Part shown: positions 1 to 64,000 of the stretch, piece after piece
Position numbering within the stretch: the stretch's first letter is position 1
How the letters are laid out: the number at the start of each line of letters is the position of its first letter
Position numbers and translations under genes: made by a program
Notes under the pieces: generated by a model
What the model was told of the DNA's origin: nothing
Seen by the model: only the letters and a program-made list of their open reading frames with translations
Databases searched by the model: none
Source: Caenorhabditis remanei
Taxonomy: Eukaryota; Nematoda; Chromadorea; Rhabditida; Rhabditidae
NCBI RefSeq assembly: GCF_010183535.1
Contig: NC_071333.1
Span: 5,454,587-5,518,586 of the forward strand
DNA length: 64,000 nucleotides
Direction of reading: 5' to 3'

Positions 1-331
1 AGAAGATTTTTTATATTAAGTTGGATTTAAAAAAATGGTAAAAGTGGCTCCTGTCTGATGAGCAAAGGAGACACGTGGAGCAGGATCCGAAAATGGGGCT
101 AAAAAGAGTTAAAATAATTTAAAGTTCCAAAAATCTACTCAGTCATCCTTTTTTCATTGTTTTTCATCATGAAAATTCTCCCCTGCTCTTTTAAAAACTA
201 TTTCAGTAAAATATTAACGCTATGTTTTTATAATACTTTGAAAAATGAAGAAAAAGATGGTCATGTAGAGCGAATTTTGGGCACTACAAGATTCTTCATT
301 TTTTAAAGAACAATTTCAGGAGCCCGCCTTA

Positions 332-530
332 TTAAGACGCTCTCTTTTCCATGGGGTACTGCATCAATCAAAAATATCGAAAGTTCTAAAATATTTACAC
401 TTACCACTATACTGTCGAGGATAGACATGGAATAGGAAGGTAATGATAAGAGCGAGAGAAGGTCAAGGAGCTCGGCGGCTGTCGACAGAAGCGATTGTGA
501 AAAAATGTTTGAGAGTAATCGAGGACCCAT
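332..530 (-). CDS. Possible two-exon 50-residue hydrophobic peptide, copy 1
   Basis: The reading starts at ATG 530-528. Exon 1 (530-405) ends at a strong GTAAGT donor, and exon 2 (358-332) follows a TTGATGCAG acceptor. The product would be 50 residues: a leucine- and serine-rich hydrophobic N-terminus followed by a tail ending in EKRAS. It could be a small secreted peptide with a dibasic site, but I do not recognise a family. Copy 2 (16130-16328) keeps the same start, splice sites and stop with one tyrosine-to-phenylalanine change, which weakly supports coding. The short length makes a chance ORF quite possible. Confidence 0.3.
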
Positions 531-3480
531 TGAAAACAGGACAAGATAATATTTATAAAGAGAAAGAGGCTACGGCCGTGGGAAGCGATGATAAGGGTAC
601 GAGAGACTGATATGGGACAATACCTGTTTACGTTGATATTATACACTATATTATCTTCGGAGTGAACTTTAAAATATTTATGATTATTTTCCATGTTTGA
701 TTAATATTAGGGTTAAAAAATGTAAAGTTTTCAATATACTCATGAATATCTGATTTATGATTAATATATCAAGTTCGTAGAAAATTTTAGTGTTAGAAGA
801 TGAAAATATTTGCAATTTACCACATCTTTGCAATGAATTGCAAAGACTTGCTTTTGGCAACTCACCACCACAATCTGATTATAAAACTGACACGTGACTA
901 CACTACGGACGCATGAAATGCCATTTGGCGCGGCGTTCCTATTTTGAGTTTTTTAAATTTTACTTCAAAATTGAGGAATTTATGAATTGGAGTTACTGGA
1001 GTGTGTCATAAGATATTTAGACGTTTTGATGATCTGAAAATGTTACATGCAGATTTGGCATGCAGATTTTATTTGCTAGAAACTTGTTCTCTAATTTGGA
1101 CTTATCTTGAAATAAAAAACCCTTGAAGATCCCTCTGCCAGTGAAAATCCCTCTGGCTAGCTCAACACTCTGGCTCTCATACGAAGGTTTCCGGGGTGTT
1201 TCTGTTTAAATATATCAACTTTATCTTAATAAACATTCTGCTATTCCTGAAAATTGCAAAAAGTTTATGTAAGTATGTTTTTAACTTTTTAAGAAAAATT
1301 TGTTTGCCACGTTATCAGAAATCAGCTAATGGTACTAGAAATTTTTTAAAATTATAACGAAGGGAGAAATAATGATGTGTGTTGATCCGACTTAACCAAA
1401 CTTCGATGGAATGCTCTGAATCCATTCTCGGTTATTTTCCAATTTTCTACTTAAACTCTCACACACACTTGCGGATAACAACATAACAACACTCCATTGT
1501 ACCGTTTTCTTGCAAATGGTCATGTTGAAAATCTGAGCATCTTGGGTAAAGATTTACTTCAACTTTTAAATTATACTTTAATGAAACTTGTAAAGTTTTA
1601 TTATGTAAACCTCATATTTTGAATATTCAGGTATCTTTCAAAACCATTTGCAAAATTTAAAACGCAGTAGGTTGTTTATCTCTGACTCATTGTCATCGTC
1701 TCTGCTTGATTTCGTCTTTTCGTTGTTATTTTTTTCTGTTTAAGTGATGCTGGCTAGTCATTCTATTTCTGCATTTCACTCTTCAGATATATTGATTCTT
1801 ATTTTAGTCAGAAACTCGGCAAAAATGTTGATCATTTGTATTTTGCTTTTCTCATTTTTCTTTTGTATGTTTTGCTTCCAAGTGTTTTGCCGATGCTACT
1901 AAATTGAGTATTTCTTTCAAACCTCATAGTAAATAACTTTGAATGATCCAATAACGTTTTGAACGGGAAAGAATGAAATATTAATCATTCTCTCCAGATG
2001 CCAATAATAGGGCAAAGAAGCACTGTCGGTGCAAGAGAAATACACAAAGACCTTCTCTCCATTCTCGCGAATAGTTTCTATTATTCCACATGTGGCTGTA
2101 AACGGGTCTTTCGCTTCTCACACGCTTCATTCGTATAGTTTTGTTTGAAATGTTTACTTTCTTTTTTTCTCTGCGTTCAATGTTCTGAAATCGATGAAAT
2201 CTTTCAGGCTTCCTTGTGGATGGATGGCCACCAATATCTATGTGATTATTAATAAATGAATTGTTTTATTTTGGGATTTCACTTTAAAGGTAAGATTGTT
2301 TTCCAATTTTCATACTTTGAAATTTTTAAAAAAAATGAGGCAGAAACGATCACTATTTGGAATAAAGTTTTTGGTTTCTATTATTTTCAGACTTCCTACT
2401 GGTATGGATGGTCGCAGACTTATCGAAAAAGTTGTCGCAATTAGATTTTTATTAAATTCAATTTGGTTTGATTTGTTTGTTGGATTTTGTTTGAAAATGT
2501 GAGCCTTTTCAGAATTGTTTGGATTCCTACATGAAGATTATTGCCCGCGTTTAAGATTTATTGGAAAATTCTTCATTTTGAGAAATATTTAAAAAAAAAC
2601 ACAAGTTAACTTATCAGCTATCAAGTTTTTGAGACATAAACAAAAAATTAAATACACCAAGACTCTCTCTCTCTCTCTTTTTTAATGCTTGCGAATAACT
2701 TCAATTATCCCACATGTGGCTGTCTAAATTCGGTAAACAATCATTTTTTCCAGTCTCCTTGTGATGGATGGCTACCAATTTTCTTATGATTATTATTGAA
2801 TTCATTGTTGCTAGCTTTGCATCTTGTTAGAAACGTGAACTTTTTTAAATCTTGAAAGTTAGGGCTCATATCCATTTTTTTTTCAGGCTTCCCTAAACCT
2901 GCTTGAAGAACAACAAGATGACAACGGTGCCAGCCAGCAGTGCCTCTTCTGATTGTCACCAAACGTCGTGCGAACCGACTGTTCGTCAAGGATGCTCAAG
3001 GTGACCCTTTATCATCAGCCTCCAACCTCCCCCTCCCTTTGTCATTATGGATGGTATTTCACTTCCCAAAAAATGGGACGTTAAAATTTATATTTTAATT
3101 CAACTTGGTTTGGATTCAATAATTGATTTTCGAAAAAATAGAAGTTAGTTTTTTTCCAAAAATGGGCGAACATTTTGAAGTTTGGTTAAAGTTTAAATCA
3201 ATTTTTTAACTGACATTTCATCTCCTTTATTTTGAGACTGTTTTTAATAATTGAGGAGATGCATCGCGTTTATCCATAATTTCACGGTCGGAAAAATTTT
3301 TAGAATCCTGAGAACCTTACGCGCAATATGTCGTTTTACACAAAACAAATATTCATATTTTTCAAGTTACTTATGGTTCAAATTTCGAGAACTAGTATTT
3401 TGAATATTCATGAAATTCCTATATGAAGCAGCAGTCTCCAATTGCCTGGCAATTTCAAATTAACATAACACGTATTTAGT
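531..3480. other. AT-rich stretch without a supported gene
   Basis: I see no continuous coding signal here. The stretch contains a CT microsatellite at about 2660-2680 and two diverged copies of a roughly 120-190 bp segment. Short exon-like pieces occur near 2390 and 2900-3000 but join into no convincing protein. The point corresponding to the BEL insertion in copy 2 is at about 3078-3082 (GCCTC). Confidence 0.5.
2066..2810. repeat. Diverged internal duplication
   Basis: Around 2066-2256 and 2687-2810 the same order of motifs recurs: GCGAATA, a CACATGTGGCTGT block, a TTTCCAG/TTTCAG acceptor-like site, CTCCTTGTG followed by GATGGATGGC, then TGATTATTA. The two segments differ by many substitutions. 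The second segment is the Helitron target in copy 2. Function unknown. Confidence 0.5.
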
Positions 3481-3498
3481 CTAAAAAATAATTTCCAG

Positions 3499-3682
3499 AC
3501 AGAAAGCTCACAGAACACCCGTAGCAAAATGTGATCATATAACTCTTTACAAAACTGGCGCTATTGAGACCCATCATTCAAAATTAAACGTTTTTCAGAA
3601 AGTTTTGGTAGTCGTCGAAGGCCGACTCCTATGCAAGCATACCCGGAGCAACATCGAACAAGAAAACAGAGAATCAATATGA
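3499..3682 (+). other. Possible terminal exon, copy 1
   Basis: After a TTTCCAG acceptor there is a 60-codon open stretch ending in TGA, rich in Lys, His and Glu. A second acceptor (TTTTTCAG at about 3591-3598) would instead start a short basic exon in another frame ending after 3719. Both readings persist in copy 2 (about 44174-44357). No upstream exon could be joined, so this may be chance. Confidence 0.2.
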
Positions 3683-3983
3683 GACTGGTTCTTGGATGTT
3701 TCCATCACACTGTTTTTAGCTAATTTAGTGTTTTTAAACTTTATTTGTAGGATTTTTAGTTTAGTATTTGATATGTATTATTTTGATGTTCTAATCACAC
3801 TGTTTTTAGATAATTTTTCAATAAATATTTTCACTTCACTACTCCTGCTTTTTCTTATGTATTTTGAATTGGTATCAACAATGGTGTGGTTAATCACAGT
3901 ATTCTCTGCGGTGAAATGAGTTCAAGGGGCTAGGAACATTGTCCTAATAATTTCTGGTTTATTTTTATGAATGCAATATTTTT

Positions 3984-4404
3984 TTAAACTTTTATTAGCA
4001 TATTGAATGTTGGGGGCAATGAGATCGGAGATAAATGAGATTGTAGATAAAATGATACTTCTTCGGCAATGGAGTGAATTTTCAATTTTAGTGAGTGCTT
4101 TCCTTCCTGCACTCTGAAATATTGTTCAATTTTTGAAGAATTCAGACTGAAATTGGAAAAACTCACATTTTCAGTTGAATACATTTCAAGCATTGCCTCA
4201 AAATGAGAATGGAGCTGCTCCCGACTGACTTCTGTTGCTCGTTGCTCGTTTCCAAAATTTCGTACTCAAATTGCAACCTCCTCATCTCTGTCTTCTTGGC
4301 AGCTAGTTTCTCTTTTCTTCTATTCAGCGCTTTATTTATTTTCCACTTTAACCCACCCTCTGAATGGTCTGGTGATGGACTTATTCTCAGCCTCTTGCCT
4401 CTTT
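3984..4404 (-). pseudogene. Coiled-coil-like coding remnant, frame-broken, copy 1
   Basis: On the minus strand about 55 codons (4404 to about 4235) read as a charged helical segment including RRKEKLAAKKTEMRRL. From about 4240 to 3984 a second frame continues as charged helical sequence around HSHFEAMLEMY to a stop. A direct 7-base repeat (ACGAGCA twice) lies at the frame change. In copy 2 the first frame has a TGA near 45045. The stretch lies downstream of the coiled-coil gene on the same strand and may be its lost 3' part or a separate decayed gene. It could also be non-coding. Confidence 0.3.
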
Positions 4405-4965
4405 ATTGATAATCTTTTAACAAGAATAAATACAATACAATATCGAATTGTTTGAACAAAATTGAGTACATAATAGAACATTTTAAGCGTTCTTCAGTAA
4501 CATGTAAGTTTGAGTAGAGCCCAGTTGTGAGAACACTGTACTTCTAATAAACTTGTACAGAAATGATTTCACGTTTAATTTTATATCCAAAATATGAAAA
4601 GTTTCCAATATCCTTTCCACAGGTCCCGGGTAGGTGGAAAATGTATTTCTTCTTTCATCACAAAAATTCTTTTGATTTCTATACAGACAAAATCAATTTT
4701 TTGAGATATTACTTTGTTTTATTCTAGTTTTGGTAATCTATCAATGGAATAACTTAGTTAATAAATTAATAAAAAATTGAGTAGCATAGAGAATAAGGAA
4801 GGTGGTGTCGAATATGAATGGCTAGGAATAAGGAGAGGAATAAAGTTGAGAGACGGCGAATGGTAAAGGTTTTAGCAGATTTTTTATTTGTTTCCAATGA
4901 ATTTCATCTAAAATGTTGACTATTTTTCCACAAAATGCAGGAAACACTCACCAAATCTTCAGCTC

Positions 4966-7476
4966 TTATCGGTTCGATTTTTTTCCGAACTTTTTTATTG
5001 GTGGCTCAGAATTATCATCATCATAAACTTGGGAACAAATCGAGTTGTCCTTAGAGTTGAAAGAATCGGGACCTGAAAACATAAATTTGGCCTCATTATC
5101 ACCTCTTTCAGTTTCACAATCATTCCTACCTTTAAACTGGTGGATGTTATTGCTCAGATTATTTGAGTTATGTTTTTTATTGGTGAATACTTGAACACGG
5201 TTTGTGATTTGTTCATTTTTTCGTGTGACAGTTCCAGTTTCTTCAAATTTATCATAAGCGACAAAAATCTCGTTTGTCTTCTTTTCAATTTGATCTCTGG
5301 CTTGTTTTATGATACAGAGATTATCAGCCATGTGGTTCTTCGGTTCTTGCACCTCAGTCTGATTTGATTCTGATGTGGTTTTCTTGATGATATTCAATGA
5401 AGCCATAGTGTCTTTGAGTGCTTGATTTTCATTCTTCAGTTGCTCAGCTTGCTTTGCCACATGTTCTAGATTCTCTTCTAATTCATTCTTGTAACATTCA
5501 GTGGCATGTCTCAAGTTGATCATTTCTTTATTTTTCTGATCAAGCAAATCAGAAAGTCTCTTCACTTCTTCTTCCAATTTTGACATTTTGAACTTTGTTT
5601 TCTTAATCTCCTCACGTTGCATGCCAAAACGTGATTGCGTTTTGCTCAACTGCGACCACAGATTACTTTTTTCTTGTTCTAGTTTACAAAATCTGATCTT
5701 CTCATCAGCGATGCTGCTATTAGATGTTGTCATTGCGGCTTTCAGCTCCTCTATAATTTTTTCGTTTTGCTGATCCTTCTCTCCTAGTTTATTCAATTCC
5801 GTGTAATAATGATCCGACATTTTGATTCGTCCTGACTAAATACACATTGTTCAAATTATTTGAATATTTATTCATTTTACCTCTTTTTCGTGAATCAAAA
5901 GCCTAGCCAGTGTAACAATCTGAGTGTTAAAAAAGTTCCAGAGACATCCTTGATCTTTTTCCGATAATTCTTTGAATTTCTTCAACAAAATTATGGTATT
6001 CTCATACAAATGAAAGTTCTTACCCCGGTAAAATCGGACAGCATTTGCAGAGCAAGGGGAGCATTATGGAACTGTTGGGTACTCCGAAACACGGCCATTC
6101 TGTCTGACCATTGTTTTTGGAATGCGGCAGTTGCTGAAACACAAAAATAAGTTTTAGAAAATAAACTTTGAAGTTTGGTGCAAGTGTTCTGAGGAAAGGT
6201 GTATCTAGAATATGTTGCTACAAAGTATGAGGTACGAAACGACCAAGTTTTTTGTCGGTTAACTTTAGTGTACACTGATTAATCATATAAACCCTTTTGA
6301 AAGTCACTGCCAACCTACTTACTTAAAATATTTCATTATGTTTTTAAATATCGATAAAAACTCAAGCGTGCGAGGGATTTTTAACAATTTTTGAAACATT
6401 TTGAAAAAAAATTGTGAAATTGTTTTCAAATCCGAGCCGAGCAGCCGAGTATTGACTGAAAACTGTGAAAGATCTAAGTAATTTGATTGACTGTAGCACT
6501 CTGAGCAGTTTCCGAATTTCACCCTGAACACGGCTAGACTTTTTAAAACGTAGAAAATTTTCAAAAGTACCCGGACTTCCAGTATAGTTGAGACGAGTCT
6601 GAAATGAAACAAAAAGTATTATTATTCTATCATTGAGAGTGTTACCTCATTTTGCTCAATGAACATGATTATGATATCTGCAAGATATTCAATCATTATT
6701 GGTCCTACTTTTGACTTTAAACTGTCTTCCTGGTCTTTGAATTTCTGTATCAGGAAACGATTATCTGGTTTTCATAAATGCTTTAAGTATACCTTTAAAA
6801 ATTCACTCATAGTTGTACGAGACTGTTGGCAGTTGCTTACAAGTGGTGGAGACAAAAAAGAAAGTAAGATTGGCTTCATTTGGTTTTTGAACAAATTGAC
6901 TTTCGCATCTGGAAATGAAAAACATTGTGTTGAAAATTCCCAATGGTGATACCAAGAGAGAGTCTAGATGAATTTTCCGAAGTCATGGAAGAGGAACGAT
7001 TGAAAGAAGGAAATAAGGAACCTGTAAAAGAGTTTTGTGAAATCATAAAGTTTACAATAGTTCACTAGATTTTTTCTCTAGAAACAAGCAACTCACCTTG
7101 AAGGTTTTTATTATCTCCTAAAATAGCGTCAATCCCGTGAGATAGCATAAAGCAAAGATACTGAAATAGATCATTCTAAGAAAGGCCGAAAAAAAAATGA
7201 ACAGCAAAGAAAAAGGAGGATTCAGTTTGATAAAAATTTCACTATTTGCTTTTTTTATTTTAACAAAAGAGGAACGCAAAAAAACACAATCCAACATATA
7301 TTCAAATGTATCTGTGACCATACGCATTTGGTCATTATTATCGTTCAAAAGAGAACCAGGTAGTGAGATAAGTGTAACCGAAAGAAGAAGGGAACTCATA
7401 ATTAAAAATTGAACGTCTTGCGGCAGCTGCTCATAATCCTTCTTCTCATTTGTTCTTATTTGTTGGTGAGCGTAGC
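4966..7476 (-). CDS. Multi-exon coiled-coil protein gene, copy 1
   Basis: I could join exons in frame across consensus splice sites: 7160-7097, 6908-6793, 6744-6646, 6598-6571, 6133-6024, 5979-5881 and 5835-4966. A further upstream exon probably lies at about 7476-7291 (includes KKDYEQLPQDV), but its donor and the true start are unclear. The N-terminal part is helical (for example MIEYLADIIIMF, HNAPLALQMLSDF). The last exon gives about 290 residues, mostly heptad-rich coiled coil up to about residue 160 of that exon, then a polar tail ending KKFGKKSNR and a TAA. Such proteins are usually structural or scaffold components; I do not recognise the family. A consensus GTGAGT donor lies shortly after the stop. 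The gene is duplicated at 45641-48075. Confidence 0.7.
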
Positions 7477-10423
7477 TAAGAACGAAAAGGGTGTGTGGAT
7501 GTAACACGGCTTTCCAATAGCAAAAGAATGAAATACACGGAAGCGGTATGTGAGTAAAAGCAAAAAGTAGAAAAAATGGAAAGATTTCATACACTAAACT
7601 GATTTAGAGAAGCAAAAATCCTGAAACAAAATATTTTTGAGAACCATAGCAATATAGCTCAAGAAAAGAATGAAAACTGAGAATACACATGTTCTGAGTC
7701 ATATAGATTTTACTATTGATTCCAGTTTCGAGTTCAGGTATTCATTAGTCGAAAGTTATAAACATTGTGATTCCAAATCGACGTGCTGCTGTAACCTTGA
7801 CAAAGAGTAGAACTATGAAATAATCCGAACTTTCGAAATAATACTTATGCGAAACAGTTTAATCATGATCATGATGTCTTCGAGCTGTGATTAAGGGTAA
7901 GTGGTCAATTGAAATAATTCGTTTCTTTCTGTATAAGTAATTTTTATTTGAAATATGAAAACTATCCAATGTGATAAGTTTTTTAAAAGTATTTATGATC
8001 ATCATGTTTTTTGGGCACTTGTTAAGGTTTTTTTTCTTTTTAATAGGAAATCAATTCTAGCTGAAAAGTTAAAAAAGCACATAAGGGCATTTCTCGTTGA
8101 ATATACTCCTGGATTCGAGGGAGATTAGAGAGGGATTAGTCAGGAAGTGTGCAACGCCGTATCGGACACCGCATTTGAAAGCACCACGTGTTATCGATTT
8201 GTTTTATCCACTTCTTTAACTTTGATTGCTGCGTAGTGACCCATTGACTTGATCCAGTTTTTGCAACCTAGAGGTTTTCTTCAAAAAATTTAAGCTTAAT
8301 GGTCAAATCAAGTAATTATTGTGGGGAGGAATGCATGCAAACAGCAGCATCAAATTATCGTGCATAAATTGTTTATTTCAAACATTGAAAGAATGTCTTA
8401 TTTTCAGACAGGACGATGTATTATCAAAATCTATAACGGAATTGATTTATTTAAATAATATCATTCAGGAAAGTATACCTTTTTATTACAAATGTGAAAA
8501 AATGCTGCTCTGCAGAGTTATTAAAACACCCAATATCAAGCTCGTCTGAAGAATCATCTTTCTTAATTTCTGAGTTTTGCATGGATGTACTCATTAACAG
8601 TTTGATCAACACCTCGGTCTAAACCTTGGTCTAGACCTCGGTCTAAAACATCAAAAGTATTGAATTTATTTCTTTGTAGGCTAAAATAAATAATCTCAAG
8701 AATTATTTCACTTTTCAATAATATGAAATCAGTAGAAGCGATCCTTAATGAGAAAACGGTGCTTACAAAATCGATGTTGTAGGATAAAGTTTTTTACACA
8801 TCTTCAAATGTTTTGCTATTAGTATAACGTATATTGATTATTGAGATGCTGAATATAAACATTTCCCTCAAAAAATTCGTTTAACGAATGAGAACAGCTC
8901 CATGTTTTTACAATTTCCTGTTTAATTGTGCCAGTTTGATAGCCAAAGTAACAACACAAAACATGCGTTTGCCTGAATAATGTACTAAACGGGTCGTCAC
9001 GACACATTCAATGACATGATGAAACTCTTTGGTTGTTTCTAGTTTACCTAATAACTGTCAGCGTTGGCACAATTATTGTAAGTGTTGTAAATCCAGTCAA
9101 AAGATTAATATAATACTAATTCACTAATCCTTTTTAACGGGATTACACAACCTCTATACCTGGCTCTACCAGAAGATTATGTCTCACTCTTATTACCCTT
9201 AAAATGGAAAACTAATTACGCTGCGAGTAAATCGTGAAAGGAGGGGAAAGTGTCGCGGAAGAAATAAGATGTAGATGATCTTTCATTCATCGAAAAAGGA
9301 TAGGGATAAAAACCTGTGGTTTTGTTGATAGTTTCTAGAAAAATGTTTGAGGGAAAGGGAAAAACTTGATTTGATATAAAAACTGAACCACAAGGTAAAG
9401 ACTACTTCAAAAAAAAACAACTAATTTGTTGTATTGGTTCATGGATTCCTCCAATCTAAAAGAAAATGATAGTTACAGTTAGCAAAACGGAAGCATTTTG
9501 ATGAGGAACGCTAAACATTTCCTTAATTATGTTGTTTATTTTGTTGTCGTTTATTCTAACAACTCGCTATTTTGCTCATTTTCTCAAAACTGAAGGTTAC
9601 ACTTGCAGCCATTGTGGGTGCTTTTTTGAAACTTTTGAACTGTTTTGTCAAAAGCTGGTCGCAATATTGCACTGATATAAAATTATAGTTATTTTCTGCT
9701 TGGGACATTCACATTTTCTCTATGCGGGGAATCACGAGTCTCAATACTTAATAGCCACCCTATAAATGAGTGGTGTGTAAAAATAGAGAGAGAGAACAGG
9801 AAGAGCCAGTTGGGAGACAGCTGGCGGGAGTAACTTATTGAACGTATCTACGATTAGAAGAAGTATAATCTTTTTTAGAATTGAAATTGAGATTCGTTTG
9901 TTGAATGAAAAACCTCATTTTCATTTTGAGAGAATGCTGATGATCTTCAAATGGGTTTATATAAAGTTATTAAACGGAATCAGGAACCAATTGGAAAACT
10001 AAATCACTTGCGCCGTGTTTGTTTTAAAGAATTTTTGATAAATCGGGTATAATTGAGTTTCCGGCCAAAACAGTTTATTTCGGATGTACATATTATCAAT
10101 GGTTTCATGTTTTTGAGAAGTACATGACAGCGAAAGTTATTGTCAATCCAAAAACAATATTCAGATATTTCTGTTAATAACTCATACTTTAAAGTGAAAT
10201 ATACAATTCCTGTCAGACGTCTTCAAAAATAAAAACAAGAAAAATGGTTTTCATTCTGTTTTGGGTTTTTCTTTTATAATTTTTGGTCTTCTACTTCATG
10301 CCAGGTGTCCAAGATTAATAGTTTCTCATTCATCTGGTCTCACAATGCTTCCCCTCTTTTGGTGCTCATCTTTTGGCTTGTTCACACTTATTTTTCTAGC
10401 TTTCCATGAACCATGTAATAAAA
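7477..10423. other. AT-rich stretch without a supported gene, copy 1
   Basis: This is presumably intergenic. It contains CACGTG (E-box type) at about 8187, a 12-bp repeat array at 8612-8648 and several short open frames that are no better than chance. Conservation with copy 2 (49446-52243) reflects the recent duplication rather than coding constraint. Confidence 0.5.
8612..8648. repeat. Short tandem array, 12-bp unit x3
   Basis: The unit is roughly ACCTYGGTCTAA, three times in a row with single-base differences. The same array occurs in copy 2 at about 50448-50484. Confidence 0.7.
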
Positions 10424-11285
10424 ATGAAATTACAGCTTTTTTCTTTTTTGTTACTGGTTCTGGGTGATGAATTCATTCGTCGCCAGGAATCTTTTGAAGT
10501 TTCACACAATATTACCGTGTCTTGCCGTAGTGATTATTTCTGCACTTTTGGAGTCGTCGTCGAAGAAGATTAGTGAGTTTTCTATTATTCATGCAATTTT
10601 AAATGTTTGGTGCTACTGTTATAGTATTGGGCACAATGTCATTTTTCGTCTTCCATTTCTCTGCTCAAAAAGTGGGAAATTGCAACTTGAGATAGATTCC
10701 CCGTTTGAAGAAGTGGATAACATCTTTCAAGTAAGTGTTTGCCCTCGAAGAGTGACAACGGTTTTTCGAGACTTGACTTCTCTTATTTGAAGAATTTTAA
10801 AGAAAACAATTGAAAAATAGTCTATAAGACGTGATGAGGTTTTGCAGTGTTCAATCTAGATTTTATTTCATTGCAAATACAATGAAAAATTTCCTTGTCG
10901 AAATAATGGTGATTTTCTACAATAACCAGATTATCATAATATTCAGGAATCATTTGAATCTGGAATCTTATTATTTCACAACTGTACGACTTCTGCTGCC
11001 GTGCTTCAAATGTTCCACCCATTCGAAGAAGTTAGACCAAACAACACGTAGAGTTTTAAATAACAAACAAACGAAAACCATAAAAATCTTTTCAGAATTT
11101 TCACTCAAAACTTGACAATTAATATTTCTGATGTTGGAGACCAAGATTATCAGCCAATGATAGAAAACGATGAAACCTTCCAAGACATTTCCGAAGCTGT
11201 TAAAGAATGGATGTATAATGGAAAAGGCGGGGGCAGATCTAAAGTGGAAAACAAGTTCAGCATGAATCTATTCACAATGAGTTAG
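10424..11285 (+). CDS. Secreted N-glycosylated protein, 181 aa, copy 1
   Basis: Four exons join in frame: 10424-10572, 10625-10730, 10947-11047 and 11096-11285. All junctions have GT donors (GTGAG, GTAAG, GTAGAG) and AG acceptors. The product is 181 residues. It begins with a signal peptide (MKLQLFSFLLLVLG) and has N-glycosylation sequons at HNIT, HNCT, QNLT and NIS. Two internal segments resemble each other: ESFEVSHN with ESFESGIL, and SPFEEV with HPFEEV. The C-terminus ends in FSMNLFTMS. The likely role is extracellular; I do not recognise a family. The nearly identical copy at 52244-53105 keeps every exon boundary and the same stop. Confidence 0.75.
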
Positions 11286-12616
11286 AAAAGTCATAAATGT
11301 AGTGCACATACAAATGGTTAAACATTCTAGTATCAGAAAGCATAATTCAGCTAATTTTTTCTGTCACGTAGCTTTATTTATTACTGATCTTAATTTTTTT
11401 AATTTTTATTCTTGATGAAATTTATTCAGACGGTTAGTCATGTCTTCAAACTAACAATGATTTCTAAAACCTCTCGAAATACTAGATTTTATGAGAAGCC
11501 CCTCCTTTTTTTTTAAATGTTTTTGAAAATCATATCCATCATTATTTAAAGTTAAACGTTGTCCTATTGATGGAACCAATACTCGCTCATCACAATTTTT
11601 TCTTTTCTGCTTTTTTTTCTTTTCTGACCCAATGTTTCTATAAATGTTTTACACAGCTCATTGAACACGTGCTTTGAATTATTCTAGCCACGTGGTTTTA
11701 AAAAATTGGATATGCATTCTTTTATCATCCAATCCTCTTTTGTAAATGTCAAATTTTTAAATTTTTAAGTGTCAACTTGTTCTTTCCATTCTGTTTTGGT
11801 ATCCTATTTACTTTGAATAATTCCAATCTTCACTATTGCGTTTGAAGTAATTTCTTAATGTTGTTCACTCAACAAGAAAAAAGAAAAGAAAATAAAACAA
11901 GAGAAGACGTCACCAGAAAGAAGAAAAGGTGGTTATAACTACGATTCTCTCCTCTTATTGGTATCCTCGAGTGCGTGGTTGTCATGTCTTTTCATTTTCC
12001 ACCAGAAAAGAGAGACGGAAAACAAGTGTGAAAAACGAAGAGATTAGCCTGACCCCTGATGGCTGCTCAATTTTCTTCTTAACACCACCATTCTAATTTT
12101 ACAACGCCTACAGCGTTTCCTAAATGTTCAAGATAACTGAGGTTTTAGACCACCCGTTTCTGTTATTAGCGTGTTTGCACAATGTTAAAATATTGATAAA
12201 AACAAAAAAAGAAAATGAAACGTGACATCTGTTCATTTTTTAAAAGAATCACATAGTTGAAGTAGGATCACATCAAATTTTTATTCGTGAATCAAGAAAA
12301 CATGGGTCAAACGAACATCATTATTGGAGCTCTATAAATCTTACTTTTTTTTCGCAATAATAGCACAATTAACAATAAGAAAGAAAAACAGCATTGACTA
12401 ATAAAATATCATGTTTCATTGTTTTCAATCAGGAATAACAAACTTTAGAAGGATGGACTTCATGCAGAGCCTATCTGATGGTTTACAATTGGAATCTTGT
12501 GGGAGTGAGTAACAGAAGATTGGTCATCTAATAACAAATGTTGAGAATGCGTAGATCCCATTCAAAGTTTTATATTTTGATTTGCAACTATTTAGCCCAT
12601 ATTTTCAATAAAAAAA
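11286..12616. other. AT-rich stretch without a gene, copy 1
   Basis: I see no coding signal. A purine-rich tract followed by GACGTCACC at about 11900-11930 resembles a promoter region, but no gene follows before the duplication breakpoint. Confidence 0.5.
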
Positions 12617-13626
12617 TGTGAATCTCTTGTTCATCAACGATTTGTTACTCAGTTTGAATGATATTCCTCACCTGCATGTGGCTGCCTATGCTGATGATAT
12701 TAAAATCTACTCTCACCTCCCGTCCAGTCTTCAAGCAGGCATTGATTTAGTCTCTACATGGGCTGAATCCAATTTCTTTCCTCTTGCTCCGTTCGTGATC
12801 TTGGCTTGCTTGTTGAACCTGATCTCAAGTTCCGTGCTCACATTAATCGAACCGTGGCTCTTGCCCGACTTCGTTGCTCCCAGATTTTAAAATCCTTCAA
12901 GTCTAATAATCCTGCTTTCTACTCATTCTTGTTTTTTTTTCTGCCTTTCCCCCTCATCTCATCTCTCTAGACTTCTGGAATCCACCCTCTGAGTATACTC
13001 TAGAAAAACTCTCCAGCGTTGCAACATCTCTTTCTCTTCCTACTCGCAACGTCTGGAACTCCTCTCAATGCACTCCATTAGACACCGTAGACTCAAATCC
13101 CAATTACTCTTACTTTACAAATTCATTGCTGGCGCATCTCACTTCCCCTGCCTTAACACCTATGTCAGACTCTCAAACTCTCCCAGAAGACCCATGGCTC
13201 TTGTCTATTTATCTCCTCCATCTGATAACTTTTTCTCTTTTACTGTTCCGTTTTGGAATGCCATTACCTACAATGTAAATATTTTTCTTTCTCCCTCACA
13301 ATTTATTATTTTACTTGATTCCTCAATCACCCGGTTCTAATATTTCTTGCTCCCTTCTTGTTGCATAATTAACAGTTTTTTTCTATTCCCTGCCTTTAAT
13401 TGCCTAGTTCCTTTAATTCCCCTTGATCTCAATTCCATATCTCAGTTCTAACCCGTTGTAGTCATTTCAATTGTTTCCTTCCCCCCGTTATTCTTTTTAT
13501 GACATGCACCTTATTAGTCCTATTTTTTTTTCTTTACTTGAGACTATCTCGTGAGGGATATGTTTCAAGTCTTCTTTGTATCTTATACATAGTCTCTTAT
13601 CCCTTGAAGTAAATAAATAAATAAAT
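12617..13626 (+). mobile_element. 5'-truncated non-LTR retrotransposon
   Basis: An open stretch at 12618-12890 contains the reverse-transcriptase motif AAYADDIKIY, the YADD active-site box of non-LTR elements. The frame is then broken. A second open stretch ending at 13340 has the basic RT C-terminal pattern RHRRLKSQLLLLYKFIAG followed by SPRRP. The 3' end is a short AAAT repeat at about 13608-13626, as seen in CR1/Jockey-like and RTE-like elements. The 5' part, including most of RT and the endonuclease, is missing. The insertion lies exactly at the right breakpoint of duplication copy 1. Confidence 0.8.
12618..13340 (+). pseudogene. Non-LTR reverse transcriptase fragment
   Basis: This is the coding remnant of the element above. 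The palm-domain part (FINDLLLSLN to YADDIKIYSHLP) is in one frame and the C-terminal thumb-like part in another, so at least one frameshift separates them. The N-terminal fingers, earlier RT blocks and endonuclease are absent. It cannot encode an active enzyme. Confidence 0.75.
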
Positions 13627-14420
13627 TGACGAACAGAAAACTGATGTTTTTTTTTCATGCAACTGCTTCAAGTAAAATATAAATTTCAGGTAACCGCTCT
13701 CTCTGATTACGTGAAACGTCAAAACAGTCAATATAGTAAGTTTGCAAAAAAAGGTATTAGAAATAGTAGCTGAATTTCTCTATAATAAATTAGTTTAGGC
13801 TCTTGAGGAATGCAAAATGTCGCGCCTCAAAAGACGTGTCACCCAACGAGAGAACATGTCACCCAACGCGGAATACAAACGCGCTCCGCTGGACAAGGTC
13901 CGCGCGCCTCTCTTCCACCAACAGGAAGGACACCACTCATTATAGGAGAGAGGGACCTTTTGGTTAGTGACTTTTCTCCTTTCTCTCTGCATCAACTCCT
14001 TTTGTGATGTTTTTGCCTATTTTTATTGATTTTGCCACCAAAATACTCTTATTTTCATAGTTGTAAATGCCCGTCCCGCTCCGGCCCTGTTTTTTTTTTT
14101 CAAATTTTGATGATTTTTTGAAACTTCTTCTCTATCACAATTTAAAACATTTTGAAATAATTGAATTTTGAATTTTGCCGCCAATTACAAGTACGCTATT
14201 TTTTGTCAATATTGGTGTTTTAACTGTTTTCGGAAACATATCATCATGTTCCTATTTTTAACTTTGTGATCAGACTCATATTTTCAGCCGCCCATAGAAT
14301 CGTCTCCGACCGGTAACTTGACAACTTGCGTCCCATACATACACCCAACAAACGGAACTAGTTTCTAGTCTATACTCAACCAAACAGCTGCAATATCTTA
14401 CATTTCGCGCCATCAAAGGA
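13627..14420. other. Stretch without a gene, upstream of the kinase
   Basis: This is not part of the visible duplication. It includes a short GC-richer patch with a repeated TGTCACCCAACG motif (about 13848-13870) and a T-rich tract. The last few hundred bases before 14440 are the probable promoter of the kinase gene. Confidence 0.5.
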
Positions 14421-14438
14421 TTTTACTTGTCTTTCCAG
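14421..14438 (+). promoter_or_regulatory. Probable SL trans-splice acceptor of kinase gene
   Basis: A pyrimidine-rich run ending TCTTTCCAG lies one base upstream of the ATG at 14440, with no upstream exon in evidence. This is the usual position of a spliced-leader acceptor in Caenorhabditis and supports this start codon. Confidence 0.6.
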
Positions 14439-14439
14439 A

Positions 14440-15600
14440 ATGGACCATAGTTTGAGCTACCGTAAAGTGTGAGTTTTTCTATTTTTTCATTGATCTATAT
14501 GTACTTTTCTAGCAATGCTTTGTCCCTGCCACCCGGCACATTGATAAACGAGCACTACGAAGTGAAGAAACTTATGTGCCGTACACGACTCACCGAGGTG
14601 TATGAGGTGTGTGACAAGAGAGGAGATGCAAAATGTGTCCTGAAAGTTCTTGACATCAACAACGGTTCATTTCTTGTCGAGTCTAACTGGTTGGAAAAGC
14701 GTCGCCGCGATCGCGGATTCCCGTATTTGGTTGAAGCTTTCAAATCTGAAATTAATGGAGAGAAATACAATTGCATTGGTAAGTGTCAGAGAAACAATGT
14801 ATAGTTAACAGGGCCCGAGTTGGGTTTCAGGGTAATTGTACAAAACAAGCCATAGTTTCCAGATTTCTAGTAGATGTTTTTGTCAATAAGTTCCATTTTC
14901 AGTCACATCGCACGAAGGCGAAAATTGGATCGAACTGCAGAAAAGAAATGGCAACATCTCGATTGCCAACACTCTGCGCATTGGATACAAACTGTTTTGT
15001 ATGCTGGACGATATGCACCAGAAAGGATTTGTTCACAGAGATATCCAGTTTAGCAACATTCTGTTCGACCTCAACTACGGAGGCGTGAGTTTTATAATAT
15101 AGTTAATTCAACTTCAAGACCAAACGTTAAGGACATCGATATCAAGCTCATCGACTTCGAACACACTGTCCAACATACACCCGCTCCTGAATCCATTCGC
15201 TTGGCTGGTTGGTACAGGAGTCTAGAAGTTATCGAAGGGAAGCCATTCACCGTGTTCGATGACTACACTTCTCTCGTATGCTTGTTGATGCACTGCCAAA
15301 ACATCAAACCATTCGGAAACTCATGGGATACCAACTTGCAGCTTAAAAGACAATTTGTAAGCATTTTTGGTATCATCAAATCATTTAAAATTCAATTTTC
15401 AGAACAACGCTCCTATGGCATATTTCCCTGAACCAAAGACTGAGTGGATCGGACGGTTGTACGAAGAAATTAAGAACCAGCGCACAGCTGGATATGACAA
15501 GTCAGCCATCATTGAGATTTTCAAGAATGCATTGGCAGGCGTTTCTCCACAATCTCCTATTAGCTACACGTTCACCAATGGTCTCTTCTACATTGATTGA
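14440..15600 (+). CDS. CK1/TTBK-like protein kinase, 299 aa
   Basis: Five exons join in frame: 14440-14468, 14513-14778, 14903-15084, 15132-15356 and 15403-15600. The product is 299 residues, about the size of a minimal CK1 domain. Visible motifs are CVLKVLD (VAIK-type lysine), HQKGFVHRDIQFSN (HRD loop), KLIDFEH in place of DFG and GWYRSLEV in the region of the CK1 activation segment. The glycine-rich loop is poor in glycine and the usual HRDxK lysine is Gln, so activity may be altered or lost. Nematodes have a large expansion of such kinases, many expressed in the male germline. The exon 4 acceptor (GTTAAG) is non-ideal, but the alternative 13 bases upstream hits a stop. This gene lies between the two duplication copies and has no second copy in the window. 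Confidence 0.85.
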
Positions 15601-15700
15601 GTTGAACTGAAACAAACTAACCTCCCATTCTGCTATACACCTCATACATTTCATGTACCATATATCGATTTCTAACGTGAAAAACTAATTTATTTTGTGA

Positions 15701-15706
15701 AATAAA
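15701..15706 (+). terminator. Poly(A) signal of kinase gene
   Basis: AATAAA lies about 100 bases after the kinase stop codon and just before duplication copy 2 begins. Confidence 0.6.
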
Positions 15707-16129
15707 GTACTAACCTGAATGTTTTCAAGTGAACAATTTGAACTTTGTAAATTGCTGGAAACGAGCGGTGATTGATAATAACATAAAACAATGCTCTTAG
15801 AAGATTTTTTATTTTAAGTTGGATTTTAAAAAATGGTAAAAGTGGCTCCTGTCTGATGAGCAAAGGAGACACGTGGAGCAGGATCCGAAAATGGGGCTAA
15901 AAAGAGTTAAAATAATTTAAAGTTCCAAAAATCTACTCAATCATCCTTTTTTCATTGTTTTTCATCATGAAAATTCTCCCCTGCTCTTTTAAAAACTATT
16001 TCAGTAAAATATTAACGCTATGTTTTTATAATACTTTGAAAAATGAAGAAAAAGATGGTCATGTAGAGCGAATTTTGGGCACTACAAGATTCTTCATTTT
16101 TTAAAGAACAATTTCAGGAGCCCGCCTTA

Positions 16130-16328
16130 TTAAGACGCTCTCTTTTCCATGGGGTACTGCATCAACCAAAAATATCGAAAGTTCTAAAATATTTACACTT
16201 ACCACTATACTGTCGAGGATAGACATGGAAAAGGAAGGTAATGATAAGAGCGAGAGAAGGTCAAGGAGCTCGGCGGCTGTCGACAGAAGCGATTGTGAAA
16301 AAATGTTTGAGAGTAATCGAGGACCCAT
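16130..16328 (-). CDS. Possible two-exon 50-residue hydrophobic peptide, copy 2
   Basis: This is the duplicate of 332-530, with exon 1 at 16328-16203 and exon 2 at 16156-16130. Start, GTAAGT donor, TGCAG acceptor and stop are all kept, and one residue differs (Tyr to Phe). The same reservations apply: it is short and has no recognised family. Confidence 0.3.
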
Positions 16329-18583
16329 TGAAAACAGGACAAGATAATATTTATAAAGAGAAAGAGGCTACGGCCGTGGGAAGCGATGATAAGGGTACGA
16401 GAGACTGATATGGGACAATACCTGTTTACGTTGATATTATACACTATATTATCTTCGGAGTGAACTTTAAAATATTTATGATTATTTTCCATGTTTGATT
16501 AATATTAGGGTTAAAAAATGTAAAGTTTTCAATATACTCATGAATATCTGATTTATGATTAATATATCAAGTTCGTAGAAAATTTTAGTGTTAGAAGATG
16601 AAAATATTTGCAATTTACCACATCTTTGCAATGAATTGCAAAGACTTGCTTTTGGCAACTCACCACCACAATCTGATTATAAAACTGACACGTGACTACA
16701 CTACGGACGCATGAAATGCCATTTGGCGCGGCGTTCCTATCTTGAGTTTTTTAAATTTTACTTCAAAATTGAGGAATTTATGAATTGGAGTTACTGGAGT
16801 GTGTCATAAGATATTTAGACGTTTTGATGATCTGAAAATGTTACATGCAGATTTGGCATGCAGATTTTATTTGCTAGAAACTTGTTCTCTAATTTGGACT
16901 TATCTTGAAATAAAAAACCCTTGAAGATCCCTCTGCCAGTGAAAATCCCTCTGGCTAGCTCAACACTCTGGCTCTCATACGAAGGTTTCCGGGGGGTTTC
17001 TGTTTAAATATATCAACTTTATCTTAATAAACATTCTGCTATTCCTGAAAATTGCAAAAAGTTTATGTAAGTATGTTTTTAACTTTTTAAGAAAAATTTG
17101 TTTGCCACGTTATCAGAAATCAGCTAATGATACTAGAAATTTTTTGAAATTATAACGAAGGGAGAAATAATGATGTGTGTTGATCCGACTTAACCAAACT
17201 TTGATGGAATGCTCTGAATCCATTCTCGGTCATTTTCCAATTTTCTACTTAAACTCTCACACACACTTGCGGATAACAACATAACAACACTCCATTGTAC
17301 CGTTTTCTTGCAAATGGTCATGTTGAAAATCTGAGCATCTTGGGTAAAGATTTACTTCAACTTTTAAATTATACTTTAATGAAACTTGTAAAGTTTTATT
17401 ATGTAAACCTCATATTTTGAATATTCAGGTATCTTTCAAAACCATTTGCAAAATTTAAAACGCAGTAGGTTGTTTATCTCTGACTCATTGTCATCGTCTC
17501 TGCTTGATTTCGTCTTTTCGTTGTTATTTTTTTCTGTTTAAGTGATGCTGGCTAGTCATTCTATTTCTGCATTTCACTCTTCAGATATATTGATTCTTAT
17601 TTTAGTCAGAAACTCGGCAAAAATGTTGATCATTTGTATTTTGCTTTTCTCATTTTTTTTTGTATGTTTTGCTTCCAAGTGTTTTGCCGATGCTACTAAA
17701 TTGAGTATTTCTTTCAAACCTCATAGTAAATAACTTCGAATGATCTAATAACGTTTTGAACGGGATAGAAAGAAATATTAATCATTCTCTCCAGATTCCA
17801 ATAATAGGGTAAAGAAGCACTTTCGGTGCAAGAGAAATACACAAAGACCTTCTCTCCATTCTCGCGAATAGTTTCTATTATTCCACATGTGGCTGTAAAC
17901 GGGTCTTTCGCTTCTCACACGCTTCATTCGTATAGTTTTGTTTGAAATGTTTACTTTCTTTTTTTCTCTGCGTTCAATGTTCTGAAATCGATGAAATCTT
18001 TCAGGCTTCCTTGTGGATGGATGGCCACCAATATCTATGTGATTATTAATAAATGAATTGTTTTATTTTGGGATTTCACTTTAAAGGTAAGATTGTTTTC
18101 CAATTTTCATACTTTGAAATGTTTAAAAAAAAATGAGGCAGAAACGATCACTATTTGGAATAAAGTTTTTGGTTTCTATTATTTTCAGACTTCCTACTGG
18201 TATGGATGGTCGCAGACTTATCGAAAAAGTTGTCGCAATTAGATTTTTATTGAATTCAATTTGGTTTGAATTGTTTGTTGGATTTTGTTTGAAAATGTGA
18301 GCCTTTTCAGAATTGTTTGGATTCCTACATGAAGATTATTGCCCGCGTTTAAGATTTATTGGAAAATTCTTCATTTTGAGAAATATTAAAAAAAAACACA
18401 AGTTAACTTATCAGCTATCAAGTTTTTGAGACATAAACAAAAAATTAAATACACCAAGATTCTCTCTCTCTCTCTTTTTTAATGCTTGCGAATAACTTCA
18501 ATTATCCCACATGTGGCTGTCTAAATTCGGTAAACAATCATTTTTTCCAGTCTCCTTGTGATGGATGGCTACCAATTTTCTTA
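16329..18583. other. AT-rich stretch without a supported gene, copy 2
   Basis: This is the counterpart of 531-2785, with a few substitutions and one-base indels. A 63-codon hydrophobic open frame at 17542-17733 exists only in this copy because copy 1 has a frame-breaking difference, so it is unlikely to be a gene. A CT microsatellite lies at about 18465-18478. Confidence 0.5.
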
Positions 18584-19020
18584 TCTTTACTAATAATATT
18601 CAACAGATTCCGCCTGTCTGTTTGTATGTTGCCAGCCATAACTCCCTCCGTAATGGGCCGATTTTTATGAAACCTGGATAGGTAGATTGGAAATTTGACT
18701 TAGTTGATGCCCGAACTTTTCTTTTCTCAAAAAAGTTAATTTTGACGTCTTCTGGAGACGATGACGTATTTAATGATAAATTGCTTTGAGAGAAGGAGAA
18801 AAGGTGTGTCCCGACAGGGTGGTAGAAAGCCCAAAATATCAACCTAATACTAATGACTCGGCTGTTTCTTGACTGCATTCTCGAGAGCGCTCCGGCAGCG
18901 CCTATTTGGTGTAGCGGTCTACACAGATGACTCTCACGCATGGGGTGATGAGTGCGTTCCCGCGATGTCGGAAATGTTTTTTGGTTTTTGCTTTGATAAG
19001 AACATAGACAGCCAGTATTA

Positions 19021-19229
19021 TAAATTCACGACACTGCGCCGCATGGCTTTTGGCGCCTCTAATTTGTTCAAAATGGTCTCGAAGCGAAAAACATTATTTG
19101 CATTTATTTTTAGACCCGCAAAGCTCGAAAATACGGTATTTGATCTATTTCAACTACGAGACCATTCCGCGAAATTTCTAATAAATTAGCTGCGCCTTTA
19201 AAGCCATGCGGCGCAGTGTTGTGAATTTA
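19021..19229. mobile_element. Nested MITE with about 45-bp inverted repeats and TA target
   Basis: The left end (TAAATTCACGACACTGCG) and right end are inverted repeats of about 45 bp with few mismatches, rich in GCGCC and ATGCGGCGC. A TA flanks each end, which fits a Tc1/mariner-type MITE. The element is entirely inside the Helitron, so it either inserted later or was carried along by it. Confidence 0.6.
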
Positions 19230-19818
19230 TAATATATGAAAGTTGTAAATAACGTTGTTACAGTCGAGATTTCGTAGATCAAAAGGATCCATCTTTGACG
19301 GTGTTCAAAAATTAGAATCGCACAAAAACCGCGTCGGAAGCTGATGGCAGTTTACAATAAGACTTTTGTCCGCAGCTTCATAACAAAAACTCAAAAAATA
19401 CTGTTAGTGCATTTTTTGAAGATGAGAATAGGAAATCCGAATTTCAAACAAGGGAATTGACTTTCCGTGTGACGTGAAAATTCTCTATAAATTTGCACCT
19501 CGATAGTTTCGAACTTGCTCTTTTTTTAAAATGATCTTAAGATAAAAAATCACTGAGAAGATTTTTCAGCGTTTCAGCGACCCAACGAAACATAATAAGT
19601 TTTAGGATGAGGGTTTGTTAAAGCATTGTCATAGTTTTCAATACTCAGAGAAGGAGGCGGCACTGCCGCCATCAATCAAAACTGAAAAACTAATATTTAG
19701 GAGACAACTCGCCTTTTTAGGAGAAAAAAGAGTTATCACATTGAGTTTTTAAAAAATCATTTAAAAAGCGCCGCAGGCGCTGTAAATCTGAGCAGGGTGC
19801 TGTAGGAAAGGAGGTTGA

Positions 19819-19833
19819 GCAGCCGTAGGCTGC
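19819..19833 (+). other. Helitron 3' terminal hairpin
   Basis: GCAGCC, a GTA loop and GGCTGC form a perfect 6-bp stem ending nine bases before the terminal CTGG. This is the Helitron termination signal layout. Confidence 0.8.
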
Positions 19834-20082
19834 GCCAACCGACTGGTGATTATTATTGAATTCATTGTTGCTAGCTATGCATCTTGTTAGAAACGTGAAC
19901 TTTTTTAAATCTTGAAAGTTAGGGCTCATATCCATTTCTTTTTCAGGCTTCCCTAAACCTGCTTGAAGAACAAAAAGATGACAACGGTGCCAGCCAGCAG
20001 TGCCTCTTCTGATTGTCACCAAACGTCGTGCGAACCGACTGTTCGTCAAGGATGCTCAAGGTGACCCTTTATCATCAGCCTC

Positions 20083-20804
20083 TGTTGACAGTCTCCTGGT
20101 CCCCGAATCAGGGTCCTGTCCCACTCCAAACTAAAATGTAATAATTGTTCTCTAAATTATTCTAATTTAGTTTACATTTATTTCATATTTTACTTTCTGT
20201 TATTTTCTCCCTTTTTCCCTGTTTCTTTAACTCCATTGGAAGCGGAAGCAATTCCCTTTCAATTCAAATCACCGCCATAATCGTTGTCTGCGTCTCCACT
20301 ATCAAAGGCGCACGCTATTAACAACATCACTGGTCTCGCCGCGACGACACACAGGAAACGAGTGCAACCGTAGTTGACCGACAACAACGACCTGGCCTAA
20401 TTATAATTTATTCAGTCTTGTTTTTAGTTTTGTTTTTTTAACAATTCTCCTTTGTTGTTTGTTTTAGAAGTTGTACGTGAGCCTCGTCGGCGTCCCTCTG
20501 GACACCCCTAAGCTTTAACTAGCTAGGAATCCCCAGAGAGACTCCTCGAATACCTCGCTTACTTCTTTTCTCCCTTTTCATGTAATTTCCTAAAGGAAAT
20601 AATCGATCAGGTTTTTAATGCAGTCCCTCGCGGGTCATGCTTTTCCCCTGAATAAATCGGTTATTTAATACACGTGTTAACTGTACAGCGGGACACTTCC
20701 TTTTACCTCTGAACCACCTAATACGGAAGTATATTTTGGGCCCATGTTCCCACCCCACTCGGCACATTACCGGCGGCCTTCTGGAGACAGAAGGGGTGGC
20801 CACA
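20083..20804 (+). repeat. BEL/Pao 5' LTR, 722 bp
   Basis: It begins TGTTGACAGTC and ends GGTGGCCACA, and is the same as 42971-43692 by eye. It contains an AATAAA at about 20651, a TTTGTTTTAG acceptor-like site near 20465 and one CCCTCG. The first 51 bases equal the final codons and stop of pol as found in the 3' LTR. Confidence 0.95.
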
Positions 20805-20806
20805 TT

Positions 20807-20825
20807 TGGTGCATCTAGACCAGGT
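20807..20825 (+). other. Candidate primer-binding site
   Basis: Two bases after the 5' LTR the sequence reads TGGTGCATCTAGACC. The first nine bases match the complement of the tRNA-Gly(GCC) 3' end as I remember it, then diverge. A nine-base match is short, so the tRNA assignment is tentative. Confidence 0.4.
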
Positions 20826-21479
20826 TGCATCCGCTCGGGCGGAAAATTTCGAGATTATCGATTTTTCCCCTCGACCGGACGAATCAGTCGGTTTGCCCAT
20901 TTTTTGTCCGATAAAATCGATATTTTTCGATTTTAATGTACAGTTTTCACTTGTTTTCCCTCGGAAAATTAACGTGAACGGCGAAAAACTTCTTCGCAAA
21001 CTTCATTTTCGGGTTTTTCGATGTTTTTCTCCCCGAAATTTTGCTTTCCTTTTTTGAATTTGGCGCCAATTTTGGCCCCACCTTTAAATTTGGAAGCTAG
21101 TGCGCTCTAGTGCGAAGCGCCGCGCCGCGATGCGGCTTTAGGCCTTCCCATTTTTTGCGCAGATTTCCGGGCGTTTTTCATCGTTTTTTCTCGTTTCTCC
21201 CTCGTGTTTCGTGATTTTTTTGCGAATTCCCGACGGAATTATTCGAGAAAGGCCTGAAATCGGTCAGATACTCGAGAAATTCGGCAATTTTCGCCAAGAT
21301 TTCCGCCGATTGGCTGAAAAAACTCTTTTCCCTCGGGAAAATCGAGATTTTTCGGTCTTTCCGCGCATTTCAACGCGAAATCGCCCAATTACCCTCGAAT
21401 TCACCACGCCTCGTCATGGATTACGCCTCCTCGAGCTGCTTCACCGCGGTTTTTGCTGAAATTTGGCTGGAATTCGATC

Positions 21480-22400
21480 GGAACCCCCTCGCGTCGATTT
21501 CAACGGATGGTTCGGGCTTCCTTCACCTGTTTGCTGCTTTTTCGTTCCACTTCCCTCGTTTCGACCCGTTATCCCTCATTTTTTCCGGATTTCGAGTGTT
21601 TCGAAACTTTTCGAAACATTTCGAAAATCCCGAAAAAATCGGACACCGGCTAGAATCGATCAGAAGTTTCAATGGATCGTCTGCGGTGGCTTTCTCGTGT
21701 TCGGACGCCTCGTTTGCTGATGTTTGGGTCAACTTCCCTCGGTTTTTCGCTGGAATTCCCACTTTTTCCGGATTTCGAAATATTTCGTAATATTTCGAAA
21801 ATCCCGAACGGGTCGGAACACCGGTGGAAATCGATCAGAAGTCTCGCTGAGGGTTTCGGATGGCTCCCTCGTGTTGCGAATGCTTCGTTTTCTGTCTGTA
21901 TGTCGATTTTTTGTGATATTTTTGCCAGACCCCGAACTTTCTCGCGTAGCGGACACATTTTCGAATGTTTCCAATACCCGAACGAGTCGGGCGAGGCGAA
22001 AATTGTTCAAAAAAATCCTTCGGATGTCTACGTCAAGCTTTGCACACATGGGAAGCCGTCATTCGGTGTTGGATGGCTCCCTCGTGCTTCGCGTGCTGCA
22101 GTTTTCGTCGTTTCGTCAACTTCCCTCGTTTTTCCGCCGTATTCTGAATTTAACCGCGATTTCGAAACGTTTTCGAACCTTTCGAATATCCCCGGGCGAA
22201 TCAGAACGGGTGGAGAGCGATCAGAAGTCTCGTGGATGGATTCTCGTGCCTCGCTCACTTCGGATGTCGTCAAATTGGCTCTTCTTCCCTCGGGTTTCTC
22301 ACCTGTTCTGGAATTCCTCGCGTCTTCGAAGCATTTTCGAATGTTTTCGAAGCCCCGACCGAACCAGAAGTGGTAGAAATTGAGGTGAAGTATCGTGGAT
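21480..22400 (+). repeat. Imperfect tandem repeats, about 180-bp unit, five units
   Basis: The block around TTTCGAAAATCCCGAA recurs at about 21619, 21797, 21977, 22187 and 22349, spaced 160-210 bp. Each is followed by a CGATCAGAAGTCTCG-like box and a TCCCTCG box. Divergence is high. Several frames on both strands stay open across it because stop codons are rare in the unit. Confidence 0.7.
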
Positions 22401-22531
22401 GGTCGTGTTTGATGACGCTCGTGCTGGATTCTTGTGTTTTTTCTCTTGTGTGGGGCTTTTTCCCTCGGGTGGAAGCCACTTGGCTAGAGTTTCTCGTGTT
22501 GCTGTAGTGCTACGTTAGTGAACGGCGCTCT

Positions 22532-22577
22532 CGCTTCTTGCTGTGTTTTAACACGGACTCGTCCGTTTGCGGAAGCG
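22532..22577 (+). ncRNA. Structured RNA motif A, copy 1
   Basis: The outer stem CGCTTC/GAAGCG encloses two small hairpins, GTGTT-TT-AACAC and GGAC-TC-GTCC, giving a three-way junction. A second copy at 25002-25045 keeps the fold with compensatory changes. It is probably a cis-acting element in the retrotransposon RNA; the function is inferred only. Confidence 0.55.
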
Positions 22578-24868
22578 GGTAGTACTTCTAGCTAATCGAT
22601 CACTATAGATTCGCACGATTAATAAGCCAAGGTCCCTTCATGCCAGCTTGCTGGATCGGAGGGAGCCTCTAGCGGGTTCATAGTGTCACTTGGAGGTTAC
22701 ATACGTAAGCTTTATTGATTTATCCCTCCTCGTCCGAACATTCTCGGGATTCGGATTCATTCGAAGCCCTCGAGAGTTCCGATAGGACCGGTGGTCAATA
22801 ATTCGCTTTCGTATCGATAATCTGCAATCGATGCTTTGGATTCAAGACATGCTCCGGAAGTTTAAAGCAATCAGAAGCTCCTGCGGGGCCGCCGAAAGGT
22901 AGCTCCGCGGTTGAGATTTTGAGAGCTTGAGCGGAAGGAGAATGTAAACGAAAACTGGGGGTCCCTGGTTTCGAGCATGGTGTTGATATGCGGCGACTCC
23001 TTTGTTGGTTTATCGATCTGCTTGCCCTCTTCGGAGCTCGAGTAGTATCGGTTACCAGTCCTCTGATTGCGCGATCAGCAGTTTTTACTGCATACGATCC
23101 CGTTCGTGAGGCGAAGGATATCCCCGTCATCGATATTGTCCTCCAGACCTCGGGTCGGCTGATGCTAGTTTCGGTACTTTTCTATTCTAATCGGAATTCG
23201 TTCTGATTTGTTGAATAGTATTGATTCTGATGCAGAGCAGGCGAGCCCCCTGGTGTGAAGCTTGTGTTGCTTCCGAGTATAGTCTTGATGCTCATGCATA
23301 CTCGTTAGTGATCGGTATCAGGGATGCCAGGCAAGAGACCGCATACTGCCATGTGTTGGAGTCGCTGTTGGCCTCAGGTGCTCCATCTTTGTATCGATTA
23401 GGAACTGTAACCCCAGTGTATCTCCGTCTCCCTTTGGGATTCCGACATACATTTGACTACAGTACCCCTCGACTGTTTGCGACACGGCGCAGGTGCATAC
23501 CTGTCTCGTACTCCGCCTCCTCGAGTTAACGAGTCTCCATGAGAAGTTCATTTAAGGTTCGGCATTGTTCCTCTCGCCTTATCGTCCTCGGATGATTTGG
23601 CAGTCGTTTGAGAGTGAGCAAAGCAAAACCTGCTATATGAGGGACAACTCAAGGCTCAGAATTTCATAAGTCGTAGTAGACAGCGTAGCGATACGTTCGA
23701 GGCGACCTTTTACTGCTGATCTTAGAGCCCGAGCAGGAATAAGCGATATTTCCTAATCGGTTCCTCGAGACACAAGTGGTTCTAGTTGATTACGATGGTG
23801 TTAATGCGAGCCTCGGCGATTTGATCTCCCCCGATTTATTTCGGGTCTTTCGAATCCCCGTCACCTCGATAATACACCTCTTACGTCCTCTAGTGGTATT
23901 CTCGAACCCGTCCCCCGCTTTCAGACTCCCTCTGATAAAGAGTGGATTACAGTCGATCGACTGTTGATCGTCCCCCAGCTCCGTATCAGGATTCTGGAGG
24001 GTTAAGACTGATGCCTAAAATCAAAAACTTTGAACGCATGCGTTTCATAGTGAGTAGATTCGAGGGCGATCGAGCAGTCGGTACCCTTTGTTTCGTGACC
24101 GGATATGGACGATGGGTCAATAGTTCAATCGATTGGTCTTATCTCTTTAACTAAGTGAGTCGCTACTATCGCAGAAAAACTGAGTAATTTCACACGTGTC
24201 TTCTGAGAATAGATATATTCTCATGGGTTGATGAATCCTCGCCTTTGCCCCGCTGTCCGACAGCCGCTTTCTTTAAGCGCCTGGATTTGCCGGTCAGAGC
24301 CGAACGAATCTCCTCTACGAGAAATGCTTAGTGCTAGCGAGTCTTCCGTTTCGTGATAACGCTGCGCTCTCTTTCCGTTCTTCTATTCTCTCCGTACATA
24401 GTATGGATGAGATCGAAGCACCGCGAGGGACCGCACCCGTATCAATTGTAGTTCGGAGAGCTATGCATTAAGTGGGTTCCAGTTCGTTCTGATCTGATCG
24501 AATCGGCTGAATTTCGTATCGAGCGGAAGCTCTTTTGAGCATCCTTCCTCGGATACATGCGTTTTGATTTTCAACCGAATCCATCATCGTCAGTCCGAAA
24601 ACTGACCTATCTACCAGAAGACTTAGTTGAGGTGCTGTATTCGAAAGGCCTCAGCGACCGACATATTCAGTAGTATGTAAATACGAGCTGAAATAGTCAA
24701 ACCGGTTATTTCGGGTCGTAAGGTCACTCCCCTCGCAGCAGGTCGCAAGACTCGCGCTTGCGGATCGTCCTGAAGACTAATGGAGTAGTCGGCCGTATCG
24801 GTTTGAGACGATATCTTTCGTTTACCGATTCTGGCTCAAGTATCTGAGGAGGACACTCCCTATGGAGC

Positions 24869-25119
24869 ATCCTCTGGCCCCCCGGAGCGTATTGGTTATG
24901 TTCCGGGAGGATTCTAGTACGAGTCTGGTTAGGAGACGACCATAGGCGATCTAGTGCATTTTTCACTCCGGAGCCCTCCCTCGTTGGTGATAGACACTCT
25001 TACTTCCTGCTGTGTTTTAACACGGGCTTGCCCGTTTGCGGAAGTGATGGTGCCTCATCGCTTATCGAGCAAGGTTCTTCGGATCGAGGATGCATTCGGA
25101 TCCTCTGGCCCCCCGGAGC
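24869..25119 (+). repeat. C-rich 20-mer, two copies 231 bp apart
   Basis: An identical 20-base block containing CTGGCCCCCCGGAG occurs at 24869-24888 and 25100-25119. Its core CCCCCCGGAG also occupies 42961-42970, directly before the 3' LTR, where a polypurine tract would be expected. Confidence 0.7.
25002..25045 (+). ncRNA. Structured RNA motif A, copy 2
   Basis: It has the same fold as 22532-22577. The second hairpin is GGGC-TT-GCCC instead of GGAC-TC-GTCC, and the outer stem begins A-T instead of G-C, so both changes keep pairing. The first hairpin and the following TTTGCGGAAG are unchanged. Confidence 0.55.
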
Positions 25120-26670
25120 ATGAATTCTGAATTCACTGCACCACGGTGCCATTGACTATGATAGTTTTTTAACCAGATCTAGTGCTATCGGATAATTTTT
25201 GCTAAGAAAACGTAAATGATGTATGGAACCAGAGTTTCGGCTCCAGATCCTAGATATTCTATCACTCTTAACGCGGAACTCTGAGTATCTTATGAAAGAT
25301 GAGGAGTACCGAGTGTAGTTCGGGCGAAATTAGTATACCTCCCCTCTTCGTGAGCGGAACGTAGAAAGTTTCCCCCTAATTGCAACGGAATTCTTGAAGC
25401 GTTAATTTCGTTTGAAATCCGCTGTCCCGTTTGGGATTTGGGGTATTCTAGACCGTTTTTCGCAGAATATTTCTCGTCACGTCGCGTGGCTTTTGTGTCG
25501 TTTAGACACAATAGTGATTGAGAAATCTCTTCCGGAATCTGAAGATTGTTTACAATCGTTGTCGAAAATACTTCCAGTCTTGAATTCCACTCGTGAAACA
25601 CATCTGGATGAGAGAAAGAGCATAAACTAAGTGGTGTACTAGTCTACGGTGTAGGCGGATAAGAGCGAGCCGCCGGAGTTATGCTAGTAGGACAGTCGGA
25701 AGAGATGAGTATCGAAGTTGCTCTGATTCTTTCAGAGCATTTGGCGTAGCTAGACATCATAGTTGGTGCCTTGTGCATCGGATTTGGTGATTCTATGCAG
25801 CGCATTTGATGTTTCATTTCATTAGTTTGGTGCCTCAAATCTACTCCACCCTCGGGTCGATCTAGATTTATGGTGCGAAATGCCGACTGAAACTCGTATC
25901 ACTCGCCTCCATCGAATCTTCGATCGAGCAGTTTGGTATGTAGTCTTCCTCGTGTGTGGATGAAAGTGGCTATTTCGAATAGTGATTCGTAATCTACCCT
26001 TTCAAGTATAATTCCGTCCGCTCTCCCTCGAATCCCTCAGTAGTTTTTAGTAGTCGTTTTTGGACTACGGATCCTCTCTGTCATTCAAGTCTTCGTTTCG
26101 TTTCTGTGTGATTCGGCGATAGGCTATCTGTGTACTCCTCGGTGCAGCGACTTTTAAGCGGATCGTTAGATTAACGGGCCGGCCGCCTGGCAAGCGGAGG
26201 GCCTTATTAGGCTAGCGATACCTCGACTCCACCACGATCTACACGGATAGTCACTCCCCGAGTCATACTTAAACTCGATGAGAATGATAGACGTTTAAGA
26301 GAGACCGTATTCCAGCTAATGATTACACTATATCCCAGACAAACTACATCACGGAATCTGTCATGATTCCGAAGCCTCTTGTTGCTTTCCTAGTATCGAT
26401 TTCGATCGATATGAAGTTAGCTTTCGTTGAGCTTTGAGATGGTTTAGTATTGTGTTGCGGCGAAACTTCTCGCGTAGAGCTCTAGTCAGTGATGTCTGAG
26501 AAGGTGACTCCTTCGACTGATGTCGTTAACTATCTCTCGTCATCTCGAACCTCGGCGCTTTGCATTTCGCAAGTTTTTTCTTTTTTAGGAATTCGCATTT
26601 AGTTTTCTCTTATCTGCCTCCGTGATTTTCTTGTATTCGTATCTCCCAGAGTCAGTTGAGTCATATTTAT

Positions 26671-26680
26671 TATGCTTCAG
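26671..26680 (+). promoter_or_regulatory. Splice acceptor of accessory gene 1
   Basis: TATGCTTCAG lies 20 bases before the ATG at 26700. It could be used for cis-splicing from an LTR leader donor or for spliced-leader addition. Confidence 0.45.
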
Positions 26681-26699
26681 CTATCACTCGCGATCTACG

Positions 26700-27411
26700 A
26701 TGTCGGGAAAGGGATCTCGTCCGCCCTCGGGCAATAGACACCCCTCGGAGCCTTCGGAGGGTAAGACTAGCCGAACGCCTAGAAAGAAATTACAGATGAT
26801 GGTGTTTTAGATCAGCTTCTGACGCGTATTGACTACGACCTTCTGCTGTCCGGTCAGAATGCATTGATGCATTCGTTTCATTATTTCGCCGACACGCTCC
26901 GTAACATGACTCCAAAATTCGATAGAATGTACGAGATGTTCCGCAGCCAGTTCAGCGATAATGTTGACCCGACAGTCTGTAAGCTTGGACCTCCACGCCT
27001 CGGTGATCCTTATCATGGAATCACGCAGTTCGAGAAGGACCTTCGCAAACAGCGAGAACACTTTTTGGCCTGCACGGTACCATAAGCTGATTTAGATATC
27101 CCAGCATCACCCAAATGTTTCAGAGAATCGCAAGATTATTTGAGAAAGTCCTCGGAGACGTTCGCAAGGGACGTCTGGACAGCCACCTCGTGGATCGTTG
27201 TATCAGCAAATTTGTGTCTGAACATTGTGGTGAATCCTCGGATTCGTCTGACTCTTCTGACGACTCGGATGCCGGAGAATCTGATTCAGATAACCCGCCG
27301 TCTTCGTCCGATGATAAGGAAGATGACTCAGACGGCAACGCCTTCGGGAACCTCGAATTCTCAGGTTATCTTGAAGAAATCGATTACTTCCCAGTAGGCC
27401 GAGCCAACTGA
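26700..27411 (+). CDS. BEL/Pao accessory protein 1, 209 aa, acidic serine-rich tail
   Basis: Three exons join in frame: 26700-26760, 26796-27076 and 27124-27411. The first intron is only 35 bases, short even for worms; the second is 47 bases with a TGTTTCAG acceptor. The protein starts MSGKGSRPPSG, has a central helical region (residues about 20-150, including MHSFHYFADTLRNM and ITQFEKDLRKQREHF) and ends with a tail of about 60 residues dominated by Ser, Asp and Glu. I do not recognise it. Acidic tails of this type occur in histone- and nucleic-acid-binding chaperones, but that is only an analogy. An AATAAA follows at 27605. Six CCCTCG hexamers or near-matches lie in and around the gene. Confidence 0.6.
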
Positions 27412-27604
27412 ATCCCTTTTGTTGACAAAACTTCTGTTACTTTCCCTCGTTGTTAGCTTATCTGAACCTCTATTGCCCTCGAATCCAAATGATTTTCTCT
27501 CGCTGGACATTATTCATCTTCACGCGTTCAACGACGTCTACAATCGGCCTAATTGCCTCGTCTAATCTCACAGTCTTTGGTTTTGATGTGCTCATTAAGT
27601 TTTC

Positions 27605-27610
27605 AATAAA
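27605..27610 (+). terminator. Poly(A) signal after accessory gene 1
   Basis: AATAAA lies 194 bases after the stop of accessory gene 1. If used, it would end a short mRNA inside the retrotransposon. Confidence 0.45.
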
Positions 27611-27846
27611 CTCGTTCCTCGAACCAGTCTACGGTCAATTTTTTCAGCCGCATTGAAATTTAGCTGGCGTTACCAGTCTTTACTGTGATTGAGATGATGA
27701 CAATGTTAGCCCCATTTAGAATTCCGAGAACAATCGAATGAGTCAGTCGAAGCTTCGAATGATGATGAAATCGTAGTGAATGACGCCCCACCCTAGTTTC
27801 AGTCTGGGAACGTCGCCTCTAGTATCAGATTTCTACAGCCCCCGCG

Positions 27847-28131
27847 ATGATTGCAGTCGTAGTTCGAGCGTATCAGTTCGTATGTCACTCTCGAGTGTGG
27901 TCAACGTGGATTCTTGTTGAAGTGGAGTCTCAGCGAGTACATGCTGTTCGGGCCTCCGAGTCGAATGAAGAATTCTTTCTTCAGAAGACTCCGGACGCTC
28001 TTGGAGTACGTCCTTTTCGAAGCACGGGTCCTAGAGAACAGTGGGCGGCGTTGCATTCCGCAATCCTTGATTGCTTGGATGCTACCCCCCCCCCCACCCT
28101 CGCTACTCCACTTCAAGATTATCCTCAATGA
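27847..28131 (+). CDS. BEL/Pao small accessory cistron, 94 aa (uncertain)
   Basis: The ATG at 27847 lies eight bases after an ATTTCTACAG acceptor, and an AATAAA lies at 28354, the same layout as the better-supported accessory genes. The product would be 94 residues starting MIAVVVRAYQF, with no known motif. A run of 11 C residues at 28085-28095 lies near the end. One base more or less there would switch to an open frame reaching 28259 (about 137 residues), so the run could be an assembly error, a mutation or a slippage site. Other frames here are also open, so coding is not certain. Confidence 0.35.
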   Translation: MIAVVVRAYQFVCHSRVWSTWILVEVESQRVHAVRASESNEEFFLQKTPDALGVRPFRSTGPREQWAALHSAILDCLDATPPPTLATPLQDYPQ

Positions 28132-28353
28132 GCTTAATTCGTGAAAACGATCTGCGGACGCATACCCTCGATATATTCACAGCAGGACTCGCATGGTTAT
28201 GGAGATATCTGTCACATCCGTCAAGTCGCTCAAAAAGCGACGCTGAAGTCTCATCATAAGCTACAGTCGAGATCCCTCGATTCTATCTTATCGCTCAAAT
28301 GGAATCCTTCGTAAAGTTGAAAAATTGTGATTTCATTCATATTCTTTTTTGTT

Positions 28354-28359
28354 AATAAA
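28354..28359 (+). terminator. Poly(A) signal after small accessory cistron
   Basis: AATAAA lies between the small cistron and accessory gene 2, about 95 bases after the later of the two possible stops. Confidence 0.4.
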
Positions 28360-28483
28360 AGTCGAGTTTTGTTTGCTTAATGATTGCTTGTGATTCAGTA
28401 ACTCGGTTTTTACCCGGTTCAATATCTGTTTCGTTTACGATTCGGTGAATTAATCTTTATAGCTTTATATCGATTTAGCAATT

Positions 28484-30496
28484 ATGAGCAACGAAAACTC
28501 ACGAATTAACAAGGAGAAGATGCTAGAAGACTCAATCCTCGACAAGAATCCGGAAGTCGGTAAGATACCATTGCCTCCGATCTCCATAGAGCTCGAAAGA
28601 GTTCTTTTGGGAGGGGCTCAAGGGAATTACACACTTTCATTGAGCGTATGGTGACTCGATTCTTTCCAGATCCCTCGGTTGACTCATCGGTTCCAAGAAC
28701 CAATGGTGCAGACGCGGAAGACGGAAATATCCTCGAGTTGGATGATCTGAACTTTGGTTAGTGCTATCAACTCTAAGAATGGTGATCAGTTGCTTTAAAT
28801 TTAGGAGATCCATCGGATCAAGCCAGCAATGCAGGAGATTCGGTTCACTCCTCGATTCTTGGAGAGTCGGACTCGCAAGAGCATGAAGTTCCAGCGAATC
28901 AGGAGATCCGCGAAGGTCCGTTGGAGTTTTTCGTCTTCCCAAACGGGAGACCCAATACTCCGAGAGTTGATTCGATTCCTTTTGCAGATGATAACTTGGA
29001 TGGAAATCCAATGTTGGAGGCTGCGAATGTAGTCGAGGAAACCGCGAATCTGGCGGAGATTGATGCCCTCGACATTGCTCAACAATTGAAGCAACTGCCA
29101 GCCATTCTTCAGGAGTTTAAGAACATCGCGCGTCAGCTCGAAACCAAAAACACCTCGTCCGGATCCATTGATGATGCCAGCAACTTCATCACGAAGAAAG
29201 ATTTAGAGGCCTTCGCCACGAAACAAGATCTCGAATCCCTCGTCTCGAAAGCTGATCTCGTGGAGCGTCTCCCCTCGGCTGACAAGTGGACTGACATGGT
29301 CGACAAGCTCGCGCCACTTGCTTCCCTCGACGGTCTGTCAGTCATGATGGGCTCAGTCTTGCAGCAACTGCGTGTGTTCGCGTTGACCCAGCGACGTCTG
29401 GCTCGTCGCCAGGGAAAGAGTGTTCTCCTCGGAAAAAAGCTTCTGACCGACGGAATGGTAGATCGTGTCAAGTTCTTGAAGACCTCGCACAAGATTACTA
29501 ATGTCTACAACTCGCTGCGCAGTTCCATCGCGAGAAAAGTCACGTCTCTGGAGGAAGAGACCGAGATAAGAGATCTTGTAAACCAACTTGATGCTATCAA
29601 GAAGGAGCAGGATGCCTTCGCTCGAATCTTAGAACCCGGCGACCATGACGATGAATCGCAGGTAGCTGCCCTCGACGAGATTGTTGCAATTGAGACAACT
29701 GTTGGCCTCGCTCAACACGCTCAAGAACGTCAGGACGAGGAGAGAAAGAAGCGAAAGCATCTTGAATCTCACCGTGCTGTACGTTTTAGTAGTTTTGAAA
29801 ATCTTTTCTTTAATTCAGTTTTATGTTCAGAGCTCCACGCGATGCTTCTTCTGCCAGGAGAATCACGACTCGTTCAGGTGCCAGAAGTACCCAGATTTGC
29901 CCTCGAAACTCCAACTCTTCCGTGAAAAGAACCGTTGTATGATTTGTGGACAATCTGGCTGCAATGGTTCGGTATCTTCCTGCAAGGCGAAGAACAGAGT
30001 GTGCAAGAATTGCGATCCCTCGTTGCCACTCGAACAACGTGAGCACCATCAGACGCTTTGTCCTCGACGCCGCCAGAAGAAACGCTCTTCGGGCGGAAGA
30101 AAGGCCATAGAAGAGAAGGTAGCTCCCTCGGCAGCCCTCGAGGCTAAAGAGAAGTTCGGTCACAACGTAGATCGCTTTCTGGATCCATCTGCTCAACAGC
30201 TTCCAGGCAGATACGTCATCCTGGCGAAACACGTGACTCAAACCTCGGATTCTGAAGAAGACCCGGCTCCATCCAAACGCCAGAAGGTCAGCACAGATTC
30301 CAACGGAATCGGTGAGGACCCCTCGGCCAAGGAAATGGAGAAGGTTCCAATTCGGAAGAAGAAGAAGAAGAATGCTGGAGGAAAGAAAACGAAGAAGGCC
30401 AAGAAGCCAATCATGAAAAAGAAAACCGAGTCCGTTGACTCTGTCAAGAAGCAGAGAGCTGCCAATCATGAGAATCCCTCGGAATCGACTAATTAA
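28484..30496 (+). CDS. BEL/Pao accessory protein 2: second Gag-like protein, 600 aa
   Basis: Four exons join in frame: 28484-28559, 28670-28756, 28805-29778 and 29831-30496, giving 600 residues. A CGATTTAG acceptor lies five bases before the ATG. The N-terminal part is acidic. A helical coiled-coil-like region spans about residues 140-370 and includes two similar turns (ITKKDLEAFATKQDLESLVSKADLVE is the core). Exon 4 begins with the knuckle CFFCQENHDSFRC, pattern CX2CX3HX4C, followed by further Cys pairs. The same unusual CX3H spacing occurs in the main Gag of this element. The C-terminus is very lysine-rich (KKKKKNAGGKK), suggesting nuclear or nucleic-acid binding. It is probably an RNA-binding structural or regulatory protein derived from gag. 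AATAAA follows at 30539. Confidence 0.75.
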
Positions 30497-30538
30497 TTGT
30501 TAACCTTTTTGTTTTAAGTTTTTTTACGGGTCTTCGTA

Positions 30539-30544
30539 AATAAA
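30539..30544 (+). terminator. Poly(A) signal after accessory gene 2
   Basis: AATAAA begins 43 bases after the stop codon, the usual distance for a worm gene. Confidence 0.5.
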
Positions 30545-31734
30545 CCGGTTCTTTTGTTGATACTGATGATCTCAATGATTGGTATATAGCTATGAGTGTA
30601 AACTCATAATTATTTCAATTTCTGCTCTATTTCAGATCGGCCTTAGTACCTTCCCGACCTTTCCGTCTGTAGTCCAAACACGAACTGAACACGATGATTC
30701 AAAGGGTAGCGCTGACCAATTCGTCGGGCTTTCCTACTTCTATAGTTATGAGTAGAAGTGAAACGTCATACTCTACGATTCTTCGGAATCTGCGAGGCTA
30801 AAAGGAATTTCATCCGTCTATATGACCTCGAGTCTGGGTAAACTGATAACTTGAATGTTAGCCACAGAAGAGAGTGTTTCAGATATACCTGAACGCACGA
30901 TTCCGTGCACTGGGTAGAAGTTAGCAGGCAGCTAACATTGTACACCGATTTGGATTCGTCCAGCGCCCTCGGGCATGTGGAGATTAGAGCATATTTTTTC
31001 GTTGCATTCTAAACCCACGATCGGTTTACAGACGATTGACACCGGATACTTGAAATTTTTCTTGTATCAAGCCAGTGGAAACGTTCACTCGGCATACGGG
31101 GCTCAGATAGTTGATGATTCTGTCATCAAGTGTATGTTATACACAGGATTACGGTCCTATATTTGTGTTAAATCGTTAAAATTCTCCCCGTCTGATCGAG
31201 AGTAAAAGTGCTCGATTGGAAAAACCCTAAACCTGTAATCGGAGCGATGACTCTCGGGTGGCTCCCGAGATTAAGCCGAGATTCAGGGTTATCCGGGTCG
31301 GTGATCGCGAGGATCTTAAAAACCGATCCATTCCCTCGGGATAAAACAAAAACTATCCGGATCTATGATGCTAACGCTAAGAGAAGGATGAGGATATAGG
31401 GATTAATTTGTGTTCTGGTACCGTAACTGAAGTACTCGCATCACTATCGAGTGAGCAATATTTGATGTAGCTAGGGTGCATTCGATGCGTTGAAAACACA
31501 CTTGGTACGTCTAATATATAGTCTTCAAGGTCGATTTAGTCGTGATAAGTGATGAAATTCTCTGATAGTTTGCACACATTGTATCGTCTAGGACACATGA
31601 GTTACTGGGCAAGCCTCCGATCCCTCGACGTTACTAAGCTTTCGTTACTTCACTCCCTCGGAGATCGAATATCGAATGAGACGCGGCGCCGAGCAATCTG
31701 AGGTCCCCCAGGAATTCGGTTCTAAGAATTGAGA

Positions 31735-31761
31735 CTGTATACGCCTTTCGGGGGTATACAG
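31735..31761 (+). other. Perfect 8-bp-stem hairpin
   Basis: CTGTATAC and GTATACAG flank an 11-base GC-rich loop that can pair partly further. No T-run follows, and the role is unknown. Confidence 0.5.
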
Positions 31762-32258
31762 ATATCAGTTCGCGTACGGCTTTGGGTGAGAATTGTCTAA
31801 AATCCGATTAACCAGTATTGGTAGAATCGGAGCGAGTGATACGGGCTGTCACAAGTGTACAGTTCGAGATACATCACCTCGTGAATAGATTCATCTAGCA
31901 ATATTAATTAGAGCATGAGTGCCGTTAGTCGAAGGACGGCTTCGTCAAAGAAGTCCTCCGTTGATTACGTCACCTCGTTTATACCTATACGTCTTATTGA
32001 CGACTGCATTTGAGTCAAGCAACTTAAAATGTTAGTTCCTTTTGTACCGAGATTTCGATCTCAAATTCGTTCATCAACGTATTTCCTTTGTGCTCGAAAG
32101 ACGGAAGTTAATCGTTCATGTTCGGCGGTCTGATTGATTTAGGAGAAGCGCTAGCGAAGTATCTCGATTACTTCAATGGTGTGAATCTTATAGCATGATG
32201 ATGGCAAAGGTGCCGGTCACCTCCTTGACAAGTGACATCAGCTCGTAGTTATCTACAG

Positions 32259-32489
32259 ATGAAACCTCAGTTCTTTCTAATGCTGCTTGATCGAACTGCA
32301 GCGTGTCACGAAAAGCAAGGACCAGTCTCCAAGAGGAGTTTTCCTTTTGATACATGCTTCGACGCAAGTTCATCGATGAGCGACCCGTCCATGCGTGGTC
32401 GTATCCCCCTGAAGATGTTCTCACCGGCAGAAACGCCACCGAGAGCTATATACTTTAGGTCTAGTACGACACAACGAGATTATACGTAA
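32259..32489 (+). CDS. BEL/Pao possible small cistron, 76 aa (weak)
   Basis: The ATG immediately follows a TTATCTACAG acceptor, and AATAAA lies at 32569, so the layout matches the other accessory cistrons. The 76-residue product starts MKPQFFLMLLDRTAAC and has no recognised motif. An antisense frame is also open across most of it, so this may be chance. Confidence 0.25.
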   Translation: MKPQFFLMLLDRTAACHEKQGPVSKRSFPFDTCFDASSSMSDPSMRGRIPLKMFSPAETPPRAIYFRSSTTQRDYT

Positions 32490-32513
32490 ATTATTAGTGC
32501 GTGTAAACCCTCG

Positions 32514-32552
32514 TGACGTCTCGAAAGAACGTCATACGTCTCGAAAGAACGT
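32514..32552 (+). repeat. Two tandem copies of a 17-base ACGT-flanked motif
   Basis: ACGTCTCGAAAGAACGT occurs twice in a row, separated by four bases. Each copy can fold with ACGT ends pairing. They lie just before an AATAAA at 32569. Confidence 0.7.
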
Positions 32553-32934
32553 ATTCTTTTACGTGTGCTAATAAACTTGTCCACGTGGCTACGTGGCTAA
32601 AGTGAGCTCGGCGTTTTTGTAGCAGTAGTGTGCAGTTCGTGCCTGTCGACACCAACCCACCCTACTCCTCTCAATCTTCGTCTCATTTTGGTTAGACGAA
32701 ACGTTTTTCGGTGCTAATTTGTATGACATAACTCGCTACCCACTTTCAGATTGAAAGCTTGGTGCATAAGCTGAGTTTTGCAGCTAGAGTTCGGTCTCAT
32801 GCAGCTAGAATTCGGTCTCTAATGGGCGCTCCTGTAGACGTCGTGATCAGTGATCAGCGAGATTGAAACGGTCTCGCTGCGTACTCAGCACGATACTCTC
32901 GGAGTGAAAATTCTGGTAATCCATATTCCGTGAG

Positions 32935-33085
32935 GGATTTGGTACACAATGGACTAGATTTGGTGCACGATGCGCCGGATTTGGTGCATAATGTATCGGA
33001 ATTTTGAGGCAGGTTTGATGCACATAATGCATCATTTAGTGCATTTGATCTTCATCGAATTCCTCGTCAACGGACGATATTTGAT
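32935..33085 (+). repeat. Cluster of TTTGGTGCA-like repeats
   Basis: GATTTGGTRCAC/CAT occurs three times in succession, followed by looser GTTTGATGCA and TTTGATGCA versions. The same core begins the candidate primer-binding site at 20805. A similar, weaker cluster lies at about 25760-25835. Confidence 0.5.
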
Positions 33086-34734
33086 GCAAATGCGCAACAT
33101 ACAGATATCAACCATCCTAATTCAGAATGGCCCGATTAAACGCTTCTTCGTTAAACCTCTTTAGATTACAAGTCTGCACGTAAAAGAACCAAGCCCTTCT
33201 ATGAGCGCGAGGCTCTTGAAGGGGGTAAAATGTGATGAAATCAACTCTATGCGATGAGTAGAGAGCAGGCTCGATACGATCGTTCGAGCGGACTGGTGCG
33301 AGATCGTACTGCTTTTCTAGCGTGTTAAAATCGGTAATGTTCACAGATGTGGTAAGAATCCGAGAGCAGGGAGGCACTTGGTGCTCCAGGTTCAACGATT
33401 CACTGGGAAGAGTGGTAGTCTATGGAAGAAAGCGGCATCTTAGCCAGATGGGGAGCTCCGTAGTACTGTAAATCCGCATCGGATCCAAAAATTCGCGATG
33501 TTTTCCGCCAGTTGATGAGTGGGTCGAGTCCCTCCATCGTTCCACAGAACCGAGTCTAAGCTATGGTACAAGTTTAGAAACACGTCCAATTTCATCCCAT
33601 GTCTCTAGTTCAGTCCTCGCGGTGAAGCCGTGTAGTCGTGAGAGATTGATAAACGGGCAGTTATACTGTCTGGTCAAGGGGGATATATTCTCGACACTCT
33701 AGGGGATCGTGCAATTATCGTGTTTGAGATCCTGTCTCCCGCGTGTCTTTGATGCATCAGTGATCATATATAACCGGTAGAAAAAATTGCAACCCGCTAG
33801 AGAAAGGTGTTGTAGGAACCGATAAGCCTCGGACAATGCCCAGTTTCCCTGTCTAGAACCTACTATGACCTTGACCGGGTGATGGCAAATAAGAGCTACC
33901 CAATCACCCCCTACCTAGTAGTAGTGCCCTACCGAAGGGTTCCGAAGTTCCTATTAGCAGATCCAGTTTTATCTGACGGACTACTTCAGGTAAATTCGTA
34001 GTGTTTTGTCGGAGGACCTCCTTTGCTATGGTGCGAATCCACCAGGCTCTGGGGAACACGCCCTCGAGATACAGTAATACTGCGTGCTCAGTAGAATAGG
34101 TGCTTCACGCGTTGCCAGGGCCACCGCGGGCCTGCGTCGACCGCTGTGTAACACATAGACTTCTGTAGCCTATCTCGACTTGAATAGTGGATCTTCGTTT
34201 TGGTAACCGATACTCCACACCCCCGATTCAGTTCTCTTCACTGAATTGGACCCCTCTCGTATCTCAGAGTTGCGAGGCTCTGAACGTGTCTAGCTGACGG
34301 TGCAGCGAAAACACACCCCAGCCACTTCATTTCTAGGATTCTAGTATTCAGACTGTGTCAACTCTCCGGACGGCGAAGGTTTCTTCTTCTTCCGGAGTGA
34401 TGGTTGATGAGTTGATGAGCAATGACGAGATTAACGTTGTATAACATCCACTAAGGATGAACTAAGTTAGAGTTAGGCGCCCAATTATGACTTGGTATTC
34501 GTCCTACCAAGACAACGTCTCGGAGCTCATCTGACTCATCGGCTTCCTGAACACAGCTGAAGCTACAATCGGAGTTTTGTTGTGTAGCCTGGTTTTCAGC
34601 TTCGGATGTGATCAGTTCGTGGATGGACGTCAGGACTCGCCCGAACAGGAGCGGACTTTTTAGCGTTTTGTTTCTCTGTTTTTTAATCTTTCTTTAGCCC
34701 CGCTGTCCGGTCTCAATTCTCTTTAAGAATATTA

Positions 34735-34746
34735 TTTTAATTTCAG
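34735..34746 (+). promoter_or_regulatory. Splice acceptor upstream of gag
   Basis: TTTTAATTTCAG is a near-consensus worm 3' splice site 34 bases before the gag ATG. It suggests that gag/pol mRNA is spliced or trans-spliced, removing the 14-kb leader. Confidence 0.55.
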
Positions 34747-34780
34747 CTTTCGACTTCAACCTTTTTGTGAACAACCAACC

Positions 34781-37312
34781 ATGTCTGGTACCGGACAACA
34801 ACCCTCGCGGAACGGACTGCCGACGACCTCTGGAGATGGCCAATCGAACAATCAACGTTCGCCCTCGGAAAACTTCAAGACGGCTCAGCGCAACGTCAAG
34901 ACCGCAATCACTCGTGCAAGCACCGCCGGCCTCAAAACCGCGGAGCAAGCATTCAATTTCATGGACGACCCCTCGGCCGTCTATGATGCTCTCGGGCTCA
35001 AGACTATCGACAACTTGCGAAAGAAGTTGATGGTCATAGCGGGAATGATCGAAACGGACAAGCATTTCTACGAATTCGTCAAGAATATCGACGAACTCTT
35101 GTCCAACCGGGAACGTCAACGCCTACGCGAAGTGGCTAAGGCTCATCTCGACCTGAAACCACGGACTGACAACCTGCCGATCATCAAAGACGCCATCACG
35201 GCCCTGCAAGCAGCCCTCGAGAAGCAGGATTACCTCGCTGGAGAGATATCCCCAACGGAAACCGCGGATATTTCAAAGGATGTGGAAAATTCACCCGTGG
35301 ACGGAGAAGAACCATTCGAAGAAGACCTTTCGGATGCGGAATCGGTCCACCCAAAAGATGACGACATCAAGGACCTTGATCTGATTGAAAAACCCTCGAC
35401 TGTCGGAGTCAACAACTCTGGTGGAACGCAAGTTCCTCCTGTGGTTACCTCGCACACTCGTTCAAGTGTCGAAAACCACGAAGCCTCTAGACGTTCTTCG
35501 ATCAGAGCGGACACGAACGCGGCGTCCCATGGACAACCGATAGCGTGCCCGGTCTGTGAGGAAGGACATGAGCTCTTCAAATGTAAGAGCTCAGACCTGC
35601 CTTGCTATTTGGCAAGGAACGGATTATGCGTTCATTGCATGTCGAATCAGCATGAGACACACATGTGTCCTCTTCGGAGTTCCGGATCATCACCATATTT
35701 CGCTGGACGTTTCGTTGAGAAACGTTCAGAGAGTGGTGGACGTTTCATGACCCAGGATACCCCGGTAGTATCATCGACCCCTCGTGAACGAATTCAGTCA
35801 AACTTCCCGTCTCTGTCTGACAGCGACGAGAAGGAACACATCGTATCTGCCCGGAAATCCGTCCCTCGAGCTCGAGAGTCAGAATCCTCTGATGAGGAAG
35901 CTGACCATGAGCGTCGTGCGACCGAAAAAAGCAAGAGAACCTCGGCGAATGGTAAATGGTTGTCTTATTACGACCTGGATGACCTTCTTCCGAAGTTTTC
36001 TGGCGACCCGCTCAGATACAAGAAGTTTATGACAACGTTCGAATCACTTGGAATGAACAACCCTCGACTTTCCGATGTGATGCGGTTATTTCTCTTGGAA
36101 AAAAAGCTTGTCGGAGACGCTAAGAGCTTCTACTGCGAACTTAGGAATCCTCGTGATTCAATCGAAGTTATCTTGAAAGATCTTCGACGCAGCTTCGAAA
36201 AAGATACTTCGGAGGTTACAGAAGCCCTAAAGCGGTTCAGTCAGCTTAGGTTCCACGAGACCGACCACAAACGTGCAGCTCGGCAGCTTCAGGAGAGCAG
36301 AATTCTCATCCGGACGCTCCGAGATCTTGGGGAGGATGTAAATACCACCTCGTTTGTACGCAGCTTCATGGAAAAGTTACCGGGTAAGATGATTCGTATC
36401 ATCAGACCGTTGTTTGACAACGGTTCGCAACCCTCGGCAGATGAGATCATGGAGAAATATGACCGTTTCCTTTACGATCATGCTTTTGTTGATCGATACC
36501 GAGCTGCGAATGTCTCTGAGAGGCTGAAAGAGATACCGGATGAGTCAGTAATGGCTACATCCCAGATCTCGAGTAAACCTACGAAGCCTAATGGAAATTT
36601 CGCTCCTGGTGCGGGTACCGTTAGTACCAAAACACCGGCCTCTTCGTCTCAGAACGCGCCGAACGTTAGCAATAACTCGTCGTCGGGTTCGAAGAAGAAA
36701 GGCAAAGGAGGGAAGGGTCCGCAGACTTCAAATCAGTCGAACAATTCTGTAAATCAGAGTAAATTCGACAACCAAGGCTCTTCTGGTGGGAATAGCCTGG
36801 GCTACTTCGGTACCCAGCAGACGTTCCACCAGGGAAATCAGGCTCCTCGGAGTCAAGGAAATGCAGCCACGGTCAACTCGGCTTCAGTGCAGCCAAAGCC
36901 TCGGATTCCTGGCATGAAAGGGCAGCCCGGAGAAAAACTCGAACCGTGCTACAAGTACGGAAGAGGTTATGATGCAAGATTCATTCATCATACCTTCCCT
37001 CGAGACTCTGAAGCTGCCTCGAAATGTTGTTTCATCTGTGGCCCCGGACACTCAATTCTTCAATGTGCTCTCCCCTCGTACGACGTTCGTCAGTTCTTCC
37101 GTTCTAGCGGTTCGTGTCACAATTGTGCTCAGCGAAACCACAGAACCGAAGATTGCCAGAGCTTCAGTACTTGTGCTTACTGTCAAGGCAAGCACAATAC
37201 CGGAGGATGTACTTTGAAAGAGTACTACCGGGACCCCCGAAACTATCCAGCCGACGCCCCAGCTCCAGTGTTGTCAGAATTTTTTCGTGGCCCCTTCGGG
37301 GGCTCGCAATAA
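34781..37312 (+). CDS. gag: BEL/Pao Gag, 843 aa
   Basis: This is the capsid/nucleocapsid precursor of the element. A first zinc-knuckle block lies at about residues 256-300 (CPVCEEGHELFKC, then CVHCMSNQHETHMC). The capsid-like region of the DUF1759 type found in BEL/Pao Gags spans about 390-560 and includes KFSGDPLRYKKFMTTF and FLLEKKLVGDAKSFY. A polar Ser/Asn/Gln-rich linker runs about 590-720. A second knuckle block lies at about 745-815 (CFICGPGHSILQC, CHNCAQRNHRTEDC, CAYCQGKHNTGGC). Two knuckle blocks in one Gag is unusual. The ATG is preceded by a TTTCAG acceptor. The ORF ends 26 bases into the pol frame. CCCTCG occurs eleven times in the gene in all three frames. Confidence 0.93.
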   Translation: MSGTGQQPSRNGLPTTSGDGQSNNQRSPSENFKTAQRNVKTAITRASTAGLKTAEQAFNFMDDPSAVYDALGLKTIDNLRKKLMVIAGMIETDKHFYEFVKNIDELLSNRERQRLREVAKAHLDLKPRTDNLPIIKDAITALQAALEKQDYLAGEISPTETADISKDVENSPVDGEEPFEEDLSDAESVHPKDDDIKDLDLIEKPSTVGVNNSGGTQVPPVVTSHTRSSVENHEASRRSSIRADTNAASHGQPIACPVCEEGHELFKCKSSDLPCYLARNGLCVHCMSNQHETHMCPLRSSGSSPYFAGRFVEKRSESGGRFMTQDTPVVSSTPRERIQSNFPSLSDSDEKEHIVSARKSVPRARESESSDEEADHERRATEKSKRTSANGKWLSYYDLDDLLPKFSGDPLRYKKFMTTFESLGMNNPRLSDVMRLFLLEKKLVGDAKSFYCELRNPRDSIEVILKDLRRSFEKDTSEVTEALKRFSQLRFHETDHKRAARQLQESRILIRTLRDLGEDVNTTSFVRSFMEKLPGKMIRIIRPLFDNGSQPSADEIMEKYDRFLYDHAFVDRYRAANVSERLKEIPDESVMATSQISSKPTKPNGNFAPGAGTVSTKTPASSSQNAPNVSNNSSSGSKKKGKGGKGPQTSNQSNNSVNQSKFDNQGSSGGNSLGYFGTQQTFHQGNQAPRSQGNAATVNSASVQPKPRIPGMKGQPGEKLEPCYKYGRGYDARFIHHTFPRDSEAASKCCFICGPGHSILQCALPSYDVRQFFRSSGSCHNCAQRNHRTEDCQSFSTCAYCQGKHNTGGCTLKEYYRDPRNYPADAPAPVLSEFFRGPFGGSQ
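37270..37312 (+). other. Gag-pol overlap and probable +1 recoding region
   Basis: The zero frame reads GAA TTT TTT CGT GGC up to the gag TAA at 37310-37312. The pol frame is open from upstream of this point. A -1 shift would run into TAG shortly after, so only +1 (or splicing) links gag to pol. The TTT-TTT-CGT run is a candidate slip site. Confidence 0.5.
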
Positions 37313-40300
37313 TTCTCTAGAGGTTGACTCTAGGCCGCCCTTGGCCCGCAGTCCAACTGTTGCCTCGCCAGCAACAGCGTCTCTAGAACGACCCTCGGGT
37401 CACGATTCTGGTGGAGATTCGTCTATCAGTAGGGGTTTGCCGCTATTTCTCGAACGTCTCACACAGGAATGCCTTTATAACGCATCCCTCGTGGGAGATA
37501 TAACAGAGATCTCAAAGTTGCCTTTCGTAGCATTACGTACTACGGCCGGTCAGAAGGTTTTAGCACTGGTTGATTCCGGAGCAACGCTGTCTGTTCTCTC
37601 TCACGAGAGCGCAGAGCGCTTTGGTCTGGACATCCTAGCGACTAGAACTCTAACAATTGCGGGATATAGCAAAACCACTACTGAAAAGTCGAATATCTAC
37701 CAGATGTCATTCCATACAGATGGTGAGCCTTTCTCAATGCTCATCGCTGGTGCCCCTCGTCTTCCGAAGACTAAATTCGTCTGCCCTCGTCTGAGTTCAG
37801 CCGATGTTAGTCATCTTCGAGCCCATCACGTCGATACTCATGCCTTGTCATTGGATCAAGCCTTTAACGGCCAATTCATTGATATGATTTTGGGTAACGA
37901 CCTATTACCTCGATTATTAGGGAGATCGAAGAGGCTGTTGCTTCCTTCCGAAAGATTCGTGGAGTTAACACCGTTTGCTCCTATCATCTTTCCCCCTCCT
38001 CGTTCCTCACTTCCACCGGACGAGATCAGCAGCGACCAAGTTGAAGCGTTTCATTGTGAAAGCTTTATCGGGTCTTTGATGACTCAGACGGATTCGAAGG
38101 ATCCCATCGAGCGTCTCCACTCGGAGATTTCTCAGTTATGGAATCTTGAGAATTTGGGTATCGAGGAACCTGGGCCGATTGAGGGTAAAAAGACGGAAAC
38201 AAAGGATCTCATTGCCGAGTTCAAAAAGAACATCCGGTACACTGAAGACGGTATCATTATGGTATCCCTTCCGTGGAACGGGAAGCAGAAACGCCTCGCG
38301 TCAAACCGTGGAGTTGCTGCTAAACGGCTAGAGCAGCTTATTCTCTCTCTGAAAAGAAAGAAGAATTTGATGCAAGATTATGATGAGATCCTAAAAAAGC
38401 AACTAGCCAGCGGTATTATTGAAATAGTCACACCGGAGATGGATAACAATACAGATCCAATGTATTACATTCCCCATCGAGTCGTAGTGAAGGAATCTTC
38501 GCTTACGACAAAGTTGCGGATTGTACTCGATGCGAGCAGTAAGAAAGGGGGCGAGCTCAGTCTTAACGACTGCCTCGACCCTGGACCGTCCATGCTTGTT
38601 GATCTCTTCGACATTCTCATTCGCTCTCGTTTACCGGATTACCTGGTGGTGGCTGATATTGAAAAAGCCTTCCACCAGGTACGTCTGGTGCCCGAGGATC
38701 GGAACTGTACTCGTTTTATCTGGATAAAGGATATAACGAAACCGCCTGTGCGTGATAACATTATTGAGTACCGATTCACTCGGATTCCTTTTGGAATGAC
38801 GTGTTCTCCGTTTCTCCTCGCTGCCACTATCGATCATTACTTAAATGGAATGACCGACGGCATCGCTGAGCGGATTCGGCAGAACATATACGTCGACAAT
38901 GTAATGATTACCTCGAACAATAAGGCGGAAATACAGGATCTTCGGATTGCCTCAAGAGATGCATTCACCTCGATGAATATGCGTCTTCGAGAGTATATCA
39001 CGAATTGCCAAGAAGAGATGTCTAAATTCCCTCGGGATGAGATCACAAGTGAAACGACGATCAAGTTACTCGGTTATCTCTGGGATTCTGTAAAAGATAC
39101 ATATACGGTGAAACTAGCAACGTTGCTGGAGTCACACCCGACGAAACGTCAGGTGGCCTCACGCATGGCTGAAACCTTCGATCCCCTCGGCGTCCTAGCT
39201 CCATTGCTGGTCTCGTTCAAGTTATTGATGCGAGACTTATGGAATGACGGTATCGACTGGAAGACGAAAATCCCTCGTTCCCTTCTTAACCGATGGGAAG
39301 CCATTAGGCATCAATTCTCCGAGTCATCAATTACGATTCCTCGCATGTTGAGACCTAGTGGTAAGTTCAAGAAGAGCCATCTTCTTGTCTTCTCGGACGC
39401 TTCCAAAGATACATATGCCTGTGCAGTCTACATACTCTATGAGTATGAAGGCCGGGACCCCGTGGTAGGTCTTCTGACCGCAAAATCGAAAATTAAGCCA
39501 TCGGCTTGTAATACTCTTACCATTCCTCGTCTCGAATTACTCGCGATTGAGATTGGTGCGAGGATTGCAATGACTGTAGTTAACGCTATGGTTTCGGAGC
39601 ACCCACGCTCCGTCAGGTTCTTTTCTGATTCGATGGTAGCCTTGTATTGGATTCTTCGTAACGAGCAAAAGAAATGCTGGGTCAGTAATCGTGTTAAGGC
39701 TATTAATGATAGGAGCGACTCATTGAAATCCCTCGAGATTCCATCAGTCTTTCATCATTGCCCCACTGACCAAAACCCGGCTGATATTGCTACGAGAGGA
39801 ATGGGAAGCGAAGACTTAAAGAATTGCTCTTTATGGTTTCGCGGCCCGGACTTCTTAACGAATCATCCAGATACATGGCCCTGTCGCCTCGAAGGCATTA
39901 TTTCTTGCCCTTCGGACTTCCGTGAACTTATTTCCTCGGAAATCATCACGACAGGAAAGAAATCTGACAAAAATTCTACTGAGAAATCGGTAAAACCTAC
40001 TGAGCAATCGGTAGACTGTTCTGCTGAGAAATCGGTAGACACTGTCGAGAAATCGACAGACCAGGCAGAGTTCAAAGCTCTGACTGAAGCCCTTCGGGGT
40101 ATGTGTCTTACAACTCAGTGTAAGGAACAGTACGTTTCTTTCGTTCCATTCGAGCGAAGTCACTCCCTTTCCAGAGTCGTGTCATTTACGCACTCGACTT
40201 TGAACTGCTTATTAAAGCTGTTCAAACGTCACGTGTGGAAGAGTCCGATCATGACGGAATTCATTGAATCCAAAAAATCCCTCGGTACCCCCGATTTGGG

Positions 40301-43022
40301 CGTACAGAGTAGAGCGATAGCTCGGAGACTTGTATTCATTGAACATTATAAGGAAGCGGCTAGCTCTGGGCAGGAATTTTCGTCCAAATTGAATCCAGTC
40401 CTCGGCGTCGATGGTCTCTGGCGAGCCCATCGAAGAGTTCCCTCGCCAGTTCTTGCTAGTGATACTAACAAGTTAATTCTGGTTCATAAGAAGCATCGGC
40501 TAGCACGATTGGTCGTTATGGAGACGCACATTAAAAACGTGCATCTACCGGCGACATATCTGGTAGCAGCGCTTCGAACGAGATACTGGATCCAAGCGGA
40601 CAAGCAACTTGCAGATTCTGTAATCCGCAGTTGTATTCCTTGTCAAAGGGTTAACAACAAGCCGTTTGAGTATCCGTTTTCACGAACGCTCCCACGGTTT
40701 CGTACAACTCCGTCTACTCCGTTTCAGCATGTGGGCCTCGATTATGGTGGTCCGCTGAATTATCGCCTAGATGATGGTAGCTGTATCGGCAAGGCTTATG
40801 TCTTGGTATACACCTGCCTCGTCACACGGGCAACTCACCTCGAGTTAATTCCTGACGGGACGACGGAGATGTATCTGCTAGGATTGCGGAACGCATTCTC
40901 CAGACGGGGAGTGCCGGCCTCAATCTACTCAGATAATGCCCGTACTTTCACCCTCGGTGCAAAGATTATTTCGGATGACGTGAGGAATTATGTACCTAGT
41001 ACATCCTTCACCACGTTTCTTGCCTATCATGAGATCAACTTCCGGTACATCACCCCTCTCGCACCGTGGCAGGGTGGCATTTATGAGAGGGTAGTGGGTA
41101 TCGTGAAGCATCAATTGAGGAAAGAAATCGGCAAGCATCTGGAATCATTCTTTGTATTGACTCACGTGATAGTACGAGTAGAATCTATGCTGAACAGTCG
41201 ACCCTTGACGCCCAACCCTCGTTCACTAGAAGATTTGCCTGCTCTTCGTCCCATGGATTTCTTACTCCCGACCGTTCTGATCGATCTTCCCTCGGAACGT
41301 GACGGACTGAATCCCGGCGATGAATTTGATCCATCACGGAATCCCTCGATAACTGAGCGTCGCACCCTCGATCACCTCGCGGGTCTCGACGAGGTTTTGG
41401 AGAGATTATGGGATGTTTGGTCAGGAGCGTATCTGGCTTATCTGAAGGAGAACACCCATCCGGAGAAACGTACATCCACTTTAAAACCTCGTGTTGGACA
41501 GTTGGTGTTCATTTATACTGAGAAGTTCGCACGCCACAATTGGCCTCTAGGAGTAATTGAGACGTTAAAAAGCAGTCACTCTGGAGAAATCCGCGCAGCG
41601 ACTGTTAGATGCAAAGGTAAGATCTATGAGCGGCCAGTGAATCATCTGATTCCCCTCGAAGTCTCCCCCTCGGAAGACGATCCAGCTCTCGAGCCGGTCG
41701 AGCAATCTGTTGATCCTCGGACCCCTCCGGATCCCCCTTGCATCGCTACGTTCCCGATTCATTCCAAAAGCCACAACAAGTCGAAGAACGGAGTAATAGG
41801 ACAGAAATCGCAGAAAGTTCCAGTTGAAGGAGTCAGCGAAGTGTTGGATAAAGCAGGTTCAAAGATTCCGGATGTAGGGCTTGGCCGTTCTGGCACTCCT
41901 ACAGAAGGAATTGGACTAAAGTCTAATGGGACCGAGCCTCTCATCGATCCATTGCTTCCACTAGTTTCTGAATCTCAGCCACTAGGGGATAGTATGGGGT
42001 CAGGAGCGGTTCCCCCATCTGTTAAAGGTCCGGACTTGGATGTTAGTCGTTCAGGCACCTCCAAAATTGGCAGCTCAGCTGCAGTTCCGTCTTCAGATGT
42101 TTGTCGTTCAGGCACATCTGGGGAGGGAGATGCACGAGAGTCGCCGGAATTGGATACTGGTCGGACTGGCGCATCCAAAGGAAGGATTGGACTAAAGTCA
42201 TCTGGTTCCGAGTACTTCCCCGATAGTGGTATCCCTCGAAAAGCTAATTCTTTAGCCTTTGATGGTACACCTCGATCCGGTAGTGCTCAGCCAGTCGAAT
42301 CTGCCACGGACTTGGATGCTAGTCGTTCAGGCGCACCCAGGAATAGGATTGGACTAAAGTCATCTGGACCCGAGTATTTCTCGGCTACACCAGTTGATAC
42401 AGTTTTGGACGTGGATGTTGGTCGTTCAGGCACATCCTCTGGAAGGAGAGTATCTCCAAGGCCGGTTTCTGATGCTTGTCGTTCAGGCACATCAGAAGAA
42501 GGTTTTACGAGAGAAACCCCGACATTGGCTGCTAGTCGATCAGGCGCATCCAAAGTTAGGAGAGCTCCTCCAGCACCGGATTCAGATGCTAGTCGTTCAG
42601 GCGCATCTGGAGAAGGCGCCACACGGAGAGTTCCTAGCTTGGATGTTAATCGCAACACATCTGTTAACGATTCTGAAAAGTTCTATTCTAATCCTAAAGC
42701 CCCTCGACAACGCAAAGTCAAGAATATGGATGACAGGGCGAAGTCATCAGGTTCCGCGATCTCTCATGGTGATGATGGACCCCCAGACACTGTTAATCAG
42801 AGTCCGGGCGCCAGTTATCCAATGATGTCTTCTCGTCCTGACGGCGTCGATCAAGCGAAAGCTCGTTTACCCAGTCACCGTGTCCGGCCTTACAACCCTC
42901 GCAAAGCGAAAGCCAAGCTTGCATGTTATGTGAACATAACGCAAGCCGCCGAGCCTCAGACCCCCCGGAGTGTTGACAGTCTCCTGGTCCCCGAATCAGG
43001 GTCCTGTCCCACTCCAAACTAA
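37287..43022 (+). CDS. pol: BEL/Pao Pol: protease-RT-RNase H-integrase, about 1911 aa
   Basis: The pol frame is +1 relative to gag and overlaps its end. There is no ATG near the overlap (the first codon taken is GTG), so expression probably needs +1 frameshifting or splicing. Motifs in order: aspartic protease LALVDSGATLSVLS (about residue 90), RT VADIEKAFHQV and IPFGMTCSPF with active site IYVDNVM (about 534; YVDN rather than YVDD), RNase H VFSDASKD (about 704), an EKSVD-type repeat insert (about 892-930), integrase HHCC zinc finger ending CIPCQRV (about 1118), and integrase catalytic residues in GLDYGG, YSDNARTF and WQGGIYERVVG. The last 350 residues are a low-complexity tail with about ten RSGTS/RSGAS repeats. 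The stop lies inside the 3' LTR. The frame is intact throughout. Confidence 0.95.
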   Translation: MAPSGARNNSLEVDSRPPLARSPTVASPATASLERPSGHDSGGDSSISRGLPLFLERLTQECLYNASLVGDITEISKLPFVALRTTAGQKVLALVDSGATLSVLSHESAERFGLDILATRTLTIAGYSKTTTEKSNIYQMSFHTDGEPFSMLIAGAPRLPKTKFVCPRLSSADVSHLRAHHVDTHALSLDQAFNGQFIDMILGNDLLPRLLGRSKRLLLPSERFVELTPFAPIIFPPPRSSLPPDEISSDQVEAFHCESFIGSLMTQTDSKDPIERLHSEISQLWNLENLGIEEPGPIEGKKTETKDLIAEFKKNIRYTEDGIIMVSLPWNGKQKRLASNRGVAAKRLEQLILSLKRKKNLMQDYDEILKKQLASGIIEIVTPEMDNNTDPMYYIPHRVVVKESSLTTKLRIVLDASSKKGGELSLNDCLDPGPSMLVDLFDILIRSRLPDYLVVADIEKAFHQVRLVPEDRNCTRFIWIKDITKPPVRDNIIEYRFTRIPFGMTCSPFLLAATIDHYLNGMTDGIAERIRQNIYVDNVMITSNNKAEIQDLRIASRDAFTSMNMRLREYITNCQEEMSKFPRDEITSETTIKLLGYLWDSVKDTYTVKLATLLESHPTKRQVASRMAETFDPLGVLAPLLVSFKLLMRDLWNDGIDWKTKIPRSLLNRWEAIRHQFSESSITIPRMLRPSGKFKKSHLLVFSDASKDTYACAVYILYEYEGRDPVVGLLTAKSKIKPSACNTLTIPRLELLAIEIGARIAMTVVNAMVSEHPRSVRFFSDSMVALYWILRNEQKKCWVSNRVKAINDRSDSLKSLEIPSVFHHCPTDQNPADIATRGMGSEDLKNCSLWFRGPDFLTNHPDTWPCRLEGIISCPSDFRELISSEIITTGKKSDKNSTEKSVKPTEQSVDCSAEKSVDTVEKSTDQAEFKALTEALRGMCLTTQCKEQYVSFVPFERSHSLSRVVSFTHSTLNCLLKLFKRHVWKSPIMTEFIESKKSLGTPDLGVQSRAIARRLVFIEHYKEAASSGQEFSSKLNPVLGVDGLWRAHRRVPSPVLASDTNKLILVHKKHRLARLVVMETHIKNVHLPATYLVAALRTRYWIQADKQLADSVIRSCIPCQRVNNKPFEYPFSRTLPRFRTTPSTPFQHVGLDYGGPLNYRLDDGSCIGKAYVLVYTCLVTRATHLELIPDGTTEMYLLGLRNAFSRRGVPASIYSDNARTFTLGAKIISDDVRNYVPSTSFTTFLAYHEINFRYITPLAPWQGGIYERVVGIVKHQLRKEIGKHLESFFVLTHVIVRVESMLNSRPLTPNPRSLEDLPALRPMDFLLPTVLIDLPSERDGLNPGDEFDPSRNPSITERRTLDHLAGLDEVLERLWDVWSGAYLAYLKENTHPEKRTSTLKPRVGQLVFIYTEKFARHNWPLGVIETLKSSHSGEIRAATVRCKGKIYERPVNHLIPLEVSPSEDDPALEPVEQSVDPRTPPDPPCIATFPIHSKSHNKSKNGVIGQKSQKVPVEGVSEVLDKAGSKIPDVGLGRSGTPTEGIGLKSNGTEPLIDPLLPLVSESQPLGDSMGSGAVPPSVKGPDLDVSRSGTSKIGSSAAVPSSDVCRSGTSGEGDARESPELDTGRTGASKGRIGLKSSGSEYFPDSGIPRKANSLAFDGTPRSGSAQPVESATDLDASRSGAPRNRIGLKSSGPEYFSATPVDTVLDVDVGRSGTSSGRRVSPRPVSDACRSGTSEEGFTRETPTLAASRSGASKVRRAPPAPDSDASRSGASGEGATRRVPSLDVNRNTSVNDSEKFYSNPKAPRQRKVKNMDDRAKSSGSAISHGDDGPPDTVNQSPGASYPMMSSRPDGVDQAKARLPSHRVRPYNPRKAKAKLACYVNITQAAEPQTPRSVDSLLVPESGSCPTPN
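41875..42660 (+). repeat. Degenerate repeats encoding RSGTS/RSGAS modules in Pol tail
   Basis: A module of roughly 36-90 bases encoding LDxxRSGTS or DASRSGAS recurs about ten times. A longer unit with RIGLKSSGSEYF occurs two or three times within it. Nucleotide similarity between modules (GTCGTTCAGGCACATC) shows recent tandem duplication. Confidence 0.8.
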
Positions 43023-43692
43023 AATGTAATAATTGTTCTCTAAATTATTCTAATTTAGTTTACATTTATTTCATATTTTACTTTCTGTTATTTTCTCCCT
43101 TTTTCCCTGTTTCTTTAACTCCATTGGAAGCGGAAGCAATTCCCTTTCAATTCAAATCACCGCCATAATCGTTGTCTGCGTCTCCACTATCAAAGGCGCA
43201 CGCTATTAACAACATCACTGGTCTCGCCGCGACGACACACAGGAAACGAGTGCAACCGTAGTTGACCGACAACAACGACCTGGCCTAATTATAATTTATT
43301 CAGTCTTGTTTTTAGTTTTGTTTTTTTAACAATTCTCCTTTGTTGTTTGTTTTAGAAGTTGTACGTGAGCCTCGTCGGCGTCCCTCTGGACACCCCTAAG
43401 CTTTAACTAGCTAGGAATCCCCAGAGAGACTCCTCGAATACCTCGCTTACTTCTTTTCTCCCTTTTCATGTAATTTCCTAAAGGAAATAATCGATCAGGT
43501 TTTTAATGCAGTCCCTCGCGGGTCATGCTTTTCCCCTGAATAAATCGGTTATTTAATACACGTGTTAACTGTACAGCGGGACACTTCCTTTTACCTCTGA
43601 ACCACCTAATACGGAAGTATATTTTGGGCCCATGTTCCCACCCCACTCGGCACATTACCGGCGGCCTTCTGGAGACAGAAGGGGTGGCCACA
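42971..43692 (+). repeat. BEL/Pao 3' LTR, 722 bp
   Basis: It looks identical to 20083-20804. The pol ORF extends 52 bases into it. It is preceded by CCCCCCGGAG rather than by an ordinary purine tract and followed by the target duplication GCCTC. Confidence 0.95.
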
Positions 43693-43697
43693 GCCTC

Positions 43698-45640
43698 CAA
43701 CCTCCCCCTCCCTTTGTCATTATGGATGGTATTTGACTTCCCAAAAAATGGGACGTTAAAATTTATATTTTAATTCAACTTGGTTTGGATTCAATAATTG
43801 ATTTTCGAAAAAATAGAAGTTAGTTTTTTTCCAAAAATGGGCGAACATTTTGAAGTTTGGTTAAAGTTTAAATCAATTTTTTAACTGACATTTCATCTCC
43901 TTTATTTTGAGACTGTTTTTAATAATTGAGGAGATGCATCGCGTTTATCCATAATTTCACGGTCGGAAAAATTTTTAGAATCCTGAGAACCTTACGCGCA
44001 ATATGTCGTTTTACACAAAACAAATATTCATATTTTTCAAGTTACTTATGGTTCAAATTTCGAGAACTAGTTTTTTGAATATTCCTGAAATTCCTATATA
44101 AAGCAGCAGTCTCCAATTGCCTGGCAATTTCAAATTAACATAACACGTATTTAGTCTAAAAAATAATTTCCAGACAGAAAGCTCACAGAACACCCGTAGC
44201 AAAATGTGATCATATAACTCTTTACAAAACTGGCGCTATTGAGACCCATCATTCAAAATTAAACGTTTTTCAGAAAGTTTTGGTAGTCGTCGAAGGCCGA
44301 CTCCTATGCAAGCATACCCGGAGCAACATCGAACAAGAAAACAGAGAATCAATATGAGACTGGTTCTTGGATGTTTCCATCACACTGTTTTTAGCTAATT
44401 TAGTGTTTTTAAACTTTATTTGTAGGATTTTTAGTTTAGTATTTGATATGTATTATTTTGATGTTCTAATCACACTGTTTTTAGATAATTTTTCAATAAA
44501 TATTTTCACTTCACTACTCCTGCTTTTTCTTATGTATTTTGAATTGGTATCAACAATGGTGTGGTTAATCACAGTATTCTCTGCGGTGAAATGAGTTCAA
44601 GAGGCTAGGAACATTGTCCTAATAATTTCTGGTTTATTTTTATGAATGCAATATTTTTTTAAACTTTTATTAGCATATTGAATGTTGGGGGCAATGAGAT
44701 CGGAGATAAATGAGATTGTAGATAAAATGATACTTCTTCGGCAATGGAGTGAATTTTCAATTTTAGTGAGTGCTTTCCTTCCTGCACTCTGAAATATTGT
44801 TCAATTTTTGAAGAATTCAGACTGAAATTGGAAAAACTCACATTTTCAGTTGAATACATTTCAAGCATTGTCTCAAAATGAGAATGGAGCTGCTCCCGAC
44901 TGACTTCTGTTGCTCGTTGCTCGTTCCCAAAATTTCGTACTCAAATTGCAACCTCCTCATATCTGTCTTCTTGGCAGCTGGTTTCTCTTTTCTTCTATTC
45001 AGCGCTTCAGTTATTTTCCACTTTAACCCACCCTCTCAATGGTCTGGTGATGGACTTATTCTCAGCCTCTTGCCTCTTTATTGATAATCTTTTAACAAGA
45101 ATAAATACAATACAATATCGAATTGTTTGAACAAAATTGAGTACATAATAGAAGATTTTAAGCGTTCTTCAGTAACATGTAAGTTTCAGTAGAGCCCAGT
45201 TGGGAGAACACTGTACTTCTAATAAACTTGTACAGAAATGATTTCACGTTTAATTTTATATCCAAAATATGAAAAGTTTCCAATATCCTTTCCACAGGTC
45301 CCGGGTAGGTGGAAAATGTATTTCTTCTTTCATCACAAAAATTCTTTTGATTTCTATACAGACAAAATCAATTTTTTGAGATATTACTTTGTTTTATTCT
45401 AGTTTTGGTAATCTATCAATGGAATAACTTAGTTAATAAATTAATAAAAAATTGAGTAGCATAGAGAATAAGGAAGGTGGTGTCGAATATGAATGGCTAG
45501 GAATAAGGAGAGGAATAAAGTTGAGAGACGGCGAATGGTAAAGGTTTTAGCAGATTTTTTATTTGTTTCCAATGAATTTCATCTAAAATGTTGACTATTT
45601 TTCCACAAAATGCAGGAAACACTTACCAAATCTTCAGCTC
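43698..45640. other. Duplication copy 2 between BEL element and coiled-coil gene
   Basis: This is the counterpart of about 3083-4965. It contains the possible exon at about 44174-44357 and the coiled-coil-like remnant at 44659-45079, where the copy-2 sequence has an extra in-frame stop. Otherwise nothing is recognised. Confidence 0.5.
44659..45079 (-). pseudogene. Coiled-coil-like coding remnant, copy 2
   Basis: This is the duplicate of 3984-4404. It keeps the 7-base direct repeat at the frame change and additionally has TGA in place of TCA near 45045 in the upstream frame. The extra stop argues that this region no longer encodes a protein here. Confidence 0.3.
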
Positions 45641-48075
45641 TCATCGGTTCGATTTTTTTCCGAACTTTTTTATTGGTGGCTCAGAACCATCATTATCATA
45701 AACTTGGGAACAAATTGAGCTGTCATTATAGTTGGTAGAATCGGGCCCTGAAAACATAAATTTGGCCTCATTATCAGCTCTTCCAATTTCACAATCATTC
45801 CTACCTTTAAACTGGTGGCTGTTGTTGCTTAGATAATTTGAATCATGTTTTTTATTGAAGCAAACTTGAACACGATTTGTGAGTTTTTCACTATTTTGTG
45901 TGACAATTCCAGTTTCTTCAAATTTATCATAAGCGACAAAAATCTCGTTTGTCTTCTTTTCAATTTGATCCCTGACTTGTTTTATGAGACAGACATTATC
46001 AGCCATGTGGTTCTTCGGTTCTTCAACCTCAGTCTGATTATATTCTGCTGTAGTTTTCACGATGATATTCAATGAAGCCATAGTGTCTTTGAGTGCTTGA
46101 TTTTCATTCTTCAGTTGCTCAGCTTGCTTTGCCACAAGTTCTAGATTCTCTTCTAATTCATTCTTGTAACATTCAGTGGCATGTCTCAAGTTGATCATTT
46201 CTTTATTTTTCTGATCAAGCAAATCAGAAAGTCTCTTCACTTCTTCTTCCAATTTTAACATTTTGAACTTTGTTTTCTCAATCTCCTCACGTTGCATGCC
46301 AACACGTGATTGCGTTTTGCTCAACTGCGACCACAGATTACTTTTTTCTTGTTCTAGTTTACAAAATCTGATCTTCTCATCAGCGATGCTGCTATTAGAT
46401 GTTGTCATTGCGGCTTTCAGCTCCTCTATAATTTTTTCGTTTTGCTGATCCTTCTCTCCTAGTTTATTCAATTCCGTGTAATAATGATCCGACATTTTGA
46501 TTCGTCCTGACTAAATACACATTGTTCAAATTATTTGAATATTTATTTATTTTACCTCTTTTTCGTGAATCAAAAGCCTAGCCAGTGTAACAATCTGAGT
46601 GTTAAAAAAGTTCCAGAGACATCCTTGATCTTTTTCCGATAATTCTTTGAATTTCTTCAACAAAATTATGGTATTCTCATACAAATGAAAGTTCTTACCC
46701 CGGTAAAATCGGACAGCATTTGCAGAGCAAGGGGAGCATTATGGATCTGTTGGGTACTCCGAAACACGGCCATTCTGTCTGACCATTGTTTTTGGAATGC
46801 GGCAGTTGCTGAAACACAAAAATAAGTTTTAGAAAATAAACTTTGAAGTTTGGTGCAAGTGTTCTGAAAAAAGGTGCGTCTATAATAAATTGCTACAAAG
46901 TATGTGGTACGAAACGACCAAGTTTTTTGTCGGTTGACTTTAGTGCACAACGATTTGTCATATGAACCACTCGGAAAGTCACTGCCAACCTGCTTACTAG
47001 TAAATAAGTAGGTTACTTACTTAGAATATTCCACTATGTTTTTAAATATCGATGGAAACTCAAGTGTGCAAGGGATTTTTGACAATTTTTGAAACAAATT
47101 TCGAAAGATTTTGAAAAAAGGGCCGAGCAGCCGGGTAATGACTAAAAACTGTGAAAGATCTGAATAATTTGATTGACAGTAGCACTCTGAGTGGTTTCCG
47201 AATTCACCCTGAACACGGCTATAGTTTTTAAAACATGAAAAATTTTCAAAAGTACCCGGACTTCCAGTATAGTTGAGACGAGTCTGAAATGAAACAAAAA
47301 CTATTATCTTTCTATCATTGAGAATGTTACCTCATTTTGCTCAATGAGCATGATTATGATATCTGCAAGATATTCAATCAGTATTGGTCCTACTTGTGAC
47401 CTTAAACTGTCTTCCTGGTTCCTGTATTTCTGTATCATGAACGATTATCAATTATTTTTAAATGCTTTAAGTATACCTTTAAACATTCACTCATAGTTGT
47501 ACGAGACTGTTGGCGGTTGCTTACAAGTGGTGGAGTCAGAAAAGAAAGTAGGATTGGCTTCATTTGGTTTTTGAACGAATTGACTTTTGCATCTGGAAAT
47601 GAAATGTATTGTGTTGAAAATTCCCTATGGTGATACCAAGAGGGAGTTTAGATAAATTTTCCGAAGTCATGGAAGAGGAACGATTGAAAAGAAGAGGAAA
47701 AGAACCTGTAAAAGAGATGTGTGAAATCATAAAGTTTAAAATAGTTCACTAGATTTTTATTAAAAACAATCATCTCACCTTGAAAGTTTTTATTAGCTCC
47801 TAGAATAGCGTCGATCCCGTGAGAAAGCATAAAGCGAAAATACTGAAATAGACCATTATAAGAAAAAGTGAAATTAAACAAATAAAGGGACAAGGAAAAA
47901 AAGAGGATTCGGTTTGACAAAAGTTCAAATGTATCTGTGACCAAACGCATATGGTCATTATTTTCGTTCAAAAGAGAACCAGTTAGTGAGATGGGCGTAA
48001 CCAAAAGAAGAAGGGAACTCTTAATTAAAAATTGAACGTCTTGCGGCAGCTGCTCATAATCCTTACCTTCTTCTC
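45641..48075 (-). CDS. Multi-exon coiled-coil protein gene, copy 2
   Basis: This is the duplicate of 4966-7476. Matching exons are 47842-47779, 47592-47477, 47429-47331, 47283-47256, 46808-46699, 46654-46556 and 46510-45641, all with kept splice sites and frame. The stop is TGA here and TAA in copy 1. The polar C-terminal tail has diverged more than the coiled coil. The probable 5' exon (about 48075-47940) carries a five-base GTAAG insertion relative to copy 1 and has lost about 100 bases of the following intron region. The fold-back MITE has landed about 150 bases further upstream, so expression of this copy may be altered. Confidence 0.65.
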
Positions 48076-48225
48076 ATTCGCTCTTATTAGTTGGGGAGCT
48101 TAGCTAAGTACGGAAAAGGTGTGTGGAGGTTAAAATGGCTTTGCAATAGCAAAAGAATGAAATACACGGAAGCGGTATGTGAGTAAAAGCAAAAACTAGA
48201 AAAATGGAAAGATTTCATACACTAA

Positions 48226-49445
48226 CAAGGGAACCCCAAGCACTTGCAAGTTTGGAATTTGATGAAACTTTGGTGGGAGGTCAAGGACCACTCCAATAGA
48301 GCTCCCACAAAATATTGGAATCCGCCCGACACTCTGCTCTGAGTTATGGGCTCTCAAAGTTTGGCTCAGATTTAACACAGTAAACCTCATTTCCGCACTT
48401 CTCAACAGTTCCCAAAATGTCACTTTCCTCCTTTTGCCACGTTTTCGGCTGGCCGAGTGGCCGAGGGGATGTCCGTTGAGTTGGTGATGGAAGGGGGAAG
48501 GGATCGACCCCATGCCAGGCATTTTGGTTTTTTTTATTTTTTGTTTTTCCTGGGTGGACAGTTTTATCATTATTTGAACGCTCTTTGGGATTTTTTTATA
48601 TTGTCCTGTACTTATTTTACCATGAAGTGGCATTATTTGAAATTTTGGAAAAACTATTTTTTGACCAAAATTTTCAAAGTCCCTTACCAGTTGTGTGCCA
48701 ATTTTGCACAAAAAAATTTTCATCGAAATAATACTTGGGAATCATCAAAGACAGTACCCATGAACACATAGTGTATGAGAGACGTGAAATATATCCAGCC
48801 CTGGAGCTGATTTGTGGAAATTTTTCATTCCAAGTTTGTAAGTCTATCCAAAACTTTTACCGAGAACTGATCAAATGCACTTCGTATGTTTCTCATACAC
48901 TATGTGTTCATGGGTACTGTCTTTGATGATTCCCAAGTATTATTTCGATGAAAATTTTTTTGTGCAAAATTGGCACACAACTGGTAAGGGACTTTGAAAA
49001 TTTTGGTCAAAAAATAGTTTTTCCAAAATTTCAAATAATGCCACTTCATGGTAAAATAAGTACAGGACAATATAAAAAAATCCCAAAGAGCGTTCAAATA
49101 ATGATAAAACTGTCCACCCAGGAAAAACAAAAAATAAAAAAAACCAAAATGCCTGGCATGGGGTCGATCCCTTCCCCCTTCCATCACCAACTCAACGGAC
49201 ATCCCCTCGGCCACTCGGCCAGCCGAAAACGTGGCAAAAGGAGGAAAGTGACATTTTGGGAACTGTTGAGAAGTGCGGAAATGAGGTTTACTGTGTTAAA
49301 TCTGAGCCAAACTTTGAGAGCCCATAACTCAGAGCAGAGTGTCGGGCGGATTCCAATATTTTGTGGGAGCTCTATTGGAGTGGTCCTTGACCTCCCACCA
49401 AAGTTTCATCAAATTCCAAACTTGCAAGTGCTTGGGGTTCCCTTG
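48226..49445. mobile_element. Fold-back MITE, PIF/Harbinger type, 555-bp inverted arms
   Basis: The element is absent from copy 1 at about 7600, which gives the empty site. The ends are CAAGGGAACCCC...GGGGTTCCCTTG with a TAA target duplication, as in PIF/Harbinger (TWA) insertions. Arms 48226-48780 and 48891-49445 appear to be perfect reverse complements around a 110-bp spacer. Identical arms this long form a hairpin template and generate mirror-image ORFs of no coding significance. Confidence 0.85.
48450..48511 (+). promoter_or_regulatory. tRNA-like A and B boxes in MITE arm
   Basis: TGGCCGAGTGG (48450-48460) matches a class II tRNA (Leu/Ser) A box and GGATCGACCCC (48501-48511) resembles a B box. 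The mirror copy lies in the other arm. The acceptor stem does not pair, so this is not an intact tRNA. It may be a tRNA-derived pol III promoter relic. Confidence 0.4.
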
Positions 49446-52243
49446 TAAAGTGATTTAGAGTAGCAAAAATCCTGAAACAAAATATTTTTGAGAACCATAG
49501 CAATATCCCTCAAGAAAAGAATAAAAACTGAGAATACACATGTTCTTAGTCACATAGATTTTACTATTGATCCCAATTTCAGGTATTCATTGGTCGAAAG
49601 GTTTAAACATAGTGATTCCAAATCGATTTGTTGATGTAACCTTGACAAAGAGTAGAACTATGAAACAATCCGAACTCTCAAAATAATACTTATGGGAAAC
49701 AGGATATGGGTAAGTGGTCAATTGAAAAGGGTAAGTGGTCAATGCAAATAATTCGTTTCTTTCTGTATAAGTAATTTTTATTTGGAATATGAAAACTATT
49801 CAATGTGATAAGTTTTTTTTAAAGTTTTTATGATCATCATGCTTTTTGGGCACTTGTTAAGGTTTTTTTTTGTTTTTAATAGGAAATCAATTCTAGCTGA
49901 AAAGTTAAAACAACACATGAGGGCATTTCTCGTTGAATATACTCCTGGATTCGAGGGAGATTAGAGAGGGATTAGTCAGGAAGTGTGCAACGCCGTATCG
50001 GACACCGCATTTGAAAGCACCACGTGTTATCGATTTGTTTTATCCACTTCTTTAACTTTGATTGCAGCGTAGTGACCCATTGACTTGATCCAGTTTTTGC
50101 AACCTAGAGGTTTTCTTCAAAAAATTTAAGCTTAATGGCCAAATCAAGTAATTATTGTGGGGAGGAATGCATGCAAACAGCAGCATCAAATTATCTTGCA
50201 TAAATTGTTTATTTCAAACATTGAAAGAATGTCTTATTTTCAGACAGGACGATGTATTATCAAAATCTATAACGGAATTGATTTATTTAAATAATATCAT
50301 TCAGGAAAGTATACCTTTTTATTACAACTGTGAAAAAATGCTGCTCTGCAGAGTTATTAAAACACCCAATATCAAGCTCGTCTGAAGAATCATCTTTCTT
50401 AATTTCTGAGTTTTGCATGGATGTACTCATTAACAGTTTGATCAACACCTCGGTCTAAACCTTGGTCTAGACCTCGGTCTAAAACATCAAAAGTATTGAA
50501 TTTATTTCTTTGTAGGCTAAAATAAATAATCTCAAGAATTATTTCACTTTTCAATAATATGAAATCAGTAGAAGCGATCCTTAATGAGAAAACGGTGCTT
50601 ACAAAATCGATGTTGTAGGATAAAGTTTTTTACACATCTTCAAATGTTTTGCTATTAGTATAACGTATATTGATTATTGAGATGCTGAATATAAACATTT
50701 CCCTCAAAAAATTCGTTTAACGAATGAGAACAGCTCCATATTTTTACAATTTCCTGTTTAATTGTGCCAGTTTGATAGCCAAAGTAACAACACAAAACAT
50801 GCGTTTGCCTGAATAATGTACTAAACGGGTCGTCACGACACATTCAATGACATGATGAAACTCTTTGGTTGTTTCTAGTTTACCTAATAACTGTCAGCGT
50901 TGGCACAATTATTGTAAGTGTTGTAAATCCAGTCAAAAGATTAGTGTAATATTAATTCACTAATCTTTTTTGACGGGATTACACAACCTCTATACCTGGC
51001 TCTACCAGAAGATTATGTCTCACTCTTATTACCCTTAAAATGGAAAACTAATTACGCTGCGAGTAAATCGTGAAAGGAGGGGAAAGTGTCGCGGAAGAAA
51101 TAAGATGTAGATGATCTTTCATTCATCGAAAAAGGGTAGGGATAAAAACCTGTGGTTTTGTTGATAGTTTCTAGAAGAATGTTTGAGGGGAAGGAAAGCA
51201 CTTGATTTTATATAAAAACTGAACCACAAGGCAAAGAATACTGCAAAAAAAAACAACTAATTTGTCGTATTGGTTCATGGATTCCTCCAATCTAAAAGAA
51301 AATGATAGTTACAGTGTTAGCAAAACGGAAGCATTTTGATGAGGAACGCTAAAGATTTCCTCAATTATGTTGTTTATTTTGTTGTCGTTTATTCTAACAA
51401 CTCGCTATTTTGCTCATTTTCTCTAAACTGAAGGTTACACTTGCAGCCATTGTGGGTGCTTCTATGAAACTTTTGAACTGTTTTGTCAAAAGCTGGTCGC
51501 AATATTGCACTGATATAAAATCATAGTTATTTTCTGCTTGGGACATTCACATTTTTTCTATGCAGGGAATCACGAGTCTCAATATTTAATAATCACCGTA
51601 TAAATGAGTGGTGTGTAAAAATAGAGAGAGAAAACAGGTAGAGCCAGTTGGGAGACAGCTGGCGGGAGTAAGTTATCGAACGTATCTGCGATTAGAAGAA
51701 GTATAATCTTTTACAGAACTGATGCACGAAAAACCTCATTTTCATTTTTAGAGAATGCTGATGATCATCAAATGGGTTTATAGAAAGTTATTGAACGGAA
51801 TCAAGAACCAATTGAAAAACCAAATCACTTGCGCCGTGTTTGTTTTAAAGAATTTTCGATAAATCGGGTATATTTGAGTTTCAGGCCAAAACAGTTCATT
51901 TCGGATGTACATATTATCAATGGTTTCATGTTCTTGAGAAGTACATGACAGCGAAAGTTATTGTCAATCCAAAAACAATATTCAGATATTTCTGTTAATA
52001 ACTCATACTTTAAAGTGAAATATACAATTCCTGTCAGACGTCTTCAAAAATAGAAATAAGAAAAATGGTTTTCATTCTGTTTTGGGGGTTCTTTTATAAT
52101 TTTTGGTCTTCTACTTCATGCCAGGTGTCCAAGATTAATAGTTTCTCATTCATCTGATCTCACAATGCTTCCCCTCTTTTGGAGCTCATCTTTTGGCTTG
52201 TTCACACTTATTTTTCTAGCTTTCCATGAACCATGTACTAAAA
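49446..52243. other. AT-rich stretch without a supported gene, copy 2
   Basis: This is the counterpart of about 7608-10423, including the 12-bp triple repeat at about 50448-50484. No coding signal is recognised. Confidence 0.5.
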
Positions 52244-53105
52244 ATGAAATTACAGCTTTTTTCTTTTTTGATACTGGTTCTGGGTGACGAATTCATCCGC
52301 CGTCAGGAATCTTTTGAAGCTTCACACAATATTACCGTGTTTTGCCGTAGTGATTATTTCTGTACTTTTGGAGTCGTCGTCGAAGAAGATTAGTGAGTTT
52401 TCTATTATTCATGCAATTTTAAATGTTTGGTGCTGCTGTTATAGTATTGGGCACAATGTCATTTTTCGTCTTCCATTTCTCTGCTCAAAAAGTGGGAAAT
52501 TGCAACTTGAGATAGATTCCCCGTTTGAAGAAGTGGATAACATCTTTCAAGTAAGTGTTTGCCCTCAAAGAGTGACAACGGTTTTTCGAGACTTGACTTC
52601 TCTTATTTGAAGAATTTTAAAGAAAACAATTGAAAAATAGTCTATAAGACGTGATGAGGTTTTGCAGTGTTCAATCTAGATTTTATTTCATTGCAAATAC
52701 AATGAAAAATCTCCTTGTCGAAATAATGGTGATTTTCTACAATAACCAGATTATTATAATATTCAGGAATCATTTGAATCTGGAATCTTATTTTTTCACA
52801 ACTGTACGACTTCTGCTGCCGTGCTTCAAATGTTCCACCCATTCGAAGAAGTTAGACCAAACAACACGTAGTGTTTTACATAACAAACAAACTAAAATCA
52901 TAAAAATCTTTTCAGAATTCTCACTCAAAACTTGACAATTAATATTTCTGATGTTGGAGACCAAGATTATCAGCCAATGATAGAAAATGATGAAACCTTC
53001 CAAGACATTTCCGACGCTGTCAAAGAATGGATGTATAATGGGAAAGGCGGCGGCAGATCTAAAGTGGAAAACAAGTTCAGCATGAATCTATTCACCATGA
53101 GTTAG
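52244..53105 (+). CDS. Secreted N-glycosylated protein, 181 aa, copy 2
   Basis: This is the duplicate of 10424-11285. Exons are 52244-52392, 52445-52550, 52767-52867 and 52916-53105, with the same phases and stop. Only a handful of residues differ from copy 1, for example Ser to Phe after the first sequon and Glu to Asp near DISDAVKEW. The signal peptide and all four sequons are kept, so both copies look functional. Confidence 0.75.
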
Positions 53106-54679
53106 AAAAGTTATAAATGTAGTACACGTACACATGGTTAAACATTCAAGTATCTGAAATCATAATTCAGCTGATTGTTTTCTGTCACGTAGCATTATTT
53201 ATTACTGATCTTAATTCTTATTCTTGATGAAATTTATTCAGACGGTTAGTCATGTCTTCAAAATAACAATGATTTACAAAACCTCTCGAAATACTAAACT
53301 TTGTCAAAATCCCTTGATTTTTTTCTAAGGTTTTCGTAAGTCCATCATTATTTAAAGTTACACTCCGTCTTATTGATGTTACCAATACTCGCTCATCACA
53401 ATTTTTTCTTTTCTGTTTTTTTTTCTTTTCTGACCCAATGTTTCTATAAATGTTTTACACAGCTCATTGAACACGTGCTTTGAATTATTCTAGCCACGTG
53501 GTTTTAAAAAATTGGATATGTATTCTTTTATCATCCAATCCTCTTTTGTAAATGTCAAATTTTTAAATTTTTAAGTGTAAACTTGTTCTTTCCATTCTGT
53601 TTTGGTATCCTATTTAGTTTGATCAACCCCCATCTTCACTATTGCGTTTGAAGTAATTTCTTAATCTTGTTCACTCAACAAGAAAAAAGAAAAGAAAATA
53701 AAACAAGAGAAGACGTCACCAAAAAGAAGAAAAGGTGGTTATAACTACGATTCTCTCCTCTTATTGGTATCCTCGAGTGCGTGGTTGCCATGTCTTTTCA
53801 TTTTCCACCAGAAAAGAGAAACGGAAAACGAGTGTGAAAAACGAAGAGATTAGCCTGACCCCTGATGGCTGCTCAATCTTCTTCTTAACACCACCATTCT
53901 AATTTTACAACGCCTACAGCGTTTCCTAAATGTTCAAGATACTTGAGGTTTTAGACCACCCGTTTCTATTATTAGCGTGTTTGCACAATGTTAAAATATT
54001 GATAAAAACAAAAAAAAGAAAATGAAACGTGACATCTGTTCATTTTTTAAAAGAATCACATAGTTGAAGTAGGATCACATCAAATTTTTATTCGTGAATC
54101 AAGAAAACATGGGTCAAACGAACATCATTATTGGAGCTCTATAAATCTAACTTTTTTTTCGCAATAATAGCACAATTAACAATAAGAAAGAAAAACAGCA
54201 TAGACTAATAAAATATCATGTTTCATTGTTTTCAATCAGGAATAACAAACTTTAGAAGGATGGACTTCATGCAGAGCCTATCTGATGGTTTACAATTGGG
54301 ATCTTGTGGGAGTGAGTAACAGAAGATTGGTCATCTAATAACAAATGTTGAGAATGCGTAGATCCCATTCAAAGTTTTATATTTTGATTTGCAACTATTT
54401 AGCCCATATTTTCAATTAAAAAATGTGAAAAATGAGATAATTTTACTTTGAAATTGGTCAATTAGCAGAAGGATGGTTTTGAAAAATGAACCGGTCTACG
54501 AAATACTTTAAAAAATGAAATTTCAACTGCAAAAGTAAAATTCAAAGGCTGCTCTAATTATTCAGAGACATTTGTTTTTAAAAGAATACTACTTACAAAT
54601 TATCAAAGTCCGTTATTTTTTATCAAAGGGGCAAAACATGATACCTTTTTGGTCGATACGGAGTTCGAGTGACCAAAAT
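53106..54679. other. Stretch without a gene across the right duplication limit
   Basis: Duplicate similarity ends at about 54429. The remainder up to the charged-protein gene shows no feature beyond AT-rich sequence. Confidence 0.5.
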
Positions 54680-54682
54680 AAT

Positions 54683-55261
54683 TTATGGATCTTCTCCGCT
54701 GCGTTCTTCTTGGTCACTTCTTTTGTTGAGTTTGATCGTCGATGGTTTCTCTTCGACAGCCACATTTTCTCGTTTGTCTGTTTTCTTATCTGCAACCTTC
54801 ATGTCACATTTCAATTGTTTCGCAAATTGTGGTTCGGTCCGTTTTTTCTCTTCTTGCTTTCTCTTTCTCCACGCTAAGATGACATCCTCAACGCTCGGCT
54901 CTTTTTCTGCAGTCTTGTTGTAATCCTCTACCTGTGACCACTCGCTCTCACTATTGTTTTTCCCTGGGTTCTGAGCTTCTTCTATCGAAATTTTCTTTAG
55001 TAGTCGAATCCTCTCTTCATCAAGTTTTTTCAATTTTTCTTCTTTTGACTTTGGCTCAAATTTCTTCATTTCAAGCTCTCCAAATGGAAGGACATGTATT
55101 CCTTTGACCAGATATTTAAAATTTTCAGTAGGTTGGTATCCATCAAGTGTACTGTTCCAATGGTAAGGCAAAGAGTGGAACCATTTCTTCAATCTCTGTC
55201 TGTCCCGTTTCAAGCGGAGATCACTATCACTGAAGATGCCGAGCGATCCCTGATTGAGCAT
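54683..55261 (-). CDS. Charged 192-residue protein, unknown function
   Basis: This is a single open exon starting at ATG 55261-55259. An ATTTTTCAG acceptor ends at 55290, 28 bases upstream, and could be a trans-splice site; the frame has no earlier ATG. The protein starts MLNQGSLGIF, contains an aromatic basic patch (RLKKWFHSLPYHW) and then a long Lys/Glu-rich, probably helical or disordered part up to GEDP at the C-terminus. No family is recognised. The transthyretin-like gene ends about 300 bases upstream on the same strand, so the two could share a transcript. Confidence 0.6.
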   Translation of the reverse strand: MLNQGSLGIFSDSDLRLKRDRQRLKKWFHSLPYHWNSTLDGYQPTENFKYLVKGIHVLPFGELEMKKFEPKSKEEKLKKLDEERIRLLKKISIEEAQNPGKNNSESEWSQVEDYNKTAEKEPSVEDVILAWRKRKQEEKKRTEPQFAKQLKCDMKVADKKTDKRENVAVEEKPSTIKLNKRSDQEERSGEDP

Positions 55262-55589
55262 GTGCAACCGATATTCTTCGAAATACAGACTGAAAAATTT
55301 CAAAAAACTTTTTCTATAAAAAGAAGAAAAGCAGGCTCAATATTCTGGTAAATTTTAAATAATTGTTAAGATAAACTAAAAATCCTTTTTCTTTCACTTT
55401 GCATGTTAATTTTATCAAGTGAACATATTTTTGAAAAATGATAGAAACTTTTGAGAAGAAACATTTAGTTTATTTTCAAAAAGGAACAAAAAGTTGTAAC
55501 AAACACTCTTCGTTAAAAACTGTGTTAAAAACATTTAATGATTTTTGTTTTCAGTCTCACTAGTCACTGAGTGTACTTTATTTTTGAAC

Positions 55590-56159
55590 TTACTTCCGTT
55601 TAGCATTGACCTGGACGAAGTTTTTGAAGTAGTAGTGTGTTTTGCCGTCATCAGAACAATTATGATGTACTTTGAGACGTGGTGTGTAGTGTTTCTTCTG
55701 AAACAGAATTAATCAGTATGATCTTAACTGAAAGAAACAAACGAAATCGAAGCTGGAATGTATAAACACTGTCCAACCTACATTTCTCCCTTTTAACTTA
55801 CAACGTTTCCAACAGTTTCGTTGAATGAAATCTGGGCAAGATGACGGCTATAACCTTCTACGCATCGGAATGGCAAATGGATCCAATCATCATCAGCAAG
55901 ACTGAAATTGTTTCTTTAGTCTTTCAAGTGACAAACGGGCGGAGATGTTTTAGAAACCCCCGTTTTTAACTTACATCCTGTTGTATCCCACATAAAATCC
56001 TGTGAAACAGAACGTTTGTTTCAATGGGCAGTCGAATGTTCCATCGAAAACCAATTTAGTGGTGCTGAGCCATGACTTGGTTTGTTCCCGACCAATACTG
56101 CCTTTGAAAAGCATCAGCAGTAACGGAAGGACGGTCATGAGTGCGAGACTGTATTTCAT
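55590..56159 (-). CDS. Transthyretin-like family secreted protein, 130 aa
   Basis: Three exons join in frame: 56159-55975, 55901-55802 and 55697-55590. Splice sites are GTAAGT donors and TTTCAG acceptors. The protein starts with a signal peptide (MKYSLALMTVLPLLLMLF), has a VFDGTFDCP segment matching the first strand and Cys of the nematode transthyretin-like family, and near the C-terminus PRLKVHHNC, matching the conserved P-x-L-x-x-x-H-x-C block. The length of 130 fits the family. Members are secreted and known examples act outside cells, for instance in apoptotic-cell recognition. AATAAA follows within about 20 bases of the stop. The middle of the domain matches the family poorly, so it is a divergent member. 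Confidence 0.7.
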
Positions 56160-59100
56160 GTTGAACCTGAAACGAAAATAAGTTTTGCTGTTGGGCAAAT
56201 GTTTGATTTCATATTTTTAGATAACAAGGAAACTAAAAAAGCTGAAAGAATATATTTTTGCGATACACTTGTCAAAAGAAAAAGTATACGAAAGAACTTC
56301 AGAAATATTCCAAGGAAAGATATGAGTTCCCCAACAGAAGGAATGCATTGGACATTTTGAAATTCAGCAGAGTGACCTCAAACATGAACAAAATGACTAT
56401 AAGATCTGACGAAAGTCAACAGCATAAAACGGCTATTAAACTTGGCTATTCCGACAAAAATTAGAATTTTTTTCAAGCTGAATAGAAATATATAAAACAA
56501 CATGAGTTGGGCATCAAGTATAGAATCGTTAAGACACATTAAAAATCTTGTGTTTTATGAGTTGATACCACTTCCTTGAAATTATATTCGAAAATTTCAG
56601 TGATAAATTGATAAATGAGAAAAATGCGAAGCTTTGAGCGATTTAATTTTGCAAGTGACAGCTAAATGTTTCTAAAATGAAAATTCGATCTGGAAAGGAG
56701 TAACTTTGATATAGAACGTGGTAGACAGATTTTGACAATTGAAAACAAAATAAGGGATCAGTGGGTCCAGTAACTTTTTAAATGTCTAGAAGTGTAACAC
56801 TTACGGTTTCTTAATCAAAAAAGTGTGAAGCAGTTCCGCTCCACCTCAAAATACAAAAAAAAAGTCCATGATCTTAAAATTTTGAAGGGAGAGCACAGTT
56901 GTAATACCAACTGTTCCAAAAAATAAAACAAAGTCCGAGGAGCGTTGATGCACTGAAGGAAAGTTTCACCAGACAGAAAACAAGCATCGGAGAGAGTGTT
57001 TCTGTAAAGAAGGCACAAAATACATAAAAAATTGAACGATCGAGGTTAGAGCACATCGAAATAGCAACTGTTCGGCAAAATAGAACATAGTTCGAGGAGA
57101 GTAGATGCAATGAAAGAATGCTTCATTGTCAGTAAGCCGAGTCTGACGAGAGTCGGTAAACTATTTTTCATACTAAGGCGATCCATATCAAAGATCATCA
57201 AGAGACTGAAATAATTTCAAATATATGTCTTTGGATGATTGTCTCAAAATTAGCATGGAGAGATAAACTGCAAGAATTGAATCCAACTGTGGGTCGTCGG
57301 ACAAAAGCTCGAAGTGTCAAGAATTTTTAAAACAAACTCTAGTAAACTTAATTTTAATTTAATTCCAGAATCGTGAAAAAGAAAAATATACAAATTTTAG
57401 TAAGGGAAATAACATACAGTACACAAGAATGGTGATTTGACCAGGCTGAATATAAACATAATAGGACAATGAGAGACAATTAGAATACATAATTATAAGA
57501 CGGGGAGGAGAGAGTTGATGTGGCTCTAACTGTTGTTAGCCGGTTTTGCTTAATTTACGCGGTTTACAAAGAAAAAAAGAAATCTGAGAGGATCTGAAAG
57601 GTTGAAAGGTAAATCAGAAATGTCGATTTGTTAGCAACCGTTTCCAATGTTTCCAATGTCCAAATTCAACTTTGCAATAATTTATTTTTTAGAATCTTTC
57701 CTTTCGATTCCGTTTTCTGTTTTTATTTATTTCTTCGTAAGTACTCATTGTTAAACGTTTTTCAGACAAAACCATTCTAACGTTTTGTGTTTTACATTTT
57801 CTGTACCTGATTATTCCTGTTTTTACCAATATGTTAGATAACTTTCACAAAACTCTATTTTTGATGTTGACAGCCTCTGGTGATACCATTCAATAATTCT
57901 GAAGTTCTTTCATTAATTAAGCATCAATGAGCGTCTAGTCTTTCTTTTATTTTATTTTCATGTCAACGTGTCATCTGTCACGAACAAAACATTCAACTTC
58001 TCTCAAACGTTGTGAAGCAGATCAAAAGTAGAGAAAAACAGTTGTTCGCATGATTTTTGGGTTCGATTTCCAAGAAACTTTTCCAACATTTTGAAACTCG
58101 TTTCTTCTTGGTCAGGTGTTCGAAAAGGGTGGAGACAAGAAAAAAAGTTCACTGAAAAAAATTTTAGCTTAACTTTATCTTGAAGGTAGAGTAAACATCG
58201 AGCACTAAGCTGCACACATTGTCCTACAGTACCGGACAAAAAGCTATCAATTTTTGCCATTTTCAGTTGAAATTGCCGAACTTTGATGGTGTGTCATGGT
58301 AATTCTGATTGACCCATCAAGTACATTAGTAATAAATTATAGAGACCAAAAGTAGAGCTTCATTTTTGTGGTTGACAACTTTTTGTACGCACACTCCCTA
58401 GCAAGTTACGTATCGACAAAGTAATTTCTCCCTTAAATCAACCAATTTAGGTGCAAAATAGTTTTTGAGCTGTCGTCTTTACAGTCATTGTTCACTTTTA
58501 CATTCAAAACCAATATACTTGTGTATAAAAAATATTCATCCGTAACTATTTTGTTCCTCTTGTTGCAGTGTCTCTTCTTCATGATCCCCCACCAAAACGT
58601 TTCCTTCCTTTTCTTTTCTCTCCTCGTTTTACAGAAAAAAAAACGGAGACGCAGAATAAAAAAATATCTCTCTATTGAGACAAGGATCACTGTTCGCCTA
58701 CTCATATATTGCGGAGAGGAGCGTTGCAAACAACTAAACGTCGTTGAGTCAAATCAATCAAGTATAAGAAGAGTGTTCAAAGTGAGAGACGCAGCTGGTT
58801 GGAGGGCAACGATCCCTCTGATCGGCCCGATGCGACATATACTTCCCCCCAACCAAAAGAAAGAGGCGCAGACTTGCGACAGTCCGTCTCGATAGTGTGT
58901 TTCTGTGAGTTCCTCTCCGCTCGAGGTGAGGAAGAGAGAGAAGAGTGACGTAACCTTGTATATTAACACACTGCACATTCTGTGTTTTACTCGCCGAAAA
59001 ATCTCTAAAAATTCAACTCGATCATCACAGCCTTCCTATTTGAGATTCACCAGGTAAGATTTGCAATTTAAACTGAATAAAACTTATTTCTCAAACTAAT

Positions 59101-59946
59101 TTTAGACAACGAAAGGAAAATAGTTACGTTTAACAAACGCGAGCTATGTGAACTTTGTTTGTTTTCCTGAAACTAAAACCGAGCCAGCGAAAAATAAGTT
59201 TAAAATACAAAAATACGTTTTACGACAATATGATAACAACTTATCTGTTGGTCTTGAAACAACGAATCGAGTTCAAGGGTTGACGAGCCTTTTGAAAAAT
59301 TATACTGGACTTCATAACAAAAAATCCTAATAATTTTCAGAGCGTTGAACTACGACCAAGTCGGATTCTTTAATATTGATGCGTTCAAGAAAAAAAAACT
59401 GAAGAGAGTTATCAAACGGGCCAAAGTGGAACACCATCAGAATTGGCTAGAGTGAAAACCACGGTTCACAATGATGCTGATGTAATTTTAATTATTTGAA
59501 AAAATTGTTGAGCTAGCCTGATTTTCGGAAACACATTTATACTATTTGATCAAGCTAAAAAACCAAAGAAGAACAAAAACTTTCATTATAACACTGATTG
59601 AAATTGTCGGAGATTTTATAACTGACCGAAAGAAAGAATCAAAGGATAAACACGACGTAACGTTTTCAGAAAAATCGACTGCGCTCGCTACAATCACTTC
59701 TTTGGATTAGTCGATTTCCTTACATTCAAAGGGAGTAAGAGAGGCTCATCCAGCGGACGGGATAAAACAATATCAGTGACAATTTTGGAGAGAATTATAA
59801 TTTTGAAAGAGAATGACGCGGGAAATAGATTTGCTTCGAATTTCACAAATGGCGCCTAAGTAAGTTGCATTAATTAAAAAATAAGATTTCAACACTTTTC
59901 CCATTCTTAGAAGACTTTTCATCAAACTCTCGCATCATACATACCT
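56160..59946. other. Long stretch without a supported gene
   Basis: About 3.8 kb. It contains a diverged tandem duplication at 56850-57125. Purine/pyrimidine-rich DNA at 58500-58980 has TGACGTAA at about 58947 and looks like a promoter. Splice-like sites lie near 59055 (CAG|GTAAGA), 59340 (TTTTCAG) and 59860 (CTAA|GTAAGT). These could be 5' exons of a plus-strand gene, but I could not join them into a protein. Confidence 0.4.
56850..57125. repeat. Diverged tandem duplication, about 130-150 bp unit
   Basis: Unit 1 (about 56855-56970) and unit 2 (about 57025-57125) share the order GAGCACA, CAACTGTTC, AAAATARAACA, GTTCGAGGAG-like, TTGATGCA/GTAGATGCA and GAAAG. Many substitutions separate them. 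There is no coding reading. Confidence 0.5.
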
Positions 59947-59954
59947 CCATTTAT

Positions 59955-60681
59955 CATACTTGTCAAATGAGGGGCCGGCCCCCGGGCCCGGCCCGGCCCG
60001 GCCCCCGGGCCCGGCCCCTAAAAAGCCCGGCCCGGCCCCTTAGGCCCCTCTTTTCAGGGATATGGGAATTTTGAGAAAAATTTTCAATTTTTTTCCAAAA
60101 ACTCAATTTTTCATGGGGAAAAAATTCCAATTTACTCGTTTTTTATACTTTTTTAATGATGATTTAGTATACTTTTCGAAAGATTGACTGAATTTTTCAG
60201 CGAGACGCCTCCGGCAATGGAAAACTTGAAGGTGTAAATAGGTAAAATCTGATTTTTTCCCAGAATAATCTGTGTGTTTTCGTGAGTTAATTTCCATATC
60301 GAAAGAATATAAAAATTCGGTCGAAACTCCGCTGAGATCGAGCGGTGAAACAGTTTGAGCATTTCTGTAGCCGTGGAAGAAAACAATAGAAAAATGGCGA
60401 AAGTAATTATATTATAAAAATTTAAAAAAATCCTTTGAACATTTTTTTCGATATGAAAATGAACTCAGACACACATACATTATTCTATGAAATAAATCAG
60501 AGTTGACCTTAGTACACCTTTACTCAAATTAGAAAAAAATTTTGAAAAAAATTTGAAAAAAAAAAATTCCCTCCAAAAGAGGGGCCTGAGGGGCCGGGCT
60601 TTGGGCCGGGCCGGGCCGGGCCTGAAGTTTTGGAAAAAAAGCCCGGCCCGGCCCGGCCCGGCCCGGGCCTTGACAAGTATG
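59955..60681. mobile_element. hAT-type MITE with GGCCC-rich subterminal arrays
   Basis: The terminal inverted repeats are CATACTTGTCAA and TTGACAAGTATG. They are flanked by an 8-bp target duplication CCATTTAT at 59947-59954 and 60682-60689, the hAT length. Inside each end lies an array of CCCGG/GGGCC units (59970-60050 and 60575-60668) arranged as near mirror images. The centre is AT-rich. No transposase ORF is present. Confidence 0.85.
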
Positions 60682-60689
60682 CCATTTAT

Positions 60690-61805
60690 GACCTAATGCC
60701 ATTAGTCTGACTCGGTTGAACTTTAAAAAAACCACTGCCTTGCGGAACTTGAGTTTATTTGGCAAAATCCTGTTTTCTTTTTGGTTAAAGAGTAACTGGG
60801 GCCCTACTTCAAAACAAAGAGATTCAGGAACCCAAAAAAATGTTTGGAAATTGTACCATGCCGTATATGAAAACCATCTTCCTACGTTTAGTGCTGTTTT
60901 CCAAAGTAAACATCCAAATGATTTTATTTTGGTGCTGCTAAATGCATTAATCAATTCATACTTTTCAACTATTAGTTCAAATTTTGGTCACGATCTCGTG
61001 CTGTTTATAAATGTGTATATGCTGACATATGAAATTGAAGATTTCTATAACTCAAAACACATTTTTATTATTCTGCTTCGAAAATAAATAATGTTCGATT
61101 TAAAAAAAATTCCAATTTTCAGGCAACAACTGTGAGACTTTGGTTAGTCAAATTGGTTGCATGCAGTTCAACGCCGCAAATCCCATAACGTGCTGAATTG
61201 ACGTTATCAACATGCGTTTCCTTCGTCCGACTGTCAAATGGCTTCTCAAGAGGCAAGTCTGGATTTTCTTCAAGGTGATTGCTTCCTCATAGTTTTGTTC
61301 TTCTAATATGAAAACACCCGTGGGCAATACTTGTTTTTCAGAACACTAAACAAATTGTTAGCAGTGGGAATATCGATTGGCAATGACTGAATGAGGTGAA
61401 TGAACGTGTTGATATAGTAAACAAACTTAATCTGGACTAGATAATGGACTCGAAATGCTGAAGATCAAAACGAGACATTTAAGTGTCTGTTTATTTAAGT
61501 AGCTCTCTCTCAGTTTGATACAATATCTCTAACATTTTTTTCGTGCATGATCTGAATGTGGTATCATAGTTATCAACCGTTTTTCACACAAGCTGACTGG
61601 GAACTTGATTTAAATCCATTCAATTAATATAACGTTACTCAATTTCAGGCTACATAAATGGGACTAATGCTGATGCCAAAATACTGAAGTCCAGCAATAC
61701 ACAGTACAACGGTGGAAATGAATGCGGTGGGAGATTTCAGTGATTGTGCTGGGGGAATTCGATCCATAGATGTAAAGCGGTGGATTTAGACGAATTAAAA
61801 TTCAG
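60690..61805. other. Stretch with unjoined exon-like pieces
   Basis: After a TTTTCAG acceptor, 61123-61196 reads as a cysteine-bearing end (CETLVSQIGCMQF... to a TGA). A further ATG exon at 61212-61275 with a GTGATT donor and another acceptor near 61341 give a 35-residue basic peptide. A third acceptor-led open piece starts at about 61650. They may be 3' exons of a gene disrupted by the nearby elements. I cannot assign a product. Confidence 0.25.
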
Positions 61806-62080
61806 TGTTGTGACGTTGTTTATTTAGTCACAAAGATTTATATTATTTTTGATCTACCTTTTTGATCTACCCGCTTTCCCTCGTATTCCCCCGTTTGCCC
61901 GCGAAGAGGAAATGTCATCCTTTTCCTCTCGTTCTAAAGTCAGTTGTAGTTTTGATACCTGAATCCGGAACGTGACCCGTGAAGGATTGTACCCCTTGTC
62001 CCCCCTCATTCTAGTATTCCGAATCACTAATAAACGAGTGATTATTATACATTGTTTCTCTATTAGCACGAGATACAACA
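61806..62080 (+). repeat. Ty3/Gypsy 5' LTR (left limit approximate)
   Basis: The inferred LTR begins TGTTGTGACG and ends GATACAACA, followed at once by a TGG-initial candidate primer-binding site. It contains a tandem TTTTTGATCTACC pair and an AATAAA at about 62029. The other LTR is outside the window, so the left end and target duplication cannot be confirmed. Confidence 0.6.
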
Positions 62081-62081
62081 G

Positions 62082-62099
62082 TGGCGATCAGATTTCGAG
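62082..62099 (+). other. Candidate primer-binding site, Gypsy element
   Basis: TGGCGATCAGATTTCGAG starts two bases after the inferred LTR end. TGG is the expected complement of a tRNA CCA end. I could not assign the tRNA. Confidence 0.4.
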
Positions 62100-62135
62100 C
62101 TCTTTTGAGTGAGAAAACCACCGAATCACTTGTTA

Positions 62136-62340
62136 GCTCCTTTCTTACACGTGAACCCGGAAAGAAAGTCTAGCAAAGTGATAAGAATTCTGTTTTGCTT
62201 ACACGTGAACCCGGAAAGCAAAATCAGTTTTCTCTGCCTCTAGTGTTTGTTAGCCTTTCTCACACGTGAACCCGGAAAGAAAGACTAACGAAGTGTTGAA
62301 AATTGAGTGGTGCTTACACGTGAACCCGGAAAGCACACCC
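62136..62340 (+). ncRNA. Four hairpins with conserved CACGTG-containing loop
   Basis: The loop sequence ACACGTGAACCCGG occurs at 62147-62160, 62201-62214, 62262-62275 and 62316-62329. Each is enclosed by a different but complementary stem: CTTTCTT/AAGAAAG, TTTTGCTT/AAGCAAAA, CTTTCT/AGAAAG (extended by GTTAG/CTAAC) and GTGCTT/AAGCAC. Hairpins 1-2 and 3-4 form a duplicated pair. The self-complementary CACGTG in each loop suggests RNA kissing; alternatively these are DNA E-boxes. Confidence 0.75.
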
Positions 62341-62498
62341 AATTTACAGAGAAATATCGATTTTTGCTAGTCAAAAACGAAAAGTAGTCGGTTTCCGGTT
62401 GGATTTTATCCGACGGATATCGATTTTTCTCTGGTGATTGAGGCGATCGAAGTGATAGATACTGGTTGTTACCCAGTTATCTAAAATTCGATTGAAAA

Positions 62499-64000
62499 AT
62501 GTCAGACGCTGACATGAACCGAAAGTTCATCGAAATGATGGAACTCATGCAAAAGCAAATGGCCGAACAAGCCAAAAAGCATGAGGAAACCATTGCGGTC
62601 TTGACAAAAGCCGTGGCGGAAAAGAGTCAAATTGATAGTTCCTTGGGAACATCAAACGGACTAACCGTGTCACAATCGCAGTTGATGAACGACATTGGTG
62701 GTAGAATTTCGGTGTTCCAATTCGATTTGGAAACCGAGAAAACATTCTCAAAGTGGTACGCGCGTTACAGTACGGCGTTTACTGAGGAAGGGAAGGGTCT
62801 CGATGACAAAAACAAAGTTGCTCTGTTAGTGAGTAAATTGTCAGAGGAGGTATATGAACAGTATTCTAGAAGAATCTGTCCCAAGTTGCACCATGAGGTG
62901 GACTTCAAAGATACCGTCGACATTTTGAAAGAAATGTTCGATATTAAGAAGAGTTTGTTCTCGCATAGGTTCGCGTGCATCAATATTGCTCGTGATGGTG
63001 ACTCTCCAGTTGAATACACAAACAAGGTGAATGCGTTGTGTGAATTGGCAATGTTGAAAGACATTGACCCTGATGGCTGGAAGGTGTTCTTTTGGCTAAG
63101 AGGGTTAGATCCAACACAGGATACCAAGGCTCGTGCATATTTTCTGAAATATGTCGAGAAAAAGACGGAACTGGGAGATAAAGTGAACATCAATGAGTTG
63201 TGTACGGAATGGCAGAAAATTTTGAGTCAAACTAGTGCGGTATCGGAGATGGAGAAAAGTGATACGGCAGTGAGAGCAGTTTATGCTAAAAGGCCGAGTA
63301 ATCAGGATCAGAGTAGAGACAAGAACACATCAGAAGATGGTAATTCTGAAGGTGGAAAGTGTTGGAACTGTGGGAAACGTGGCCATAGAAAGCCAGATTG
63401 TCCCAAACCACTCACAACATGTTTCGATTGTCAGAAGAAGGGACATATGTCCAGTTTTTGCAGATCGAGAAAAGATTCGTCATCTAGAAAGACACAGCAC
63501 GTTGCCATAGTTGGTGGAGCTTCTTCGGAAGATGCTGAGGTCAATTCTGTCCGTCAGTATGTGTCAGTGGATGTGAATAGTGAGTCGGTGGAGTTTCAGT
63601 TGGATACTGGATCGGATATCACACTCATCGGAAGGGAAGATTGGAGTAGAATAGGAAAGCCGGACTTGGAGAGATGTAGATCTAAAGTGAAGTCAGCAAG
63701 TGGAAATGAGTTGAAGATACTAGGCAGGGCGCTAGTGGAGTTCAGACTCAAAGAATCAGTAGGGACTGGTTATGTGTATGTCCGAGAACACGGAAATCTG
63801 TTGGGGTTAGACTGGATCGGAAGATCTAAAGAGATGTCTTATCACATGGGAATGATGGTCAATGAGCTGACACATTCAAACACAGATGGAATCCATGGGG
63901 GATTGAACGGAAAGTTTCCGGAGGTGTTCAAGAAGGGACTAAAACGGTGTGTTAAAAAGAAGGCAGTTCTCAAGGTAAAGGAGAATGCAACACCGGTCTT
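62499..64000 (+). CDS. Ty3/Gypsy Gag-Pro-(Pol) polyprotein, first 500 codons
   Basis: The ATG at 62499 opens a single frame that is still open at the window end. The N-terminus is a short coiled coil (MELMQKQMAEQAKKHEE). A capsid-like Gag domain spans about residues 60-240 (SVFQFDLETEKTFSKWYARY). Two zinc knuckles follow at about 288-325: CWNCGKRGHRKPDC and CFDCQKKGHMSSFC, both CX2CX4HX4C. The aspartic protease motif FQLDTGSDITLIG lies at about 367-379. The last residues (FPEVFKKGL to KENATPVF) are the usual lead-in to reverse transcriptase. Gag and Pol are in one frame, as in several nematode Gypsy elements. Confidence 0.92.
   Translation, partial: MSDADMNRKFIEMMELMQKQMAEQAKKHEETIAVLTKAVAEKSQIDSSLGTSNGLTVSQSQLMNDIGGRISVFQFDLETEKTFSKWYARYSTAFTEEGKGLDDKNKVALLVSKLSEEVYEQYSRRICPKLHHEVDFKDTVDILKEMFDIKKSLFSHRFACINIARDGDSPVEYTNKVNALCELAMLKDIDPDGWKVFFWLRGLDPTQDTKARAYFLKYVEKKTELGDKVNINELCTEWQKILSQTSAVSEMEKSDTAVRAVYAKRPSNQDQSRDKNTSEDGNSEGGKCWNCGKRGHRKPDCPKPLTTCFDCQKKGHMSSFCRSRKDSSSRKTQHVAIVGGASSEDAEVNSVRQYVSVDVNSESVEFQLDTGSDITLIGREDWSRIGKPDLERCRSKVKSASGNELKILGRALVEFRLKESVGTGYVYVREHGNLLGLDWIGRSKEMSYHMGMMVNELTHSNTDGIHGGLNGKFPEVFKKGLKRCVKKKAVLKVKENATPV

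What the first reader, a model, noticed from the sequence alone, without database searches (positions are those of the whole stretch)
20083..43692. Strand-specific, frame-independent CCCTCG hexamer throughout the element
By hand I count about 75 CCCTCG on the plus strand of the 23.6-kb element and only about 2 of the reverse complement CGAGGG; roughly 6 per strand would be expected from base frequency alone. In gag and pol it occurs in all three frames (CCC TCG as Pro-Ser, CCT CGN as Pro-Arg, NCC CTC GNN as x-Leu-x), and equally in noncoding leader, repeats and LTR. That excludes a codon-usage explanation. It may be a distributed RNA signal, such as a site for the Gag knuckles in packaging, a splicing or export element, or a small-RNA-related mark.
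Basis: seen in the sequence. Interest (0 to 1): 0.88.

Follow-up and report, generated by a model that had tools for sequence, protein, structure and literature searches.

The report
Private sequence tags in worm retrotransposons
Several families of virus-like jumping genes in a roundworm each carry their own short "word" scattered many times along only one strand, which looks like a private address label that lets an element's proteins recognise its own RNA.

Summary
CCCTCG occurs 77 times on the + strand and 2 times on the - strand of 20083-43692 (7.2 expected), about 40 times its genome-wide rate, above a codon-preserving null in gag and pol and in all frames, and as densely in the leader. 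The element is a 23.6-kb BEL/Pao retrotransposon of Caenorhabditis remanei with identical LTRs. The unexpected result: related BEL families in the same genome carry other strand-specific words: A/B CCTCG, C ACCGCG, D1 TCCCAC, D3 AYCCGCGG, E TCCCGCCG (23/0 in 10 kb), F CCCCAGC; D1 and F are the weakest against the codon null. Eight of 13 sampled BEL lineages exceed a Markov null. Sites tend to be kept between families with the same word (B1 to B2 16 of 16, A to B2 14 of 19) and are nearly all absent in family C, 73% identical in Pol. No RNA-structure preference or regular spacing was found. Best reading: a distributed self-recognition tag on the sense RNA, read by an element-encoded RNA-binding protein for export or packaging. 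Reader and function are inferred, not shown.

The parts
20083..43692 (+). BEL/Pao LTR retrotransposon, family A copy, 23.6 kb
   Evidence: Identical LTRs, 5-bp target-site duplication, empty site elsewhere in the window; DUF1759, RVT_1, Peptidase_A17, Integrase_H2C2, DUF5641
20625..43518 (+). Span of the 77 CCCTCG sites (first starts at 20625, last at 43513)
   Evidence: All positions listed; spacing as random (CV 1.01, random mean 0.98)
24061..24429 (-). The only two CCCTCG on the - strand (CGAGGG at 24061 and 24424)
20083..20804 (+). 5' LTR, 722 bp
   Evidence: 0 mismatches to the 3' LTR
42971..43692 (+). 3' LTR, 722 bp
20078..20082 (.). Target-site duplication GCCTC, left copy
43693..43697 (.). 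Target-site duplication GCCTC, right copy
3018..3022 (.). Same target in a paralogous copy of the flank, without the element (empty site)
   Evidence: 2787-3022 repeats 19847-20082 and 3016 onward repeats 43691 onward
20805..34726 (+). Long leader between the 5' LTR and the gag frame, 44 CCCTCG
   Evidence: 44/2, expected 4.0
28786..29778 (+). ORFa: exon of the leader gene (open frame runs to 29925)
   Evidence: Relatives in A, B and C elements; dN 0.50, dS 2.24 against L052
29779..29830 (+). Inferred intron, 52 nt, phase 0 on both sides
   Evidence: GTACGT...TTCAG; the same junction in L052 is 49 nt; no transcript data
29831..30496 (+). ORFb: zinc-finger-like Cys/His region and lysine-rich tail (open frame from 29666)
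   Evidence: Relatives; dN 0.68, dS 2.18 against L052
34727..37312 (+). gag frame; DUF1759; knuckle-like pair in the N-terminal half and three C-terminal knuckles; 11 CCCTCG
37218..43022 (+). pol frame; protease, RT, Peptidase_A17, Integrase_H2C2, DUF5641; 20 CCCTCG

Best explanation
The hexamer is a distributed, linear self-recognition tag on the sense-strand genomic RNA. Each of several BEL families keeps many copies of its own C-rich word along its RNA, in leader, gag and pol. An RNA-binding protein encoded by the same family binds the word at many sites; this multivalent binding picks the family's own unspliced RNA out of host and rival RNAs for nuclear export and/or packaging. Word and reader drift together, so families come to speak different dialects. 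Shown: the words, their strand specificity, independence from codon usage, frequent conservation between families that share a word and absence in families that do not.
For: Strand specificity and excess over dinucleotide, Markov and synonymous-codon nulls. A different word per family in one genome. Both copies read of family E (L036, L053) have it. Site conservation where the word is shared: B1 to B2 16 of 16 (all hexamers 0.38), A to B2 14 of 19 (0.33); loss where it is not: A to C 1 of 19, C to A 0 of 16 (0.18). Gains by substitution in place, some changing amino acids. Reverse complements of the words 4 observed, 13.0 expected over A, B2, C, D1, E, F. A B-like leader copy with no Peptidase_A17 match within 300 kb keeps 16/0. 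In the same genus Cer1 encodes CERV, needed for export of its genomic RNA (PMC10309623).
Against: No reader identified and no experiment. C-terminal Gag knuckles barely differ between A and C. ORFab was found in A, B and C only and ORF0 not in A, so no leader protein is common to all families with a word. No preference for unpaired RNA (0.474 against 0.439, p 0.23; in-place shuffle 0.472, p 0.68). Conservation is not uniformly above permuted hexamers: A to B1 12 of 19 against 18 of 30 (none), A to B2 p 0.08; the A/C losses alone are not significant (p 0.13, 0.32). D1 and F reach only z about 4-6 against the codon null, where best-of-all noise is about 5. TCCCAC and TCTACA are less private than the other words. 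G, H, I, J and D2 lack a clear word. One genome only.
Confidence: 0.6

Rival explanations
1. Packaging sites for the three C-terminal Gag zinc knuckles: nucleocapsid binds the word all along the RNA.
For: Knuckles of this kind were found in the eight families with a clear word; nucleocapsid domains bind short single-stranded words in retroviruses (recalled).
Against: A (CCCTCG) and C (ACCGCG) have nearly the same three knuckles and this part of Gag is 82-87% identical between them. D2 has them without a strong word.
Confidence: 0.12
2. Sites for host factors: each family recruits a different host RNA-binding protein, or small RNAs are guided to or primed at the word, to license or silence the transcript.
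For: Sense-strand words of six to eight bases fit the size of host RNA-binding or seed sites; TCTAC is enriched both in BEL family D1 and in one gypsy element.
Against: Different words in related families of one host, switching within families 73% identical in Pol, are easier to explain by a reader that moves with the element. A silencing mark would not be gained by selection on the element. No small-RNA data were available.
Confidence: 0.15
3. A DNA-level role in one strand of the cDNA, for example in reverse transcription, strand displacement, nuclear import or integration.
For: Strand specificity also fits one strand of cDNA; the words occur in the LTR too.
Against: No precedent known to me for tens of sites of this kind in cDNA; a site in double-stranded DNA would not need one orientation.
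Confidence: 0.08
4. Compositional, repeat or mutational artefact: the word is spread by tandem repeats, base bias or a context-specific mutator.
For: The words are C-rich; three imperfect 78-nt repeats in the leader include the motif. The same Markov test also rings in one host flank because of GC-rich tandem repeats.
Against: Dinucleotide, Markov and synonymous nulls; three frames; flanks near random outside the word; differences between families are substitutions in place; genome background equal to control; tight triple clusters are rarer than control (2 against 29).
Confidence: 0.03

Closest known systems
Dispersed RNA packaging signals of single-stranded RNA viruses (PMC6281560; alphavirus capsid sites PMC7499256; listing with start of abstract seen)
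   Same: Many copies of a short recognition site spread over one RNA, in coding parts too
   Different: There the sites are usually shown in stem-loops (recalled); here no structural preference was seen, the words are near-exact, differ by family, and lie in LTR elements
CERV of Cer1, a gypsy element of C. elegans (PMC10309623; abstract, passages and sections 6, 15, 16 read)
   Same: Same host genus; element-encoded protein from a spliced message, required for export of its unspliced RNA, surrounding fibrils proposed to be that RNA; Cys-rich loop needed
   Different: Gypsy, 8.4-kb RNA; no RNA word was reported in what I read; homology of CERV to ORFab or ORF0 was not tested
Retroviral Rev/RRE-type export and nucleocapsid-psi packaging (Rev as told in section 15 of PMC10309623; psi recalled)
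   Same: An element protein recognises its own unspliced RNA
   Different: A localised structured region there; tens of linear sites over the whole RNA here
DNA uptake sequence dialects of Neisseriaceae (PMC3630211; listing with start of abstract seen)
   Same: A short word repeated along a genome, with related lineages using different versions, as self-recognition
   Different: Bacterial DNA uptake, not RNA of a retroelement
Belpaoviridae (BEL/Pao elements; PMC8742986, whole text read)
   Same: Domains, LTR length, gag-pol layout
   Different: 23.6 kb against 4.2-10 kb; a leader gene; the words

Membership tests
Belpaoviridae (BEL/Pao) | Pol with RT, Pao-type peptidase domain and integrase domains; Gag with knuckles | tested here: met
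   Peptidase_A17 E 1.5e-54, RVT_1, Integrase_H2C2, DUF5641, DUF1759; knuckles
Belpaoviridae (BEL/Pao) | LTRs of 0.2-1.2 kb | tested here: met
   722 bp each, identical; range from PMC8742986
Belpaoviridae (BEL/Pao) | Genome of 4.2-10 kb | tested here: not met
   23.6 kb. Size is descriptive, so I still file the element here on its domains
Dispersed packaging signals | Many copies of one recognition word along one RNA | tested here: met
Dispersed packaging signals | Word displayed in a stem-loop or other structure | tested here: not met
   No difference from permuted or shuffled words in 156-nt folds, family A only
Dispersed packaging signals | Binding by the coat or Gag protein | not testable with these tools
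   Needs binding assays
Rev/RRE-type export | One localised structured RNA element | tested here: not met
   Words spread over all 12 bins; no match in Rfam in the window
CERV-type export system | Accessory protein from a spliced message of the element | tested here: inconclusive
   Conserved leader gene with an inferred intron; no transcript data
CERV-type export system | Homology to CERV | not tested
   CERV sequence not fetched. The ORF0 profile has only non-significant matches to ARF GTPases (best E 0.13)
Recognition dialects of the DUS type | Related lineages carry different versions of the word | tested here: met
Recognition dialects of the DUS type | Cognate receptor changing with the word | tested here: inconclusive
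   Gag outside the knuckles, ORFab and ORF0 all change fast; none singled out

The most novel reading that the evidence does not exclude
Retroelements sharing one germline use an evolving RNA self/non-self code: each family writes its own dialect, mostly variants of a CC-N-C core, many times into its own RNA, across genes and leader and even at the cost of amino acids, and its own protein reads it. Diverging dialects would keep sister families from exporting or packaging each other's RNA, a speciation-like process among selfish elements.
Probability: 0.5. Interest if true: 0.93.

Novelty: categorically new. Interest (0 to 1): 0.88.

Why it matters
How retrotransposons pick their own RNA out of the cell's RNA is poorly understood, and replication of BEL/Pao elements is described as poorly understood (PMC8742986). 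Family-private words with known positions in one genome make this directly testable: which element protein prefers which word? The pattern would also let RNA-binding specificities of retroelement proteins be inferred from sequence, and points to competition among selfish RNAs as a force on codon and amino-acid choice. I saw no report of such words in nine full-text searches of open-access papers; these do not cover most subscription journals or preprints, and I read only what the searches listed plus two papers.

Tried and rejected
RNA structure around the sites: no signal. Regular spacing: none. ORF0 as the sole reader: set aside, since it was not found in A and is present in D2, which has only a weak word. 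An exchange of accessory genes between A and C: first idea, dropped after searches showed ORFab in A, B and C and ORF0 in B and C. C-terminal Gag knuckles as the discriminator: disfavoured. The Pol C-terminal tail, where A/B and C differ most: noted, but it overlaps the LTR, so cis-acting DNA may explain its conservation. ORF0 fold: mean pLDDT 35, of no use. Viral-contig scan: no relative. Genome-contig scan: three 36-residue matches in bacterial bins, ignored. Pfam on ORFa, ORFb and ORF0: nothing above cut-off. Protein database: one relative each for ORF0 (P0001) and ORFa (P0002, CRE_30326, a gene model joining the two frames at another place and without the finger region). Dropped before counting: L031:1-3631, a perfect palindrome, left out and kept. 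Of 139 Peptidase_A17 and 97 RT_RNaseH_2 matches I read pieces of 13 BEL lineages and 4 gypsy elements only; G, H, I, J and the gypsies rest on one 5-kb piece each.

Full report
What was checked. The finding says CCCTCG is strand-specific and frame-independent through a 23.6-kb element. One search gives 77 on the + strand and 2 on the - strand of 20083-43692, against 7.2 expected from dinucleotides; no hexamer has a higher z. The next five overlap it; the first unrelated strand-biased word is TGGTGC (16/2). One search shows excess in all 12 bins, and in gag (11 against 1.45) and pol (20 against 2.99) over 1000 synonymous-codon shuffles, in all frames. The leader alone holds 44/2 against 4.0. 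The genome as a whole has 0.082 per kb per strand, equal to a reversed-word control, so the element is about 40-fold enriched.

The element. It is a BEL/Pao retrotransposon: DUF1759 in Gag; aspartyl protease, RT, Peptidase_A17, Integrase_H2C2 and DUF5641 in Pol. The 722-bp LTRs are identical, the target-site duplication is GCCTC, and a paralogous copy of the flank at about 3018 shows the empty site, so the insertion looks recent. The host is Caenorhabditis remanei: a protein encoded in a related element is named GCK72_012392 of C. remanei and lies on a contig of 25,790,997 bases, the length of contig C4 here. At 23.6 kb it exceeds the 4.2-10 kb given for the family (PMC8742986). Three more copies 98% identical in Pol exist, and the leader-gene region is found in all four at 92-100%. 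The leader holds a gene in two frames, ORFa and ORFb, with a short intron inferred at the same junction in a relative, and dN well below dS against that relative, although dS is saturated. Some related copies have stops inside the matched stretches, including ORFb in two of the four A copies.

The unexpected result. Related elements often had other words. Sense/antisense counts in the pieces read (unless noted): A CCCTCG 75/2 in 22.2 kb; B1 CCTCG 59/3; B2 CCTCG 80/7 and CCCTCG 37/1; C ACCGCG 40/1 in 13.3 kb; D1 TCCCAC 27/0, with TCTAC 48/9; D3 AYCCGCGG 22/4 (palindromic core, asymmetric flank); E TCCCGCCG 23/0 in 10 kb where 0.1 was expected, and 6/0 in 3 kb of a second copy 98% identical in protein; F CCCCAGC 19/0. 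CCTCG, ACCGCG, AYCCGCGG, TCCCGCCG and CCCCAGC are rare or unbiased in the other families and in 40 kb of flank, apart from ACCGCG overlapping the D3 word. TCCCAC and TCTACA are less private: TCCCAC has 5/0 in C, 6/0 in D2, 4/0 in D3 and 7/0 in E; TCTACA has 7/2 in C, 6/1 in A and in E. Against the synonymous-codon null in the longest frame (42 loci), the words of A, B, C, D3 and E stand out (z about 8-14 in the long pol frames), while D1 (z 4.3-5.9) and F (z 6.3) are near the noise of the best of all hexamers, about 5.

How many families. Against a Markov null for the best of 4096 hexamers (30 simulations each), eight of 13 BEL lineages exceed every simulation (A, B1, B2, C, D1, D3, E, F; B1 least, 9.6 against 7.6). 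D2 does not (5.8 against 6.5), though CAYCCGC is 15/1 there, a word picked after the fact. G and H lie within the null; I and J are just above it (6.9 and 6.7 against 6.5) without a clear word. Three of four gypsy elements are within the null; the fourth has TCTACA 9/0 (9.5 against 7.0). One host flank also rings, from GC-rich tandem repeats. On a tree of the RT-A17 region the lineages with a word are the A/B/C clade, D1, D3 and E (with D2 among them), and F, whose neighbours G and H lack one. Most words look like variants of one core, CC-N-C: CCTC, CCGC, CCAC; F fits less well. That generalisation was made after seeing the words.

Evolution of sites. In a codon alignment of Pol, CCCTCG sites are kept B1 to B2 16 of 16 (all hexamers 0.38), A to B2 14 of 19 (0.33), B2 to A 14 of 22, B1 to A 12 of 16, A to B1 12 of 19 (0.36), B2 to B1 16 of 22. 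Against permuted hexamers B1 to B2 is significant (p 5e-6), B1 to A 0.008, B2 to A 0.03, A to B2 is not (0.08) and A to B1 shows no excess (12 of 19 against 18 of 30). Between A and C, 73% identical in Pol, 1 of 19 and 0 of 16 are shared (0.18); taken alone these losses are not significant (p 0.13 and 0.32). Family E is 72-73% identical to D2 and D3 over 1000 residues; D3, E and D2 share no site (0 of 10 to 12 where about 1 to 1.5 would be shared by chance), yet at two homologous places D3 has ACCCGCGG and E has TCCCGCCG. Differences are substitutions in place, some changing the amino acid.

Level of action. One strand only, leader and genes alike, and fewer reverse complements than expected (4 against 13.0 over A, B2, C, D1, E and F) point to the sense RNA. 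The folding test in family A found no preference for unpaired RNA and spacing is random, so a linear word rather than a structured signal.

Different words in one genome argue against a common host factor and for an element-encoded reader. Candidates: Gag, seen in all eight families with a word, though its three C-terminal knuckles are nearly the same in A and C, which leaves its faster-changing parts; ORFab, found in A, B and C only, with matches at 32-47% identity outside A; ORF0, found in C, B1, one B2-like copy and part of another, and in D2, D3 and E, but not in A nor in the upstream pieces read of D1 and F. None is proved. In the same genus, Cer1 (gypsy) encodes CERV from a spliced message; it is required for export of unspliced genomic RNA and surrounds nuclear fibrils that the authors propose to be that RNA, and how it contacts the RNA is left open (PMC10309623). 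That is the closest working model. The ORF0 profile has non-significant matches to ARF GTPases (best E 0.13); I mention it only because the CERV G domain is described as GTPase-like.

Copies without Peptidase_A17. Five B2-like leader copies are seen with ORFa; four have no Peptidase_A17 match within 300 kb (a lower bound). The one of these that I read (L052, 4 kb) has 16/0 CCCTCG. If these lack pol, keeping the tag fits a cis-acting label used by helper proteins, but this is not established.

Verdict. Confirmed, ordinary explanations excluded as far as sequence allows, and extended to a set of family dialects that I did not find described in what I could search. Function and reader remain inferred.

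Noticed in passing
window 1-2795 with 15799-18592, and 6518-12497 with 47203-54304: Large duplicated segments, 90-100% alike, on both sides of the element; the element sits in one copy and the other copy shows the empty site.
   Followed up: partly
window 48225-48783 and 48888-49446: Perfect inverted repeat with 559-nt arms and a 104-nt spacer, real or from assembly.
   Followed up: no
L031:1-3631: Perfect palindrome with 1813-nt arms upstream of a family C element, with 19-nt repeats at its centre; it may be an assembly fold-back.
   Followed up: no
L042 (gypsy, C2:17444000-17449000): TCTACA 9/0 against 0.8 expected; BEL family D1 has TCTAC 48/9, so a gypsy and a BEL element may share a word.
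   Followed up: no
G000 as a whole; C1:4693069-4694874: TCCCGCCG, the family E word, is commoner genome-wide (986/1042) than its reversed control (348/368); five lie within 1.8 kb at this place on C1.
   Followed up: no
C4:8595562, C5:11926781, C6:11226741, C6:1458249: B2-like leader copies with ORFa but no Peptidase_A17 match within 300 kb, possibly pol-less elements.
   Followed up: partly
L031:4640-5929, L043:502-1539, L045:3425-4537 (minus), L048:244-1497: ORF0, an uncharacterised protein gene upstream of gag; no Pfam match above cut-off, only non-significant matches to ARF GTPases in the PDB.
   Followed up: partly
L047, locus positions 80-361: A stretch similar to the knuckle region of the leader frame L031:1025-1492, in the frame -1 of the locus as stored.
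   Followed up: no
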